DNA of 64,000 nt. It comes from Flagellimonas aequoris (GTDB lineage Bacteria; Bacteroidota; Bacteroidia; Flavobacteriales; Flavobacteriaceae). Made by a program: the position numbers and the translations under genes. Below are positions 1-64,000 of this stretch, piece after piece. Each line of letters opens with the position of its first letter. Position 1 is the first letter of the stretch. The DNA is taken from the NCBI RefSeq assembly GCF_003584165.1, contig NZ_QXFJ01000028.1, positions 1 through 64,000 on the forward strand, in the 5' to 3' direction. The notes under the pieces were generated by a model. The model did not search any database and was not told the origin of the DNA. It saw only the letters and a list, made by a program, of their open reading frames with translations.

Positions 1-228
1 GCCCTCGGTTTGGGTATCCACGAGATGGGTACGGCGCGTATGGGCCTCGACCCGAAGACCTCCGTGGTGAACGGGAACAACCAGGTGCACACCTGCAAGA
101 ACGTCTACGTGACCGACGGCGCCTTCATGGCCTCTGCCAGCTGCGTGAACCCCTCGCTCACCTACATGGCATTCACCGCAAGGGCCGCCAACCATGCCGC
201 CCAGGAACTCAAAAAAGGAAACATCTAA
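1..228 (+). CDS. GMC-family oxidoreductase, C-terminal end (partial)
   Basis: The reading frame is open from the left edge to a TAA at 226-228, so only the last 75 residues are present. They carry the two hallmarks of the GMC flavoprotein C-terminal domain: the segment HEMGTARMG and, near the end, CVNPSLTYMAFTARAA, where the Asn partners the active-site His in this family. GMC enzymes are FAD-dependent dehydrogenases or oxidases of sugars and alcohols. The next gene begins inside this stop codon (TAATG) and encodes a gluconate-2-dehydrogenase-subunit-3-like protein, so the pair probably forms a periplasmic membrane-associated sugar or polyol dehydrogenase. The substrate cannot be read from this fragment. 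G+C content and third-position GC are unusually high for the window. Confidence 0.85.
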   Translation, partial: ALGLGIHEMGTARMGLDPKTSVVNGNNQVHTCKNVYVTDGAFMASASCVNPSLTYMAFTARAANHAAQELKKGNI

Positions 229-881
229 TGGAAAGAAGATCAGCACTCAAGAACATGGGGATGGCCTTCGGCTACGCCGTGGCGACCCCCACACTGTTAA
301 GCCTGCTCCAGGGCTGCAAGGACAAACCTGCCTATGCGGAATGGACGCCCGGCTTTCTGGACAAGGGACAGGGACAGGCCCTGGCCACCACCCTGGACGT
401 GATCCTTCCCAGGACCGACACCCCCTCGGCCACCGAGGTGAACGTGCACGCCTTCATCGACTCCTACCTGGACGAGGTGATGCCCCTGGACCAGAGGGAC
501 TTCGTGATGATGAAGATGGAGAAGTTCTACGACAGGGCACTGGAGGACTCCGGCAAGACGGAGCTGGCGGAGCTGGAAGCAGCGGACATCGAGCCGGTGC
601 TCGCCACCTACCTGAAAAAGCGCACCGACGAGGAGGAACAGGCGCACAACGAGGCGGTGATGGACTACATGCAGGCCATCATGCAGGGGGGCGAGGCCAC
701 CCTGGACGACGAGGTGGCGCGCTATACCTTCGCCAACGAGCTCAGGGACCTGGCCACATGGGCCTACAAGTCCTCGGAGAAGGTCGGCGAGGAGGTACTG
801 GCCTACCTGCCCATCCCCGGGGAGTACATCCCCTGTGGGGACCTACAGGAACTCACCGGTGGAAAGGCATGGTCCGAATAG
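228..881 (+). CDS. Gluconate 2-dehydrogenase subunit 3 family lipoprotein
   Basis: 217 residues. The N-terminus has a twin-arginine-like start (MERRSALKNMG) and a hydrophobic stretch ending in a lipobox (LLQGC near residue 30), so export and lipid anchoring are likely. The body resembles the small gluconate 2-dehydrogenase subunit 3 family, including the segment LDVILPRTDTPSATE after the signal. In that family the small subunit escorts or supports the GMC catalytic subunit. Its ATG overlaps the upstream stop by one base, which indicates translational coupling. The gene shares the high G+C of its neighbour: 37 of 60 bases are G or C at 601-660. A strong terminator follows. The family call is from recognised sequence features; the redox partner is not visible. 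Confidence 0.8.
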   Translation: MERRSALKNMGMAFGYAVATPTLLSLLQGCKDKPAYAEWTPGFLDKGQGQALATTLDVILPRTDTPSATEVNVHAFIDSYLDEVMPLDQRDFVMMKMEKFYDRALEDSGKTELAELEAADIEPVLATYLKKRTDEEEQAHNEAVMDYMQAIMQGGEATLDDEVARYTFANELRDLATWAYKSSEKVGEEVLAYLPIPGEYIPCGDLQELTGGKAWSE

Positions 882-902
882 CCACAGGGACATACGACAA
901 AC

Positions 903-937
903 AAAAGGGCCTCCCAAACCGGGCGGCCCTTTTAAAA
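903..937 (+). terminator. Rho-independent terminator after the GMC dehydrogenase pair
   Basis: A perfect 9-bp stem pairs 903-911 (AAAAGGGCC) with 925-933 (GGCCCTTTT). The loop contains a further CCC/GGG pairing option, and the right arm ends in four T. It ends the G+C-rich dehydrogenase unit; low-G+C DNA starts directly afterwards. Confidence 0.8.
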
Positions 938-1089
938 TAAAAAAGGAAACCTGACAATTTGATGATTTTTAACTTGCTTGATTACCAACCCACAAAAAAA
1001 GTATCGGTAAAGGCAATTGAATGCTCCACCATTTAATTTCCTCCCTACAAATGCTTAATTTTCAGTTCAATTCTAACTAATTCAAAAAA

Positions 1090-3705
1090 ATGACTTTTAA
1101 CATTGCAAACCTCAAGGCATTGCTGTTTTCAGCAACGATGTCTTTGGCATGCGCTTCATCCATGGTTGCGCAAAATGTGCCATCCCCAAAAGACGTGTAC
1201 GGCTTTCGGGTAGGAGACGACTACAAATTGGCGGATTATGCCCAAATAGAAGATTACTTGACCAAGTTGGACAATGCTTCCAACCGCGTCAAAAAAATCG
1301 AACTTGGGGAAACCGTCCTTGGCCGCAAAATGTACCTTCTATTTATTTCTACGGAAGAAAACTTGGCCCAGCTTGACAAATGGAAGGACATCAGTGCCAA
1401 ATTGGCCCGTGCTCGTATCAGTGATGACGAGGCGGTAAAACTATCGGAAGAAGGTAAGGCCATCGTTTGGGTCGATGGAGGAATGCACTCCACAGAATTG
1501 GCCCACGGACAGATGACTTCTGAACTGGCGTATACCTTGGCCACTTCCGAAACAGCAGAAATGAAACGGATCAGGGAAAATGTGATCACACTTCTCATGC
1601 CCGTCATGAACCCCGATGGGTTGGATATTGTAGTGGACTGGTACCGAAAAAATTTGGGAACCCCTTATGAAACCTCCCGTCCGCCCATCTTGTATCATTA
1701 CTACATGGGCCACGACAACAATAGGGACTGGTTTATGAACAACATGCCGGAAACCTATAACGTGACCAAAATATTGTACAACGAATGGTACCCACAGATT
1801 GTGTACAACCATCACCAATCCTCACCGGCTTGGACCAAGATTTCCATTCCCCCTTATGCAGATCCCGTAAACCCGAACATTCATCCTGCGGTTACCTCCG
1901 CGGTTAGTGAAGTGGGCTCGGCCATGTCCAAGCGTTTTTCGTTGGAAAACATGCCTGGCGCGATTGCCGATAACAACTACACCATGTTTTGGAATGGTGG
2001 GGGCCGAACCGTTCCCTATTACCACAACATGATCGGTATTCTTACCGAAACAGGACATACAACGCCGACACCAAGGTTTTATGATCCGGAAAAGCTTCCC
2101 AAAACGGTTGCGGGAACCACCCCGACCGATGGAACCGACATCATGTACCCAGACCCGTGGAAAGGTGGTGAATCACACTTCAGGGATGCTGTGGACTATA
2201 TGTTGGTAGGTACATGGGCCACTTTGGATTTGGCGGCCGACCGCAGAAGCAGCTACCTATACAATATATATAGAATGGGTAGGTCCGCTATCGAGAAAGG
2301 AGAAACAGAAGGACTTTTTGCATACATCATCGATAAGAACCAATGGGATTCCTTTGAAGCGGTAAACTTGGTCAACGTATTGCTGCGTGGTGGTATTGAA
2401 ATTGAAAGGGCCACCAAAGACTTCACCGTCAATGATAAAAAATATGAGAAAGGTTCATACGTGATTTATGCAGGCCAAGCCTTTAGACCCTACTTGATAG
2501 ATTTGATGGAAAAGCAAAACTATCCCACGCGTTTTCAGTATCCAGGAGGGCCACCGGACACCCCTTATGATTTGGCCGGATGGACCTTACCTATGCAAAT
2601 GGGCATCGATGTGGACAAGATTGCGGAACCTTTCAAAGCTCCAACCGAAAAAGTTTCAGGACAGGTGGATTATTATGAAGGAAGCGTAAACAAAAATGGA
2701 TCTTTCGGATATGCCCTTAGTGTGAACACCAATGCATCCGTGGCTGCCACCAATAAAATATTGAAGGCTGGAGGAACGGCCTACAGGGCCATGACGGAGT
2801 TCAAATCTGGAAAAGAGACCTTTCCCGCAGGGTCCTTTGTGGTTTCTGGCGATAAGACCCTAATGGAATCTTTGGCCAAGGAGTATGGTTTGGAATTCAC
2901 CGGATTGATGGCCAAGCCGGAAGTACAACTGACCAAGATACACTTACCAAAAGTTGGACTCTATAAATCTTGGGTATCCAATATGGATGAAGGATGGACC
3001 CGTTTTGTGATGGACGAGTACGCTTTTGATCTTGATACCCTTCATGACAAGGATATCAAAATGAAGGATTTGTCCAAATACGACGCCATCATCATACCGT
3101 CCCAAAGACCTGGCTCCATTTTGCATGGCAACAGCGTATTGGATATGCCCGAACAGTTTACAGGTGGTGTTGGATTGGACGGTTCCATGGCATTGAGCAA
3201 CTATGTGGAAGAAGGAGGTACCTTGATCGCTTTTGATGAGGCCAGTGATTTTGTGATAGAACAATTTGGCTTGCCTTTGCGTGATGCAGTGGAAGGTGCG
3301 GACAGCAAAGACTTCTTTATTCCCGGATCGTTGATCAGAACAGGGATTGACACCACGAATCCTTTGGCGTTCGGGATGAAGGACACCGTTGCGGTTTCGT
3401 TCAATAGAAGTCGTGCTTTTGTGATCGACAAGCAAAGAAAATCTGGAGAGGGAGGCAAAGAGGACATCAAGGATGCCCCAGCCCCTGATGTAAAAGTCAT
3501 TGCCACGTATGCAGCCAAGAACCTGTTGATGAGTGGTTGGGCCATGGGTGAAGAGCGCTACATTGCCAAGAAACCTGCCTTGGTTGAGGCCAAGTACGGT
3601 AAGGGCAACTGCATTTTGTTTGCCTTCAGGCCACAGTTCCGTGGGCAACCAAGGGGAACCTACAAATTGATTTTCAATGCAATTTATGAAGGCGCTTCGG
3701 AATAG
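1090..3705 (+). CDS. Secreted M14-type zinc metallopeptidase
   Basis: 871 residues. An N-terminal signal peptide is followed by an AQ-type cleavage region near residue 28. The M14 (carboxypeptidase A-like) zinc-site pattern is visible: HSTE at residues 133-136 gives the His and Glu ligands, MNPDGLD lies near 173-179, an NRD motif at 210-212, and NHH at 240-242 supplies the third ligand. The protein is much longer than a bare M14 domain; the C-terminal half contains a GATase-like segment (KYDAIIIPSQRPGSILHG) known from large bacteroidotal members of this group. It probably degrades peptides in the periplasm or outside the cell. It is flanked by its own terminator and sits alone on its strand. 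Confidence 0.85.
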   Translation: MTFNIANLKALLFSATMSLACASSMVAQNVPSPKDVYGFRVGDDYKLADYAQIEDYLTKLDNASNRVKKIELGETVLGRKMYLLFISTEENLAQLDKWKDISAKLARARISDDEAVKLSEEGKAIVWVDGGMHSTELAHGQMTSELAYTLATSETAEMKRIRENVITLLMPVMNPDGLDIVVDWYRKNLGTPYETSRPPILYHYYMGHDNNRDWFMNNMPETYNVTKILYNEWYPQIVYNHHQSSPAWTKISIPPYADPVNPNIHPAVTSAVSEVGSAMSKRFSLENMPGAIADNNYTMFWNGGGRTVPYYHNMIGILTETGHTTPTPRFYDPEKLPKTVAGTTPTDGTDIMYPDPWKGGESHFRDAVDYMLVGTWATLDLAADRRSSYLYNIYRMGRSAIEKGETEGLFAYIIDKNQWDSFEAVNLVNVLLRGGIEIERATKDFTVNDKKYEKGSYVIYAGQAFRPYLIDLMEKQNYPTRFQYPGGPPDTPYDLAGWTLPMQMGIDVDKIAEPFKAPTEKVSGQVDYYEGSVNKNGSFGYALSVNTNASVAATNKILKAGGTAYRAMTEFKSGKETFPAGSFVVSGDKTLMESLAKEYGLEFTGLMAKPEVQLTKIHLPKVGLYKSWVSNMDEGWTRFVMDEYAFDLDTLHDKDIKMKDLSKYDAIIIPSQRPGSILHGNSVLDMPEQFTGGVGLDGSMALSNYVEEGGTLIAFDEASDFVIEQFGLPLRDAVEGADSKDFFIPGSLIRTGIDTTNPLAFGMKDTVAVSFNRSRAFVIDKQRKSGEGGKEDIKDAPAPDVKVIATYAAKNLLMSGWAMGEERYIAKKPALVEAKYGKGNCILFAFRPQFRGQPRGTYKLIFNAIYEGASE

Positions 3706-3726
3706 GAAGAACCTTATATAGGTATA

Positions 3727-3757
3727 AAAGCCCCATCCATTTGGATGGGGCTTTTTT
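3727..3757. terminator. Bidirectional terminator between convergent genes
   Basis: A 12-bp stem pairs 3727-3738 with 3743-3754 around a 4-base loop. It has A residues on its left and T residues on its right, so it can end transcription from both the metallopeptidase (+) and the TauE/SafE gene (-). Confidence 0.85.
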
Positions 3758-3779
3758 ATTTCATCTATGATGTGCTATA

Positions 3780-4535
3780 CTACTTAAAAAGAATCGCAAT
3801 GGCACCTATGGCCGTTACGATCAAAATAAAGCGCTTGTAATTTTTTTCGTTGATTTTTTTCACCAAGAACACACCCAAAAAGAGCCCAGCAAAAATGGCG
3901 GGGAGCAACCGTAGGTTGATAGCGAGACTTTCCTCGGAAATGGTGTTCCAAACCCAAATATGAAAGGGAAGTTTAAAAAGATTGGTGATCAAGAACAACC
4001 ATGCAGCGGTACCCACAAATTCGTTTTTTGGCAAGCGCATGGCCAAAAAGAAAATGTTGGTGAAGGCTCCGGCCAAATTTCCGATCATGGTACAAATGCC
4101 GGCCAAGATGCCAATAGAGCCGGAAAACAACCAATGGGTGGGCACTTTTTCCGATTTTCTCCTATCCCACCAGATCAACATGCCCAAACTCAAAAAAATA
4201 ACAATGGCCATACCCCATTTGAATTCTCTTTCCGGAAGGTCCTTACCGATCATCGCCCCGACCAAGATGCCAAGGATCATCCAGGGAATAAACTTCAAAA
4301 TATATTTCCATTGGGTATGTCGATTGTAATAGACCACTGCAAACACATCACCTACCAATAATAAGGGAATAAAAAGTCCGGTCGAAGCGCGGGAACCGAA
4401 GGCAAGTGCCATCAGGGTTACATTAAAAATGGACATTCCCTTGAGGCCTGCTTTGGACACACCCATGAGGAAAACTGCGGTGGCGGCCATGGTCCAAGCG
4501 GTTATTGAAACATCGGAAAGGGAAGAAAGTAACAT
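3780..4535 (-). CDS. TauE/SafE (TSUP) family membrane permease
   Basis: 251 residues made of about seven or eight hydrophobic helices with short loops, as in the sulfite exporter TauE/SafE family. Typical features are the glycine-rich early helix (MGVSKAGLKGMS) and a central GICTMIGNLAGAFTNIF segment matching the second inverted repeat of the fold. Family members move small sulfur- or carbon-containing anions across the inner membrane; the substrate here is unknown. The gene is divergent from the symporter at 4604, with 68 bp between start codons and a likely -7 element on its side (4556-4563). Confidence 0.8.
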   Translation of the reverse strand: MLLSSLSDVSITAWTMAATAVFLMGVSKAGLKGMSIFNVTLMALAFGSRASTGLFIPLLLVGDVFAVVYYNRHTQWKYILKFIPWMILGILVGAMIGKDLPEREFKWGMAIVIFLSLGMLIWWDRRKSEKVPTHWLFSGSIGILAGICTMIGNLAGAFTNIFFLAMRLPKNEFVGTAAWLFLITNLFKLPFHIWVWNTISEESLAINLRLLPAIFAGLFLGVFLVKKINEKNYKRFILIVTAIGAIAILFK

Positions 4536-4555
4536 GAAGAAGCATTGGTCGTATA

Positions 4556-4563
4556 CAAAAGTA
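4556..4563 (-). promoter_or_regulatory. Putative -7 element of the TauE/SafE gene
   Basis: The minus strand reads TACTTTTG, an exact match to the Bacteroidota -7 consensus TAnnTTTG, about 20 bases upstream of the start codon. A TTG at the expected -33 spacing is not present, so the call rests on the -7 box alone. Confidence 0.4.
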
Positions 4564-4603
4564 ACCCAAAAAAACTATCTTTATCTCTTGCCAAACCAAA
4601 CGT

Positions 4604-6412
4604 ATGGAACTTCATCTTATAGATTACATTATCATTTTCGGGTTTTTTGCCCTAGTACTTTTTATCGGGATCTACGTATCCAAAAAATCCGGAAAGGATT
4701 CAGCAGAATACTTTTTATCGGGGCGCAGTATGCCCTGGTGGCTCTTGGGACTGTCCATGGTGGCCACCACATTTTCTACGGACACCCCTAATTTGGTGAC
4801 CAATTTGGTGCGCTCCAATGGGGTTTCCGCCAACTGGGGCTGGTGGTGTTTTTTGTTGACGGGGATGTTGACCGTTTTTGTATATGCAAAGCTTTGGAGG
4901 AAATCCAATGTGAATACAGATCTGGAGTTTTATGCCATTCGATATGGAGGTAAACCCGCGAGTTTTTTAAGAAAGTTCAGGGCCATTTATCTTGGTGTAC
5001 TGTTTAATGTGATCACCATGGCCTCGGTTACTTTGGCGGCCATCAAAATAGGGGGCGTCATGTTGGGCCTAGATCCTTGGGTTACGGTGGTAAGTGCTGG
5101 CCTAATAACCGTTATTTTTAGTGCCCTAGGCGGGTTTAAGGGTGTGGTCTATAGTGATTTCTTTCTCTTTTTTGTGGCTATGGCCGGAGCCATAGGGGCA
5201 GCAATTTATTTGGTTAATCTACCAGAAGTAGGTGGTTTGCAAGCAGTGCTGGAAAATGAGAATGTAAAAGGGAAATTGAGCATACTTCCTGATTTCAACG
5301 ATAAAAAAGCACTGATCACGGCATTGATCATACCTTTGGCGGTCCAATGGTGGAGTTCATGGTACCCAGGGGGAGAACCTGGGGGCGGGGGCTATATCGC
5401 ACAGCGAATGTTGGCAGCAAAAAATGAAAATCATGCCATTGGCGCCACTTTCTTTTTTAATATCATGCACTATGCCCTTCGTCCATGGCCATGGATTTTG
5501 GTGGCTTTGGCCTCGTTGGTGATTTATCCCGATGTTGCCAGTATCCATGAAGCATTCCCCAATGTCACACCAGATAAATTGGGGCATGATTTGGCATATT
5601 CTGCAATGATGACAAAATTACCTACGGGTCTTTTGGGGATTGTTCTGGCCTCCCTCGTAGCCGCATATATGTCTACTATTTCTACCCAGTTGAACTGGGG
5701 TTCGTCCTATATCGTTTATGACTTTTACAAACAGCAGATAAACCCTAATGCTTCGGAAAAACAAATGGTTAACGTGGGGAGGTTGTCCACGGTGCTATTA
5801 ATGGTGTTGAGTGCATTTTTGGCCTTGGCCCTACAGGATGCCATGGGAGTGTTCAACCTATTGTTGTCCTTCGGCGCGGGTACGGGACTTATCTTCATTT
5901 TACGCTGGTTCTGGTGGCGTATCAACGCCTGGAGCGAGATTACCGCCATGTTTTCTTCGGGAATTTTGGCAGTGTTATTGGAAACCACTTCCCTACGAGA
6001 AGTTTTGTTTGCCCCAGAAACGGGAGTTTTCCCAGAGTGGGCCGATTTACCTTTTATTATGGTAGTCACTTCTATTATATGGTTAACGGCCACGTTTGTT
6101 ACCCAACCTGAAAGCAAAGAGGTACTGCGAAGTTTCTATCTAAAGATTCAGCCTGGCGGTCCAGGATGGGCCAAGGTTGTGGATGAAGCCCAAAAAGAAC
6201 ATGTGGAAATCGTCAAGACCAATGAAAAATGGAGTGTGCCATCAGGCATAAAGGCCATGCTGGCCGGTGTTGTGCTGATTTACTCCATTATGTTTGCCAC
6301 AGGGTATTGGATTTATGGAGATTACAAGTTGGCCATGGGCCTTACTGCCTTGGTTGTGGTTTCCGCCTTTGTGCTCTTAAGGGTTTGGAAAGGAATGAAA
6401 AACGTTTTTTAA
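4604..6412 (+). CDS. Sodium:solute symporter (SSS family)
   Basis: 602 residues with about thirteen or more hydrophobic segments. The start is typical of the SSS/SGLT family: a first helix, then DSAEYFLSGRSMPWWLLGLSM and a second helix with STDTPNLVTNLVR, the region that contributes to sodium and substrate binding in the family. Residues 1-20 (MELHLIDYIIIFGFFALVLF) fit a first transmembrane helix without a cleavable signal. It would import a sugar, amino acid or organic anion with Na+; the substrate cannot be told. Its TAA overlaps the stop codon of the convergent riboflavin synthase gene. Confidence 0.88.
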   Translation: MELHLIDYIIIFGFFALVLFIGIYVSKKSGKDSAEYFLSGRSMPWWLLGLSMVATTFSTDTPNLVTNLVRSNGVSANWGWWCFLLTGMLTVFVYAKLWRKSNVNTDLEFYAIRYGGKPASFLRKFRAIYLGVLFNVITMASVTLAAIKIGGVMLGLDPWVTVVSAGLITVIFSALGGFKGVVYSDFFLFFVAMAGAIGAAIYLVNLPEVGGLQAVLENENVKGKLSILPDFNDKKALITALIIPLAVQWWSSWYPGGEPGGGGYIAQRMLAAKNENHAIGATFFFNIMHYALRPWPWILVALASLVIYPDVASIHEAFPNVTPDKLGHDLAYSAMMTKLPTGLLGIVLASLVAAYMSTISTQLNWGSSYIVYDFYKQQINPNASEKQMVNVGRLSTVLLMVLSAFLALALQDAMGVFNLLLSFGAGTGLIFILRWFWWRINAWSEITAMFSSGILAVLLETTSLREVLFAPETGVFPEWADLPFIMVVTSIIWLTATFVTQPESKEVLRSFYLKIQPGGPGWAKVVDEAQKEHVEIVKTNEKWSVPSGIKAMLAGVVLIYSIMFATGYWIYGDYKLAMGLTALVVVSAFVLLRVWKGMKNVF

Positions 6413-6999
6413 TCCCGAAGTTCCAACAGCCTAGACACATATTTTCCAACTACGTCGAACTCTAGGTTAACCGTTGTGCCTACTTTGTAGGTATGGAAAC
6501 GGGTGTGCTCATAGGTATAAGGAATGATGGCCACACTAAAGCGGTCTTTTTGGGAATCCACAACGGTCAAGCTAACCCCATCCACGGTAATGGATCCTTT
6601 TTCAATGGTCACATTGTTGAGGTCGGTATTATAGGTAAAAGTGAAGACCCAGCTGCCATCCTTTTGTTCAATGGAGGCACAAACGGCTGTCTGGTCCACG
6701 TGACCTTGAACAATATGGCCGTCCAAACGGGCGCCCAGCACCATGGCACGCTCCAGGTTCACCTCATTTTCCAAGGTGAGTTCATCAAGGTTGGTCTTGT
6801 TCAGGGTTTCTTCTATGGCGGTAACGGTATATTGGTCATCCCTCAAGGAAACCACGGTTAAACACACTCCGTTATGGGCCACGCTCTGGTCTATTTTCAG
6901 TTCCGATGTTATATCCGAAGAAATGGTGATGTGCAGATTACCCCCTTCTTTTTCAAGCTTTTCAACTTTCCCCAAAGTCTCTATGATCCCTGTGAACAT
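6409..6999 (-). CDS. ribE: Riboflavin synthase (alpha subunit)
   Basis: 196 residues. The start was placed at the ATG giving MFTGIIETLG, the near-invariant N-terminus of the family; the frame stays open a little further upstream, but that sequence is not family-like and overlaps the divergent promoter region. Two lumazine-binding repeats follow: the first runs to about residue 95, and the second begins around GHIVQGHVDQT and contains ITVDGVSLTVV. The enzyme dismutates two 6,7-dimethyl-8-ribityllumazines into riboflavin and a pyrimidine in the cytoplasm. It is divergent from pdxA with 58 bp between starts, so two cofactor pathways (B2 and B6) share one promoter region. Confidence 0.95.
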   Translation of the reverse strand: MFTGIIETLGKVEKLEKEGGNLHITISSDITSELKIDQSVAHNGVCLTVVSLRDDQYTVTAIEETLNKTNLDELTLENEVNLERAMVLGARLDGHIVQGHVDQTAVCASIEQKDGSWVFTFTYNTDLNNVTIEKGSITVDGVSLTVVDSQKDRFSVAIIPYTYEHTRFHTYKVGTTVNLEFDVVGKYVSRLLELRD

Positions 7000-7016
7000 G
7001 TGTATTATTAATTGAC

Positions 7017-7024
7017 TAGTTTTG
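7017..7024 (+). promoter_or_regulatory. Putative -7 element of pdxA
   Basis: TAGTTTTG matches TAnnTTTG exactly and lies 33 bases upstream of the pdxA start. It is part of a near-palindrome with the opposing -7 box at 7030-7037. Confidence 0.45.
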
Positions 7025-7029
7025 TATTG

Positions 7030-7037
7030 CAAAAGTA
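7030..7037 (-). promoter_or_regulatory. Putative -7 element of ribE
   Basis: The minus strand reads TACTTTTG, an exact TAnnTTTG match 30 bases upstream of the ribE start. It faces the pdxA box, so the predicted start sites of the two promoters fall inside each other's -7 region. Confidence 0.45.
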
Positions 7038-7057
7038 GCCATAACGGCATTGATTAT

Positions 7058-8110
7058 ATGGAGGAAACGCAAAAAATAAAGCTGGGGATTTCCATTGGGG
7101 ACATCAACGGCATCGGGTGCGAAGTGGCACTCAAAACCTTTGAGGACGCAAGAATGTTGGATTTTTGTACCCCGATCCTATTTGCATCGAACAAGACCAT
7201 ATCCCAACAAAAGAACGATTTGGGAATCGATATCACCTTCAACGGGGTAAGGGATGCTTCCCAAGCCTTGGAAGGAAAGATCAACATTGTGAACGTCTGG
7301 AAAGAGGCTCCGCATATTGAATACGGACAGGCCACCAAGGAAGGAGGCATGTATGCCATTCAATCCCTGAAGGCGGCTGTGAAAGCACTAAAGGAAGGCG
7401 AGATCGATGTGTTGGTTACAGCTCCCATCAACAAGAACAACATACAGTCGGACGATTTTAAATTTCCAGGCCATACCGATTATTTGGCCCAAGAACTGAA
7501 AGGAGAAAGCCTGATGTTCATGGTCGCGGACTCGCTTCGTGTGGGATTGTTGACCGATCATATTGCGGTAAAGGATGTGGCACAGGCCATTACGGCAAAA
7601 TTGATTCGAAATAAGGTTGCCATCATGGAAAAATCGCTTCAAATGGATTTTGGGATCCGCAGGCCAAAGATTGCCTTATTGGGAATCAATCCGCATAGCG
7701 GCGACAATGGAACCATAGGGGAAGAGGACGATAAGATATTGAAACCGGTGATTCAGGAACTGTTCAACAAAGGCACTCTGGTGTACGGGCCGTATTCTGC
7801 CGATAGTTTTTTCGGGTCGAATACCCATCAAAATTTTGATGCCGTATTGGCGGCCTATCATGATCAAGGACTGATTCCGTTCAAGACCCTTTCCTTTGGA
7901 AAAGGAGTGAACTATACCGCAGGATTGGACAAGGTGCGAACATCGCCCGATCACGGAACCGCCTATGAAATTGCGGGAAAAGGCCAGGCGGACGAGAGTT
8001 CGTTCAAGGAAGCGGTATTCACTGCAATTCAGGTATTTAGGAACCGGATGGAGTATATGGAATTGACCAAAAATCCACTTCAAAAGCAAAAGGTGAAGCG
8101 CGGCGGCTAA
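7058..8110 (+). CDS. pdxA: 4-hydroxythreonine-4-phosphate dehydrogenase
   Basis: 350 residues from the ATG that gives MEETQKIKLGISIGDINGIG; the in-frame sequence upstream lies in the promoter region and was excluded. PdxA landmarks are the N-terminal GDINGIGCE loop, FPGHTDYLAQ with a metal-binding His, AAYHDQGLIPFKT with the second His, and RTSPDHGTAYEIAGKG with the third. The enzyme oxidises 4-phosphohydroxy-L-threonine, the route into pyridoxal phosphate in the DXP-dependent pathway. Length agrees with the family (about 330-350). Confidence 0.95.
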   Translation: MEETQKIKLGISIGDINGIGCEVALKTFEDARMLDFCTPILFASNKTISQQKNDLGIDITFNGVRDASQALEGKINIVNVWKEAPHIEYGQATKEGGMYAIQSLKAAVKALKEGEIDVLVTAPINKNNIQSDDFKFPGHTDYLAQELKGESLMFMVADSLRVGLLTDHIAVKDVAQAITAKLIRNKVAIMEKSLQMDFGIRRPKIALLGINPHSGDNGTIGEEDDKILKPVIQELFNKGTLVYGPYSADSFFGSNTHQNFDAVLAAYHDQGLIPFKTLSFGKGVNYTAGLDKVRTSPDHGTAYEIAGKGQADESSFKEAVFTAIQVFRNRMEYMELTKNPLQKQKVKRGG

Positions 8111-8148
8111 AAAGTTGCGCGAAATGTGGATATTTGTTGGTGTTGGAA

Positions 8149-8178
8149 TTGCAGTTTTGTAAATAAGTAGTATCTTTG
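8149..8178 (+). promoter_or_regulatory. Promoter of the DUF177-rpmF unit
   Basis: TTG at 8149-8151, exactly 19 bases, then TATCTTTG at 8171-8178: a full match to the Bacteroidota housekeeping promoter (TTG-N19-TAnnTTTG). It lies 43 bases before the DUF177 start and also argues against a longer reading of that gene. Confidence 0.75.
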
Positions 8179-8220
8179 CACCCGCCTTTAGAGGCTGGTA
8201 CACAAACCTTAAGTGTAGAA

Positions 8221-8754
8221 ATGATGAAGCTGAAAGAGTTTAATATCCCTTTTTCAGGTCTGAAGTTGGGAAAACATGAATTTGTGTACGAGATTGACAA
8301 TGCGTTCTTTGAATCTTTTGATTACCAAGAGTTTAACGGAGCTTCAATCCACACCAAGGCCATCTTGGAAAAGATGAGCAACATGATGGAATTGAGGATT
8401 GAGGCTGAGGGAACCGTCAACGTGGACTGTGACCTTACAGGGGAACCCTTTGATCAACCTATCGAATCGGAATTGCATCTCGTCATCAAATTTGGAGAGG
8501 AGTACAATGATGAAGATGATGAAATCTTGATCATTCCCCATGGTGAATATCAAATCAACATTGCACAGTACATCTATGAAATGTTGGTGCTGGCCGTTCC
8601 ACAGAAACGGGTCCACCCTGGAGTTGAGGACGGCACCCTAAAATCGGACATCTTGGACAAGCTGGAAGAACTCCAGCCAAAAGAGAACAAAAAACCAGCA
8701 GAAAAAACAGATCCCAGATGGGACGATTTAAAAAAGTTACTAACGGATAAATAG
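8221..8754 (+). CDS. DUF177 (YceD-like) protein
   Basis: 177 residues from the ATG at 8221 (a second ATG follows at once, at 8224). The frame can be extended upstream to a TTG at 8176, but that codon lies inside the promoter. The protein is acidic and has the DUF177 core, including the segment GTVNVDCDLTGEPFDQPI, where members with a metal site carry Cys residues; only one Cys is obvious here. The family is nearly always found directly before rpmF, as here (6-base gap), and is thought to act in ribosome or 23S rRNA maturation. The exact activity is not settled. Confidence 0.88.
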   Translation: MMKLKEFNIPFSGLKLGKHEFVYEIDNAFFESFDYQEFNGASIHTKAILEKMSNMMELRIEAEGTVNVDCDLTGEPFDQPIESELHLVIKFGEEYNDEDDEILIIPHGEYQINIAQYIYEMLVLAVPQKRVHPGVEDGTLKSDILDKLEELQPKENKKPAEKTDPRWDDLKKLLTDK

Positions 8755-8760
8755 GTTATA

Positions 8761-8961
8761 ATGGCACATCCTAAAAGAAAGACATCAAAAACCAGAAGGG
8801 ACAAGAGAAGAACCCATTACAAAGCAGTTGCGCCTACCATCGCCAAAGACAGTGTAACAGGTGAGATGCACTTGTACCACAGAGCGCACTGGCACGAAGG
8901 TAAATTGTATTACCGAGGTCAGGTTTTGATTGACAAAGCAGAGGAAGAAACTGCGGCTTAA
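8761..8961 (+). CDS. rpmF: Ribosomal protein bL32
   Basis: 66 residues with the classic bL32 N-terminus [20 protein letters not shown], strongly basic, followed by [15 protein letters not shown]. It is a structural protein of the large ribosomal subunit. It lacks the four-Cys zinc ribbon of the C+ form (no cysteine is present), so it is a zinc-independent C- form. It is cotranscribed with DUF177 and closed by a terminator. Confidence 0.96.
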
Positions 8962-8985
8962 TCGCATTTCCTATAAAATAGACCG

Positions 8986-9017
8986 ACTCCCGTTGCGTAA
9001 CAACGGGAGTTTTTTTA
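8986..9017 (+). terminator. Rho-independent terminator after rpmF
   Basis: A perfect 10-bp stem (8986-8995 with 9001-9010; ACTCCCGTTG / CAACGGGAGT), a 5-base loop and a run of seven T after it. It separates the ribosomal unit from fabH, which therefore needs its own promoter in 9018-9135; I could not identify that promoter securely. Confidence 0.92.
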
Positions 9018-9135
9018 TGGACCATAGTTAAATTTAAAAACGGGCCATTTTTAACGGGAAAGTCATATAAATTGACTAATTTTCACCGCTTTTGGGTCAA
9101 ATTTCAAAGTTTTTGACAATAAAGAGAGGCTAAAA

Positions 9136-10131
9136 ATGAAGAAAACAACGGCAGCGATTACAGCTGTAGGAGGATATGTTCCAGATTTCATTCTTTCCAA
9201 TAAAATATTGGAAACCATGGTAGATACCAATGATGAATGGATAACCACACGAACTGGAATCAAAGAGAGAAGAATCTTAAAAGAGGAAAATGCCGGAACA
9301 TCTTTTATGGCCATCAAGGCCGCAGAAGATTTGATTCAAAAAAGCGGCGTTGACCCATCGGAAATAGACTTTGTGTTGGTGGCCACTGCCACTCCGGATC
9401 TTCCGGTTGCGGCAACAGCTGCCTACGTGGCCTCTGAAATTGGTGCAGTGAACGCTTTTGCCTACGATTTGCAAGCGGCGTGTTCCAGCTTTTTATATGG
9501 CATGTCCACTGCGGCAAGTTATATTGAGTCTGGCAAATACAAAAAAGTGTTGTTGATTGGGGCGGACAAGATGTCCTCTATTCTCGATTATACAGATAGG
9601 ACCACTTGTATCATTTTTGGGGATGGTGCAGGTGCCGTATTGTTCGAACCCAACGAGGAAGGATTGGGAGTGCAGGATGAATACCTCCGTTCAGACGGGA
9701 TAGGAAGGCAGTTCCTTAAGATTGATGCGGGAGGTTCCATTTTACCGGCGTCTGAAGAGACGGTTAAGAACAAACAACATTTTGTATACCAGGACGGCAA
9801 ATCCGTGTTCAAGTTTGCCGTTTCCAATATGGCCGATGTGTCCGCCTTGATCATGGAAAGGAACAACCTCACCCATGAAGATGTGCAATGGTTGGTGCCG
9901 CACCAGGCCAACAGAAGGATTATCGATGCCACGGCCAACAGAATGGGTGTAGAGCCCGAAAAAGTCATGGTGAATATTGACCGCTACGGAAATACCACCT
10001 CTGCCACATTGCCCTTGTTGTTGTTCGACTATGAGAAGCAATTGAAAAAAGGCGACAATTTAATTTTTGCCGCTTTCGGAGGCGGATTTACTTGGGGAGC
10101 CATATATTTGAAATGGGCCTATAATTCTTAA
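9136..10131 (+). CDS. fabH: Beta-ketoacyl-ACP synthase III
   Basis: 331 residues, the usual FabH length. The catalytic triad is visible: Cys116 in QAACSSFLYG, His256 in VPHQANRRIIDAT and Asn286 in YGNTTSAT. The enzyme condenses acetyl-CoA (or branched starter acyl-CoA, common in flavobacteria) with malonyl-ACP to start fatty-acid synthesis. It is followed after 26 bases by accB, so the starter condensation and malonyl-CoA supply are encoded together. The AT-rich leader has no Shine-Dalgarno match. Confidence 0.96.
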   Translation: MKKTTAAITAVGGYVPDFILSNKILETMVDTNDEWITTRTGIKERRILKEENAGTSFMAIKAAEDLIQKSGVDPSEIDFVLVATATPDLPVAATAAYVASEIGAVNAFAYDLQAACSSFLYGMSTAASYIESGKYKKVLLIGADKMSSILDYTDRTTCIIFGDGAGAVLFEPNEEGLGVQDEYLRSDGIGRQFLKIDAGGSILPASEETVKNKQHFVYQDGKSVFKFAVSNMADVSALIMERNNLTHEDVQWLVPHQANRRIIDATANRMGVEPEKVMVNIDRYGNTTSATLPLLLFDYEKQLKKGDNLIFAAFGGGFTWGAIYLKWAYNS

Positions 10132-10157
10132 TCACACAACTAACAAAAACATATTCG

Positions 10158-10643
10158 ATGGACATTAAGGAAATTCAGAATTTAATCAAGTTTGTGGCCA
10201 AATCGGGTGCCAGTGAGGTAAAGTTGGAGATGGAGGACTTTAAGATCACCATCCGCACAGGATCCGATTCAAACTATCCAGAAACAACGATTGTGCAACA
10301 AATACCAATGGCACATGCACCGGCCGCTCCGGCCGCACAAGCGCCAGTTGCAACGGAGGCAGCCGCTCCGGCCGCCCAAGCCCCCAAGACGGAAGATTCC
10401 AAATACATTACCATAAAATCCCCTATCATAGGAACATTCTACAGAAAACCATCACCGGACAAACCCGCTTTTGTGGAAGTGGGTAGCACCATCAGCAAAG
10501 GAGATGTATTATGTGTGATTGAGGCCATGAAGCTTTTCAACGATATCGAGTCCGAAGTTTCAGGAAAAATTGTTAAGGTATTGGTGGATGATTCCTCACC
10601 TGTGGAATTTGACCAACCTTTGTTCTTGGTAGACCCATCATAG
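10158..10643 (+). CDS. accB: Acetyl-CoA carboxylase biotin carboxyl carrier protein
   Basis: 161 residues. An N-terminal BCCP segment (MDIKEIQNLIKFVAKSGASE) leads into an Ala/Pro-rich flexible linker (about 53-78) and a biotinyl domain with the motif IEAMKLFNDI, in which Lys125 carries biotin. It shuttles carboxyl groups from AccC to the carboxyltransferase in malonyl-CoA synthesis. It sits in the order fabH-accB-accC, 89 bases before accC. Confidence 0.96.
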   Translation: MDIKEIQNLIKFVAKSGASEVKLEMEDFKITIRTGSDSNYPETTIVQQIPMAHAPAAPAAQAPVATEAAAPAAQAPKTEDSKYITIKSPIIGTFYRKPSPDKPAFVEVGSTISKGDVLCVIEAMKLFNDIESEVSGKIVKVLVDDSSPVEFDQPLFLVDPS

Positions 10644-10732
10644 ATAATTTTAAGTGCTAAATTTTAAGTGACTAAGTGTTAGTTATTTAAAACCATTTAA
10701 AATTTAGAATCCAGAATTTAAAATTGTATTCT
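10644..10732 (+). repeat. AT-rich intergenic stretch with short direct repeats
   Basis: Between accB and accC the sequence is very AT-rich and repetitive: AATTTTAAGTG occurs at 10646-10656 and again at 10660-10670, followed by a third partial copy (CTAAGTG), then TTTAAAA/TTTAAAATTT-type words. There is no clear terminator or -7 box, so accC is probably cotranscribed with accB. Confidence 0.4.
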
Positions 10733-12091
10733 ATGTTTAAAAAAATATTGATTGCAAATAGGGGAGAGATAGCTTTGCGTATCATACGTACCTGTAAGGA
10801 AATGGGCATCAAGACCGTTGCGGTGTATTCCAAAGCGGATGAGGAAAGCCTACATGTACGATTTGCGGACGAGGCTGTTTGTATAGGTCCTGCACCCAGC
10901 AGCGAATCCTATTTGAAGATTCCCAACATTATTGCCGCTGCTGAAATTACCAATGCAGACGCCATTCACCCAGGATATGGGTTCCTATCCGAAAACGCCA
11001 AATTTTCCAAGATTTGTGCCGAGCACGATATCAAGTTTATCGGTGCCTCTGGGGAACAGATAGAAAAAATGGGAGACAAGGCCACGGCCAAGGAAACCAT
11101 GAGAAAAGCAGGAGTACCCACGGTTCCGGGTTCCGAAGGACTATTAAAGGATGTGGAACACGCTAAAAAGGAAGCCAAGAAAATGGGCTATCCCGTAATG
11201 ATTAAGGCCACTGCCGGCGGTGGTGGTAAGGGTATGCGTGCCATTTGGTCCGAAGAAGAAATCGAAAAGAACTTTGAAAGCGCCGTAAAAGAAGCCACAG
11301 CCGCTTTTGGCAATGGTGGAATGTACATGGAAAAGCTTATCGAGGAACCCCGTCACATTGAGATTCAGGTGGTGGGTGACCAATATGGAAAAGCATGCCA
11401 CCTTTCAGAAAGGGACTGTTCCGTGCAGCGTCGTCACCAAAAGTTGACCGAGGAGACCCCGTCCCCATTTATGACAGATTCTCTTCGTGATGAAATGGGT
11501 AAAGCGGCCGTTAAAGCTGCGGAATACATCAAATATGAGGGAGCTGGAACCATAGAGTTTTTGGTGGACAAACACCGAAACTTCTACTTTATGGAGATGA
11601 ACACCCGTATCCAAGTGGAGCACCCGATTACCGAGCAAGTGGTGGATTACGATTTGATCCGTGAGCAGATTTTGGTTGCTGGCGGTGTGCCGATTTCTGG
11701 GAAGAACTACTATCCAAAATTACATTCCATCGAGTGTAGGATCAATGCCGAGGACCCTTATAACGACTTTAGGCCATCGCCAGGAAGGATTACGACCCTT
11801 CATACGCCTGGAGGTCATGGGGTTCGTTTGGACACACACGTGTACAGTGGTTATGTGATTCCGCCAAACTACGATTCTATGATCGCTAAATTGATTACGA
11901 CGGCCCAGACCAGGGAAGAGGCCATCAACAAAATGCGAAGAGCCTTGGACGAGTTTGTGATCGAAGGTATTAAAACGACCATTCCGTTCCATCGACAGTT
12001 GATGGACCATCCCGATTATTTGGCGGGTAACTATACCACCAAGTTCATGGAAGGTTTCAAGATGGACCCAAAATATCAAGACGAACATTAA
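10733..12091 (+). CDS. accC: Acetyl-CoA carboxylase, biotin carboxylase subunit
   Basis: 452 residues from the ATG giving [20 protein letters not shown], the family's standard start; a TTG three codons upstream is not needed. The ATP-grasp features are present: the glycine-rich loop [31 protein letters not shown] and the catalytic region [15 protein letters not shown]. The enzyme carboxylates the biotin of AccB with bicarbonate and ATP. Length matches bacterial AccC. A terminator follows within 7 bases of the stop. Confidence 0.97.
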
Positions 12092-12097
12092 TTTGAG

Positions 12098-12122
12098 ACC
12101 CCGATGCAAGTCGGGGTTTTTA
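12098..12122 (+). terminator. Rho-independent terminator after accC
   Basis: A 7-bp stem (12098-12104 ACCCCGA with 12111-12117 TCGGGGT), 6-base loop and a T-rich tail. The next gene starts almost directly after it (12127). Confidence 0.8.
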
Positions 12123-12126
12123 TTTT

Positions 12127-13245
12127 ATGCAACTGAGCTATTGGGAATATAAGACGTGGTTCTCCCATGTGGATTTTACCGTTATCGGGAGCGGGATTGT
12201 TGGGCTGAACTGTGCTATTCATCTTAAGCAGAAGCATCCCAAGAGTTCTGTTTTGGTGTTGGAAAAAGGAAGTCTTCCCCAAGGAGCAAGTACCAAGAAT
12301 GCCGGTTTTGCCTGTTTTGGAAGCATTTCCGAGATTTTGTCCGATCTCAAGTCCCATTCCGAGGAAGAAGTGGTGCAATTGGTGCAAAGACGCTGGGACG
12401 GTATCCAATATCTTCGCCAACTTTTAGGTGACCAGGCCATCGGCTTTGAGCAGCATGGAGGACATGAACTTTTTGTAGAACACAACCCCGAATTGTACGA
12501 AAATTGCTTACAGGAAATCGAGAGATTGAACAAGATGCTTCAACCTGTTTTTGGACAAAACCCGTTTGTGACGAACAACAATATTTTTGGTTTCGGGAAC
12601 ATTAAGGAACAATACATTACCCATCAGTTTGAAGGACAATTGGATACAGGGAAGATGATGCAAGCACTCATCCAAAAATGCCTTTCCTTGGGCATTCCCA
12701 TTTTGAATGGTGTGGAAGTGGATACCGTTCAGGAAGCGGGGTCTGGTGCAACAATTGTCACCAAGGATTTTGAGTTTTCTTCCAAAAAAGTCTTTGTGGC
12801 CACCAATGGTTTTGCTTCGAAACTTTTACCTACTGAAACCATTCGACCGGCACGTGCCCAAGTGTTGGTGACGGAGCCCATCAAAAATTTGAAGATTAAG
12901 GGAACTTTTCATTTTGACGAAGGCTATTATTATTTCAGGAATATTGATGACCGCATTCTTTTTGGGGGTGGCCGGAACCTCGATTTTAAGACTGAGGAAA
13001 CCGCTGAATTTGGACAGACTCCTATCATCCAAGAAAAACTGGAAGATTTGCTTGAGCAGATGATACTGCCCCATCAACAGGTAAAAATAGACCGAAGATG
13101 GAGCGGCATCATGGGAGTTGGGGGTCAAAAGACCCCAATAATAAAGCGTATTTCCAACGCCATATTTTGTGGCGTCCGCCTAGGCGGTATGGGAGTGGCC
13201 TTGGGTAGCCTTGTTGGCAAGGAACTAGCCGAATTGGCCGATTGA
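12127..13245 (+). CDS. FAD-dependent oxidoreductase (DAO/glycine-oxidase-like)
   Basis: 372 residues. A Rossmann dinucleotide motif GSGIVG at residues 21-26 begins the FAD-binding domain, followed by VLVLEKGSLPQGASTKNAG, typical of the D-amino-acid-oxidase (DAO) superfamily, and a C-terminal FAD-binding part with WSGIMGVGGQ and GVRLGGMGVALGS. Such enzymes oxidise amino acids or related amines; the substrate is not predictable. The start is only 5 bases beyond the accC terminator, so its promoter either overlaps that terminator or it depends on read-through. No partner gene is adjacent. Confidence 0.82.
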   Translation: MQLSYWEYKTWFSHVDFTVIGSGIVGLNCAIHLKQKHPKSSVLVLEKGSLPQGASTKNAGFACFGSISEILSDLKSHSEEEVVQLVQRRWDGIQYLRQLLGDQAIGFEQHGGHELFVEHNPELYENCLQEIERLNKMLQPVFGQNPFVTNNNIFGFGNIKEQYITHQFEGQLDTGKMMQALIQKCLSLGIPILNGVEVDTVQEAGSGATIVTKDFEFSSKKVFVATNGFASKLLPTETIRPARAQVLVTEPIKNLKIKGTFHFDEGYYYFRNIDDRILFGGGRNLDFKTEETAEFGQTPIIQEKLEDLLEQMILPHQQVKIDRRWSGIMGVGGQKTPIIKRISNAIFCGVRLGGMGVALGSLVGKELAELAD

Positions 13246-13356
13246 GACAGGAAATTTACGCTATAAAGCAAGAGGTATTGACACGAATTGCACGAATACC
13301 CACAAATTGGGACCACTTGGTCTTGATTCTTGTCTCTTGACACTTGATCTTTCTTC
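13246..13356. repeat. Repeat-rich spacer between convergent genes
   Basis: This 111-bp spacer holds two copies of CACGAAT (13282-13288, 13291-13297), a short palindrome GACCACTTGGTC (13311-13322), and four degenerate tandem heptamers of the form TCTTGAY (13321-13348). It lies downstream of both the FAD oxidoreductase and the whole permease operon. No strong terminator hairpin was found in it. Confidence 0.5.
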
Positions 13357-14019
13357 TCAGATCATCCTTCCATCCAATAGGTTGATGATACGTGAACCAT
13401 ATTCCGCATTTTTCTCGGAGTGGGTCACTTGAATGATGGTAACACCTTCTTCGTTCAATTGTTTGAAAAGCTCCATGATTTCTTCCCCTTGTTTGGAGTT
13501 GAGATTACCTGTAGGCTCATCGGCCAAAATTAACTTTGGATTGGAAATAAGTGCCCGTGCAATACCCACCAGTTGCTGTTGCCCCCCGCTCAACTGCGCT
13601 GGAAACAGATCCTTTTTACCTACGATGCTGAATCTATCGAGCATATCGGCCACCATGGCCTTGCGTTCTGACCCCTTGAATTTTTTATAGATCAAGGGCA
13701 TTTCAAGGTTTTCTTGAACAGTCAACTCGTCTAACAGATGGTAGGATTGGAACACAAAACCGATATATTCCTTGTACAGATTGGCTCGATGTTTTTCCTT
13801 GAGGTCATGTACCGATTCCTCCAGAAAATTGTACTCCCCTTCGTCAAAGGCATCAAGCATCCCGATGACGTTGAGCAAAGTGGATTTTCCAGACCCCGAG
13901 GGCCCCATAATGGAAATGAACTCCCCTTCCTCTACTTCGAGATTGATGTCTTTCAACAAAAAGATACGTTGGCCCCCAGAGTTGACCCATTTGAATATGT
14001 TGTTCAGTTGTAATAGCAT
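13357..14019 (-). CDS. ABC transporter ATPase, MacB/LolD type, with altered motifs (distal end of the array)
   Basis: 220 residues. It has Walker A GPSGSGKST, the Q-loop region FVFQSYHLLDELTV, signature LSGGQQQ, Walker B LILADEPT and the H-loop THSEK, so the basic machinery is present. Two positions differ from the canonical ATPase at the other end of the array: the signature continues LVGIARAL instead of RVAIARAV, and the D-loop reads GNLNSK instead of GNLDSK. It would energise the adjacent permeases at the inner membrane. It is 17 bases after permease 13 and is the last gene of the presumed operon. The altered residues suggest a partner subunit or a weakened site, but activity cannot be judged from sequence alone. 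Confidence 0.88.
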   Translation of the reverse strand: MLLQLNNIFKWVNSGGQRIFLLKDINLEVEEGEFISIMGPSGSGKSTLLNVIGMLDAFDEGEYNFLEESVHDLKEKHRANLYKEYIGFVFQSYHLLDELTVQENLEMPLIYKKFKGSERKAMVADMLDRFSIVGKKDLFPAQLSGGQQQLVGIARALISNPKLILADEPTGNLNSKQGEEIMELFKQLNEEGVTIIQVTHSEKNAEYGSRIINLLDGRMI

Positions 14020-14036
14020 GATATGATTTTTTTATT

Positions 14037-16487
14037 CTATTCGGTTCTTAAACTTTTTACGGGATTGGCAATGGCCGCTTTAATGGCCTGATAACCTACC
14101 GTTAGCAAGGCAATGGCAATCGCGGCTACACCAGCCAACAAAAACATCCACCACTCTATTTCTATTCGATAGGCAAATTTTTCAAGCCATTTGTCCATGG
14201 CAAACCAGGCAATGGGCGAAGCAAATACCAAAGCAATAATGACCAATACAATATACTCTTTGGAAAGTAAACGGACAATTCCCTCAACAGAAGCTCCCAT
14301 AACTTTTCGTATCCCTATTTCCTTGGTGCGCTGAAAGGCGGTCAACACAGCTAGGCCGAACAGCCCCAAACAACTGATGAATATGGAAACAAATGTAGCC
14401 AAGTTCACCAAAGTGGCCAATTGCTTTTCTTGTTTGTACATCTGCTCTATGGATTCGTCATAAAAAGTATAGGAAAAACTTTCCGGCGGATAAAAGCGAT
14501 ACCATTTCTGCTCAATTTCACTTAAAGTGTTTTGCCATTGATTGGTGTTGGATGTCAGTTTTATATTGAAGTTTGTAAGGTTACTTTTTTCCATTTGAAA
14601 GGCCATGGGGTCTATGGATTCATAGAAATCGCGCATATGGAAGTCATTGACCACACCCACAATGGGAAGCTTTTCGTCTTTCTGGCCAATGAATTTTCCC
14701 AAAGCCTCTTGGGGCGAGGCAAAACCAAATGCCTTTACCGCTGTCTCATTGATTACATATTCCGTTGGTGTATCGGACTCATGGAGATTTCTTCCCGCCA
14801 ACACTTTCAAGTTGTATAGATTTACATACGAAGTATCCACCCATTTTTTGAAAACCTGTCTAGAGATGGCCGGCTTTCCTTCTTCACTATATTCGTATGC
14901 GCTTGATGCATATCCTTCCGAAAGGGGAGCTGCACCTAAGGAGACATTTTGGATGCCGGATATCGTTTTGAGCTCTTCCAACAGGGGGAATTGTTTGCCA
15001 TCATATTTATCTTCAAAAGCATATTTATAAGGAACCTGTACCAAAACAACGGCGTCTTTGTTGAAACCCATATCCGATTTGATGGAGTATTGCAATTGTT
15101 TGCCAATGATGAGGGCGGATGTAATGAATACCAAGGCAATGACAAACTGAAATACAATCAGTGCTTTTTGCAGGTTAAACCCTTTACTGCCCTTGGTCTG
15201 TAGGGAAGTACTTCTAAAAACATTGATGGCATTGACCCTAGTAATCAACCAACCGGGATACAAACCAGCCAGAATAGCCACCAAAACACTTAATAAAAGA
15301 AGGAAACCGATATACTCAAGGATATTTGCGAACGGTGTTATCCCCTCGGGAATAATATCTTTCAGCAACCAAAAAACCAACTTAGTCAATACAAGGGATA
15401 AGATTCCGGCCAAAACGGTGGTCACCAAGGTTTCCAATAAAAATTGGGTGATCAACTGTTTTTTATTGCTACCCAAGGTCTTGCGAACCCCAATTTCCTT
15501 GGTGCGCTGAGGAATGCCTGCAACGCTCATATTAATATAGTTGATACAGGCCAGCACCAAAAGGAATAGGGCAACGCCCATCAATCCATAAAGAACAGGT
15601 TTACTCGCTTTTCTAATATTGCTCTCCCTAATATGGGTTGCGAAATGAGATTCACCCAAAGGCAGTAATTCTATCCAACGTTTAAAATTGAAGGTGTTTT
15701 CCGATTGATCTCTCCATTCCTTGGTTTTACGTTGAATAATATCATCAACTTGCTCAGCAATGATTGCAGGGTTAGAAGCTTCGTCAAGTTGAAGATAAAG
15801 TCTATCCGAACCATTGGTGTTTGTCCATATATTCAAGTCATATGCAATATAGGGCAGCGGCACAAATTCTTGTGAATTGAACTCCGTGGGTTGCGGCAAA
15901 TTGGCCACTACCCCAGCCACCGTTCGGGTAATGGTATCCCTATAACTATAATAGGTTATGGTCCTATCCAGAATCTCATTTGGTGTCTGGTCAGGGAAAT
16001 ACTGTTTGGCCCTATCTTCGGTAAGCACAACACTATTGGGATTATCCAAAAAAGAAGATTTGGTTCCCGAGAGCCAGCGGTACTCCAAAAAATTAAAGTA
16101 AGCAGAATCAATCGCGGCCACTCCTTTTTGGTCATCAAATCTTAATGGACTCCCAGGCGGATTGTCTACCTCGACACTCCTAAATGTATTTTCAAATACA
16201 GGGACGACATGCTCCAATCCATCCATCTGCTCACGAATACCTTGGTACAGAGGTTTTGAGGCGCCTCCGTTGTAGCTTTCTTTTTCGTCAAACACAAAGC
16301 CCGACACAACCCGATAGATTTTTTCCTTTTGGACCAGGTTTTTGTCGTAGCTATACTCGTATGAAACAATGCGATAGATGACCCAACAAACACTGATGCC
16401 AATGGCCAGACCAAAAATGTTCAAAGCAGTGAACAATCGTTTTCGATGTAAATGACGAAATGTTGTAATGAGATATTTTTTGATCAT
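14037..16487 (-). CDS. Array permease 13: duplicated FtsX/MacB-type ABC permease
   Basis: 816 residues from the ATG at 16487 (MIKKYLITTFRHLHRKRLF); the frame runs on upstream into permease 12, but that part is not family-like. After the first membrane helix comes YEYSYDK...EKIYRV, the array's post-helix signature. The first cytoplasmic coupling motif is RTKEIGVRKTLGS, the second RTKEIGIRKVMGA about 110 residues from the end, and the C-terminus is NPVKSLRTE. The N-terminal helix is the least like the array consensus (LITTFRHLHRKRL rather than LKIAWRNL). Its last codons share 32 identical bases with permease 12. Gap to permease 12: 11 bases. Substrate unknown. Confidence 0.9.
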   Translation of the reverse strand: MIKKYLITTFRHLHRKRLFTALNIFGLAIGISVCWVIYRIVSYEYSYDKNLVQKEKIYRVVSGFVFDEKESYNGGASKPLYQGIREQMDGLEHVVPVFENTFRSVEVDNPPGSPLRFDDQKGVAAIDSAYFNFLEYRWLSGTKSSFLDNPNSVVLTEDRAKQYFPDQTPNEILDRTITYYSYRDTITRTVAGVVANLPQPTEFNSQEFVPLPYIAYDLNIWTNTNGSDRLYLQLDEASNPAIIAEQVDDIIQRKTKEWRDQSENTFNFKRWIELLPLGESHFATHIRESNIRKASKPVLYGLMGVALFLLVLACINYINMSVAGIPQRTKEIGVRKTLGSNKKQLITQFLLETLVTTVLAGILSLVLTKLVFWLLKDIIPEGITPFANILEYIGFLLLLSVLVAILAGLYPGWLITRVNAINVFRSTSLQTKGSKGFNLQKALIVFQFVIALVFITSALIIGKQLQYSIKSDMGFNKDAVVLVQVPYKYAFEDKYDGKQFPLLEELKTISGIQNVSLGAAPLSEGYASSAYEYSEEGKPAISRQVFKKWVDTSYVNLYNLKVLAGRNLHESDTPTEYVINETAVKAFGFASPQEALGKFIGQKDEKLPIVGVVNDFHMRDFYESIDPMAFQMEKSNLTNFNIKLTSNTNQWQNTLSEIEQKWYRFYPPESFSYTFYDESIEQMYKQEKQLATLVNLATFVSIFISCLGLFGLAVLTAFQRTKEIGIRKVMGASVEGIVRLLSKEYIVLVIIALVFASPIAWFAMDKWLEKFAYRIEIEWWMFLLAGVAAIAIALLTVGYQAIKAAIANPVKSLRTE

Positions 16488-16498
16488 GGCGGCAGGTA

Positions 16499-18913
16499 TT
16501 ATTCGGTTCTTAAACTTTTTACGGGATTGGCGGAGGCCGCTTTTATGGTACGTGTTCCCACAGTAATAAAGGCAATGAGGGTGGCCAATAGTCCAGCTCC
16601 CAAAAAGAACAGGGGACTTAAACTTACATGGGTGGCATAGTTCTGCAGCCATTCATTTAAAAAGTACCATGCAATTGGTGTGGCAATCAAAAAGGCAATG
16701 CCCACCAACTTCAAGAAATCCTTGGTGAGGAGTAACGCTACGGAAGAGATGCTGGCGCCTATTACTTTACGCACGCCTATTTCCTTGGTGCGCTGTGCCA
16801 CTACCAACATGGAAATGGCAAACAGTCCGATACAGCTTAGCAGAATGCCCAAGATGCTTCCGCTGGTGATGATGGTCGCCATGGTCTTTTCACGCCTAAA
16901 AGTACGGTCCACGTTCTCATCCAAAAAAGAGCCTAAAAACTCTGCCTGCGGCTCTACTTTTTCCCATGCATCCTTGATGGCGTCAAAGGATTTGGCAACA
17001 TTTTTAGGGGCCACTTTCACATAAGCATAATAAAGGTCCCAATCTTTGTTCATGAACAATGTCAAAGGCTGTATTTTTCTGCTAATATCTTGAAAATTAA
17101 AGTCCTTGACCACACCGATTACGGAATAGGTAACATTGTCATCCATGGGAATGGTTATGGAAAGTGGGTCTTCGTCCCCAAGCTGTTTGGCCATGGATTC
17201 GTTGATGACCAAGCTAAGGCTATCGGTGGCGAAATCCCTATCGAACATACGCCCGGCAACCAACTGTAGGTCCAAAGTCTTTACATAGTCATAGTCTACA
17301 GTCAAGGCATTGGTAACTACGCCCCGCCCCTTATAGTCAAAACCCATCATGCTGCTGGATTGACTACCATCTCGGCCCCTCCCCAAATTGTTGTCGGCCC
17401 CAGAAACGCTGACGATATCGGGATTGTTCTTGAGCTCATCACGGAGTAGGTCCACTACACTATAACCGTTCTTTTTTCCATTTAATGGGATGGAGACCAC
17501 CTGCTCTTTATTGTACCCCAAATCCTTGTTGCGCATAAATTCAATTTGACCATGCAGTACCAAGGTTCCCGTGATCAAAAGAATGGCAATGGTAAACTGA
17601 AGGACAATCAGCCCATTGCGCAATCGGTTCTTGCCCACATCCAATTTTCCCTTAAGGGCCCGAAGGGTACCTAATTTACTCATTAACAAAGCTGGGTAGC
17701 CTCCCGCAATGAGTGTAATGATGAAGACGGCAAGGGTAAAAAGGATAAGCACACTAGGCTGTGTAACGTCGGCAAAGGAAGCCTTGGTGTTAAAAAGTGT
17801 CTTGAACGGGTTCAGGAGGAGGTTGCTTACCACCATCCCCAATAGTACGGATACGGCAAACACCAAAAGACTTTCCAACCAAAATTGAAAGAATAGTTGT
17901 TTTTTAATGGCCCCCAGGGTCTTGCGCATTCCAATTTCCTTCAATCGTTTTTCGCTTAGTGCAATACTCATGTTGATGAAATTGGCACTTACGATGAAGA
18001 TGATCACCAAGGCAATTCCCAAGATCATGTATGGAAAAATACGGATTACTTTGGCTGTACCAGTAGTGTATGAAGCAAAATGTCTATCGGTGATGGGCAT
18101 CAAGTGAAATTGTTTGTATCTCCCATCGGCATTTGGAAGAGCTCCATCGCGGATATCGCTTTCTATGCCTCCTTTATAGTGAAGGGTTGTAAAGGGAATC
18201 GTGTTTTCCTCAAATTGTGCCACGGAAACTCCTTTCTCCAGTTGAAGATATATAGGATGGAACTGTGAGTCCCATCTATCCTTGTTGGGCAGGTATTCGG
18301 GATGGTTCTCAAAGGGCACCACAATTTCAAAGTCAACACTACTGTTGCTGGGCGTGTCCGCGAGTACGGAAGCAATGGTAAAGGGCTGTTCTTCCCTGCC
18401 AATTTTTAGAGAAATGGTCTTGCCAATTATGTTATCGGTCGTTCCGAATATTTTTTTGGCGCCTTCCTCGGTAACCCCTACCGAATTCTTGTTGGGCAAG
18501 GGATTTTCAGAGTTCCCCATAAGGGTCGGGTAGGTGAAAATATCAAAAAAAGAAGGGTCTACATATTCGGCATCCAAACTCAGTTCCTTGGTGTTATATG
18601 TTATCAAGACATCTTCGCTTACTGAACGGGCAATATGTTTTATGCCCGGCACCTCTTCTTCAAGGGCAGGGGCCAAGGGGACAGGGTTTGATACACTGAT
18701 CTCAGGGCCTCTTGGTGTTTGATGTGCCAGGTAAAGTTGATAGGCAGAGTCCTTGTTCTCGTTGAATTGATCATAGGAAAGTTCAAAAAGGGCCGTCATG
18801 GTCAAGAGAATGGCCACGGCAAAGGCGCAGGTAAGCCCCACAATATTGGCTAGGGTGAAGACTTTATTCTTCAATAAATTTCTCCAAGCGATTTTTAAAT
18901 AGTTCTTAATCAT
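16499..18913 (-). CDS. Array permease 12: duplicated FtsX/MacB-type ABC permease
   Basis: 804 residues, MIKNYLKIAWRNLLKNKVF at the start. The post-helix signature is weak (FELSYDQF...SAYQL). Coupling motifs are KRLKEIGMRKTLGA and RTKEIGVRKVIGA; the C-terminus is NPVKSLRTE. The last periplasm-facing segment before the final helix is NYATHVSLSPLFFLGAG, without the double Trp (WW) seen in most of the other copies, so the final helix differs. The fifth membrane helix (VLQFTIAILLITGTLVL) begins the second module near the middle of the chain, as in all copies. It ends 11 bases before permease 13 starts. Confidence 0.9.
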   Translation of the reverse strand: MIKNYLKIAWRNLLKNKVFTLANIVGLTCAFAVAILLTMTALFELSYDQFNENKDSAYQLYLAHQTPRGPEISVSNPVPLAPALEEEVPGIKHIARSVSEDVLITYNTKELSLDAEYVDPSFFDIFTYPTLMGNSENPLPNKNSVGVTEEGAKKIFGTTDNIIGKTISLKIGREEQPFTIASVLADTPSNSSVDFEIVVPFENHPEYLPNKDRWDSQFHPIYLQLEKGVSVAQFEENTIPFTTLHYKGGIESDIRDGALPNADGRYKQFHLMPITDRHFASYTTGTAKVIRIFPYMILGIALVIIFIVSANFINMSIALSEKRLKEIGMRKTLGAIKKQLFFQFWLESLLVFAVSVLLGMVVSNLLLNPFKTLFNTKASFADVTQPSVLILFTLAVFIITLIAGGYPALLMSKLGTLRALKGKLDVGKNRLRNGLIVLQFTIAILLITGTLVLHGQIEFMRNKDLGYNKEQVVSIPLNGKKNGYSVVDLLRDELKNNPDIVSVSGADNNLGRGRDGSQSSSMMGFDYKGRGVVTNALTVDYDYVKTLDLQLVAGRMFDRDFATDSLSLVINESMAKQLGDEDPLSITIPMDDNVTYSVIGVVKDFNFQDISRKIQPLTLFMNKDWDLYYAYVKVAPKNVAKSFDAIKDAWEKVEPQAEFLGSFLDENVDRTFRREKTMATIITSGSILGILLSCIGLFAISMLVVAQRTKEIGVRKVIGASISSVALLLTKDFLKLVGIAFLIATPIAWYFLNEWLQNYATHVSLSPLFFLGAGLLATLIAFITVGTRTIKAASANPVKSLRTE

Positions 18914-18941
18914 GGTGTCTTTTTTAATGATGAATTTTAAT

Positions 18942-21344
18942 TTATTCCTGTCTTAGCGCGTCCACTGGATTTTGATTGGCTGTACGGGTATAGTTTATAC
19001 CCGCAATCAATGCCACCAATAGTAATATGAATAGGCTACAAGCCGCAAAGAGTCCCCAATGTAGATGAACCTTGAAGGCAAAATTTTGCATCCATTTGTC
19101 AGCAGTGAACCAAGCGCCTATCAATCCAAGGAGAACAGCGGGTACGGCCACATATTCCAAATCGGAAATAAATGCTTTTAATATGTCCCAGAGGGTTGCC
19201 CCATTAATTCTTCTAATGGCGAGTTCTTTTCTACGTCGGGCAGATTCATTGAAGGTATAGCCCAGCAATCCGATGATGGTAACCAATAGGATGATAATAT
19301 TTCCAATGAGCATGGCATTACGGAATCCTTTTTGCCCTTTATAGGCATTCAATTGTTCCGCCTCAAGGCTTTTGATTTCTGCATCATCATACGGAAAACC
19401 TAAGTTAAAGACCTCAGTAATTTTGCTCATAAGCCCTTCTTGAGCCCCTTCATGGGCCTTGACCATAATATTAAAGGACATGGAGGGATTTTCAATTTTC
19501 AGTTGTTCAAATCGTTCTTCCGGCAGATAAAAAAACACAGAGGGCCTTACATCCGGGTCAGATATTGAGCGAACCACAAAATCGGGGAATACCCCGCGAA
19601 TGGTGGTGCTTCCATGTTCGGTAACGGTAATTTGCTTACCAAGGACACCATCTGTCCACCCGTTGTTTAATTTTAACAATTCGGCGCCTTTTTTACTGAT
19701 GAGTACATCATTGGCAATGGCTTCTTTACTGGTAAAATCCTCTCCTTCGTCCACTTTGATGCCCAATATGGAAAGATAGTTGCCGTCTGCTTCATAAAAA
19801 TCGGCCACATTGAACAAATCTCGTTTTTCATCAGGTGAAAGCACATTGTTTCCGGATGCACCACTGATCGGCACATCATAGCCCAAACCAACCGTTTCGA
19901 TCTCGGGCATGGCCCTTAATTCATTTAAAACCGTCGAGAGCTTGTTACCATCCATGCCTTCGGTAGAGCCATAGTAGACACCTTCGGCACTATAACCATG
20001 GTCGGCATTTTTCATACTGTTGTACTGCAGTGTTACAATAACCAGTACAGTGAGGATAAATGTGGCCCCTACGAATTGGAAAGACAGCAGGACCAGCTTC
20101 CATTTCCCTCTTTTTTGTTGGTAGTCCCTGAAAGCTGTGGCCACGGGGACACGTGAAAAAAATCGCCCAGGAAAATAACTGGTAACGAAAATAAGAGACA
20201 CCACAAGCAATGCCAATGGAACAATAACGTATGGATTCAATACCGAAGAAAGGCTGTGTCCCCATTGAGCCTCGGCCATAGGTTTAAGTGCCCATATCAT
20301 AAGTAGGGCGCCTACAATGGAAACAAGAAAAAGGACAGCGGTTTCGGAAAAAATCATTTGCTGTAAATTCTTTGTCTCGGCCCCACAGGTTTTGTGTATA
20401 GCGGAACTCTTGGCCCGCGTAACCAATGTTCCCATAGTCAACAGAATATAGTTCATCAAGGAAACGAACAGTACGGCCAGGGCAATAGTGGAGAGGATAA
20501 CAATCATGTCCTTCACATTGTCCACATGTATTTTCTTGATGGGCATGAAGGAATATTGCAGTACAATGCCTTGTTGTTCCTCTTCCATTTTTTCAATATC
20601 CTGATGCTTTACCTGCATGGCACGAACAGCGTGGGCCAAATCTTTCGGATTTGTTCCAGGACTCAGCTTTACACAGGCATAATACCGATCATTGCCCATC
20701 CAGTTGGTGGTACCGTCCCATGAAAAGAATTGGGTGGTTGAGACCATGGAAACCAAGATGTCATAGGTATAGTTTGTGTTCTCGGGCAAGGTTTTGAACA
20801 CACCACCTATGGTGAGTTCTTTGTTTGGATAGTTCTTTATACTGATAACCTTTCCGACAACATCCCCTCCTATATTTTCCGCAAGTTCTTGGGAGACCAT
20901 ACAGGTCATGGGACTCTTGAGTATTTCTTGTGGATTTCCACTGATCATGGGTATGGGAAGCACATCGAACAAATGTTCATCTGCCAATGAAATGCTAGCG
21001 TCATAACTGTTCAGGTCATCAGTATAGATAACGTGATCACCAATGGAGTTGAGACGGGTAGCCGCTTCTATACCTGGCACTTCTGCTTTAAGGCCCGGAG
21101 CAATGGCCCCGCTTACCCTTGGGAAACTTTCCAATTTGTCCGAGGATTTGTCCATCTTAAAGTTTTCGTGCACCACATAAATGCGGTCTGCATCCGGATA
21201 AAAACTATCATAACTATAATAGTACAGCACCTCGGAAAGGAGCAATATCCCGAATGCCAGCCCTGCGGTCAAAGATATGATCCTGGTAAAGGCATGTTCC
21301 CCTTTTCGGAACAACCTGCGGAATGCCAATTTTAAATTGTTCAT
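18942..21344 (-). CDS. Array permease 11: divergent duplicated FtsX-type ABC permease
   Basis: 800 residues and the most diverged of the thirteen. It begins MNNLKLAFRRLFRKGEHAF rather than with the LKIAWRNL consensus. The first coupling segment is degenerate (TRAKSSAIHKTCGA; the usual KEIG/KEVG is lost), while the second is partly kept (RRRKELAIRRINGAT). The C-terminus is NPVDALRQE. The membrane layout (one helix, large periplasmic domain, three helices, then the same again) is preserved, so it is a folded transporter subunit and not a pseudogene. Loss of the first coupling motif may mean that only one half of the pseudo-dimer engages an ATPase. Confidence 0.87.
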   Translation of the reverse strand: MNNLKLAFRRLFRKGEHAFTRIISLTAGLAFGILLLSEVLYYYSYDSFYPDADRIYVVHENFKMDKSSDKLESFPRVSGAIAPGLKAEVPGIEAATRLNSIGDHVIYTDDLNSYDASISLADEHLFDVLPIPMISGNPQEILKSPMTCMVSQELAENIGGDVVGKVISIKNYPNKELTIGGVFKTLPENTNYTYDILVSMVSTTQFFSWDGTTNWMGNDRYYACVKLSPGTNPKDLAHAVRAMQVKHQDIEKMEEEQQGIVLQYSFMPIKKIHVDNVKDMIVILSTIALAVLFVSLMNYILLTMGTLVTRAKSSAIHKTCGAETKNLQQMIFSETAVLFLVSIVGALLMIWALKPMAEAQWGHSLSSVLNPYVIVPLALLVVSLIFVTSYFPGRFFSRVPVATAFRDYQQKRGKWKLVLLSFQFVGATFILTVLVIVTLQYNSMKNADHGYSAEGVYYGSTEGMDGNKLSTVLNELRAMPEIETVGLGYDVPISGASGNNVLSPDEKRDLFNVADFYEADGNYLSILGIKVDEGEDFTSKEAIANDVLISKKGAELLKLNNGWTDGVLGKQITVTEHGSTTIRGVFPDFVVRSISDPDVRPSVFFYLPEERFEQLKIENPSMSFNIMVKAHEGAQEGLMSKITEVFNLGFPYDDAEIKSLEAEQLNAYKGQKGFRNAMLIGNIIILLVTIIGLLGYTFNESARRRKELAIRRINGATLWDILKAFISDLEYVAVPAVLLGLIGAWFTADKWMQNFAFKVHLHWGLFAACSLFILLLVALIAGINYTRTANQNPVDALRQE

Positions 21345-21374
21345 CGTTGTTTCATTATCGTTTTCACCAAAAAA

Positions 21375-23684
21375 TCATTCTTGCTTTAATGCATCCACTG
21401 GGTTTGCCGATGCTGCGCGCCAACTTTGCCAACTCACCGTGAACAAAGCCACAAGCATGGTCAGTACTCCAGCAAACAGGAATACCCACCAGTTCATATT
21501 TGTTTTATAGGCAAAACCTTCGAGCCATTTATGCATGACGTACCAAGAAAGGGGTACGGCGATCAGGAATGCCAATGCCACCCATTTCACGAAATCTTTG
21601 TTCAAAAGCATCATTACACCACCAATGGTGGCACCGTTCACTTTTCTCACGCCAATTTCTTTTTTCCGTTGCTGCATATAGAAAGTGGCCATGGCCAAGA
21701 TGCCCATGGAGGAGATGATGACCGCCAGAAAGGTAAAATAGCTGATGATCTTTCCTGTGCGCTCTTCTTTTTTGTACCATTGATCTATGGTCTCGTCCAC
21801 AAATTGAACATCGAATTCCACGTCGCCGACAATCCCTGCATAAGTGGACTTTACTTGGTTGATGGTGTTTACAATTCCTTGCCCGTCCACTTTTAAAAAA
21901 ATATTGTCCGCAAAAAATCCGGGTGTTTGTTGACGCAACATGAGAGGCCCAATATTGTCCCGTAATTGTTTAAAATTGAAGTCTTTTACGACCCCTAAAA
22001 TAGGCACCTCGTTCTCTTCCATTTTGAAGGAAACAGGATTGTCCGTGATGCCCAACGTCTTTAGGGCAGCCTCATTCAGGACAACCCCATTGTGTGAATA
22101 GGCCACATCCGTTGGCATGACCTTGATGTCAAACACATCATAAAATGCGGAATCCACTGCAAATTCTTGAAAACTGATTGGTTTTCCCTCGTAATTGAAA
22201 GTCTGGTTACTGCCTCCGCTCAAAGGGCTTTGCCAAGTTATGGAAGCGTCTTTTACACCGGGAATTTTTAGAAGTTCGTCTTTAATGGCCTTTTTTTGGT
22301 TGGTACCTCCTAAATATTGCAAATGGACAATATTGTCCTTGTTGAATCCCAAATCCTTGTTTCTGAGATAATCCGTTTGTTTAAGAATGATCCAACTACA
22401 TGCCAATAGGGAAATGGCCACAGTATACTGGAACGTGATGAAGGCCTTGGCATAGACACTTTTTGCCTTTGTCCGCAATTCTCCCTTCACTACTTCAATG
22501 GGTTTGAAACCTGAAATCTTCAAAGCGGGGACAATACCCGAGATAAAGCCGATCAAGAACAGCATGCCAAGTGCCACCACAATGTTGGTTAGGGTAAGGG
22601 CATGGTTAAGGTTCAAATTGGTTTCCAAAAGGGAATTCAGGGTAGGCTCCAACAATTTGGCAAACAGAAAGGAGATTAAGACGGCAGCAAAACACAGTAC
22701 AAAGGACTCGGCTACCAATTGACGGATCAATTGTTTCTTGGATCCGCCCAATAATTTCTTCACTGCCACTTCCTTGCCCCTAAAGGTAGCCTGTGCAATG
22801 GTTAAGTTGATGTAGTTTCCAACGGCCAGTAAAAGGATAATGAAAACGATAACAGAAAGCACCATGACCATGGTTCTGCTGTTACTTTTGGTTCCATTTC
22901 CTACTTTATTACTAAAATACAGTTCCTTCAATGGGGTGAACTCCACTGTTTTTGCAATACTATCTTGATATAACCAGAAACTCTTTTTGAAATTCTCCAA
23001 AATCTGTGGGGCCTTGGCAGGAAGGTTGGTATTGGGCTTGGCCATCAGATAAATGCTTATAGAACACCAGCCATATTCTTCCATAATGCCCTCAAACCCA
23101 AAGATTTTTTTAAAGGCGCCCAGATTGACCAAGGCATCCTGCTTATTGAAATGGGTGTTCTCTGGAAAGTCGTCCATAATACCGGTAACCGTAAACTTAT
23201 GTTCTGTATTGATGAAAACAGACTTTCCGACGGCATTGGAAGTGCCAAATAACCGCAATGCCATGGATTTGGAGAGCACAATGCCATCCTCGGTCTGGAG
23301 CACATCTTCAGATTCGCCATAAAGCAGGGGAAACGAAAACATGTTAAAAAAACCAGGGTCGACCCCCAAATAATCAAATTTTAGTTTCTGGCTTCCCGAT
23401 GTGGATATTCTACCTGAAACATTTAACACCCTCGTGAAATCCTCAATTTCTGCATATTCCTGTTTTAGATCGGTCGCGATCGGGGGGGAGAAATCCACGG
23501 TTTCATTTTCCAAGCGGTATATTCTGTCCTTGTTCTTATGGAAATCGTCAACGGACAGTTCGCTTTGGATGTAGACCCCAAGCAACAGCACAAAGGTGAG
23601 CGACAGGGCAAACCCCAAAACGGTCACGGTTGTGTACATTTTGTTCCTAGAAAGATGCCTCAGGTATGATTTTAATCCTAACAT
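21375..23684 (-). CDS. Array permease 10: duplicated FtsX/MacB-type ABC permease
   Basis: 769 residues, the shortest copy, starting MLGLKSYLRHLSRNKMYTT. The post-helix signature is SELSVDDF...DRIYRL. The coupling motifs are RGKEVAVKKLLGG (altered) and RKKEIGVRKVNGAT; the C-terminus is NPVDALKQE. Its last 100 residues closely resemble those of permease 9 (both have RKVNGATI, NKDFVKW, FAYKT and VSWQS), which points to a late duplication or gene conversion between the two. The shorter length comes from smaller periplasmic domains. Confidence 0.9.
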   Translation of the reverse strand: MLGLKSYLRHLSRNKMYTTVTVLGFALSLTFVLLLGVYIQSELSVDDFHKNKDRIYRLENETVDFSPPIATDLKQEYAEIEDFTRVLNVSGRISTSGSQKLKFDYLGVDPGFFNMFSFPLLYGESEDVLQTEDGIVLSKSMALRLFGTSNAVGKSVFINTEHKFTVTGIMDDFPENTHFNKQDALVNLGAFKKIFGFEGIMEEYGWCSISIYLMAKPNTNLPAKAPQILENFKKSFWLYQDSIAKTVEFTPLKELYFSNKVGNGTKSNSRTMVMVLSVIVFIILLLAVGNYINLTIAQATFRGKEVAVKKLLGGSKKQLIRQLVAESFVLCFAAVLISFLFAKLLEPTLNSLLETNLNLNHALTLTNIVVALGMLFLIGFISGIVPALKISGFKPIEVVKGELRTKAKSVYAKAFITFQYTVAISLLACSWIILKQTDYLRNKDLGFNKDNIVHLQYLGGTNQKKAIKDELLKIPGVKDASITWQSPLSGGSNQTFNYEGKPISFQEFAVDSAFYDVFDIKVMPTDVAYSHNGVVLNEAALKTLGITDNPVSFKMEENEVPILGVVKDFNFKQLRDNIGPLMLRQQTPGFFADNIFLKVDGQGIVNTINQVKSTYAGIVGDVEFDVQFVDETIDQWYKKEERTGKIISYFTFLAVIISSMGILAMATFYMQQRKKEIGVRKVNGATIGGVMMLLNKDFVKWVALAFLIAVPLSWYVMHKWLEGFAYKTNMNWWVFLFAGVLTMLVALFTVSWQSWRAASANPVDALKQE

Positions 23685-23719
23685 GTCACATTTTCATTTA
23701 ATGGTTCTTTTGATTGGGA

Positions 23720-26137
23720 TCATTCATTTCTTAAACTTTCAACCGGATTGGTCATCGCAGCTTTAATACTTTGCCAGCTTACGGTAAGGAGCGCAATCAT
23801 CAAGGCCAATATTCCCGCCAACGCGAATACCCACCAACTCAAAGGGGTTTTATAGGCAAAAACACTGAGCCATTTGTCCATGGCATACCATGCAATGGGA
23901 ACAGCAATGACAAAGGCCAGCCCGACCCACTTCACAAAATCCTTGTTCAATAAGGAAAGGATTTGGGTAATGGTCGCCCCGTTGACCTTTCTGATCCCAA
24001 TTTCCTTAGTACGTTGTAGGCAGGTATATGATGTTAGCCCAAACAAGCCCAAGGAGGCGATTAGAATGGCGAGCACGGTAAAAAGCTGAAAGGCCTTGGC
24101 AAACTTCTGTTCATCTTTAAAGAGCGCCTCATATTTCTGATCTAAAAAGGTGTAGTTGTAGGTGCTTACCGGGAAAATCTGGTGCCATATCCTGCTCATG
24201 TCATCCAAGGCCTTTTCGGTATTTCCCATGGTCATGGCCTTTCTGTCCAATTTTACCAAAACGTTCTGGGAATTTCTTGTATGTCTTATGACCATTGGCA
24301 CCACAGGGGACTTCATTCCAGAATGGTTGTAATCTTTGATTACCCCTGCCACGGTCCAATCTGTTCCCCAGTACTTAATGGTTTTTCCAACGGCACTTTC
24401 CACATCATGGATTTCCATGAAATGCACCATCTTTTCATTGATCACAACATTGTTGCTCGATTTTTGACTGGTCTGTCTGAACGGACCTCCGGCAACGAAT
24501 TCCATTCCCATTACATCAAAATATTCGGGCCCTGCACTATAATTGTACCAGATATGCTTCTCATCCGTTTTCCCATTTGGGAACGTAATCCCCATATTGG
24601 AGTTTAAATTGTCAAAAGAATCCCCTGGATAGGTTCCTGCTCCCGTAACCTCGGCTACATAGGGACTTTTTCTGAGTTCATCCTCCAGCGCATCAAAACT
24701 TAAATTGAACAATGAGTCGGATGTTTTATTGAGTACCTGTCCTTTTAAGGCAATCACGGGGTCTAAAGTGGCCCCAATAGGGCGGTTTTTGAGAAAATGG
24801 ATCTGCTTATTGGCCATAAAGGTGCCGATCAACAAGGCGATAGTGGCCACAAATTGGCACACGACCAAGGCTTTGATAAAGAATGCCCCCCCAGAAGAGG
24901 TCTGTGCTTTTCCTTTCAGGGCCTTGGTGGGCTTGAACCTGGTAAGTACAAATGCGGGATAAAAAGCAGCCAAAGAAGCACCGACCAACATAATGGCCAA
25001 ATAGGGCAAAAGGGACATCAATTGTGCCTTGTCCAACCCTAAATCTTGCTCCACCAGGGCATTAAAACTTGGAAGCAGAATATAGACACTCAACACGGCA
25101 AGAACAATGGCGATAATATTCAACAGCGACGATTCCAAAAGAAATTGAAGGGCCAGTTGAGGTTTTTTGGCCCCAACAACTTTTCTAATGCCGACTTCCT
25201 TGGCACGTTCCAACGATTTACTGCTGGAAAGGTTCATGTAATTCATCCAACAGAGTAGAAGGGTAATAAAAGCGATAATGGCCAAAAACCGAACATTATT
25301 GCCATTACCGTTGGTTTCTGCCTCATAGGGTTTGTTGGAATTCAGGTGTATGTCCTCAATGGGTTCAATATGGTGCCTTTCGTTTTTCAGCCCCTCTGGG
25401 ACATAGTCCATGATTTTTTGCCCCAACTGGGCAACATCGGCATTTTTATCAACCTTTATATAGGTGAAATATGCATTTTGGTTCCACGTATAATCCCAGT
25501 CCTGTTTAAATCTTTCCCAGGTATAAAAGGTTTTGAGGGAAACCAGAAAATCGTTTTTTAAATGGGTATTGTATCCTTTATTGTCCATTGTCCCCGTTAC
25601 GGTGAACAACAAGTCGTCCGATCCTGCAATTTTCAAGGTCTTTCCTAGGGGGTCTGCGTCACCAAAGATTTTTTTTGACAAAGCGGTGCTCAGTACAATG
25701 GAATAGGGCTCATTCAAGGCATTGGTTACATCCCCTTTTTCCAAAGAGCGACCAAATACATCAAAATATGTAGGGTCTGCCAAGGAAGCGGTAATATGGT
25801 CAAAAATCCCGTCATCGTGCAACAGTACCACTTCACCCAATCGCCTCAGCCTTGCAAATTCCTCAATCTCGGGAAACTGTTCTTGGAGCGTGGGGCCACT
25901 TACAATGTAGGCATTGGCATCTCCGGGAACATATTTTCCTCCTTCAAGATAGTCCATGTATACGCGATACACACGGTCGGAGCCTTCAAATTTGTCATAA
26001 CTGTGCTCATGGTTCACATACAACATGATGAGTATGAAGGAAGCAATCCCAACAGTCAACCCAAAGATGTTGATGAAAGAATATAATTTGTTCTTGAAGA
26101 GGTATCGACTCGCTATTTTTAGATAGAGTTTATACAT
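23720..26137 (-). CDS. Array permease 9: duplicated FtsX/MacB-type ABC permease
   Basis: 805 residues, starting MYKLYLKIASRYLFKNKLY. The signature after helix 1 is HEHSYDKF...DRVYRV. Coupling motifs are RAKEVGIRKVVGA and RTKEIGIRKVNGAT; the C-terminus is NPVESLRNE. The C-terminal module is the close relative of permease 10. The first periplasmic domain carries IVLSTALSKKIFGDADPLGK, the element (here IVLS...KKIFG..DPLGK) that recurs in most copies as a MacB-type periplasmic-core motif. A 39-base gap separates it from permease 8. Confidence 0.9.
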   Translation of the reverse strand: MYKLYLKIASRYLFKNKLYSFINIFGLTVGIASFILIMLYVNHEHSYDKFEGSDRVYRVYMDYLEGGKYVPGDANAYIVSGPTLQEQFPEIEEFARLRRLGEVVLLHDDGIFDHITASLADPTYFDVFGRSLEKGDVTNALNEPYSIVLSTALSKKIFGDADPLGKTLKIAGSDDLLFTVTGTMDNKGYNTHLKNDFLVSLKTFYTWERFKQDWDYTWNQNAYFTYIKVDKNADVAQLGQKIMDYVPEGLKNERHHIEPIEDIHLNSNKPYEAETNGNGNNVRFLAIIAFITLLLCWMNYMNLSSSKSLERAKEVGIRKVVGAKKPQLALQFLLESSLLNIIAIVLAVLSVYILLPSFNALVEQDLGLDKAQLMSLLPYLAIMLVGASLAAFYPAFVLTRFKPTKALKGKAQTSSGGAFFIKALVVCQFVATIALLIGTFMANKQIHFLKNRPIGATLDPVIALKGQVLNKTSDSLFNLSFDALEDELRKSPYVAEVTGAGTYPGDSFDNLNSNMGITFPNGKTDEKHIWYNYSAGPEYFDVMGMEFVAGGPFRQTSQKSSNNVVINEKMVHFMEIHDVESAVGKTIKYWGTDWTVAGVIKDYNHSGMKSPVVPMVIRHTRNSQNVLVKLDRKAMTMGNTEKALDDMSRIWHQIFPVSTYNYTFLDQKYEALFKDEQKFAKAFQLFTVLAILIASLGLFGLTSYTCLQRTKEIGIRKVNGATITQILSLLNKDFVKWVGLAFVIAVPIAWYAMDKWLSVFAYKTPLSWWVFALAGILALMIALLTVSWQSIKAAMTNPVESLRNE

Positions 26138-26176
26138 GCATTAAGTTTTTGTTTGTTCGTGAAGGGCAGCATAAAA

Positions 26177-28627
26177 TTATTCTGTCCTTAAGCTTTCCAC
26201 CGGATTTATATTGGCGGTCCTATAGGTCCTTGCGCCGATCACGATCAAGGCAACCAGCACCATACCCATTCCACTGGCGAAGAATACCCACCAGCTGAGG
26301 GAAGTCTTGTAAGCGAAACTCTGGATCCATTCTTGGATGAGGTACCATGAAATGGGAACAGAAATGACAAAGGCCACACCCACTAGCAATAAGAACTCCT
26401 TGCACAGCAGAAAGTTCAATTGGGCCAAATTGGCACCCAATACTTTACGGACCCCTATTTCTTTTACCCGACGTTCCGTGGTGTAGACCACCAAGCCCAA
26501 AAGCCCCATACAACTGATCAAGATGGCAAGCCCCGTGGCCCATTTCAACAATTGCACGGTGCTGCGTTCTTTCCTGTAAAAGCCTTCCACCACTTCACTC
26601 ATAAACCTCACTTCGACCTCTTCATCTGGGTAAACAGAAGCCCAAGCATTTTCCACCTCTTTAATGGATTCCGGCCATTGTTCGGAATTGGATCCAAGAT
26701 CAAAATGGATACTACGGAAGTTGGAATACTCTTGGTTCCTCCAATTTCCCGTCAAGGCCAATGGTCGTATGTTGGACCTTAAGGAACGCTGGTTGAAATC
26801 TTTCATCAACCCCACTACAGGAATGTTCATAGTGTCCAATTTCAACATAGCACCGACCACATCCGAAGGGTTTTGAAAGCCCAAGGCCTTGGCCATAGCC
26901 TCGTTCACTACATATTCCTTGATGCTGTCGTTCAATCGTTCCCTTCCGGACAGCATGGGAATATTATAGGTTTTCAAATAGTTGAGGTCGCCCCACAACA
27001 TTTCGGTTTCTTGGTGCATTTCAGCACCATCCTTGTAATAGGCGAGCATAGTGGAGGAAACACTGTTTGATGCGGGAGGATTGTTCCCCCAACTGATGTT
27101 GGACAGCCCTTTGACTTCCTTTACCATGTTGAACAACCGCTCCTTTTTCACTTCGGAATTGTCGTTCCAAGGCAGATACACATAGGCAACGGCATCTGTC
27201 TTGAGCCCCATGTCCTTGTTCATTACAAAATATAATTGTTTGGCAACCAGCATAGTGGCGATAACAAAAACCTGTGCTACCACAAACTGGAAGACGGTAA
27301 GGGTCTTTCGGAGCCGAACGCCTTTGTCGCCCTTTGCAAATTGACCCTTAAGGACAGAGACGGGTTTGAATCTGGACAAAACAAAGGCAGGATAAAATCC
27401 CGAAAGCACACTTACCAACCCGATAAGAATTAGGATACCAAAAATTCCTTTGAAACTGTAAAGCACCGAGAGGTCCACATCCGCAGGTAAAAAATCAACG
27501 AACTGGCGCAGCAGCATTGGAGCCAATAATAGCGACAATAGGGCCGCCATGGACGTTAGGATGAAAGTTTCACCTAAAAATTGACGGACCACCTGTTTTT
27601 TGGAACTTCCCAAGGTTTTTCGAATACCAATCTCCTTTGCACGGGTCAAAGCTTGCGCAGAATTTAAATTGATGAAGTTTGCACAGCCCAAAAGCAGCAG
27701 GAACAAAGCCACAAAGGCAAGGCTCTTGAGGACCGACATGCTGGCAACATGGTTGGAATTGTTAAAGGGGTAATCCCCGTATTTACCTCCAAAATGGATT
27801 TCGGCAAGGGATTGAAGCTGAAACAACCGCTGATCATCAACGGCCCATGGCTCATTGTTTTTATGTTCCTCGGCAAGGGCATCCAACCGTGATTGGATAG
27901 CAGGTGTACTGGCCAAATCTTTCACCTTGATGAAAAGTTGGTCCCCGGAACTGGTGCTGTTCCATTCGTCATCCGTGGTAATATCCTGTTGACCAAACAT
28001 TTTGGACGAGGCCAAAGACATAAACTCAGTGAACTTAAAATCGGTATTTTCTTTAAAATCGGCTACAACCCCCGTAACCTTTGCCGCTATGGAGTCGTTA
28101 TAGATAAGGGTGCGACCCACTACTTCGGCCAGTTGGGTATTCGGAAAATACGTTTCGGCCTTCTTTTGTGAAAGCACTACTTGGGCGGGAGCTGAAAGAG
28201 CGGACTGCTTATCGCCGGCCAACCATTCATATTGAAAGATTTGAAAATAAGCATCGTCGGCCAGGATAGAATTTTGAACGTTCCTAAAATTCAAATCGGC
28301 TTCTTTGTTCTCTACTTTGGCAAATCCGACATTCATGAAGGGGGCGGTAACCTCCACTCCTGCAACACCCTCCTGAAAGGTATGCATCAAAGGGATGGCC
28401 ACCCCGCGGTTGGAGAATTCACTATCCTTGGATTTGAATACCGAGACAATCCGATAGATACGTTCCTGGTCCGGATGGAACTTATCGAAGGAAAAGTCGT
28501 AGTATACAATGGCCCCGATGACCATGGCGGCGCAAAGCCCAATGGAAAGCCCGATTACATTGATAAAAGAAAAGAGTTTGTTCTTAAAAATACTTCTCCA
28601 TGCTATTTTTAAATGGTTAAAAAACAT
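26177..28627 (-). CDS. Array permease 8: duplicated FtsX/MacB-type ABC permease
   Basis: 816 residues, starting MFFNHLKIAWRSIFKNKLF. The signature after helix 1 is YDFSFDKF...ERIYRI. Coupling motifs are RAKEIGIRKTLGS and RRVKEIGVRKVLGA; the C-terminus is NPVESLRTE. The final helix region ends IGARTYRTANINPV, resembling permease 12 (VGTRTIKAASANPV) rather than the VSYQS/VSFQS form of most others, an example of the mosaic relations in the array. 18 bases separate its start from permease 7's stop. Confidence 0.9.
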   Translation of the reverse strand: MFFNHLKIAWRSIFKNKLFSFINVIGLSIGLCAAMVIGAIVYYDFSFDKFHPDQERIYRIVSVFKSKDSEFSNRGVAIPLMHTFQEGVAGVEVTAPFMNVGFAKVENKEADLNFRNVQNSILADDAYFQIFQYEWLAGDKQSALSAPAQVVLSQKKAETYFPNTQLAEVVGRTLIYNDSIAAKVTGVVADFKENTDFKFTEFMSLASSKMFGQQDITTDDEWNSTSSGDQLFIKVKDLASTPAIQSRLDALAEEHKNNEPWAVDDQRLFQLQSLAEIHFGGKYGDYPFNNSNHVASMSVLKSLAFVALFLLLLGCANFINLNSAQALTRAKEIGIRKTLGSSKKQVVRQFLGETFILTSMAALLSLLLAPMLLRQFVDFLPADVDLSVLYSFKGIFGILILIGLVSVLSGFYPAFVLSRFKPVSVLKGQFAKGDKGVRLRKTLTVFQFVVAQVFVIATMLVAKQLYFVMNKDMGLKTDAVAYVYLPWNDNSEVKKERLFNMVKEVKGLSNISWGNNPPASNSVSSTMLAYYKDGAEMHQETEMLWGDLNYLKTYNIPMLSGRERLNDSIKEYVVNEAMAKALGFQNPSDVVGAMLKLDTMNIPVVGLMKDFNQRSLRSNIRPLALTGNWRNQEYSNFRSIHFDLGSNSEQWPESIKEVENAWASVYPDEEVEVRFMSEVVEGFYRKERSTVQLLKWATGLAILISCMGLLGLVVYTTERRVKEIGVRKVLGANLAQLNFLLCKEFLLLVGVAFVISVPISWYLIQEWIQSFAYKTSLSWWVFFASGMGMVLVALIVIGARTYRTANINPVESLRTE

Positions 28628-28645
28628 GTTTTTGTGTTTGGTCGA

Positions 28646-31078
28646 TTATTCGGTTCTCAAGCTTTTTACAGGATTTACGATAGCTGCCTTTATACTTTGG
28701 TAGCTTACCGTTAAGAGCGCAACGCCAACGGCCATGAGTGCCGATAGGGCAAAAATCCACCATGGGATGTTGATGTGGTACGAGAAATCCTGTAACCAGC
28801 GGTCCATGGCATACCAGCCCAATGGAAGGGCGATGACCACGGAGAGCACTACCAGTTTCAGGAAATCCATGGAAAGGCGGAACACTATTTGCCCGACCTT
28901 GGCTCCCAAAACTTTGCGAACCCCAATTTCCTTCACCCTTTTTTGGGCATTGAAAGCGGCAAGTCCAAGAAGCCCCAAACAGGCAATGATGATAGAGAGA
29001 ACGGTGAATATCATAAAGATCTGGCCCAATCGCTGCTCCGCTTCATAACTGGTGTTGAAGGAATCATCCATGAAATAATGTTCAAAAGGCTGTGAAGGGG
29101 CAAGGTCGCGCCACGCATTTTCGATTTCCGATAGGGTTCGGGAAACATCCCCACCATGTAGCTTTATGGCCAAATTACTGGCGTAGTCCGCCCCATAGAA
29201 CAGCCCAAGGGCCGATACCTCGTCCCGTAAAGATTCAAAATGGAAGTTCTTCACCACTCCGATTACGGTGATGATGGAACCATCTTGGAAATCATTGATA
29301 AATTGGGAACCAATAACCTCTTCTGGGGTTTTGCCCAAGATGGCCACGGCCTTTTCATTTAAGAGAATGGCGGAGGAATCGCTTGCAAAATGATCTGGGT
29401 CGAAATTCCTTCCGGCCACCAAAGAAAGACCGATAGTGGAAAGATAATCCTCATCTACCTGCCATTCCTGCATGTTCAGTGCTTTCTCCATGCTTTGGTC
29501 CTCGGCGCGCATAAAAGTGCCACTGCTTCGGGATGATGGTGTTGGTAGATAACTGCTCAATGTGGCTGTATTGACCTGGCTGAGACGCAACACGGCATCC
29601 TTAAAAGCCTCCCGCTTCCCTTCCAGGGAGTTCACACCCTGAATTACTAAAACTTCATCTTTTGCGTAACCAAGGTCCTTCCCCTGAATGTACTGCAATT
29701 GTTGAAAGACCGTCAAAGTTCCCATGATCAGGAATACGGAAATCGAAAATTGAAGGATTACCAAAGCGTTGCGTACACGGCCTCCTCCAATGGAATTATC
29801 ACCCTGTCCTTTGAGCACTTTAGCGGCTACAAAACGGGACATGAAAAGTGCGGGATAGCTGCCTGAAAGGAACCCCAGGGCCAACGCTGCCACAAGTAGA
29901 ATCAACCAAAAGAATGGATTGGCAAAGGGTATGGCCAGTTCCTTTCCGCTAAGGTCATTATAAAAGGGCATAACGGCTGCCGCGATAATAACGGCAAATA
30001 CCAAAGAGCCCATGGCAATCAATCCGGATTCAGTCAAAAACTGCCCGATCAAACTGCTTCGTTGGGAGCCCAAAGTCTTTCGAATACCTACTTCCTTGGC
30101 CCTTTTCAGGGAATGCGCCGTGGATAGGTTCATGAAGTTGACACTGGCCAATACGAGCAGAATCAACGCGATGGCCCCGAGAATATATACGTTTTTGATA
30201 TCACTCACCGCACTGAACTCAGGACTCCTTTTGGAATATAAATGAATGTCTGTCAATGGGATAGTGGAGTAGTACATATAGTTCCCGGAATCAATGAACT
30301 GCTGTTCCGTAATGCCAGGGAAGAATCTTTGTGCATAGGGAATCAGGTATTTGCCCACCATATTTTGCAGGCCATTCTGTATGTTCTCGACTTTAGTACC
30401 TGGCAATAGTTTGATCAGGGTATAATAATTGTGGTTTCCCCATTCTGCCTGCCTGGAATCCTCATACCCTGCCATGGAAAGGAGCAGCCCCCTGTCCTTT
30501 AGAAATGAATTTTCCGGTAAATCCTCAACGACCCCCGTTACGGTATACACATCTTGATCGTTCAACACTACAGTTTTTCCAATGGCCTGATCAACGGGAA
30601 AATGCTTTTCAGCGGCCGTTTTGGTCATAACCAAGGTATTGGGTTCCACAAGTGCCGATTTTTCATCACCATACAAAAGCTTTATGCCAAGCATGTTGAA
30701 AAAAGTAGAATCGGCATAGGTCACTGAAGCTTCCCTAACATTGCTCCGGGCATCCTGTGGACGGATGAACACACTGCCCACACCCCTGAACCGGGTAACG
30801 AGTTCCACATCGGGAATATCGTTCAAAATGGCTTGGGCCATGGGAGCGGAAACTTCCGCAAGTCTTTCTTCTTTGCCGCCGAACTTCATATCCGCATTGA
30901 GTCTGTAGATGCGGTCTGCATCGGCAAACATGGTGTCGTAGCTGAGTTCATCATAAATGTAAAGCCCCAGCAAAAGCCCACCAGCCATTCCTATAGCTAA
31001 TCCAAATGTATTGAGGAAAGTGAAGAACGGCTGTTTTTTTAGGCTTCTCCAGGCGATTTTTAGGTTGTTCTTGAACAT
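28646..31078 (-). CDS. Array permease 7: duplicated FtsX/MacB-type ABC permease
   Basis: 810 residues, starting MFKNNLKIAWRSLKKQPFF. The signature after helix 1 is DELSYDTMF...DRIYRL. Coupling motifs are RAKEVGIRKTLGS and KRVKEIGVRKVLGA; the C-terminus is NPVKSLRTE. The fifth helix reads VILQFSISVFLIMGTLTV. The second periplasmic domain has VDEDYLSTIGLSLVAGRNF and INDFQDGSIITVIGVVKNFHF, the MacB-type core that recurs in other copies as GVVKDFHF. The gap to the upstream permease 6 is 30 bases. Confidence 0.9.
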   Translation of the reverse strand: MFKNNLKIAWRSLKKQPFFTFLNTFGLAIGMAGGLLLGLYIYDELSYDTMFADADRIYRLNADMKFGGKEERLAEVSAPMAQAILNDIPDVELVTRFRGVGSVFIRPQDARSNVREASVTYADSTFFNMLGIKLLYGDEKSALVEPNTLVMTKTAAEKHFPVDQAIGKTVVLNDQDVYTVTGVVEDLPENSFLKDRGLLLSMAGYEDSRQAEWGNHNYYTLIKLLPGTKVENIQNGLQNMVGKYLIPYAQRFFPGITEQQFIDSGNYMYYSTIPLTDIHLYSKRSPEFSAVSDIKNVYILGAIALILLVLASVNFMNLSTAHSLKRAKEVGIRKTLGSQRSSLIGQFLTESGLIAMGSLVFAVIIAAAVMPFYNDLSGKELAIPFANPFFWLILLVAALALGFLSGSYPALFMSRFVAAKVLKGQGDNSIGGGRVRNALVILQFSISVFLIMGTLTVFQQLQYIQGKDLGYAKDEVLVIQGVNSLEGKREAFKDAVLRLSQVNTATLSSYLPTPSSRSSGTFMRAEDQSMEKALNMQEWQVDEDYLSTIGLSLVAGRNFDPDHFASDSSAILLNEKAVAILGKTPEEVIGSQFINDFQDGSIITVIGVVKNFHFESLRDEVSALGLFYGADYASNLAIKLHGGDVSRTLSEIENAWRDLAPSQPFEHYFMDDSFNTSYEAEQRLGQIFMIFTVLSIIIACLGLLGLAAFNAQKRVKEIGVRKVLGAKVGQIVFRLSMDFLKLVVLSVVIALPLGWYAMDRWLQDFSYHINIPWWIFALSALMAVGVALLTVSYQSIKAAIVNPVKSLRTE

Positions 31079-31108
31079 GATTTTTTGTGTTTGTCGTTTT
31101 TTGATGTG

Positions 31109-33496
31109 TTATTCTATGCGCAGGCTTTTGACGGGGTTGGCGATGGCCGCCTTAATGGCCTGGTAGCTGATGGTCAACAAGGTAATGGCCATGATGATGG
31201 CCACGGCCAGGACGAATATCCACCAGTTGAGGGGAGTTCTATACTCGAAATTTTCGAGCCATTGGTTCATAAAGTACCAAGCGATCGGCGTGGCGATTAC
31301 ACCAGCAATGAGAATCAGTTTCAGGAAATCCTGCATGACGAGCCCCACGAGGTTGGTAACCCCGGCCCCCAATACTTTCCGTATGCCAATTTCTTTGGTC
31401 TTCTGTACCACAAAGAAGAGGATGAGCCCGTAAATACCGAGACAGCCGATAAAAATGGCAAGACCCGAAAAAATTCCGATAAGGGAAAGGAAGCGTTGCT
31501 CGGTTTGATAGAGTTCCGCAACACGGTCATCCAAGAAATCATATTCAAAAACATAATCGGGAAACGCTGCGGACCATTCACTTTCAATATGCTGTAACGC
31601 GTTTTTGGCAGAAGCCATGTTGATCTTTATGGCCAGTTCATTGTACAGTCTTGGTTCTGGAGCAATGAAAATGGGACTTATTTTTTCATGGAAATCACCA
31701 TCATGAAAATCGGCCACTACGCCAACAATTTTACCTTTGGCAAAGCCAGAGCTTACGTTAATTTGTTTGCCGAGCAAATCATTGGGATTGGAAACCCCTA
31801 CTTTTCTCATAAATTCTTCATTGACAATCATTTCGTCCACCGAATCCTTTTCGAAGAAATTGCGACCGGCCACTAGGTTTAGGTCAAAGGCATCCAAATA
31901 GTTTTTATCACCTCCTTTAACCTGAATGTTGAACTCCTCAGGTTCCGGTCGGTTGTTGAACTTGACGCTTGTACCCCAATTGTTGTCGCCGGCTCCAGGT
32001 GAGGCAAAACAGGCCGTAAGGTTTTCCACGCCCGAATTTTGCATGATTCTTTCTTTGAGGCCTTGGAGTTGGGGGGCTTCGATTTGATCAGGAATTTCAA
32101 CCATCACAATACCATCCTTTGCAAAACCGAGGTCTGATTTTATGGCATATTTAAGTTGTTTGCCTACCACTATGGAACCGATAATGAGTACGATGGAAAT
32201 TACAAATTGGGTGACCACGAGTGTCTTACGGGTCAGATAGCCTCCGGTATCATTGTGGGACAGTTTTCTTTTGAGGGCCAGAACCGGCGCGATCCTTGCC
32301 AAAAGCACACCAGGGTAGCTGCCAGCCAATAAGGTGACCAACGCCAATAAGAGCACCACAAAACCTAAAAACGTAGGATTCAACAGTTCCTTGAAGGAAA
32401 GCTCCAGGTCAAATACAGTGTTGAAGGAGGGCAGTACCAACAAACACAAAGCAATACCCAAAACCAAGGCAAGAACACTGACGATGAGCGTTTCCGCCAT
32501 AAATTGCCAGAACAATTCACGTTTATAGCTGCCAAGAACCTTGCGCACCCCAACTTCCTTTGATCGGTTAACGGACTGTGCCGTGGAGATGTTGATAAAG
32601 TTGATGCTGGCCACGACCAAAATGAAAAGCCCGATGAATGAAAATATCCATAGTGATTTCGCGTCGATGCCACCACTGTATCGATCGTCAAAATGGATGT
32701 CTTTAAGGGCCTGAAGTTTATAGTGGTGTACGTTTTTGGAATTGGGCCGGAACTTTTTCACGTACCCTTGCAATTGCTCCTCGATTTGGGCAATATTCTG
32801 GTTGGGCCGCATGAGCGCATAACAATGCAATGAAGAATTGATACCTCCCCAGCTTTCGGAAGACATAAACTCATCATAACTCTTTAAGGTATCGAAAGAG
32901 AGGAAAACCTGTGCCTTCGTCAGTGTTGTTTTAGGGAGATCTTTCAGCACTCCGGTCACCTTTATGGTTTCTCCATTTTCCAGTACAAAGGTCTTGTTGA
33001 TGGGGTCTGTCCCGCCGAACATCTTTTGGGCCATCTGTTCCGTAATCAAGGCCGTATTGGGCTCTGAAATGGGAGCCGCATTGGAACCATCCACCAAAGG
33101 GTAATTAAAGATTTTGAAAAATCCGGTTTCAGTGAAGGCAATGTCTGCCTTTAACTGTTTTTTTACTCCATTTTCATCCAAGGTGATGAGCCAATTATCG
33201 CGATCCGCACTTTTGGCCACGATTTCGGCATAGTCATAATCCTGTTTGAAAGCATTGGCGAAACCTGGGGGTACTGCGGCCTCATAATCGATAAGATCCC
33301 GGTGTTCCTCGGTATTCACCCGGTAGATTCGGTCGGCATTTTGATGAAAATTGTCAAACTGCAAGTGAAATTGAACAAAAAGGAATATCAAAATACTGCA
33401 ACCAAAACCCATGGTAAGTCCTAGAATGTTGATAAATGAGAACCCCTTTCTTTTTACAAGGTTTCTCCAAGCTATTTTTAGGTTGTTCTTAAACAT
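31109..33496 (-). CDS. Array permease 6: duplicated FtsX/MacB-type ABC permease
   Basis: 795 residues, starting MFKNNLKIAWRNLVKRKGF. The signature after helix 1 is FHLQFDNF...DRIYRV. Coupling motifs are RSKEVGVRKVLGS and KTKEIGIRKVLGA; the C-terminus is NPVKSLRIE. Its start codon and leader (33494-33510) are identical over 17 bases with those of permease 4. The second periplasmic domain contains GVVADFHDGDF, a variant of the common GVVKDFHF element. 21 bases separate it from permease 5's stop side. Confidence 0.9.
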   Translation of the reverse strand: MFKNNLKIAWRNLVKRKGFSFINILGLTMGFGCSILIFLFVQFHLQFDNFHQNADRIYRVNTEEHRDLIDYEAAVPPGFANAFKQDYDYAEIVAKSADRDNWLITLDENGVKKQLKADIAFTETGFFKIFNYPLVDGSNAAPISEPNTALITEQMAQKMFGGTDPINKTFVLENGETIKVTGVLKDLPKTTLTKAQVFLSFDTLKSYDEFMSSESWGGINSSLHCYALMRPNQNIAQIEEQLQGYVKKFRPNSKNVHHYKLQALKDIHFDDRYSGGIDAKSLWIFSFIGLFILVVASINFINISTAQSVNRSKEVGVRKVLGSYKRELFWQFMAETLIVSVLALVLGIALCLLVLPSFNTVFDLELSFKELLNPTFLGFVVLLLALVTLLAGSYPGVLLARIAPVLALKRKLSHNDTGGYLTRKTLVVTQFVISIVLIIGSIVVGKQLKYAIKSDLGFAKDGIVMVEIPDQIEAPQLQGLKERIMQNSGVENLTACFASPGAGDNNWGTSVKFNNRPEPEEFNIQVKGGDKNYLDAFDLNLVAGRNFFEKDSVDEMIVNEEFMRKVGVSNPNDLLGKQINVSSGFAKGKIVGVVADFHDGDFHEKISPIFIAPEPRLYNELAIKINMASAKNALQHIESEWSAAFPDYVFEYDFLDDRVAELYQTEQRFLSLIGIFSGLAIFIGCLGIYGLILFFVVQKTKEIGIRKVLGAGVTNLVGLVMQDFLKLILIAGVIATPIAWYFMNQWLENFEYRTPLNWWIFVLAVAIIMAITLLTISYQAIKAAIANPVKSLRIE

Positions 33497-33517
33497 GATG
33501 GTTCGTTTTTTAGTTTA

Positions 33518-35896
33518 TTATTCGGTTCGCAGGCTCTTTACTGGATTGGCCGTAGCGGTTTTTATGGATTGAAAACTTATGGTGAACAAAGCAATAAGTA
33601 AGGTGCCTATAGCGGCTATGACGAACATCCACCAACTTATGGATATCCTATAGGCAAAATTTTGCAACCATTGGGTCATGGACCAATATGCCACGGGGGA
33701 TGCAATAATGATGGCGACTATCACAAGCTTCAGAAAATCTATGGATAAAAGTGCGGTTACACTCTTTACAGAAGCTCCCAAAACCTTACGGATGCCGATT
33801 TCTTTTCTTCGCTGTAAAGCAATAAAAGTCGCCAGACCAAACAGGCCCATTACCGCAATCAATATGGCAAGACCCGTGAAGGCACTGAAAATCATTGTCA
33901 GACGATCCTCTGCCTTGTACTGTGCGTCAAAAGTCTCATTTAAGAAATGGTATTCAAAAGGTTTTTCGGCATCGTATTTTTCATAAACCGCTTTCATTTG
34001 CTGTAAGATAGAGGGGATGTTGGATTTAGGTGCGATTTTGGCATAGACGACCCCGCCATATTCTGCCCATGGAGAAGATTCATCACCGCCCTTGCTTACC
34101 AATAAGCACAGTGCATTAATTTTATGATGGAGCGAGGTATAGACAAAATCTTTTAAAACCCCATTAATCTCATATTGTCCGTTTATTTTTTGGTTGATCG
34201 GATTTCCCTCAAGATTTAATTTTTCAATGGCCATTTTATTAATGATGGCAACAGTTTTTCGGCCATTTAGTAAAAGAGAATCGATAGGGGGAGTTTCCCA
34301 TTTCAGATTCAACATCGAAATAAAATTTTCATCAACAGTGAGTGTTGGCAAAAAGATCATTTCATCATCAGTGTTACTTTTGACCCCCATCATATTATGT
34401 CCCTTGTACAATGGAAGAATTGCGATACTGGATTGCAAGACTTCGGGAATAGTTTGTATTTCCTGTTTAAAAGGTTCAACATGCTTTCCAGCAGCAGCGG
34501 AAAAAGGCAACATCACAATATTTTCCCTGTCGACACCAGTGTCTACATGCCTGAAGAAATACATTTGCCGATCGATTACGATGGCACAAATGATCAGTAT
34601 AATAGAAATGCCAAATTGAAAAACGGTAAAGAACTTCCTAATGCTCGCACCGCTGTTCTGCGCACTTAATTTTCCGTGTAAAACAACCATTGGTCTATAA
34701 GCGGACAATAGTATTGCGGGATAGGTGGCCGCAAGCAAAATGGTCAAGATGAGCAATACCACAAGGGACACAAGCATCTGTGGGGCATATAAAAACGAAT
34801 TGTCCATTTGAATGTCCAAAAGGCCAAAAAAGAATGGTTGTGCCGTTAAACAGAGAAAATATCCCAACACAAATGAAATGACCGTATACAATGCCGATTC
34901 AAAAAAGAATTGTAATGCAATGGCTTTTCTGTGGGCACCTAACACTTTTCTGACACCAACCTCTTTGGATCGAGTTGTGGATCGTGCCGTGGAGAGACTC
35001 GCGTAATTTACAAGGGCAAGAAGTAAAATTAGGATGGCCACCAACGGAAATATTTTTATATACCTACTATTGGCAAAGTCTCTCCCAAAATGTAAACTTG
35101 TAAGTGGTCTGAGAAGATATTTTTTGTTTACATCGCCCTCACCACCTGTTTTTTGACTATCAATATTGAGTATTGCCCCCTCCACAAGCGCAGGGTCTGC
35201 TGATTTGTCCAAAGAGAAATAAGTGGTGAAATCGGAATAATCGTTATTTAAGGATTCTTTGTACTCCTCCATGGATGCCATACTGGAAATGGAAGCCACA
35301 AAATCAAAATCAATGCTAGAATTGGAGGGAGCATTTTGCGCAATCCCGGTTACCGTAAAAATATATTGGTCGTTATATAAAAATGTCTTTCCAATCGGAT
35401 TTTGCCCTCCAAAGTACCTTTCTGCAATATTTTGTGAAATAACCACTGAAAAAGGGGCTTTTAATACATGGCCATTGTTGCCCTGAACCAAAGGAAAGGT
35501 GAAAAAGTCAAAAAAATTGGAATCGGCAAACAAGAAATTATCTTCGGAAAATTTTAATTCGGGTGATTCAGGATTCTGGATGGTAACGTTCTCAAAATTC
35601 TTTTTATACCGAAGGTAATCTTCTATGGAAGGAATTTCCTGTTTGCTTTCCGGACCTTTAGAATAGCCCATGTAGGGCATGTATATGGGATCTTTGCCAA
35701 ATGTTATTTCAGTTTCGCCCAGATAAATATTATCTGCATTTTCATGAAACTTGTCATAACTGTATTCATGACCTATGTATAAAACTATCAGCATGCATGC
35801 AGCAAGTCCCAACGATAGACCAACAATGTTTATCGATGAATACACCTTGCTTCTCACCAAATTTCTCCATGCTATTTTCAGATAGTTCTTTATCAT
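33518..35896 (-). CDS. Array permease 5: duplicated FtsX/MacB-type ABC permease
   Basis: 792 residues, starting MIKNYLKIAWRNLVRSKVY. The signature after helix 1 is HEYSYDKF...DNIYLG. Coupling motifs are RSKEVGVRKVLGA and RRKEIGIRKVLGA, both near-consensus; the C-terminus is NPVKSLRTE. The second periplasmic domain has GQYEINGVLKDFVYT in place of the usual GVVKDF. It is separated from permease 4 by only 9 bases. Its local DNA looks somewhat more AT-rich than that of its neighbours. Confidence 0.9.
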   Translation of the reverse strand: MIKNYLKIAWRNLVRSKVYSSINIVGLSLGLAACMLIVLYIGHEYSYDKFHENADNIYLGETEITFGKDPIYMPYMGYSKGPESKQEIPSIEDYLRYKKNFENVTIQNPESPELKFSEDNFLFADSNFFDFFTFPLVQGNNGHVLKAPFSVVISQNIAERYFGGQNPIGKTFLYNDQYIFTVTGIAQNAPSNSSIDFDFVASISSMASMEEYKESLNNDYSDFTTYFSLDKSADPALVEGAILNIDSQKTGGEGDVNKKYLLRPLTSLHFGRDFANSRYIKIFPLVAILILLLALVNYASLSTARSTTRSKEVGVRKVLGAHRKAIALQFFFESALYTVISFVLGYFLCLTAQPFFFGLLDIQMDNSFLYAPQMLVSLVVLLILTILLAATYPAILLSAYRPMVVLHGKLSAQNSGASIRKFFTVFQFGISIILIICAIVIDRQMYFFRHVDTGVDRENIVMLPFSAAAGKHVEPFKQEIQTIPEVLQSSIAILPLYKGHNMMGVKSNTDDEMIFLPTLTVDENFISMLNLKWETPPIDSLLLNGRKTVAIINKMAIEKLNLEGNPINQKINGQYEINGVLKDFVYTSLHHKINALCLLVSKGGDESSPWAEYGGVVYAKIAPKSNIPSILQQMKAVYEKYDAEKPFEYHFLNETFDAQYKAEDRLTMIFSAFTGLAILIAVMGLFGLATFIALQRRKEIGIRKVLGASVKSVTALLSIDFLKLVIVAIIIASPVAYWSMTQWLQNFAYRISISWWMFVIAAIGTLLIALFTISFQSIKTATANPVKSLRTE

Positions 35897-35905
35897 GACG
35901 ATTAT

Positions 35906-38305
35906 TTATTCGGTTCTTAAACTCTTTGTTGGATTAGAACGTGCCGCTTTGATGGCCTGGAAGCTTACCGTGATTACCGTGACCAACATGGCACCTAGCA
36001 TGGCAAGGCCAAAGATCCACCACTTCAGGATCACTCGATATGGATATTCCTGCAACCAACCGTTCATTACGTAATAGGCAATAGGCACCGCTATGAAACA
36101 GGAGATGATCACCAGTTTCAAGAAATCCTTGGAAAGCATGTTCCAAACGTTGAACACGGAGGCTCCCAAAACTTTTCTCACCCCAATTTCTTTGGTGCGT
36201 TGCTCGGCCACAAAAGAGGTAAGGCCAAAGAGCCCCAAACAGCTTATCAAAATGGCCAAGGCCGTAAAGATTCCGGATAGTGTGCCGATACGTACTTCTG
36301 AGGCAAATTTTTCGGCGTATTCTTCGTCCACAAAATCATATTGGAATGGAATATTGGGGAAATGTTCCTTGAACACCCGCTCAATAATGGCCAAGTTTTG
36401 GCTGGCACTTTGCTTGGGGTTCAACCTCAAATTGTAATAAGAGCCGTTGCCATATTTGTCAAACACATACATGCCTTGTTTTACCGGTTCATAGGGTGAT
36501 TGGGCAATCATATCCTGTACCACGCCGATAATTTTTAGGGGTGGATTGGGGTCTTCCTCGTCATCATCTTTGATGAACTGGCCTATCGGGTTTTTAAGCC
36601 CCATATATTTAACAGCGGTCTCGTTGATGAGCACTGCATTGGAATCGGATGGGAATTCCCGTGAAAAGTCCCTTCCCTCCACAATCTTTAGGTTTAGGCT
36701 CTTGGCATATTCTGGGGAAACCTCGGTCCAAGCGAGATCTTCCTGAAAACCTTCTGGCTTGCCCTCCCAATTAAAACCACTTCGGTTGGACCAAATATTG
36801 GTGGTAGGAGCACTGGAGGTGGACATCTCCATAACGGCGCCAGACTTGATGAACTCATCTCGCATCAACTCGAATTTGCCAGTAAAATCTTGGCTCATGG
36901 TCGGTATTTGGACCAACCCTTCCTTGTCATAACCAATGGGCCTGTTCTTGGCATAGTTGATCTGTTGCATCACGATGACCGTTCCGATAATGAAGGCCAC
37001 GGACACAGTGAACTGAACCACAACCAAGATTTTTCTTGGCAATCCGGAATGTTTGCCCGCCTTAAATGTTCCCTTCAAAACATCTACAGGTCTAAAAGAG
37101 GACAGATATAGGGCGGGATAGCTTCCCGCCAAAAGGGACGTGAACAGAATGAAAGCCAAAGAGGCTCCCCAAAATCCTGCCGAACCCCATGGGAACGACA
37201 TTTCTTTTTTGGCAAGCTCGTTGAAACCGCTCAGGGAAATCACCACAATCAATACCGCGATCACAAAAGCAAAAAGGACCACCAAAAAGGATTCTCCCAA
37301 GAATTGGTTGATCAATTGGTTGCGTTGTGACCCTATGGATTTTCTGATACCCACTTCCTTGGCCCTTTTCTCGGAACGGGCCGTACTCAGGTTCATAAAG
37401 TTGATACAGGCCAAAAGCAGCACAAAGGCCCCGATAATGGCAAACAGCCAAACATATTTGATTCGCCCCCCAACTTGTTTTCCATTTTCAAAATTCCCAC
37501 GTAGATGCCAATCCTTCATGGGGAAGAGAAACAATTGGGGGTTGAATTCCTCCGTGTTCTTGTTGAGGGTTTTCTTAACATCTTTTACGGTAGAAGTCAC
37601 CCGTTCCATGGTGGTGTTGTCCGCAATCTGCACAAACATTTGGAAGGAGTTGTTTCCCCATTGGTCCTCTGCGTTTTTTATCCATTCGTTCACGGAAACA
37701 TATTTGTCCCATGGCATGATGAACTCCGTATCGTTGAAGGAGGCATTAAAGGGAATGTCCTCATACACGGCCGTTACCATCATGTCGTATTGGCTGTTGA
37801 CCTCAATGGTCTTTCCAATAGGGTCCTCGTCGCCAAAAAGGGCCTTTGCGGTCGATTCGTTCAACATGATGGAATTGATTTCCCGAATCCCATCTTTTTC
37901 ACCTTTCAGGATTTTAAGATCTAACATTTCGGGTGCTTCGCGCTGCATGAAATTGCCATCACGCGAGATGCTGGTTTCCCCATATTTTAAATATTGGGAG
38001 TTGTTCCAAGAGCACATCACTAAATGCTTGAAGTTGTCCATATAACCATCCCTAAAAGCTTTTTCCAAAGGCCGGGGAATGGCAGGACCTGTGCCCGTCC
38101 GCCCATTGAAGGTCTGCGATTGGTAAATCTGGGCAATCTGGTTTTTGTTGGTGAAATAATCGTTATGGCTCAGTTCATCCTTCACCCATAGTCCGATGAT
38201 TAAGGTAACGGCCATGCCCAATGCAAGGCCACCAACATTGATGATGGTATAGCCCTTATGTTTGGTAAGGTTCCTCCAGGCAATTTTTAAATAATTCTTT
38301 AACAT
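35906..38305 (-). CDS. Array permease 4: duplicated FtsX/MacB-type ABC permease
   Basis: 799 residues, starting MLKNYLKIAWRNLTKHKGY. The post-helix signature is strongly altered (DELSHNDY...NQIAQI). Coupling motifs are RAKEVGIRKSIGS and RTKEIGVRKVLGA; the C-terminus is NPTKSLRTE. Near its end YPYRVILKWWIFGLAM replaces the usual FAYR...WW. Its leader shares 17 bases with permease 6 (38303-38319) and 15 bases with permeases 1 and 3 (38315-38329). Confidence 0.9.
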   Translation of the reverse strand: MLKNYLKIAWRNLTKHKGYTIINVGGLALGMAVTLIIGLWVKDELSHNDYFTNKNQIAQIYQSQTFNGRTGTGPAIPRPLEKAFRDGYMDNFKHLVMCSWNNSQYLKYGETSISRDGNFMQREAPEMLDLKILKGEKDGIREINSIMLNESTAKALFGDEDPIGKTIEVNSQYDMMVTAVYEDIPFNASFNDTEFIMPWDKYVSVNEWIKNAEDQWGNNSFQMFVQIADNTTMERVTSTVKDVKKTLNKNTEEFNPQLFLFPMKDWHLRGNFENGKQVGGRIKYVWLFAIIGAFVLLLACINFMNLSTARSEKRAKEVGIRKSIGSQRNQLINQFLGESFLVVLFAFVIAVLIVVISLSGFNELAKKEMSFPWGSAGFWGASLAFILFTSLLAGSYPALYLSSFRPVDVLKGTFKAGKHSGLPRKILVVVQFTVSVAFIIGTVIVMQQINYAKNRPIGYDKEGLVQIPTMSQDFTGKFELMRDEFIKSGAVMEMSTSSAPTTNIWSNRSGFNWEGKPEGFQEDLAWTEVSPEYAKSLNLKIVEGRDFSREFPSDSNAVLINETAVKYMGLKNPIGQFIKDDDEEDPNPPLKIIGVVQDMIAQSPYEPVKQGMYVFDKYGNGSYYNLRLNPKQSASQNLAIIERVFKEHFPNIPFQYDFVDEEYAEKFASEVRIGTLSGIFTALAILISCLGLFGLTSFVAEQRTKEIGVRKVLGASVFNVWNMLSKDFLKLVIISCFIAVPIAYYVMNGWLQEYPYRVILKWWIFGLAMLGAMLVTVITVSFQAIKAARSNPTKSLRTE

Positions 38306-38336
38306 GATGGTTCGTTTTTGATTGATGATTTATGAT

Positions 38337-40751
38337 CTATTCTGACCTTAAGCTTTTAGCTGGATTCACCAGCCCCGCCCGTATGGATTGATAACTTACG
38401 GTAAGCAATGCAATACCTAAGGAGATACCTCCCGCCAAGGCAAATACCCACCATTGAACATCTATTCTATAAGCAAAGTCTTCCAACCAGCGGCTCATCA
38501 TGTACCACCCAATGGGGATGGCTATGATGATCGCAATCAAGATCAGTTTCATGAAATCCATGGTCAACAACTGGTAAATACTTTTGAACGGAGCACCCAA
38601 AACCAATCGAATACTGATTTCCTTTTTTCGCTGTTCCACCAAAAAGGCCGATAGTGCGAACAGGCCCAAACAGGCCACAAGTATGGCAAAAAGCGCGAAG
38701 CTGTTGAATATTTTTCCCATGCGCTGCACATCGTCGTGCATGTGTGCAAATTCTTGGTCCAGAAAGGTGTACTCAAAAGACTGTTGTGGCACATATTCCT
38801 GCCAAATGGAGGCTACTGAAGCAATGGCCTGGGTGGTTTCTCTCTTGTTCAATTTTATGGAAATCATACTTGGGCTATTGCCGATCACAAGGGATAGGGA
38901 GGCGATATCTTCCTTTAGGTTCTTAAAATGGAAATCTTCCACCACCCCGATTATGGTCCAGTCGCGCCCATTGTTGATGTGTTTGCCAATCGGATTTTGA
39001 AGACCAAGTTCCTTGGCCATGGTGGTATTGATCACAATGGCGGTGGAGTCACTGGCAAAGTCCTTTGAAAATGCCCTTCCCTCCTTTACATGGAGGCCAA
39101 GAGTTTCAATATAATCGTAGTCTACCTGCCATATCTGCGCAGGCACCGAAATTTCTTGGCTGCCCTCGTTGATCATACCAAAAGTGTTTCCGTTGCGTTT
39201 GGATCCTTCTACCGGGAGATAATCGCTTACGGTCACAGATTTCACGTCGGATAGTCCAAGAAGACGTTCCTTAAAGGATTCCGTATTGTCTTTTAACAAG
39301 TTGGTTCCTTTGATAACCAATACTTGGTCCTTGTTGAAGCCCAATTTTTTATCCATGATGTAATTCATCTGTTTATAGATGATCAAGGTGCCTATGATCA
39401 ATACCACCGATGTGGTAAATTGAAACACCACCAAGCCACTTCTCAACTTACCGCTCTTACTGCCGGTACTCAAGGTGCCTTTTAGCACGTTCACGGGTTT
39501 GAAAGCAGAGAGATAGAAGGCGGGATATAGGCCTGCCAAAATTCCGACCAACAATGCTGCCACAAGGACCACAGGTAAAAACCACCAATCTGCCCATGGC
39601 ATTACAATGTGTTTCGCTGCTATGGAATTAAAGGTTGGCAATAAGGCCCATGCCAACAATACTCCAATAACAAAGGATATAAAACTGTAGATGACCGATT
39701 CGGTCAAAAATTGGCTTACCAAATTGCCCCGGAAGGCTCCCACTGTTTTTTTGAGACCCACTTCCTTGGCCCTATTGGCAGATTTAGCTGTGGATAGATT
39801 GATGAAGTTGATGACCGCCAACAACAACACAAAAATGGCAATGGCCGCAAAGAGCCAAACAAAACGGATATCGCCGTGCCGTAGCCCATCACCCATTTTG
39901 ATGTCGGATTTTAGGTGTATGTCTGTAACAGGCTGTAACTTGTATTCCAACGTTTTTAAGACCTCCATGAAATCCGCGCTCCTCATCCTTTCCTTATATG
40001 TCGGGATAACATATTCCTCTAGTATGGAGACCATTTTCTTCTCCAAAGCAGGGATGTCGGTATTGTTATCGACCAGCAAATATGTAAAGTAGTTTGTGTT
40101 GGACCAACTCATGTTGGTATCCTCTATGGCCAATAGAAAATTGAAGTCGAGATGGGTTTTTTCCGAAGGGTTCTCTTTAATGACCCCGGTGACCGTATAG
40201 GGCCTGTTGGAATTGTCATCAAGAAATATGGTCTTGCCCACCGCATGGCCCTCTGGAAAATATTTGGCTGCCTTGGAAGCGGTCAGTACCACACTTTGTG
40301 GATTGGTGAGGACTTGCTTGGGATTGCCTTCCAACAATTCAAACTCCAAAATATCAAAAACCCCTTGATCGGCGAAGATGAAACCGTCCTCAAAGTTGTT
40401 TTGCATAGTGCCCACAGGGCGAAAAGGTCTTCTGCCCGCACCAAAAAGCTCGCTCATGTTTATTTTGCCGGCTTCCAAAATTTCAGGAAAGGTGGATTGC
40501 AGGGTTTCGGCAAAGGGGAGTTGAAAATGAACACTTTTTAATAACTCTCCGTTCATTACCCCTTGCATGACCACACGGTAGATGCGATCTTTGTTCTTGT
40601 AATGGTTGTCATAGCTCAATTCATTTTTGATGAAAAGGGCTATTAAAAGGCAGGCTGCTATCCCAACGGCAAAACCACCAATTTTAATGGTGGTAAAGAG
40701 CTTGTCCTTTTTGATGTTTCGCCAGGCGATCCGTAAATGGTTTTTAAACAT
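38337..40751 (-). CDS. Array permease 3: duplicated FtsX/MacB-type ABC permease
   Basis: 804 residues, starting MFKNHLRIAWRNIKKDKLF. The signature after helix 1 is NELSYDNHY...DRIYRV. Coupling motifs are RAKEVGLKKTVGA and RKKEISIRLVLGA (unusual Ser and Leu). The C-terminus NPAKSLRSE and the preceding helix (YRIDVQWWVFALAG) are nearly the same as in permease 1, although permease 2 lies between them; this suggests gene conversion or shuffled duplication. Second-domain core: GVVEDFHFKNL. Confidence 0.9.
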   Translation of the reverse strand: MFKNHLRIAWRNIKKDKLFTTIKIGGFAVGIAACLLIALFIKNELSYDNHYKNKDRIYRVVMQGVMNGELLKSVHFQLPFAETLQSTFPEILEAGKINMSELFGAGRRPFRPVGTMQNNFEDGFIFADQGVFDILEFELLEGNPKQVLTNPQSVVLTASKAAKYFPEGHAVGKTIFLDDNSNRPYTVTGVIKENPSEKTHLDFNFLLAIEDTNMSWSNTNYFTYLLVDNNTDIPALEKKMVSILEEYVIPTYKERMRSADFMEVLKTLEYKLQPVTDIHLKSDIKMGDGLRHGDIRFVWLFAAIAIFVLLLAVINFINLSTAKSANRAKEVGLKKTVGAFRGNLVSQFLTESVIYSFISFVIGVLLAWALLPTFNSIAAKHIVMPWADWWFLPVVLVAALLVGILAGLYPAFYLSAFKPVNVLKGTLSTGSKSGKLRSGLVVFQFTTSVVLIIGTLIIYKQMNYIMDKKLGFNKDQVLVIKGTNLLKDNTESFKERLLGLSDVKSVTVSDYLPVEGSKRNGNTFGMINEGSQEISVPAQIWQVDYDYIETLGLHVKEGRAFSKDFASDSTAIVINTTMAKELGLQNPIGKHINNGRDWTIIGVVEDFHFKNLKEDIASLSLVIGNSPSMISIKLNKRETTQAIASVASIWQEYVPQQSFEYTFLDQEFAHMHDDVQRMGKIFNSFALFAILVACLGLFALSAFLVEQRKKEISIRLVLGAPFKSIYQLLTMDFMKLILIAIIIAIPIGWYMMSRWLEDFAYRIDVQWWVFALAGGISLGIALLTVSYQSIRAGLVNPAKSLRSE

Positions 40752-40779
40752 GATGTTTTTTTTGATTGATGATGTTATC

Positions 40780-43161
40780 TCACTCGGTACGTAAACTTTT
40801 TACAGGATTGGCACTTGCTGCTTTGATGGCTTGAAAACTTACGGTTACCAATGCAATGAGAATGGTCAAGATACTTGCTATGGCAAATACGGCCCATCCG
40901 ATGTTTGTTCTATAGGCAAATTGTTGGAGCCAGCCACTCATAAGGTACCATGCAACGGGAGAGGCGATCAATATGGCAATTAAAACAAGTTTTAGAAAAT
41001 CGAGGAAAAGTAATTGCAGTATTGCATAGGTGGAGGAACCCAACACCTTACGCACGCCAATTTCTTTCACCCGCATTTCATTGTTGAAAGCTGCCAATCC
41101 GAACAAACCAAGGCAGGAAATGAAAATGGCAAGAATGGCAAAATACTTGGAAAGCGATAAGATTCGCTGTTCCGAAGAATACTGGGCATTGAACATTTGA
41201 TCCTGAAAGGTGAAATTAAAATTGTAACCAGGATTATAATCTGTATACAATCGCTTTATGTTTTCAATGGTCTTCATTTCCGATCCGGAATGGATCCGCA
41301 CCATTGCCAAAGCCAAATGGTTAGAGGAATACTTAAAAACCACGGGTGAAATGGGTTGCATGACGGAGGCGGTATGAAAATCCTTCATGACCCCAAGAAT
41401 GGTCTTGTCCTCTCCCCAAAGATTGATTTTTTGCCCAACAGGATTTTCCAACCCCATTATCCGTATGGCCTCCTCATTAAATATTACGTAAGACTCGGGA
41501 GAACCGAGTTTTGCGTTAAAAGATTCCCCTTCCACCATTTCTATGTTAAGGGTCTGTGTCAGGTTTTCATCCACATCGCGAACAATAAAATCTACCTCAA
41601 GATCCGCTGGCTTACCGGCCCAGTCAATGCCGTAGGTGGAAGACCCGCCGTCTTCCCGGACAATACTCTGGCTAAGTCCACCAACACGTTCCACACCCTC
41701 TACTTTTTCAACCTCATCGAAGAAAAAAGGGATGTTGTCATAGGCCTTGCCCTCAAGATCTATTTGGACTATGTTATCTTTTTGATAACCAATGGGTTTT
41801 GTGAGCGCAAAGTTGAGCTGGTTGTTTATGATCAATACCGATATGATCAGGACTAGGGATGCCATAAACTGAAAGACCACCAGGCCTTTTCGTGTAAAAA
41901 GTTCCCCGCCATGGGTCTTAAAGGCGCCTTTAAGTGTTGCCAATGGACTAAAGCCGGACAAATAAAATGCTGGATAACTTCCGGAGATCAATCCGGTAAG
42001 CAATGTGGCCAAAATCAATACTGGGGCATTTTGGAAAATAAGTTGAAGATCCAGTTCTTTGCCTGAAACATAGTTGAACGCAGGAATCAACAAAAAGACC
42101 AATAAAAGGGCCAATATCAAAGAAAGGCATGTTAGGAAAATCGATTCTGTTAGAAACTGAACCACCAGTGTTCTTTTGGTACTCCCTACCGTTTTCTTGA
42201 TGCCGATTTCCTTAAATCTCCTGCTAACGCGGGCCGTGGAAAGATTCATGAAATTGATACAGGCAATGAGCAGGACCAAAATGGCAATGAAAGAAAAAAG
42301 CCTAACGTAGGTAATTCTGCCACCACTTTGAATACCATCCACATAATTGCCCTTTAGGTAAGCATCTGAATATTTTCTTGTGAAAAGACTGAACATGTTA
42401 CCATCAAGGTACTTGTCTACGAACCGGTCTATTTTTTTATTAAAGGCCGCCTGGTCCGTGTTGGGCTTGAGGACAAGGTATGTTTGTGGGCCGGTATTGT
42501 ACCATTCTTTTCCGTTTGTCCAAATGTCTTCCAGCAATTTCTTTTTGGTCCCTATGAAACTGAACTTCATGGTAGAGTTTGAAGGAACGTCCTCAAAAAC
42601 ACCTGTAATCTTTCCGCTCTGCTCTTTGCCAAAGAAGCTATATTTTATTTGATGGTTTAGGGCTTTGTCAACAGAACCGAACAGTTTTAAGGCAAAGTTT
42701 TCGGAAACAACAATGGCATCCTTATCTTGAAGCACTTGATCAATGGAGCCTCGTATCAGGGGAAAGGAAAACACATTGAAAAAGTTTTTACTGGCAAATA
42801 GCCCTTCCGTTTTGAAAGTATTCTCCCCATCGGAGAAAGTGATTGCCATTCCCTCCCTCTCAAGATTCATAACGGTCACCGCATCTTCAACCTCGGGCAG
42901 ATCTTTTTCCAATGCTTCTGCAAGGGGCCCTTGTGTACCTTCATGAACTCTGATTACTCCATTTTCCTCGCTCTTCATCAATATTTGATAAAGGTTTTGG
43001 TCATTTTCATGAAACGTATCGACCGTCATTTCATCAGTGACCCAGAAAAAGATTAAAAAAGCACTGGCCAGTCCTGTGGAAAGCCCCAGAATATTTATCA
43101 ATGAAAACAAAGGATTTCTCCTAAGGTTTCTCCAAGCTATTTTAAGATGTGTCTTGATCAT
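40780..43161 (-). CDS. Array permease 2: duplicated FtsX/MacB-type ABC permease
   Basis: 793 residues, starting MIKTHLKIAWRNLRRNPLF. The signature after helix 1 is altered (DEMTVDTF...QNLYQI). Coupling motifs are RRFKEIGIKKTVGS and MRVKEIGVRKVLGS; the C-terminus is NPVKSLRTE. The last module has TNIGWAVFAIAS, a single Trp instead of WW. Second-domain core: GVMKDFHTASV. Gaps are 28 bases on the permease 3 side and 32 on the permease 1 side. Confidence 0.9.
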   Translation of the reverse strand: MIKTHLKIAWRNLRRNPLFSLINILGLSTGLASAFLIFFWVTDEMTVDTFHENDQNLYQILMKSEENGVIRVHEGTQGPLAEALEKDLPEVEDAVTVMNLEREGMAITFSDGENTFKTEGLFASKNFFNVFSFPLIRGSIDQVLQDKDAIVVSENFALKLFGSVDKALNHQIKYSFFGKEQSGKITGVFEDVPSNSTMKFSFIGTKKKLLEDIWTNGKEWYNTGPQTYLVLKPNTDQAAFNKKIDRFVDKYLDGNMFSLFTRKYSDAYLKGNYVDGIQSGGRITYVRLFSFIAILVLLIACINFMNLSTARVSRRFKEIGIKKTVGSTKRTLVVQFLTESIFLTCLSLILALLLVFLLIPAFNYVSGKELDLQLIFQNAPVLILATLLTGLISGSYPAFYLSGFSPLATLKGAFKTHGGELFTRKGLVVFQFMASLVLIISVLIINNQLNFALTKPIGYQKDNIVQIDLEGKAYDNIPFFFDEVEKVEGVERVGGLSQSIVREDGGSSTYGIDWAGKPADLEVDFIVRDVDENLTQTLNIEMVEGESFNAKLGSPESYVIFNEEAIRIMGLENPVGQKINLWGEDKTILGVMKDFHTASVMQPISPVVFKYSSNHLALAMVRIHSGSEMKTIENIKRLYTDYNPGYNFNFTFQDQMFNAQYSSEQRILSLSKYFAILAIFISCLGLFGLAAFNNEMRVKEIGVRKVLGSSTYAILQLLFLDFLKLVLIAILIASPVAWYLMSGWLQQFAYRTNIGWAVFAIASILTILIALVTVSFQAIKAASANPVKSLRTE

Positions 43162-43193
43162 GATGGTTTGTTTTTATGATGATGTTTTTTATG

Positions 43194-45575
43194 TCATTCG
43201 GCACGTAAACTTTTAGTAGGGTTGGTGAGGGCGGCCCTGATAGATTGAAAACTTACGGTCAACAAGGCAATGCCCAGGGCAATGGTACCTGCAAGGGCAA
43301 AAACCCACCATTGCAGATCAATTCTATAGGCGAATCCCTGTAACCAGTTTTCCATGGAGAAGTAGGCGAGAGGGAATCCTATGAACAAGGCAATAACCAC
43401 CAACTTGGCAAAATCCATGGAAAGCATTTGGCTGATTTTGCCCACGGAGGCCCCCAATACTTTTCGAATGCCGATTTCCTTTCTGCGTTGCTCTGCCGTA
43501 TAAGCTGCCAAACCAAAAAGGCCCAATGCCGCTACAAAAATGGCCAGGATGCAGAACACGATACTGATCTGTCCCGCCCGCTTTTCCCGAGCGTACATTC
43601 TTGCAATATTTTGATCTAAAAAAGAATAGTTGAAATCTAGATTGGGAACAATTCTGGTGAAAGTACTTTTAAGGTCGGCAACCGTATTGGCCAAATTCCC
43701 TGTTTTAAAACGTACTAACATGAATGATTTGCCTTCACTTGTACTGTTATTGAATGCATAGGCACCAATAGGTTGGTGCAACGATTCGTAGTTGAAATCG
43801 TCCACCACCCCTACTATGGTATTGGGAATTCCGATATATACCTCCTTGCCGATGGCCTCTTCTGGGGAGAATCCTAAATAATCGATAGCTTTTTTGTTCA
43901 ACACAACTTCCACCAATGTATCCTTTTCACTTTTGAACTTGGGCAAGCTACTGCCGGCCAAAAGATGTAGCTTAAGGGCATCTACGATACCTGCATCGGT
44001 CACATTGGTCTGAATGTTCAGACCTTGTTCTTCCGTGTCATTTTTTCGAAGGGTTCGTCCACTTACATCCATGCCAGGATATCCTTGGGCCATGGATACT
44101 GCGGTAACTTCTGAGAGGTTTTTGAATTCTTGCTCCAAAGCGTTACGATTTTCGTCGCCACGCAATCCACCTATGGAAATGGCCATGACATTGTCTGCGG
44201 CAAAACCAAGGTTTTTATTTTGGATGTATTGGGTTTGTTGGTAGATGACCATCACGCCTACGATCAATGCGGTAGAGGCGGCAAATTGCATCACTACAAG
44301 GCCTTTTCTAATGACCACATTTCCCTTTCCTCGCTTTAAAGAAGGGGATAGGATTTCCTTGGGCAAAAATCTGGACAGGTACATGGAAGGGTACAATCCA
44401 GAAAACAAAGTCGTTACAAGCCAAACCCCCAATGCAGCCAACACAAAGGTTGGGTTGAGCAACAGGTCCATGGTCAAGTGTTGATCGGTTAAACCATTAA
44501 AGCTGGGCAACAACAACATCGTCAAAGCAACACCCAAAACAATGGAAATGGCCGTGATTAATCCGGTTTCCACATAAAACCGACCCACTAAAGACTCCGA
44601 AGAGGCTCCTAAGGTTTTGCTGATGCCCACTTCCTTGGAACGCTTTTGGGAACGTGCCGTGGTGAGGTTCATATAGTTAACGCAGGCAATTAAAAGGATC
44701 AAAATGGCCAAATAGGTCAGGTTGCGAACTTCATTGATATCGCCAATGCGGGACGCATATGAATTTCCGTAAGAGGCGGAATATAGGTGTACTTTGCTCA
44801 AGGGTTGTAAACCGAAGGAGTACCATTGGTTTTCCTTAGGGAGGTTTGCCTCCAGCATTTGGTCTATCTGTTTTTGGGTGGCATCCACTGAAACATTGTC
44901 TTTCAATAGGCAATAGGTTTCAAAACTGGCATTTGACCAAGAATCATTTTTGTAGAACCAATATCCATTACTCGAGGCCATGATTTCTGCATCAAATGTG
45001 CTGTTATCAGGAAAATCCTTGTATACCCCGGTCACCTCAAGCTCACGATCATTGTCCACCAAAATGGTTTGGCCAATCGGATTTTCCTGGTTGAAATAGG
45101 TCTGTGCAGCTGTTTCGGAAAGAATGACCGTGCTCGGCCTGTCCAAAACTGTGGCCGCATCCCCCTTTACCAGTTCAATATCGAAAATGGTCAACAACTC
45201 CTTGTCCACCCAATAAAAAAGGTCCTCAGTGAAGTTTTGGTTGTTTATGCGCAAGGAGGCGGGTCTACCAAAATTATGTTTTAACAACCTTGCCGCACTT
45301 TCCACATTGGTCACTTCTTCCTTCATGGCCAAAGCGGTTACAGGAGGTACCGTGGCCCAGGTTTCAAAACCAAAATCACCATCAGTTTTCAAGAGAACTC
45401 GTTGGATCCGGTCTTTTTTGGGAAACATGGAGTCGAAACTCCTCTCATGGGAAATAAACAGAAAAAGGAGCATGACGATGGTCAGCCCCATGGAAAGTCC
45501 AATAATGTTGATTCCTGAAAACAGTTTGTTCGATTTCAGGTTTCTCCAAGCGACTTTTAGGTTGTTCTTAAACAT
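43194..45575 (-). CDS. Array permease 1: duplicated FtsX/MacB-type ABC permease (promoter-proximal)
   Basis: 793 residues. The architecture, shared by all thirteen copies, is helix 1 (about 20-42), a periplasmic domain to about 280, three helices with the coupling motif RSKEVGISKTLGA near 310, then a fifth helix near 425, a second periplasmic domain, and three helices with RRKEIGIRKVLGA near 695. One chain therefore equals a fused MacB/FtsX dimer with eight helices but no ATPase domain. It starts MFKNNLKVAWRNLKSNKLF and ends NPTKSLRAE. In MacB-type systems such subunits move substrate in the periplasm towards a TolC conduit by ATP-driven motion in the cytoplasm. It follows the canonical ATPase by 30 bases, so it is the best candidate for the ancestral partner. 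Confidence 0.92.
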   Translation of the reverse strand: MFKNNLKVAWRNLKSNKLFSGINIIGLSMGLTIVMLLFLFISHERSFDSMFPKKDRIQRVLLKTDGDFGFETWATVPPVTALAMKEEVTNVESAARLLKHNFGRPASLRINNQNFTEDLFYWVDKELLTIFDIELVKGDAATVLDRPSTVILSETAAQTYFNQENPIGQTILVDNDRELEVTGVYKDFPDNSTFDAEIMASSNGYWFYKNDSWSNASFETYCLLKDNVSVDATQKQIDQMLEANLPKENQWYSFGLQPLSKVHLYSASYGNSYASRIGDINEVRNLTYLAILILLIACVNYMNLTTARSQKRSKEVGISKTLGASSESLVGRFYVETGLITAISIVLGVALTMLLLPSFNGLTDQHLTMDLLLNPTFVLAALGVWLVTTLFSGLYPSMYLSRFLPKEILSPSLKRGKGNVVIRKGLVVMQFAASTALIVGVMVIYQQTQYIQNKNLGFAADNVMAISIGGLRGDENRNALEQEFKNLSEVTAVSMAQGYPGMDVSGRTLRKNDTEEQGLNIQTNVTDAGIVDALKLHLLAGSSLPKFKSEKDTLVEVVLNKKAIDYLGFSPEEAIGKEVYIGIPNTIVGVVDDFNYESLHQPIGAYAFNNSTSEGKSFMLVRFKTGNLANTVADLKSTFTRIVPNLDFNYSFLDQNIARMYAREKRAGQISIVFCILAIFVAALGLFGLAAYTAEQRRKEIGIRKVLGASVGKISQMLSMDFAKLVVIALFIGFPLAYFSMENWLQGFAYRIDLQWWVFALAGTIALGIALLTVSFQSIRAALTNPTKSLRAE

Positions 45576-45605
45576 ATTTGGGATTTTTGATTGATGATTA
45601 AACTC

Positions 45606-46301
45606 CTACACCATGGCACCCATGGGCTTGTTCTGGCTTTCGGTCACAATTTGACCATCGAACAAGTTGATGACCCTGTGGGCATAGTGCGAATCGCGGT
45701 CCGAGTGCGTTACCATTACAATGGTGGTGCCCTCTTGGTTGAGCTCGGTAAGCAGGTTCATCACCTCAATACCGTTTTTGGAATCCAGGTTACCCGTAGG
45801 CTCATCCGCCAAGATCAGTTTTGGGTTGGTCACTACGGCTCGGGCTATGGCTACCCTTTGCTGCTGTCCTCCGGAAAGCTGTTGCGGAAAGTGTTTTTCC
45901 CTGTGGGCAATCTTCATACGCTCCAACACTTTTTGGACTTTTTCCTTTCTTTCTGCCTTACTCATTTTAAGGTAGATCAAAGGAAGTTCCACGTTTTCAA
46001 AAACGGTAAGCTCATCGATAAGGTTAAAGCTCTGGAAAACGAACCCAAGGTTTCCCTTTCTTAATTGGGTACGTTGGCTTTCCTTTAGCCCCCCCACTTC
46101 ATGACCCGCAAATTTGTAGCTGCCATCAGTAGGATTGTCCAACATGCCGATGATGTTCAACAAGGTTGATTTTCCACATCCTGATGGGCCCATGATGGCC
46201 ACAAACTCCCCTTCGGCCACTTTAAGGTTTACCCCGTTCAAGGCTAAGGTTTCGACTTCTTCCGTTCGGAAGCTTTTTTTGAGATTTTGGATTTGTATCA
46301 T
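45606..46301 (-). CDS. ABC transporter ATPase, MacB/LolD type (canonical)
   Basis: 231 residues with all motifs in canonical form: Walker [11 protein letters not shown]-loop [14 protein letters not shown], signature [15 protein letters not shown], Walker [10 protein letters not shown]-loop GNLDSK and H-loop VTHSD. It belongs to the family that pairs with FtsX/MacB/LolC permeases. It lies between the adaptor gene (71 bases upstream) and permease 1 (30 bases downstream). Since the following thirteen permeases have no nucleotide-binding domain, this protein must energise most or all of them, alone or with the distal ATPase. Confidence 0.94.
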
Positions 46302-46372
46302 TTCTTTAGTGGTTGTTTTTCTGCGGTTTACTTAAAGACTCTTTTAATTTGATCGATGTTACACTTCACGGA

Positions 46373-47623
46373 TTATTTTAATACGATCCGTTCTGCATCA
46401 CCAAAACTGTCGTAGTTGCTGGTAATGACCTGTTCTCCTGGTTGAAGCCCCTCAAGGACCTCATAGTATCTTGAATTTTGTTTTCCTAATCGTACGTTAC
46501 GTCTTATGGCCTCGTTGCCATTGGGGTCCACTACGAAAACCCATTGCCCACCTGTACTCTGGAAGAAGCCTCCTTTTGGCAGCAGGAGTGCATCATTGGA
46601 TTCGCCCAATTGCAGTCTGATGTTATAGCTTTGTCCGGCACGGATGGTTTCTGGTTTTTCTCCGGTGAACACTAGATCTACCCTAAACCTACCGTTGCGT
46701 ACTTCAGGATATACCTTGCGAAGACGTAGGCCGTACTCATTTCCATTACGCTCCAAAGTTGCGGATAGGTCACGTTTTACCCTATCGATATAGTGCTCGT
46801 CAATGTCCGCTTCAATTTTGAAATCGGTCAATACGTTAATCTGTCCGATACGTTGACCTTGGGCAATGTTCTGCCCGATTTCGGCATCCAAAAACCCCAA
46901 CTGACCATCTGCTGGAGCGCGAACGTTCAGGTGGTCCAACCGTTCGTATACCATGGAAAGCGTCTTGCGCATCCGCTCCAAATCGGTATCCAAACCTTTC
47001 AGGGAAGTTTCCCTCAATTGGTCGTCCTGTTCGGTCTGTAACTTTACAATTTCGTATTGTTTTTTCGCCAGTTCGTAATCTTCCTTGGCTTTTAGATAGA
47101 CTTCTTTGGAAATCAATTCCCCATCATATAGTTCTTGGTTTTGCTCATAGTTTCGCTTTAACCGTTGCAGATCGTACTGGGCGGTGGCCAAGGATTTTTT
47201 GCCTTCCACCTGCCTGGAATCGAAGGTGAGCTTGGTAGAACGAAGGTCGTTCTGCTTTAACGCCAAGTTACTTTCACTGGCCAAGATCTGCTCATACAGG
47301 TTCATGTTCTCCAATTTCAGGATGATATCCCCCTGTTTGACCATGGAACCTTCCTCGATGAGTTTTTCGGATACCCTTCCACCCTCATAGGCATCCATAT
47401 AAATGGTGGCGATAGGAGCCACGTTACCATTTATGGTAATGTAATCATCGAACTTACCCGCAGTCACCGAAGCTATGGAAAGTCGCTCCTTTTCGGTCCT
47501 AAAGGTGGACATGGAACTGGCGAAAATCAATTTCCAGCCCACGAACAGTAACAATACACCAAGGGCGATGTAGCCGTAATGTTTGGGTTTAAGTCCTTTC
47601 TTTTTTTCTAATTGTATATCCAT
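46373..47623 (-). CDS. Periplasmic adaptor (membrane fusion) protein, MacA/HlyD type
   Basis: 416 residues. One membrane anchor near residues 17-36 (YGYIALGVLLLFVGWKLIFA) places the rest in the periplasm. A lipoyl-like half (VAPIATIYMDAYEGGRVSEK with GSMVKQGDIILKLEN) is followed by a long helical hairpin (about 105-235, rich in Lys, Glu and Gln), the other lipoyl half (VRAPADGQLGFLDAEIGQNI) and a beta-barrel with a membrane-proximal end. The adaptor joins the inner-membrane permease to the outer-membrane TolC protein. It is the only adaptor for thirteen permeases. It starts 8 bases after the TolC-type gene. Confidence 0.92.
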   Translation of the reverse strand: MDIQLEKKKGLKPKHYGYIALGVLLLFVGWKLIFASSMSTFRTEKERLSIASVTAGKFDDYITINGNVAPIATIYMDAYEGGRVSEKLIEEGSMVKQGDIILKLENMNLYEQILASESNLALKQNDLRSTKLTFDSRQVEGKKSLATAQYDLQRLKRNYEQNQELYDGELISKEVYLKAKEDYELAKKQYEIVKLQTEQDDQLRETSLKGLDTDLERMRKTLSMVYERLDHLNVRAPADGQLGFLDAEIGQNIAQGQRIGQINVLTDFKIEADIDEHYIDRVKRDLSATLERNGNEYGLRLRKVYPEVRNGRFRVDLVFTGEKPETIRAGQSYNIRLQLGESNDALLLPKGGFFQSTGGQWVFVVDPNGNEAIRRNVRLGKQNSRYYEVLEGLQPGEQVITSNYDSFGDAERIVLK

Positions 47624-47631
47624 GGTTGTTC

Positions 47632-48975
47632 TTAGTTGATGTTAAATATGGGTAGGCCGCTATAAAAGTCAATGGTGCTTTGGTTGACTTTTAATTTGAG
47701 TCCTACCTGTAGGTTTTCGTTCTGGGCCACCCCGTAGAGGTTTTTGGCCTGGAAAAGATCCAAGGCGTTGATGAGCCCTTTTTCATATCTTTTTTGAGCA
47801 ATTTCAAAAGCCAATTCTTGGGCCTTCACTTTTTGGTTACTCTGTTCGTATTCCGCCATAAAGGATTGGTTATCCTGAACCAGTTGTTGCAACAATTTGA
47901 ACAATTCCTGCTCTTGGATTTCGAGGTTGTTCTTGGCTTGCAAATAGGCTATTTTTTGCTGTTTTACTCTGGAGTGGGCCGACCATCCATTACTGATGGG
48001 AATACTCAATTGTGCAGCAACGTACTTGGAAGCGTTGTCGTTGAACTGGGTTTTGAACGGGATAATTTTCCCGGTATCACTATCGGTTTGGGTCTCAAAA
48101 TACCCCGTGGAATAACCGGCAGTCAAGGATAAGGAAGGCAACAGGTTTCCTCGGGTGGCCTGTAGCTGTTTCTTCGCGGCGTTTACCCTATATTCCTGGG
48201 ACTTCACCAAAGGAACAAAGCCTCTTGCGGTTTGGTATAAGGAATCCAATGACATATCTTCTTCCGATTCGGGGGAATCGGATTCCAGAGTTTCTTGCAA
48301 GACAATGTCGGTTTCTTCGTTGAGGTTCATTTCCTGTAATAGGATCAACTTGGCGTTGGCCAATAGATTTTTGTTCTGGGTCACCAAAAGTTTGTCTCCC
48401 AACAAGTTGGATTCAGCTTCATAAAGGTCGGCACCGGCCATCATACCGAGCTCTACTTGTTTTTTTACCAAATCGTAATTGGATTGCGAAATTTCCTGTT
48501 GCTCCAAAGAATTGGCGACCAAACCTTCATAAAATTTGATATCATAATAGGCGCTCATCACCCTAAAGGCCAATAGGAATTTTTGCTGAAGCACATCCTC
48601 TTGGGTTGCTTTGAAGATAAATTTGGAGGCCCTTATGTTATTCAGTTTTTGAAATCCGTTGAAGATATCCAGACTGGCGCCAACCGAATAATTGTTGCTG
48701 AAGAACTCGGTATTCACGTAGTCGTTGGTATTGGGGTCGGCGGTTCTACCATAGTTGATGGTATAACCTGTGGACCCATTCACCGTTGGCAAAAGGTTTC
48801 GGATGGATTGCCGATAGGTCTCTTTACTGGAATCGTTGTTGTAGTTGGTATTCTTTACCTGAAGGTTGTGTTCAATGGCATAGGCCACGCACTCATCCAA
48901 TGTCCAGGTTTCTTGGCAAAACCCAAACAATGAGGTTAGAAAGAAGATACTTGAAATGTATGTTTTAAGGTTCAT
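47632..48975 (-). CDS. TolC-family outer-membrane efflux protein
   Basis: 447 residues from the ATG at 48975 (MNLKTYISSIFFL); a TTG two codons upstream was rejected. A signal peptide ends near FGFCQ and is followed by WTLDECVAYAIEHNLQVKN, the classic start of an outer-membrane efflux protein. Two OEP repeats with long coiled-coil helices follow, each with a beta-strand part (YGRTADPNTNDYV; PISNGWSAHSRVKQ). The protein forms the trimeric exit duct. It is the first gene of the presumed 17-gene operon and diverges from the response regulator gene. Confidence 0.93.
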   Translation of the reverse strand: MNLKTYISSIFFLTSLFGFCQETWTLDECVAYAIEHNLQVKNTNYNNDSSKETYRQSIRNLLPTVNGSTGYTINYGRTADPNTNDYVNTEFFSNNYSVGASLDIFNGFQKLNNIRASKFIFKATQEDVLQQKFLLAFRVMSAYYDIKFYEGLVANSLEQQEISQSNYDLVKKQVELGMMAGADLYEAESNLLGDKLLVTQNKNLLANAKLILLQEMNLNEETDIVLQETLESDSPESEEDMSLDSLYQTARGFVPLVKSQEYRVNAAKKQLQATRGNLLPSLSLTAGYSTGYFETQTDSDTGKIIPFKTQFNDNASKYVAAQLSIPISNGWSAHSRVKQQKIAYLQAKNNLEIQEQELFKLLQQLVQDNQSFMAEYEQSNQKVKAQELAFEIAQKRYEKGLINALDLFQAKNLYGVAQNENLQVGLKLKVNQSTIDFYSGLPIFNIN

Positions 48976-49000
48976 ATGCAATTTGCTGTGCCAAGTTGAT

Positions 49001-49019
49001 CACTATTCTTATGCCAAAA
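49001..49019 (-). promoter_or_regulatory. Weak sigma-54-like -24/-12 element upstream of the TolC-type gene
   Basis: The minus strand reads TTTTGGCATAAGAATAGTG. The -24 half (TTGGCAT) is good and the GG to G(T) spacing is the correct 10 bases, but the -12 half has GT instead of GC. It would start transcription about 15 bases before the start codon. The inference is supported only by the neighbouring sigma-54 activator gene. Confidence 0.3.
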
Positions 49020-49078
49020 ACATAAACATCTAATAACCAATAAAATATATGGTATTAATGATATAAAAAGAAAGGGAG

Positions 49079-49119
49079 GTGTAAAAATATTGTACAAAAA
49101 ATGTCCAAATATTTTACAC
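49079..49119. promoter_or_regulatory. Inverted repeat, candidate regulator-binding site
   Basis: GTGTAAAAATATT (49079-49091) and AATATTTTACAC (49108-49119) form an inverted repeat with one extra A in the left arm and 16 bases between. It is 104-144 bases upstream of the TolC-type start and 59-99 bases upstream of the response regulator start, where an enhancer site for a sigma-54 activator is expected. Binding is an inference. Confidence 0.45.
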
Positions 49120-49177
49120 TTTGTCGGACCGTATACGTCCAATTTGTAGATTTAACTTCCTTTTTGAGCCAAGGATC

Positions 49178-50542
49178 ATGATAGATGCCAAGATTTTAGT
49201 CATAGACGACAATAAAAGCGTGTTGAGTGCTCTGGAGATTTTGCTTCAGTTCGAATACAAAAATGTACAGACGCTTTTTAACCCGAATCAGATTTCTTCG
49301 TTCCCTAACATGGAGGACATTGATATTGTGCTCTTGGACATGAATTTTTCCGCTGGTGTGAATACTGGGAACGAAGGGCTGTTTTGGCTCAATGAAATAA
49401 AGAAGAAGTCTCCCAATACCTCCGTGATCATGATGACGGCTTATGGGGCAGTGGACCTGGCCGTAAAAGCCCTGAAGCAGGGAGCGTCCGATTTTGTATT
49501 GAAACCCTGGAACAACGAACGGCTCATGACCACGGTGAAATCGGCCTACGAACTGCGGAAATCTAAACAGGAAATCTACAACCTAAAGAAAAAAGAGAAC
49601 AACCTGAAACAGGTCATTAACGAAGGCAGGAATTTCATCATTGGGCAGTCCAAGGCCCTTACCGCTGTATTGAACCTTGTGGCCAAGGTGGCGAAGACCG
49701 ATGTCAATGTACTGATCACAGGAGAAAATGGGACTGGTAAGGAGCTCATTGCCCGTGAACTGCACCGATTGTCCGTACGAAAAGAAGAGGTTTTTATAAA
49801 TGTGGACATGGGATCCATTGCCGAAAATCTTTTTGAGAGCGAACTCTTCGGACATACAAAAGGCTCCTTTACCGATGCCAAGGAAGATCGCGCAGGAAAA
49901 TTTGAAGCGGCCCACCAAGGCACCTTGTTCCTAGACGAAATTGGAAACCTCTCCCTCCAAATGCAGGCCAAACTATTGTCATCCATTCAAAATAGGTCGG
50001 TGGTACGGGTGGGTTCCAACAAACCGATCAAAGTGGACATACGTTTGGTATGTGCCACCAATTGCAACTTGGAACAAATGGTTGTGGACGGGCTTTTTCG
50101 TGAAGATCTTTTATATCGAATCAACACCATTCATATTGAAGTGCCACCCTTGAGGGACCGTGATGATGATATTTTGGTCTTGGCGGATTTTTTCCTGAAA
50201 AAATTTGCCCACAAATATGATAAACCGGGACTGCGGATTAACAATGTGGCACAAGAGAAATTGATGGAATACCCATGGCCGGGGAACATTAGAGAGCTGC
50301 AGCATACCATGGAGCGTGCGGTTATCCTGTCCGATGGAAATGTGCTGAAACCTTCCGATTTTTTGTTGCATGCCAAGCCATCACAGTCTTTTGACAATCA
50401 GCCCTTGACATTGAATGAAATGGAGCAGCAGATGATTTCGCGAGCTTTGGAACAACATGAGGGGAACTATAGTGCGGCAGCGGAGCAATTGGGGGTATCC
50501 AGGCAGACACTTTATAACAAGTTGAAGAAAAAGGGTGACTGA
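49178..50542 (+). CDS. Sigma-54-dependent response regulator (NtrC type)
   Basis: 454 residues from the ATG at 49178 (MIDAKILVIDDNKSVL); the in-frame extension upstream is not domain sequence. The receiver domain has the phospho-acceptor Asp54 (LLDMNF), Thr87 and Lys109. The AAA+ domain has Walker A GENGTGKE at 182-189, the sigma-54 contact loop as GSFTDA (229-234, usually GAFTGA) and Walker B LFLDEIG near 250. A Fis-type helix-turn-helix (AAEQLGVSRQTLYNKLKK) ends the protein. It should activate sigma-54 promoters on phosphorylation, most likely that of the divergent export operon. Its stop overlaps the kinase start (TGATG). Confidence 0.94.
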   Translation: MIDAKILVIDDNKSVLSALEILLQFEYKNVQTLFNPNQISSFPNMEDIDIVLLDMNFSAGVNTGNEGLFWLNEIKKKSPNTSVIMMTAYGAVDLAVKALKQGASDFVLKPWNNERLMTTVKSAYELRKSKQEIYNLKKKENNLKQVINEGRNFIIGQSKALTAVLNLVAKVAKTDVNVLITGENGTGKELIARELHRLSVRKEEVFINVDMGSIAENLFESELFGHTKGSFTDAKEDRAGKFEAAHQGTLFLDEIGNLSLQMQAKLLSSIQNRSVVRVGSNKPIKVDIRLVCATNCNLEQMVVDGLFREDLLYRINTIHIEVPPLRDRDDDILVLADFFLKKFAHKYDKPGLRINNVAQEKLMEYPWPGNIRELQHTMERAVILSDGNVLKPSDFLLHAKPSQSFDNQPLTLNEMEQQMISRALEQHEGNYSAAAEQLGVSRQTLYNKLKKKGD

Positions 50543-51894
50543 TGGCCAGTAGAAACTTTTATATACAACTGATCATAAGGGTTTTGCTGTTGACCTTGAC
50601 AGCGATACTCGTGGCCTTTTCCTTGGTGGAACAGTGGTATTTTACTTTTGGTTTTTGTGTAATCCTATTGACCGTACAGGTCTTTTCCCTGATTTCCTTC
50701 ATCAATAGTACCAACAGGAAAATAGCCTATTTTTTTGATGCCATCCGAAATGAGGATTTTACATTGCGGTTTCCGGAAAGGGTGACCATTAAATCCTTCA
50801 AGGAACTCAACCAAAGCCTGAACCGGGTCAACGGTCTGATCCAAGAGGTACACCTTCAACTACAGATCAGGGAACAATACTATCAAGAGATTTTAAAGCA
50901 GGCGAGCATCGGGATCATGACCTATAACGAGAAAGGTCATATCATGTTCGCCAATCCAACCTTGGAAAAGTTATTGGATTACACTCCTTTGAACCATATC
51001 AAACAATTGTTGCAGGTAGATGAGAACCTGTACCATATCTTCAAATCGTTTCAACCTTTTGAGCGAAAACTATTCCAACTGTCGAATGAACGCGAACAAA
51101 CCCAGTTGGCTCTCAAGTCCACTCCCTTGACTCTGGATGGTCAATCCTTGCTTTTGGTAGTGGTACAGGACATCCATAAAGAATTGGATGAAAAGGAAAC
51201 GGAATCTTGGGTACGCCTCATCCGGGTATTGACCCACGAGATCATGAACACGATAACCCCGATTGCCTCCATATCGGATTCCATTATCAAATATTATCGG
51301 AATAACGGAAAGATCACTCCCTTGGAGGAACTGGAGGAAAGCCAGATAAAGAATACGCTCAAGGGGCTCGAAGTAATCAAGGAACAAGGTGGGGATTTGA
51401 TGGATTTTGTTCAATCGTACCGAAGTTTGTTGCATGTTCCCGAACCTAACAAGACCCTTGTGAAAGGGAAAGATCTCTTGGAAAAAATCGATGTGTTGAT
51501 GTCGGCAAGGCTACAGGGGGGAGGAAGCGACTTTAAAGTGGTTTGTGATCCGGAAGACCTTGAATTTTTTATTGATGAAAAACAAATTGCCCAAGTGCTT
51601 ATCAACCTGGCCAAGAATGCCCTACAATCTGTTGGGGAAATAGACAACGGAAGAGTGATCATGGCTGCCGGGATCGATCACAACGGCACAAAGTATATCG
51701 ATGTACTGGACAATGGCCCAGGAATCTCCCCCGAGGTAATGGATGAAATTTTTGTGCCTTTTTTCACCACCAAGAGTGAGGGTACAGGAATTGGGCTCAG
51801 CCTCTCCAAGCGAGTAGTACAATTGCACGGAGGCGGCATACAAGTAAGATCCGTTCCGTACAAGGAAACCCATTTTCGACTTACATTTGCCTAA
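50542..51894 (+). CDS. Membrane sensor histidine kinase (NtrB/NtrY-like)
   Basis: 450 residues. Two hydrophobic helices (about 8-30 and 33-55) with hardly any periplasmic loop lead to a linker, a PAS-like domain (about 112-215), a phospho-acceptor helix with His232 (VLTHEIMNTITPI) and an ATPase domain with NLAKNALQ (353-362), DNGPGI (390-395) and GTGIGLS (414-420). The near absence of an outside domain suggests that it senses a signal in or at the membrane, possibly from the transporter, as do intramembrane-sensing kinases. It is translationally coupled to the regulator by a one-base overlap. Confidence 0.92.
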   Translation: MASRNFYIQLIIRVLLLTLTAILVAFSLVEQWYFTFGFCVILLTVQVFSLISFINSTNRKIAYFFDAIRNEDFTLRFPERVTIKSFKELNQSLNRVNGLIQEVHLQLQIREQYYQEILKQASIGIMTYNEKGHIMFANPTLEKLLDYTPLNHIKQLLQVDENLYHIFKSFQPFERKLFQLSNEREQTQLALKSTPLTLDGQSLLLVVVQDIHKELDEKETESWVRLIRVLTHEIMNTITPIASISDSIIKYYRNNGKITPLEELEESQIKNTLKGLEVIKEQGGDLMDFVQSYRSLLHVPEPNKTLVKGKDLLEKIDVLMSARLQGGGSDFKVVCDPEDLEFFIDEKQIAQVLINLAKNALQSVGEIDNGRVIMAAGIDHNGTKYIDVLDNGPGISPEVMDEIFVPFFTTKSEGTGIGLSLSKRVVQLHGGGIQVRSVPYKETHFRLTFA

Positions 51895-51905
51895 AAATAG
51901 TATTG

Positions 51906-52349
51906 ATGAAGCGAGAGCTTTTGAAATTTTGTTGGGACTACGTGAACGAGCGTGCCCGCCGTCTCAAACAAAGTAACGACGACCTACAGGAATCCCTGGA
52001 TTCTGAAACCAAAAATTCCACGGGCGACAAGCACGAAACCGGCAGGGCCATGGTACAGTTGGAACAGGAAAAACTGGCCCAGCAAGTACAGGAACTGGAG
52101 AAGACCCGGGAAATCCTAAAGAAAATAAATATTGAAAGAAAGTCGGAAACGGTAGGTGCAGGATGCTTGGTGAAAACAAGTTTTGCAGACTATTTTATTG
52201 CCATTTCTGCTGGGACATATAAATATGACAAGGGCATGGTCTACTGCATTTCCATCAATGCGCCCATTGCCCAATTACTGGTGGATAAGAAAAAAGGGGA
52301 CAGTTTTGTTTTCAATGGGAATACCTACACCATTTTGGAAGTGGCATGA
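51906..52349 (+). CDS. GreA/GreB-like transcript-cleavage-factor family protein
   Basis: 147 residues from the ATG at 51906. The N-terminal part is a charged helical hairpin with SLDSETKNSTGDKHETGRAM, resembling the tip region of GreA/GreB, and the C-terminal part (VGAGCLVKTSFADYFIAIS...KKGDSFVFNGNTYTI) resembles the FKBP-like C-domain of the Gre fold. Flavobacterial genomes commonly carry this protein under misleading names. It may bind in the RNA polymerase secondary channel. It begins 11 bases after the kinase gene and may belong to the same transcript. Function is inferred only from the fold. Confidence 0.6.
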   Translation: MKRELLKFCWDYVNERARRLKQSNDDLQESLDSETKNSTGDKHETGRAMVQLEQEKLAQQVQELEKTREILKKINIERKSETVGAGCLVKTSFADYFIAISAGTYKYDKGMVYCISINAPIAQLLVDKKKGDSFVFNGNTYTILEVA

Positions 52350-52352
52350 TGG

Positions 52353-52757
52353 TCAATCCAGATTGGGTTTTCTTCGGGAAGCCTTTCGTTCCGCAGACAT
52401 TTTTTTCAATTTGAGCCTTTTTTCCACGGCTGACTTGGTCGGTTTGGTCGGCCTTCGTTTTTTGGGGACTTCCAAGCCTTTTTTCAGAATATCGAAAAAG
52501 CGTTTTACCACCAATTCTTTGTTTTTGTGCTGGCTCCGGGCCTCATCACACTGAAGGATCAAGACCCCTTCATTGGTCAATCTTGATGATAATTTGGATT
52601 GAAGTCGCTCCTTTTCCATGTCGGTCAAACCTTCAGAAACAGGCAGGTTGAAGGAAAGTTCCACTTTGGACGAAACCTTGTTCACATGTTGGCCACCGGC
52701 ACCGCTGCTTCGTACGGCCTTGAAGGTAAGCTCCCTATGTATTTGCTGTTTGTCCAA
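52353..52757 (-). CDS. arfB: Peptidyl-tRNA hydrolase / ribosome rescue factor ArfB
   Basis: 134 residues. The catalytic GGQ (residues 21-23, in SSGAGGQHVNKV) is that of release-factor domain 3, and the C-terminal tail is strongly basic (KKRRPTKPTKSAVEKRLKLKK), the segment that enters the empty mRNA channel of a stalled ribosome. It releases peptides from ribosomes on truncated mRNA. Its start lies 23 bases inside the end of the upstream ABC ATPase gene, so the two are probably cotranscribed. It converges on the GreA-like gene with a 3-base gap. Confidence 0.93.
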   Translation of the reverse strand: MDKQQIHRELTFKAVRSSGAGGQHVNKVSSKVELSFNLPVSEGLTDMEKERLQSKLSSRLTNEGVLILQCDEARSQHKNKELVVKRFFDILKKGLEVPKKRRPTKPTKSAVEKRLKLKKMSAERKASRRKPNLD

Positions 52758-53730
52758 TGCGAAGACGTTTGTTGATGGTCTTCAAAGATACATTAAGGAA
52801 AATGGTCTTGCCAAGGATTTGCTTTTTATCCGAATTGAAGAAGAGTGTGGTTCCATCTTCCGTTTTTCCTTCGTTCAAATAATGGCTCCCCTTAAAAAAG
52901 GAATGTTGTACCTCAACCTTTAGCCCTGATGATTTTGAAATTTGGAATTCATGGGGATAGACCAAAACGGACCGATCTATTTCGGCATAGGACTTTAGCA
53001 GTTTGATAGGAACCTGGTTTACTTCACCAAATAAGGAGGCCGTGTAATAATTGGGCGGGGTGTTGAAGAGTTTTTTGGTCTTTTGGTCCGCAATGATGCG
53101 TCCTTTTTCCAAGATCAATGTTCGCTTGGCAAAGGGCAGCACATCGTTGGGGTCGTGACTAGCGGTAAGTACGGTAATGCTTTTCTGCTTGAGGTATAGG
53201 AACAGGTTTCTGCGCAGGGAGTTCCGTTTAAAATTATCGATATGTCCAAAAGGTTCGTCCAACAAAAGCACTTCTGGTTCCTGTGCCAGAACCCTAGCCA
53301 GGGCCACCCGTTGCTGTTGACCCCCACTGAGAAACTGTACCTTGGTCTTGGCATGGTCCTCCATTTCGATCAATTTCAAAAGCTCATCAATGCGTTGTTG
53401 ATGGGTCTCGCGTTCAAAAACAGAAAGAAATTGACCGATGTTCTCTTCCACTGTGATGAAAGGCATCAGGTCAAAATCCTGAGCAAGGTATTTCATGTAG
53501 GGTTCCCCGGGCACTAAGTTGAAATTGGGACCCAAAGCTTCTGTTTCGCCCCAAAAAATGGAACCGTTTTCCACATGCAGTAGTCCGTAAATAATCTTCA
53601 ACAAAGTACTTTTTCCGGAACCACTTTCGCCCATCAAGGCTAAATGCTCGCCTTTGGCGACTTCAAAAGAAATGTCTTCCAGAATGTTCTGGTCCTTGTA
53701 ACCAAAGGAATCGATATGGACTTTTAGCAT
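52735..53730 (-). CDS. Orphan ABC transporter ATPase with C-terminal TOBE-like domain
   Basis: 331 residues. Walker A GESGSGKST (about 34-42), signature [15 protein letters not shown], Walker B VLLLDEPF and H-loop ASHDPND are all intact. The last 100 residues (VLVYPHEFQISKSSGLKVEV, HSFFKGSHY, ILGKTIFLNVS) look like the regulatory TOBE domain of importer ATPases of the PotA/CysA/FbpC kind. No permease or binding protein is adjacent, so the partners must lie elsewhere. It overlaps arfB by 23 bases. Confidence 0.85.
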   Translation of the reverse strand: MLKVHIDSFGYKDQNILEDISFEVAKGEHLALMGESGSGKSTLLKIIYGLLHVENGSIFWGETEALGPNFNLVPGEPYMKYLAQDFDLMPFITVEENIGQFLSVFERETHQQRIDELLKLIEMEDHAKTKVQFLSGGQQQRVALARVLAQEPEVLLLDEPFGHIDNFKRNSLRRNLFLYLKQKSITVLTASHDPNDVLPFAKRTLILEKGRIIADQKTKKLFNTPPNYYTASLFGEVNQVPIKLLKSYAEIDRSVLVYPHEFQISKSSGLKVEVQHSFFKGSHYLNEGKTEDGTTLFFNSDKKQILGKTIFLNVSLKTINKRLRIGQTANT

Positions 53731-53756
53731 TATCTCTATTGATATGAGATTTTAGT

Positions 53757-53834
53757 TGTCAGGCTGAGCGCAGTCGAAGCCTGTGGACCATCACAAAATG
53801 AATCATGAGGTTCTCGACTGCGCTCGAACTGACA
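53757..53834. repeat. Intergenic inverted repeat with 12-base core GAGCGCAGTCGA
   Basis: The left arm (53757-53780) and the reverse complement of the right arm (53811-53834) share TGTCAG, then three mismatches, then the 12 bases GAGCGCAGTCGA. About 30 bases lie between the arms. It fills most of the gap between the prolyl oligopeptidase and ABC ATPase genes. I recall similar words as common intergenic elements in marine flavobacteria, but cannot verify that here. Confidence 0.7.
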
Positions 53835-53854
53835 AAAAGTTTATTTGTTGGACC

Positions 53855-56008
53855 TTAATCTTTAAACTCTTTCAACACGGCTTGGTTGGGAAGCTCATCA
53901 TACCCCATATTGTAAAAGGTGAACCCAAAGATATCGGCATACTGTTCTATGGTCTTGCTCACAGGGGTTCCCGCGCCATGGCCCGCATTGGTTTCGATGC
54001 GGATCAAGGTTGGGGCAGTTCCCGCTTGCTTTTCCTGCAGCTCTGCCGCAAATTTAAAGCTGTGTGCCGGTACTACACGGTCATCATGGTCGCCAGTGGT
54101 GACCAAAGTGGCCGGATAGGAAACGCCTTCCTTCACATTGTGGACAGGGGAATAGCCCTTTATGTATTTGAACATTTCTTCGCTATCCTCGGAAGTTCCA
54201 TAATCGTAGGCCCATCCGGCACCAGCGGTAAAGGTGTGGTAGCGCAACATGTCCATGACCCCAACAGCGGGTAGGGCAACTTGCATTAAATCAGGTCGCT
54301 GTGTCATGGTGGCACCTACAAGCAAACCACCGTTAGATCCCCCACGGATAGCCAAATATTCCTTGGAAGTATAATTTTCGGATATCAAATACTCCGCTGC
54401 GGCAATAAAGTCATCAAACACATTTTGCTTTTGGAGCTTGGTCCCGGCGTCGTGCCATTTTTTACCATATTCCCCACCACCTCTCAGGTTGGGCACGGCA
54501 TAAACACCACCTTGCTCCATCCAAACGGCATTCACGATGCTGAAGGAAGGGGTCAAGCTGATATTAAATCCGCCATAACCATACAGAATGGTCGGATTTT
54601 TACCGTTGAGTTCCAATCCTTTTTTATAGGTGATGATCATAGGGACTTTGGTACCGTCCTTGGAGGTGTAGAAAACCTGTTTGGACTCATAGTCGTCTGG
54701 ATTGAAATCGATTTGGGGTTTCCAATACTGCTCGTACTCCCCAGTTTCCACATTGTACTTGTACAAAGATCCCGGAGTGTTGTAATTGGTAAAGGAGAAA
54801 TAAAAATCTTTGTCTTCTTTTTTGCCGCCAAAGCCTCCGGCACTTCCTACACCGGGCAATTTGATTTCGCGCACCAATTTTCCATCGTAATCATACTGTA
54901 ATACTTTAGAAATGGCATCGACCATATATTCCGTGAAGAAATAGCCTCCGCCAGTGCCAGCAGTTAGCACGTTTTCGGTTTCGGGAATTAGGTCTTCCCA
55001 ATGGTCCGGAGTTGGGTTGGAAGCATCCACTACCACCACTTTTTTATTGGGAGCATCCCGATCGGTAACCAAGTAAAGCTTGGAACCTTCATTATCGATG
55101 ACATAAGTATCGGAATCGGTATCATCCAAAATAGTGACCAATTTTGGGTCTGCTTCTGAAAGATCCATCAGGTATAGCTTGTTGCCCGAAGTGGATATGG
55201 AAGCCGATATGAATAAATATTTTTGGTCTTCGGACACATACCCGCCCACATACCGGTGTTTTTCCTCGGGAGTTCCACCGAAAATGATTTTGTCCTCGGA
55301 TTGGGGTGTTCCCAATTGATGATAATACAGTTTATGCTGGTCCGTTTTTGCTGAAAGTTCACTTCCTTTTGGTTTGTCGTAGCTGGAATAGAAGAAACCA
55401 TCGTTTCCTTTCCATGAAATGCCACTGAACTTAATGTCGACCAAGGTGTCTTCCACAACTTCTTTCGTTTCGGAATCTATAACGATACCTTTTCGCCAGT
55501 CACTACCTCCTTCGGAAATCAGATAGGCCGCCTTGGAACCATCCTTGGTAAAACTGAGGCCCATCAGCGAAGTAGTGCCATCTTCGGAAAAAGTATTGGG
55601 ATCTAGGAAGACCTCCTCTTTGCCATCGTCCTTTTTTCGATAGACCACGTACTGGTTCTGCAGGCCGTTGTTTTTATAATAGTAGGTGTAGTCACCCTCT
55701 TTGAATGGGGAACCCACTTTTTCATAGTTCCACAATTTTTCCAGGCGCTTTTTTAAATCTTCCCGAAATGGGATTTTTTCCAAGTACCCGAAGGTTGCTG
55801 CATTTTGCTCTTTAACCCAAGCCTCGGTTTCGGCGCTACGGTCATCTTCCAGCCAACGGTAGGGGTCTTGTACCTCGGTTCCGAAATAGGTGTCGACCGT
55901 GTCGACCTTCTTAGTAGTGGGATAGTTCACGGTAATGGGTTCTCTTTTAGTGGTTTTTTGGCAGGCCGTCAGTAAAACGATAACAGCCAATAGACTTGCG
56001 TTTTTCAT
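53855..56008 (-). CDS. Prolyl oligopeptidase (S9A), lipoprotein
   Basis: 717 residues from the ATG at 56008, which gives a lipoprotein signal ([17 protein letters not shown], lipobox LTAC). A seven-bladed propeller region leads to an alpha/beta-hydrolase domain whose triad is visible: Ser558 (GGSNGG), Asp642 (DHDDRV) and His677 (NAGHGAG). Arg644, after the Asp, is the residue that binds the substrate carboxylate in this family. It cuts short peptides after proline, probably in the periplasm. A perfect 11-bp inverted repeat touches the start codon. It is 76 bases downstream of asd and may be cotranscribed with it. Confidence 0.93.
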
Positions 56009-56034
56009 TTTTATCAGATTGATTCTGATAAAAA
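56008..56034 (-). promoter_or_regulatory. Perfect inverted repeat abutting the prolyl oligopeptidase start
   Basis: 11-bp arms TTTTTATCAGA (56008-56018) and TCTGATAAAAA (56024-56034) with a 5-base loop. The arm next to the gene overlaps the first base of the start codon on the minus strand. In RNA it would hide the start region; in DNA it could be an operator for a dimeric repressor. Confidence 0.55.
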
Positions 56035-56084
56035 TACCATAAAACAAACAATTCTATCAGCTGCTTGAAAAGCTTTAACGAATT

Positions 56085-57098
56085 TTATGAAATGGCTTCG
56101 GAAGTATTGGAAACCAGATTGTTTTCTACCAAATATTCCGCAATCTGAACGGCATTGGTAGCGGCCCCTTTTCTTAGGTTATCGGCCACGATCCACATGT
56201 TCAGGGTGTTGGGTTGGGTCTCGTCCCTTCGGATGCGCCCCACGAAAACCTCATCTTTTCCATTGGCGAACATAGGCATAGGGTAGGTATTGGTGGCCGT
56301 GTTATCCTGAACTACCACCCCTGGCATTTCGCTCAATATTTTACGTACTTCGGCTAGATCAAAATCGTTGTGGAATTCCACGTTCACCGACTCGGAGTGC
56401 CCTCCGGCTGTAGGGATACGAACAGCCGTTGCCGTAACGGAAAAGGTACGATCGTCCAATATTTTTTGGGGCTCACGGGCCAATTTCATCTCTTCTTTGG
56501 TGTACCCATTTTCGAGGAACACATCACAATGGGGCAATGCATTTCTGTTGATGGGATACGGATAGGCCATTTCTCCCTCGATGCCAGCGGCTTCATTTTC
56601 CATTTGTTGCACGGCCTTTACACCGGTTCCGGAAACGGATTGATAGGTGGAGACCACCACACGTTTCATTTGGTATTTTTTGTGCAAGGGATCCAACACC
56701 ATCACTAGTTGAATGGTGGAACAATTGGGGTTGGCAATAATCTTGTCTTCGGGGGTCAACGTATCCGCATTGATTTCTGGTACCACCAATTTTTTGGTGG
56801 GATCCATTCTCCAGGCTGAAGAGTTATCGATTACCGTAGTACCAACTTCAGCAAATTTTGGTGCCCATTCCAATGAAGTGTCCCCACCTGCGGAAAAAAT
56901 GGCGATATCGGGTTGCGCGGCAACGGCATCGGCCAAACCAATTACCGTGTATTCTTCATTTTTATAGGATAGTTTTTTGCCCACGGAACGCTCCGAGGCG
57001 ACCAACAATAATTCGGTTATGGGGAAGTTGCGTTCTTCCAATACTTTCAACATGACTTCGCCGACCATTCCGGTGGCTCCAACAACTGCTACTTTCAT
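56085..57098 (-). CDS. asd: Aspartate-semialdehyde dehydrogenase
   Basis: 337 residues. An NADP-binding GATGMVG at 7-13, catalytic Cys126 in ANPNCSTIQ, and His234 in AGGHSESV as the acid/base residue. The enzyme reduces aspartyl phosphate to the semialdehyde, the branch point to lysine/diaminopimelate, threonine and methionine. A full Bacteroidota promoter is present upstream. Length and start (MKVAVVGATG) agree with the family. Confidence 0.96.
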   Translation of the reverse strand: MKVAVVGATGMVGEVMLKVLEERNFPITELLLVASERSVGKKLSYKNEEYTVIGLADAVAAQPDIAIFSAGGDTSLEWAPKFAEVGTTVIDNSSAWRMDPTKKLVVPEINADTLTPEDKIIANPNCSTIQLVMVLDPLHKKYQMKRVVVSTYQSVSGTGVKAVQQMENEAAGIEGEMAYPYPINRNALPHCDVFLENGYTKEEMKLAREPQKILDDRTFSVTATAVRIPTAGGHSESVNVEFHNDFDLAEVRKILSEMPGVVVQDNTATNTYPMPMFANGKDEVFVGRIRRDETQPNTLNMWIVADNLRKGAATNAVQIAEYLVENNLVSNTSEAIS

Positions 57099-57118
57099 CG
57101 TAATCTAATTTCTTCTCG

Positions 57119-57148
57119 CAAAGGTAGTCCAGTCAATGGTTTAAACAA
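57119..57148 (-). promoter_or_regulatory. Promoter of asd
   Basis: On the minus strand TTG (57148-57146), exactly 19 bases, then TACCTTTG (57126-57119): a full Bacteroidota consensus 20 bases before the asd start codon. Confidence 0.75.
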
Positions 57149-57198
57149 GCTTTTTCATATTGAATAATCAAAAAATAACAAAATGTTATAAATAAAAC

Positions 57199-57236
57199 AA
57201 CCATCAACATATCTGCGAAACACATTGATGGTTTTT
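57199..57236 (-). terminator. Terminator hairpin after mscL
   Basis: A 9-bp stem pairs 57199-57207 (AACCATCAA) with 57225-57233 (TTGATGGTT) around a 17-base loop. On the minus strand, in the direction of mscL, the hairpin is followed by the T-rich run GTTTTATTT. The long loop makes it moderate in strength. Confidence 0.6.
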
Positions 57237-57288
57237 AATGATTATTGTGGTGTAGCGGTCGTACCGTTTTTATCGATACGTACGATTC

Positions 57289-57696
57289 TTATTTCTTCAA
57301 CAAATCGCGAATCTCTGCCAACAACTCCTCTTGGGTAGGCCCTTTTGGAGCTTCTGGTGCAGGCTCTTCCTTCTTTTTCATTTTGTTCACGCCCTTAACG
57401 ATCATGAACATGACAAAGGCAACGATCAAGAAGTCGATTACATTGGTCAGGAATGCTCCGTACAGTACGGCAATCTCACCGACCGTTTCCCCAGCATCGT
57501 TCACGGTACCCGGAGTAATTACGTATTTCAGATCGTTGAAATCCGATTTGAACAATAGGCCTATCAACGGCGAAACAATTCCACCTGTGAAGGATGAAAC
57601 CACTTTGTTAAAAGCGGCACCCATTACGAAACCTACGGCGATATCCACCAGGTTTCCTTTCATTGCAAAGTCCTTAAACTCTTTTAGAAATCCCAT
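57289..57696 (-). CDS. mscL: Large-conductance mechanosensitive channel
   Basis: 135 residues, the normal MscL length. The N-terminal helix and first membrane helix (KEFKDFAMKGNLVDIAVGFV) and the constriction region (GAAFNKVVSSFTGGIVSPLIG) are characteristic, as is the second helix (TNVIDFLIVAFVMFMIVKGV) and a charged, coiled C-terminal tail (QEELLAEIRDLLKK). It opens on sudden loss of osmolarity to release solutes. It is a single gene on its strand, followed by a hairpin. Confidence 0.95.
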   Translation of the reverse strand: MGFLKEFKDFAMKGNLVDIAVGFVMGAAFNKVVSSFTGGIVSPLIGLLFKSDFNDLKYVITPGTVNDAGETVGEIAVLYGAFLTNVIDFLIVAFVMFMIVKGVNKMKKKEEPAPEAPKGPTQEELLAEIRDLLKK

Positions 57697-57770
57697 TTTA
57701 TAGTCAAGTATTGGTTAATCATAACCAAATTAAGGAAAAAAGCGATTTGTCCTTAACAATTTGGATAAAA

Positions 57771-58889
57771 TCAAGGATTTAAAACGAGGCGTTTCACCCG
57801 CTGGGAAATGGCCGTGAGAATTTCATAGGAAATAGTTTGGGCCGAAGAAGCAAATTGTTCCGCGGAACTTTCGGGACCAAAAACGATGACTTCATCCCCT
57901 TCGGCACAGTCAATGTCCGTAACATCTACCATGATCATGTCCATGCACACATTCCCGATGATGGGGGCTTTTTTCCCATGGATCAGTACGGATGCTTTAC
58001 CTTTTCCGTACTGTCTACCAATGCCATCCGCATGCCCGATAGGTAATGTAGCGGTTTTTCGAGCACGTTCAGATTTGAAGGCCCTGTTGTACCCCACCGA
58101 TTCGTTGGCCGGAATTTCATGGATCTGGGATATAATGGTCTTCAGGGTGGCAATGGGTTTCAGTTCAGCATCCACAGCAGCTTCATTTCCATAACCATAC
58201 AGGCCGATACCGCTTCGGACCATTTCAAATTGGGCTTCGGGATAATTGATGATACCCGAAGTATTGAGCATATGCCGCATGGGAATATGGACCAGCTCTT
58301 GGGAAAGTTCATCACTCAATGCCAAAAAGGAATTAATCTGATTGTTACTGAAAGCCTTTTCATCAGGGTCTTCGGATGCAGCCAAATGAGAAAAAGTGGA
58401 GACTACCTTCAACTCTTTGCTACCCTTTAAATGGGACACCAGCACATCGATGTCCACTTTTTTAAATCCCAAGCGGTTCAGCCCGGTATTGAACTTGATA
58501 TGGATGGGATAATTTTCCTGGTTTTTTGTCTTGGCTGCTGAAACAAATTGTTCCAAAATTTTTAGGGAATAGATGTTGGGTTCCAGACAACGGTCTATCA
58601 TCTCTTCAAAATTTACGGCCAATGGGTGGAGCACTAAAATTGGGGTTTTGATACCAGCATTGCGGAGCAACGAACCTTCCCCAACATAGGCCACGGCAAA
58701 ATAATCCACACCCAAGCTTTCCAATTTTTTGGCAATGGCCACCATGTCGCTGCCATAGGCAAACGCCTTTACCACAGCCATAAATTTGGTGGTCGGGGCT
58801 ATTTTGGATCGTAAATAATGGAAATTGTGTTCCAGAGCGGAAAGGTCCAGCACTAAAGTGGTTTCGCCGACCTTATCCATTGAATCCAT
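57771..58889 (-). CDS. alr: Alanine racemase
   Basis: 372 residues. Lys41 in [10 protein letters not shown] binds pyridoxal phosphate; Tyr267 in ESVGYNRAF is the second catalytic base. The lysine segment reads KAFAYGSD instead of the textbook KANAYGHG. The enzyme makes D-alanine for peptidoglycan. The chosen ATG overlaps the end of tdk by 17 bases; the next ATG (58880) would still overlap, so coupling holds in either case. Confidence 0.94.
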
Positions 58890-59517
58890 CTTTTTTGGGA
58901 TCTATTTCTTCCGATTCCACATCCATTTGACTTACCTTTTCCCTTAGCATGGCCTTAAAAAATGCGGCTCGGCTCAAGGGTTCGTATTCTTCGGTCTCGC
59001 CCAAAAGTACCAACTTGTCATTCCGGGATTTTCTAAAACTGTAATTGGCCAGGTTTCCGGTGCGGGTGCAAACTGCATGTACCTTGGTTACATATTCGGC
59101 AGTGGCCATAAGTGCGGGCATGGGTCCAAAAGGGTTGCCCTTAAAGTCCATATCCAAACCGGCAACCACTACGCGAACGCCGCGGTTGGCCAAATCATTA
59201 CATACGGTCACAATCTCATCGTCAAAAAACTGGGCCTCGTCAATACCCACCACGTCACAATCATCAGCCAAAAGACGGATATTTGCCGCCGCAGGTACAG
59301 GGGTAGATCGGATTTCATTCGAATCATGGGACACCACCATTTCCTCATGGTAACGGGTGTCCACAATGGGCTTGAAAATCTCCACTTTCTGTTTGGCAAA
59401 CTGTGCCCTTTTCAGTCGTCGGATGAGTTCTTCGGTCTTTCCAGAAAACATGGAACCGCATATTACCTCAATCCATCCAAACTGTTCTTTATGGTTTACC
59501 GTGTTTTCGAGAAACAT
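58873..59517 (-). CDS. tdk: Thymidine kinase
   Basis: 214 residues from the ATG at 59517 ([19 protein letters not shown]); an upstream extension in frame would cover the leader and promoter and was dropped. P-loop GSMFSGKT at 21-28, catalytic Glu94 in DEAQFF, and [14 protein letters not shown] in place of one zinc-binding Cys pair. The enzyme phosphorylates thymidine in the salvage route. It is the first gene of a tdk-alr unit. Confidence 0.94.
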
Positions 59518-59568
59518 ACCGTATTTTTGAAAGAAATTGTGTGTTTTCCCGTTATATTGGGACAAGCA

Positions 59569-59576
59569 CAAAGCTA
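59569..59576 (-). promoter_or_regulatory. Putative -7 element of tdk-alr
   Basis: The minus strand reads TAGCTTTG, an exact TAnnTTTG match, giving a leader of about 45 bases. The nearest upstream TTG is 24 bases away, slightly further than the optimum. Confidence 0.5.
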
Positions 59577-59673
59577 GTAAAAAAATGTACCCCTCTCTTT
59601 CAATTGAATTTTAACCTTTTGTTCATAGGGGGATTGGCAAAATGATTTTATTTTTATAGGAAAGAAATTAGCT

Positions 59674-60351
59674 ATGATACGGAAATTGCGGGAAGAATTG
59701 ATAAAACTATCTACAGAGATCATTACGGCGAGAGAGGATTCCGACCTAGCCCAATTATATGACAAGGCCAAGGAAATCTACGAAAAGTTGGCCGTTCTCA
59801 AATTCATTGACGAAAAGTTGGCCGATGTTCAGGTCGATGTTTCCAAAAATGTGATTGCTTCAAGGTTTGAAAAAATGGCGAATGCCGTGTTGAGCGGTAA
59901 TATTGCCGTGCCCGAAAGCAATCCACATGACGAGGACATCATGACGCCAGGGATGGACACCATCAAACACATGGTTTCTGAAATGCCTTCCGATGCTGCG
60001 TTGGAACAGGTTTTCGCAGAGTTTGTGGCCAAACCGGAGTTCATTAAAAATGATAAGGAAATCGTTACTCCAACGAGTACGTCTTCATCCAATCCTTCAA
60101 AATCCTTGAACGATAAATTGGGCAAGGACCTTCAGGTAGGGTTAAATGATAAGCTTGCCTTTGTGAAGCACTTGTTCAATAACAGCATGGAGGATTATAC
60201 CAGGGTGTTGTCGCAGTTGAATACCATCGATACCGAGGAACGTTCCATATCCTTCATCAACAATATGGTAAAACCGGAGTACAACAACTGGGAAGGTAAG
60301 GAAGAGTATGAGGCCCGGTTCTTTTCTTTGATTGAAAGAAGGTTCGCCTAA
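59674..60351 (+). CDS. Conserved Bacteroidota protein of unknown function
   Basis: 225 residues, not assigned to any named family. The N-terminus (about 1-65) is helical and charged (MIRKLREELIKLSTEI...LYDKAKEIYEKL); a middle part is low-complexity with Pro/Thr/Ser (TPTSTSSSNPSKS, about 128-142); the C-terminal part has LNDKLGKDLQVGLNDKLAFV and ends in an Arg/Phe-rich tail. No signal peptide or membrane helix is seen, so it is likely cytoplasmic. It lies between tdk and rsmI, a neighbourhood I believe is common in flavobacteria. Confidence 0.75.
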   Translation: MIRKLREELIKLSTEIITAREDSDLAQLYDKAKEIYEKLAVLKFIDEKLADVQVDVSKNVIASRFEKMANAVLSGNIAVPESNPHDEDIMTPGMDTIKHMVSEMPSDAALEQVFAEFVAKPEFIKNDKEIVTPTSTSSSNPSKSLNDKLGKDLQVGLNDKLAFVKHLFNNSMEDYTRVLSQLNTIDTEERSISFINNMVKPEYNNWEGKEEYEARFFSLIERRFA

Positions 60352-60388
60352 TTTTTACTTTTCAGATTCCATTTTAACAAGAAGCTAG

Positions 60389-60396
60389 TACCTTTG
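60389..60396 (+). promoter_or_regulatory. Putative -7 element of rsmI
   Basis: TACCTTTG matches TAnnTTTG and ends only 4 bases before the ATG at 60401, so the transcript would be leaderless or nearly so. A TTG at -33 is missing. Confidence 0.45.
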
Positions 60397-60400
60397 GTGT

Positions 60401-61072
60401 ATGGGAAAACTGTATCTGGTTCCAACACCAATAGGAAATCTTGAAGATATGACCCTCCGGGCCATCAAGGTATTGAAGGAGGTGGATGTGGTGTTGGCGG
60501 AAGATACCCGAACCAGTGGTAAACTGCTCAAGCATTTCGATATCAGCACACCGCTGCAAAGCCATCACATGCACAACGAGCACAAGCAGGTGGAAGCTTT
60601 GGTCCAAAAACTTAAAGGAGGTGCCACATATGCCTTGATTTCCGACGCGGGAACCCCTGCTATTTCAGACCCTGGATTTTTATTGACCCGAGCCTGTGTG
60701 GAAAACGATATTGAGGTGGAATGTTTGCCCGGCGCCACGGCCTTTGTACCCGCCTTGGTGAACAGTGGACTTCCGAACGACCGTTTCGTTTTTGAAGGGT
60801 TTTTGCCCATAAAAAAAGGACGTCAGACCCGTTTGCAACAATTGGCGGAAGAATCCCGCACCATGGTTTTTTACGAATCGCCCCATAAACTCTTGAAGAC
60901 CCTTGCCCAATTTGTGGAATATTTTGGGGAGGATAGGCCTGTTTCCGTTTCCAGGGAACTCACCAAATTGTACGAAGAAACCGTGAGAGGTACTATGGAA
61001 GAGGTCCTTCAACATTTTACTGAAAAACCTCCTAAAGGAGAATTTGTGGTAGTGGTCGGCGGCAAGAAATAA
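60401..61072 (+). CDS. rsmI: 16S rRNA (cytidine-1402 2'-O)-methyltransferase
   Basis: 223 residues. It begins MGKLYLVPTPIGNLEDMTLR, the family's N-terminus, followed by AEDTRTSGKLL, the SAM-site segment ISDAGTPAISDPG, CLPGATAFVPALVNSGLP and a C-terminal GEFVVVVGG. This is the tetrapyrrole-methylase fold acting on C1402 in the decoding centre of 16S rRNA. Length fits the short bacteroidotal form (E. coli RsmI has an extra C-terminal domain). Confidence 0.95.
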   Translation: MGKLYLVPTPIGNLEDMTLRAIKVLKEVDVVLAEDTRTSGKLLKHFDISTPLQSHHMHNEHKQVEALVQKLKGGATYALISDAGTPAISDPGFLLTRACVENDIEVECLPGATAFVPALVNSGLPNDRFVFEGFLPIKKGRQTRLQQLAEESRTMVFYESPHKLLKTLAQFVEYFGEDRPVSVSRELTKLYEETVRGTMEEVLQHFTEKPPKGEFVVVVGGKK

Positions 61073-61102
61073 AGACTATATTTATTTCTAAATTCCAACC
61101 CT

Positions 61103-62134
61103 ATGAAAACCAAGGTCTTTGCTTGTTTCTTTTTGATTTGTTCGGCGCTTATCGGTCAAAACAAATACCCCATTGTGGACCAGATCAACCTTTCGGATTA
61201 CAAGGCTGGTACCATAAACAACATTTGGCTTCAATTGGGGGATGATGGATTTTCCAATCCGATCCTGATTCCCGTGATCATTGCCAAAGGATTCAGTGAA
61301 GGAGAAGTAATCGGACTAACAGCCTCCATCCATGGCAATGAACTGAACGGGATTCCCATCATTCAGAACGTGATAGCCTCTTTAGATGCAGCCAAAATGA
61401 AAGGGACCGTGGTGGCCATTCCGGGACTGAACCCCTTGGCCATTGCCAACACTCAACGCGAATTCATCGACCTACAAGACCTAAACCGTCTGTTTCCCGG
61501 AAAGAAAGATGGCAACCGTTCCCAACAAATGGCCTATCAAATTGCCCAAAAGGTGATTCCCCTTTTCAACTATCATGTGGACTTGCACACGGCAAGTTTC
61601 GGGCGGGTAAACAGTCTGTACGGGCGTGGCGATATGCAGGAGGATACCTTGTCGACCATGCTGCGTATTTTGGAGCCGGACATTATTGTTTCCAACAAAG
61701 GGGTTGCCAGTTTTGGCGAAGCCAGCGGGCTGACCATGCGGGCGTATGCCATATCCAAAGGTGTAAAGAGTATCACCTTGGAATACGGAAATCCCCAGGT
61801 GTACCAACAAGATATGATCGAACGGGGCACCAAGGGAGTTACCGATCTTTTTAAATGGCTCGGCTTTACCCAAGGTACCGTGACCATTCCTCCTGCCAGA
61901 AACGTATGTTCCAAATCGTACTGGATCTTTACCCAAAAGGGAGGGTATTTGGATGTATTGGTGGATTTGGGACAAAAAGTAAAAAAAGGAGACCCTATCG
62001 GTATTCTAAAAGATCCTTTTGGCGAAGTGGTTGAAGAAGTCAACGCCCCTGAAGATGGCATTGTAATCGGTAAAAGCAGCAACCCGGTCAATATTTCCGG
62101 TGGCAGGATTATTCATTTGGGTATTTTGGAATAA
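61103..62134 (+). CDS. Exported succinylglutamate desuccinylase/aspartoacylase-type zinc hydrolase
   Basis: 343 residues. A signal peptide (MKTKVFACFFLICSALIGQN) is followed by an M14-like AstE/AspA fold: His77 and Glu80 (SIHGNELNG) and His162 (VDLHTAS) form the zinc site. The C-terminal part (GGYLDVLVDLGQKVKKGDPI...APEDGIVIGK) is a biotinyl/lipoyl-like domain found in this subfamily. The substrate is probably an N-acylated amino acid or peptide. It is followed after 4 bases by a DUF819 membrane protein and forms a pair with it. Confidence 0.85.
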   Translation: MKTKVFACFFLICSALIGQNKYPIVDQINLSDYKAGTINNIWLQLGDDGFSNPILIPVIIAKGFSEGEVIGLTASIHGNELNGIPIIQNVIASLDAAKMKGTVVAIPGLNPLAIANTQREFIDLQDLNRLFPGKKDGNRSQQMAYQIAQKVIPLFNYHVDLHTASFGRVNSLYGRGDMQEDTLSTMLRILEPDIIVSNKGVASFGEASGLTMRAYAISKGVKSITLEYGNPQVYQQDMIERGTKGVTDLFKWLGFTQGTVTIPPARNVCSKSYWIFTQKGGYLDVLVDLGQKVKKGDPIGILKDPFGEVVEEVNAPEDGIVIGKSSNPVNISGGRIIHLGILE

Positions 62135-62138
62135 GGTC

Positions 62139-63269
62139 ATGGATTGGATTCCTTGGGGCATAACAGTGTTTACGGTGGTCTGTGTTTATTTTTTGGACCG
62201 TTGGGAACACAAATGGGTCAAATCCATTTTTGATTGGGTGCCCGCAATTTTGCTCTCCTATATCATTCCCGCCATTATCAGCCATGTATTTGGATGGGAC
62301 TTTTCCCAATCCAACATCCATGATCTTAGCAAGGATTTTTTCATACCGTTGACCATAGTTGCCGTAATGGCCAGTTTGTCCTTGGGCCAATTAAGGTCCA
62401 TTGGATACAAACCCATTGTGGTCTTTGTGTCGGGATCTTTTTTTATTGCACTGTTTCCTGTACTATTTGTTATCCTTTTTGAAGAAACGGAACTGATCGC
62501 CAACACCCTGTCGGTACATGGTTATTGGAGAGGCGTGCCACCCATCGTGGGAAGTTGGATAGGGGGCAGTACCAGCCAATTGGTGCTCAAAGAGCTCGTG
62601 AATTGTCCAGAAGATGTTTTTCTTTCCGTGTTGGTCATGGACAATATTTTGGTCAACGTGTGGACTATTCTGATGTTTCAGACCATCAAAAAAAGTAATG
62701 GCCTGAACAAGCTTTTTAGGATAACGGATACCGAGATTCCCGAAAGGATCAACGAACAAAAGGACTTGTTTTTGTCGCCATGGTGGTGTGTAGGCATCTT
62801 ACTCTTGGCGGTTTTCATGATAAATTTTCTATTGGAATTGTTTGTGGCCAAAGTGGTGATATTGTCCTTTTTAGGGTTGGCCTTGGGCAATTTTGTGCCC
62901 CGATGGAATTTTCGGTTTACTCTTAAGTTGGGCACTATCTTGATATTGTTGGTCATGTCGATTTTAGGATTGAAACTCCAGTTTGCCCTATTCGGGTTTG
63001 ATCTGTCCTTTTTTGGTTTCTTGCTGATTTGGCTTGCGGGACATTTTATTTTTATGCTGATGATAGCTAAACTTTTGAATGTGAACATGGCCTGGGTGCC
63101 CATTGCGAGCATGGCAAACGTAGGAGGGATTGCCACTGCTCCTGCAGTTACCTCCGCCTATAGACCCAGTTGGATGCCCCATGCGATCATTCTTGCCATT
63201 TTGAGTATGGCCACAGGTACCTTTTGGGGTATGCTCACCATTTTTTTGCTGGAAAAACTCATGGTTTAG
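62139..63269 (+). CDS. DUF819 family membrane protein
   Basis: 376 residues from the ATG at 62139; reading further upstream would overlap the hydrolase gene by 35 bases. About ten hydrophobic helices. Conserved segments are YWRGVPPIVGSWIGGSTSQL and MANVGGIATAPAVTSAYRP, both Gly/Ala-rich re-entrant-like stretches typical of DUF819, a family with a distant carboxylate-transporter-like fold. Given the coupled desuccinylase-type hydrolase, import or export of its substrate or product amino acid is plausible but not shown. Confidence 0.82.
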   Translation: MDWIPWGITVFTVVCVYFLDRWEHKWVKSIFDWVPAILLSYIIPAIISHVFGWDFSQSNIHDLSKDFFIPLTIVAVMASLSLGQLRSIGYKPIVVFVSGSFFIALFPVLFVILFEETELIANTLSVHGYWRGVPPIVGSWIGGSTSQLVLKELVNCPEDVFLSVLVMDNILVNVWTILMFQTIKKSNGLNKLFRITDTEIPERINEQKDLFLSPWWCVGILLLAVFMINFLLELFVAKVVILSFLGLALGNFVPRWNFRFTLKLGTILILLVMSILGLKLQFALFGFDLSFFGFLLIWLAGHFIFMLMIAKLLNVNMAWVPIASMANVGGIATAPAVTSAYRPSWMPHAIILAILSMATGTFWGMLTIFLLEKLMV

Positions 63270-63316
63270 GGGATAGGTTGTGCTTGTCACCACGACCTTT
63301 TTATAAATTGCCGATT

Positions 63317-63898
63317 GTGGAAGCGTTATTGGAAAAGATTAGAGATTGTAAGGCATGTTCGGAGCATTTGCCGCTCGGCCCAAGACCTATTGTTGCCGCA
63401 AACCCAAAGGCAAGGATTCTTATCATCGGACATGCTCCCGGAACCAAAGTCCACCAAACCGGTATTCCATGGGATGATCAAAGCGGAAAACAGTTACGCA
63501 AATGGATGGATGTAACGGACGAGGAGTTTTATGATGAGACCCAAATTGCACAAATGCCCATGGGATTTTGTTATCCCGGTAAGGGAAAATCTGGCGACCT
63601 GCCTCCACGACCGGAATGCGCACCTCTGTGGCACCAATCCCTTTTGGAGAAAATGCCCAATTTGAAACTGACACTTCTGATAGGGCAGCATTCACAGCGC
63701 TATTACTTGGGAAATGAAAGACAGAAGAATTTAACCGAGACCGTTAAAAACTACAAAGCATATTTGCCTCAATATTTTGTCTTGCCCCATCCATCACCCA
63801 GAAATCGGTTTTGGTTGGGCAAAAACCCTTGGTTTGGGGAAGAAGTGTTGCCGGAGTTGAAAGACATAATTGCACACCATCTACGGACCGAGGCCTAA
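63317..63898 (+). CDS. Uracil-DNA glycosylase family protein
   Basis: 193 residues if started at GTG 63317 (reading MEALLEKIRDCKACSEHLPL); TTG at 63308 is the alternative, and no ATG lies between 63269 and the conserved part. Motif 1 is GHAPGTKVHQTGIPW and motif 2 LPHPSPRNRFWL, the two active-site loops of the UDG superfamily. Two cysteines near the start (DCKAC) are present, but a full set of four for an iron-sulfur cluster is not obvious. It probably removes damaged or deaminated bases; target specificity is unknown. Confidence 0.82.
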   Translation: MEALLEKIRDCKACSEHLPLGPRPIVAANPKARILIIGHAPGTKVHQTGIPWDDQSGKQLRKWMDVTDEEFYDETQIAQMPMGFCYPGKGKSGDLPPRPECAPLWHQSLLEKMPNLKLTLLIGQHSQRYYLGNERQKNLTETVKNYKAYLPQYFVLPHPSPRNRFWLGKNPWFGEEVLPELKDIIAHHLRTEA

Positions 63899-63901
63899 AA
63901 C

Positions 63902-64000
63902 TTAGTATTTAGACCCATCATGTTTCCCCTTTTCCCAACCATGTTTTCCCAAAAACTGTTCAGCACTTTCCACGGCCCCATCCTCAATGGAAGTCCCCAT
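63902..64000 (-). CDS. C-terminal end of an unidentified protein (partial)
   Basis: On the minus strand a frame is open from the right edge to a TAA at 63902-63904, 32 residues ending ESAEQFLGKHGWEKGKHDGSKY. The very last three bases could be an ATG, but the gene more likely continues beyond the window. It converges with the UDG-family gene with a 3-base gap. No family was recognised. Confidence 0.4.
   Translation of the reverse strand: MGTSIEDGAVESAEQFLGKHGWEKGKHDGSKY

Follow-up and report, generated by a model that had tools for sequence, protein, structure and literature searches.

We analysed a 64,000-nucleotide stretch of the Flagellimonas aequoris genome (the window), in which the ORF listing contains 13 consecutive intact permease genes on the minus strand, running from one ATPase gene (ATPase1) to another (ATPase2). 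On balance, we lean towards reading this locus as a modular tripartite type VII (mechanotransmission) ABC exporter, one core of which serves an interchangeable bank of permeases. The host is a Flagellimonas/Allomuricauda relative. The original prediction described 13 minus-strand permeases (P01–P13) of 769–816 residues with intact frames and gaps of 8–71 bp, preceded by TolC, adaptor and ATPase genes and followed by a second ATPase; the ORF coordinates and Pfam matches bear this out (Table 1). P13 is listed as 871 aa from an upstream start; counted from its natural start (MIKKYL at 16487), it has 816 aa and lies 11 bp from P12.

Table 1. Features of the permease locus and its regulatory region; positions are those of the window.
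Feature	Position	Strand	Evidence or remark
ATPase2	13357..14019	-	LSGGQQQL, D-loop NLN
Permease P13 (corrected start)	14037..16487	-	
Permease P12	16499..18913	-	5′ end reads as chimera
Permease P11	18942..21344	-	most divergent; AlphaFold model
Permease P10	21375..23684	-	
Permease P09	23720..26137	-	
Permease P08	26177..28627	-	
Permease P07, near-core type	28646..31078	-	59/63 genomes
Permease P06	31109..33496	-	
Permease P05, accessory	33518..35896	-	lowest GC3 of array
Permease P04, core type	35906..38305	-	62/63 genomes; AlphaFold model
Permease P03	38337..40751	-	32/63 genomes
Permease P02, accessory, exchanged between species	40780..43161	-	low dS 5/5 pairs
Permease P01, accessory, exchanged between species	43194..45575	-	MacB_PCD/FtsX; low dS 7/124 genome pairs
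ATPase1	45606..46301	-	ABC_tran, motifs; LSGGQQQR, D-loop NLD
Periplasmic adaptor (membrane fusion protein)	46373..47623	-	TIGR01730 153 bits, over cut-off
TolC-family outer membrane channel	47632..48975 (from ATG)	-	Pfam OEP PF02321, 156.5 bits
Second conserved TTGGCACAG box	48978..48994	-	overlaps TolC start
Conserved sigma54-like -24 box (TTTTTGGCATAAGAATAG)	49003..49020	-	
Operator-like double dyad	49080..49118		TGTA-N9-TACA, N5, TGTC-N9-TACA
NtrC-type response regulator	49178..50542 (listed ORF from 49121)	+	Sigma54_activat, Response_reg, HTH_8
Histidine kinase, intramembrane-sensing type	50542..51894	+	two hydrophobic helices, short loop between

All 13 permeases matched MacB_PCD and FtsX above the curated Pfam cut-offs, each with two FtsX stretches and 11 with two MacB_PCD stretches (P05 and P10 have one each), and the same scan found no ABC_tran domain in any of them. 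The eight-helix design with two periplasmic domains that had been predicted for the array was seen in both AlphaFold2 models, those of P04 (pLDDT 83.9) and P11 (pLDDT 85.9), and the eight helices are long. Structure comparison gave YbbP, BceB and MacB as the nearest folds of the modelled permeases. YbbP was matched with Z 24.1–25.1, rmsd 8.9–10.7 and 580–671 aligned residues, and it is the best full-length match of P04 (Z 25.1, rmsd 9.5, 668 aligned); for BceB, Z was 20.6–20.9 (7tch) and 20.4–21.2 (8s5g). Between permease types, mean identity was 0.48–0.56 in the ATPase-facing segments, 0.65 in the C-tail and 0.23 in both periplasmic domains; low periplasmic conservation relative to the coupling segments may be a general trait of the superfamily rather than one specific to the array. 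Pairwise identity among the 13 window permeases is 17–40% and dN/dS is 0.011–0.129 across all of them. Judging by sequence, these are old divergent types with no recent duplicates, all 13 under purifying selection.

Such arrays were found in 63 genomes, with single-contig assemblies (G005, G017) among them, so the array is not a misassembly, a possibility that the original prediction had raised. The count of tandem permeases across these relatives was 2–24 per array, with 434 full-length permeases altogether, and wherever both array ends were read the permeases were bounded by the same two ATPases. From the 17 same-genus relatives, G006, G007 and G010 were excluded from the 63 arrays (broken contigs; no full-length match listed for G007), and the arrays of G012 and G014 end at contig ends. 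With the bit-score ratio set at 0.5, the permeases fall into 50 types (43–64 at ratios of 0.45–0.6), many of them common to several genera; 5885 of the 6961 comparisons kept the gene order of types, where shuffling gives 50%. P04 and P07 are core types, and about 50 types are gained and lost among the genomes. With two types core and the rest accessory, the array is a core machine with a cassette bank. Fragmented permease copies occur in the arrays of G003 and G077. Inside the array, some relatives carry a beta-lactamase-family hydrolase (PF00144), an esterase (PF00756) or a protein with DUF2807; hydrolases occur in few arrays.

Transfer between genomes was assessed from pairs with low dS against a distant frame, the baseline being the median of P04, P07 and ATPase2 themselves. 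Low-dS pairs were found for P01 and P02 (Table 1) as well as for T19 (3/3), T14 (3/10) and T08 (3/103), and the controls gave 0/1798 (P04) and 0/1635 (ATPase2). A single pair each was seen for P12 (1/797), P03 (1/479), P07 (1/1687) and ATPase1 (1/102), and this test gave none for P06 (0/272), P08 (0/260), P10 (0/19) and P13 (0/9). Recent horizontal transfer is seen for some accessory permease types only. In F. aquimarina and isolate 3-327, P07, P12 and T14 all have low dS together, which looks like a block exchange. Recombination scars are visible at two gene junctions, as a 17-bp repeat and a chimeric gene start; the chimeric 5′ end of P12 is best explained by the loss of a neighbouring gene. 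Gene conversion was rejected as a main force across the array, as effect sizes are too small: spacer identity was 0.441 within and 0.426 between genomes (p 0.003), identity of the last 45 nt was 0.618 and 0.612, respectively (p 0.01), and that of the first 45 nt did not differ. A dedicated recombination site, ATCATCAATCAAAAA, was also rejected; it has eight exact copies in the genome, just three of them at array junctions, and is therefore a shared spacer and no special site.

The two ATPases differ consistently. ATPase1 carries NLD and LSGGQQQR in 98/98 sequences, whereas the D-loop of ATPase2 is NLN or NLH in 63/63 and its signature LSGGQQQ[LIV] in 62/63, the remaining row being a false pattern match; these counts cover sequences of at least 60% identity, and some genomes enter twice (as a named locus and as a genome stretch). 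These conserved changes would also suit an ATPase2 that is a regulatory or slow ATPase competing with ATPase1, or one serving a subset of the permeases, and that is no heterodimer partner. So would the finding that three of 48 relatives (a Robiginitalea, a Pseudozobellia and an Arenibacter) have no ATPase2 next to their array. Yet ATPase2 retains Walker A, the Walker B glutamate and the H-loop, it lies at the distal array end in the other 45 relatives (50 of the best 80 loci were taken, with L043 and L051 outside the search), and other families show it together with ATPase1, equally asymmetric (19 ATPase2 and 13 ATPase1 sequences), which makes this alternative unlikely in our view. The two look like a conserved unequal pair rather than an interchangeable pool, and they may act as an ATPase1–ATPase2 heterodimer. 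Of the permease bank on a shared conduit and ATPase pool that had originally been proposed, the sharing is partly supported, among other things by the conservation of ATPase-facing segments and C-tail across types whose periplasmic domains differ, and the interchangeable pool gives way to what looks like an unequal pair.

Sharing of the adaptor is favoured by the single close ortholog found in each of 11 genomes, which were chosen as permease-rich (at least 9 to 37 permeases per genome); the F. aequoris genome likewise has only one. In the best 80 of 354 relatives, TolC adjoins the adaptor in 80/80 loci and ATPase1 follows the pair in 78, the remaining two ending at a contig end. The run of adaptor, ATPase1, permeases and ATPase2 was found again in other Bacteroidota families, but 10 of 11 complete runs there have no TolC-like ORF between regulator and adaptor, and one complete run has a TolC-like ORF on the opposite strand. 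As most distant runs have no TolC gene, a duct of the window-type TolC cannot be claimed for them. In one distant run (G259) ATPase2 was not recognised; another (G300) was considered permease-free beside its ATPases, a reading rejected because three permeases follow ATPase2. Two distant genomes have 55 permeases between them, 35 of which have no standalone same-strand ATPase gene within 5 kb (the count used 35 of 104 PF00005 rows; the other rows, by eye, include none at 5 kb or less from a permease cluster). Because these permeases lie far from ATPase genes, exporter parts are probably shared in trans, and the permeases may physically share the adaptor and the ATPases.

Upstream of TolC lie candidate control elements, among them the operator-like site, which the genes of the NtrC-type regulator and the kinase face. 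The genome has one RpoN gene, and sigma54 may control the operon. A canonical sigma54 -12 element was rejected: a regular expression matched four loci and the alignment has a conserved -24 box with a variable -12, which is non-canonical in the window. The operator-like pattern has a single exact match in the genome, partly by construction, since the pattern derives from this very site; a wider regulon was rejected, as six other sites with 1–2 mismatches compare with five matches for a reversed control pattern. In the two array halves, internal promoter-like sites numbered 39 against 33.4 (sd 5.8) and 27 against 32.7 in shuffles, internal terminators 20 (shuffles 21.9) and 18 (shuffles 21.0), and the Bacteroidota-type promoter pattern TTTG/TAnnTTTG had no match in the array. 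Without internal promoters, of which none was seen above chance, it is awkward that ATPase2 would sit at the distal end of a 36-kb transcript.

By Pfam and fold, the permeases have the features of the type VII superfamily, namely a MacB/FtsX fold, a periplasmic core domain and a long stalk helix. We read the array as a type VII ABC exporter variant with ADOP/DarB-like permeases. It shares with MacAB-TolC the permease fold, the adaptor, the TolC channel and the mechanotransmission architecture, and adaptor and TolC are encoded with the permeases in the window, though not in most distant runs. However, MacB is a four-helix homodimer with a fused ATPase, whereas the window combines separate unequal ATPases with fused eight-helix permeases (no ABC_tran; eight helices in the two models), many per adaptor. 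The DarBCD darobactin exporter (NF038008, NF038010, NF038007) likewise has a separate ATPase and an adaptor, with 777 positions in its permease model; its models gave the best NCBIfam E-values for the window adaptor (NF038010, DarC) and both ATPases. All scores were below the cut-offs (DarC 450, DarD 375, DarB 700), with 206 bits for the adaptor, 305 for ATPase1, 252 for ATPase2 and at best 112 among three permeases scanned; these models, unlike the window, imply no permease bank.

The ADOP family (TIGR03434) was matched by all 13 window permeases in the genome search, at full length by the three scanned (P01 293, P11 149 and P13 299 bits); these scores are below the cut-off of 622.3 bits, which was exceeded in 0/30 genomes. 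The window permeases have the ADOP-type internal duplication of the FtsX unit and a length of about 800 aa. ADOPs are commonly defined by having no adjacent ATP-binding gene, whereas the window array is flanked by an ATPase gene on either side, together with adaptor, TolC and regulator; the 35 permeases of the distant genomes do lack a neighbouring ATPase gene. BceABS, the regulator of which is OmpR-type, resembles the window in its fused permease fold and its intramembrane-sensing kinase beside the transporter (the window kinase has two hydropathy peaks, at residues 14–24 and 41–48). BceAB is described as having a single large extracytoplasmic domain and as lacking an adaptor. YbbAP-TesA also combines a fused pseudo-symmetric permease with a separate ATPase; it is described with 10 helices, two copies of one ATPase and the periplasmic esterase TesA in a 2:1:1 complex (PMC12646458). 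Its 10 helices, from two MacB units and two linking helices, contrast with the eight in both window models. A literature search, with subscription journals and preprints mostly outside its scope, found no multi-permease array with one adaptor. The ATPase asymmetry, the operator-like site and the old divergent types are newly observed here; the NtrC gene had been named in the original prediction.

In the mechanism we propose, TolC, one adaptor and the unequal ATPase pair would serve a bank of eight-helix permeases regulated as one unit. Every permease would already be a fused pseudo-dimer, docking with one ATPase1–ATPase2 pair, one ATPase under each half. ATP turnover would be coupled to the motion of its own two periplasmic domains, and each permease, differing in substrate, would push its own periplasmic or outer-leaflet substrate outwards into the common adaptor–TolC duct. 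P04, and mostly also P07, would perform the ancestral core job, and the other permeases would be niche-specific cassettes that arrive through horizontal transfer and disappear when similar gene ends and spacers recombine. Having hardly any outside domain, the kinase would do its sensing within the membrane or by way of the machine, and would activate the operon via its own NtrC-type regulator. The most plausible role would be peptide or lipid export, or antimicrobial protection.

The last of these roles leads to a different purpose for the same machine, in which every permease would deal, by removal or by shielding, with a competitor's compound of its own (an antimicrobial peptide, a toxin or a lipid-targeting compound), so that the bank provides resistance or immunity, not secretion of own products, with Bce-like sensing by the intramembrane kinase. 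The two hydrophobic helices of the kinase with their very short loop, the fold match to BceB, the turnover of some accessory permeases by horizontal transfer, as in resistance genes, and the beta-lactamase-family hydrolase in some arrays are consistent with it. We nevertheless consider it improbable: the near-universal presence and slow evolution of P04 suit a housekeeping role, no link to a drug or peptide was found, and BceAB is described as having 10-helix topology and no adaptor.

Slightly less probable still is that most permeases are no exporters and act as mechanotransmitters on envelope lipids, lipoproteins or periplasmic enzymes, as in YbbAP-TesA and LolCDE, the adaptor and TolC being used by one or two of them only (P04, P07). 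The closeness of P04 to YbbP, the PF00144, PF00756 or DUF2807 proteins in some arrays, the many permeases encoded far from the adaptor gene and the mostly TolC-less runs of other families point that way, but hydrolases are rare in the arrays, and in the family of the window the bank is encoded together with adaptor and TolC. Plain gene-family amplification with no new specificity, the copies being retained for dosage or drifting neutrally, is very improbable despite the broken copies in G003 and G077, given the old types, many of them spanning genera, the low dN/dS and the slight within-genome homogenisation.

Descriptions of tripartite exporters usually treat them as fixed sets. If the modular reading is true, the inner-membrane part would be picked from 2–24 cassettes under one regulator, a new way to evolve export specificity. 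Tentatively, and with the balance somewhat against it, we extend this reading to a Bacteroidota-wide re-toolable secretion machine, in which one adaptor/duct and one conserved unequal ATPase pair would serve dozens of permeases, array and orphan alike, with cassettes exchanged between species. Such a machine would provide "orphan" duplicated permeases with the ATPases and duct that they lack and would account for the many of them in Bacteroidota.

The run from TolC to ATPase2 is compact, with intergenic gaps of 8–71 bp throughout when the start of P13 is placed at 16487. All thirteen of its permeases (P01–P13) match MacB_PCD and FtsX.

Genes of the exporter run in the window
Feature	Coordinates	Strand	Place in the run
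TolC	48975-47632	minus	first gene of the run
Adaptor	47623-46373	minus	second gene, after TolC
ATPase1	46301-45606	minus	after the adaptor
Thirteen permeases, P01-P13	45575-14037	minus	between ATPase1 and ATPase2
ATPase2	14019-13357	minus	last gene, beyond P13

AlphaFold2 models of P04 and of P11, the most divergent permease, each contain two periplasmic domains and eight long helices. The nearest fold to the P04 model was E. coli YbbP (9ge6; Z 25.1, rmsd 9.5, 668 aligned), and BceB (7tch; Z 20.6, rmsd 8.1, 493 aligned) and MacB (5nik; Z 18.1, rmsd 7.2, 372 aligned) were also among the nearest. A periplasmic domain of Porphyromonas gingivalis (3is6) aligned with P04 (Z 20.5, rmsd 3.3, 220 aligned) and with P11 (Z 26.1, rmsd 2.6, 222 aligned, 34% identity). 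By NCBIfam E-value, the best models were those of the darobactin exporter for the adaptor and both ATPases, and the ADOP duplicated-permease model TIGR03434 for the three permeases scanned, all under the cut-off. The same genome also carries a separate small cluster of four half-size MacB/FtsX permeases on one strand (C8:221972-228827; open frames of 413–474 aa).

Pairwise identity among the window permeases is 17–40% (median 30%), and each is 83–99% identical to its Allomuricauda sediminis ortholog. Their dN/dS values, obtained for all thirteen against A. sediminis and for ten of them against strain M10, are low (0.011–0.129, lowest in P04). The window permeases are therefore old, separately maintained proteins. 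GC3 within the array is lowest in P02, P05, P11 and P13.

An adaptor search, from which the best 80 of 354 relatives were kept, showed how widely the locus occurs. These 80 belong to Flagellimonas, Allomuricauda, Muricauda, Croceivirga, Croceitalea, Maribacter, Robiginitalea, Pseudozobellia, Arenibacter and Kriegella, with one Algicola bin and a few labelled only Flavobacteriaceae or Bacteroidia. TolC adjoins the adaptor in all 80 loci, and ATPase1 comes next after it in 78, the remaining two ending at a contig cut. Among 48 genomes examined from these relatives, ATPase1 was found in all and ATPase2 lay beyond the array on the same contig in 45; the other three had no ATPase2 beside the array. 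The window adaptor is identical (100%) to that of Flagellimonas pelagia, whose locus has one extra permease; judged by sequence, the source of the window is a close relative of that species.

The arrays of 63 genomes, most read whole, gave 434 full-length permeases. An array has from 2 to 24 of them: a Croceivirga bin has 24, strain GF1 has 16 and the window has 13. Permease-permease junctions are tight (median gap 24 bp, n=371). Two genomes, G003 (L023) and G077 (L179-L180), have broken permease copies inside arrays that are otherwise intact. Grouping them at a bit-score ratio of 0.5 gives 50 types (43–64 at other ratios), of which 14 were seen once. P04 is present in 62 of the 63 genomes, and the 63rd has a P04 fragment cut by the contig end; P07 follows in 59, P12 in 41 and P03 in 32. 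The order of shared types is kept in 5885 of 6961 comparisons, against 50% after shuffling.

For transfer, we compared pairs whose frame genes had diverged widely (P04, P07 and ATPase2, with a median dS of at least 1.2) and scored genes that were close (dS < 0.7). T08, T14 and T19 below are further accessory types. Low dS was observed for P02 (5/5 pairs), T19 (3/3), T14 (3/10), P11 (2/26), P05 (2/23), P01 (7/124), T08 (3/103) and P09 (2/166), and in single pairs for ATPase1 (1/102), P03 (1/479) and P12 (1/797). It was not seen for P06 (0/272), P08 (0/260), P10 (0/19) or P13 (0/9). The frame genes gave 0/1798 (P04), 1/1687 (P07) and 0/1635 (ATPase2). In one genome pair P07, P12 and T14 were low at once, which looks like block exchange.

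Two junctions bear scars. The extra permease of F. pelagia sits between ATPase1 and P01, bounded by a 17-bp direct repeat, TAATCATCAATCAAAAA, which is present once at the matching window site; this fits gain and loss alike. A. sediminis has a permease type between P11 and P12 that is absent from the window. Window P12 has the spacer of the missing gene and, at positions 4 and 6, that gene's letters; from position 21 on it agrees with P12, which places the switch within nucleotides 7–20 of the gene. The two scars thus indicate that conserved gene ends can serve as joints. Across the array, hardly any gene conversion was found. ATCATCAATCAAAAA, a motif found in the spacers of three array junctions, also occurs in the same genome in four exact copies within 1.4 kb (C30:121294-122654).

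The two ATPases are unequal. ATPase1 has LSGGQQQR and the D-loop NLD in 98/98 sequences. In ATPase2 the D-loop is NLN (61) or NLH (2) in all 63 sequences, and LSGGQQQ[LIV] occurs in 62, the remaining row being an early false pattern match. Walker A and DEP are retained in both, as is the H-loop pattern (97/98 and 63/63). The same asymmetry recurs in other families (19 ATPase2 and 13 ATPase1 sequences). An unequal duplicated permease with an unequal ATPase pair would fit a heterodimer. In a comparison confined to the array permeases, mean identity between types is 0.48–0.56 for the two segments that face the ATPase and 0.65 for the C-terminal tail, but 0.23 for both periplasmic domains.

Exactly one close adaptor per genome (E at most 4.5e-88, against 2.2e-21 for the next best hit) was found in 11 genomes picked for their wealth of permeases (at least 9 to 37 apiece). 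Of the 55 permeases in two distant genomes, 35, a run of 13 among them, lack a standalone ATPase on the same strand up to 5 kb away. Relatives of ATPase1 or ATPase2 were not recognisable in the 14–20 kb read around four solitary out-of-array permeases in relatives. The simplest reading is that parts are shared in trans.

Of the 395 genomes sampled from the phylum, 101 have a relative of P04 (E 1e-90 or better) and 73, covering 49 of 171 genera, have ATPase2 (at E 1e-84 or better). Beside ATPase2 in other families, 11 of 20 stretches hold the whole run of adaptor, ATPase1, permeases (2–14) and ATPase2, two of them with other genes interposed; the other nine are broken, dispersed or cut, or have ATPase2 alone or not recognised. 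One further whole run, with 9 permeases, lies in G137. A TolC-like ORF beside the adaptor was absent from 10 of the 11 distant whole runs and on the opposite strand in one. Distant runs L220-L257 keep regulator, adaptor, ATPase1, permeases and ATPase2 together, and TolC is mostly missing from the locus. A row of thirteen permeases in G325 (C1:4541364-4580040) lacks any standalone gene for an ABC ATPase up to 5 kb away.

The divergent neighbours of the run encode an NtrC-type regulator and a kinase that has two hydrophobic helices and only a very short loop. The stretch separating these genes from TolC holds a double dyad (49080-49118), conserved in aligned relatives and the sole exact match to its own pattern in the genome, and after it come two conserved TTGGCA boxes. 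RpoN is encoded once in the genome. Control by sigma54 is likely, though the -12 element is non-canonical. Within the array, internal promoters and terminators were not seen above chance.

Some arrays hold further genes. A secreted-looking hydrolase of ~500 aa lies between the last permease and ATPase2 in G002 (L021-L022), G013 (L006-L007), G014 (L026) and G016 (L016); the last, the sole one scanned of the four, matches Beta-lactamase PF00144. A PF00756 esterase lies inside one relative's array. In L059, L067, L070, L072, L090 and L098 a secreted-looking protein of ~250 aa is encoded after ATPase1 and before the first permease; it is DUF2807 in the four scanned (L059, L067, L090, L098). Between adaptor and ATPase1, L059, L070, L072, G003, G004 and G006 encode a ~200 aa secreted-looking protein with repeats like LGFDTxxYLPEGFDPY; the three copies scanned (G004, L059, L070) matched no Pfam family.

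Our literature search found no description of a multi-permease array of such kind; one paper (PMC11573002) reports 28 and 33 genes named by RAST as 'acidobacterial duplicated orphan permease' in two Dyadobacter genomes. Relatives of the exporter parts are described as exporting peptides, siderophores or drugs, as trafficking lipoproteins or as extracting lipids. Antimicrobial defence and lipid or lipoprotein work are rival purposes for the machine; we lean towards reading it as a shared, re-toolable exporter. Its parts are of known kinds; the novelty lies in how they are arranged, in the unequal pair of ATPases and in the turnover of permease cassettes.
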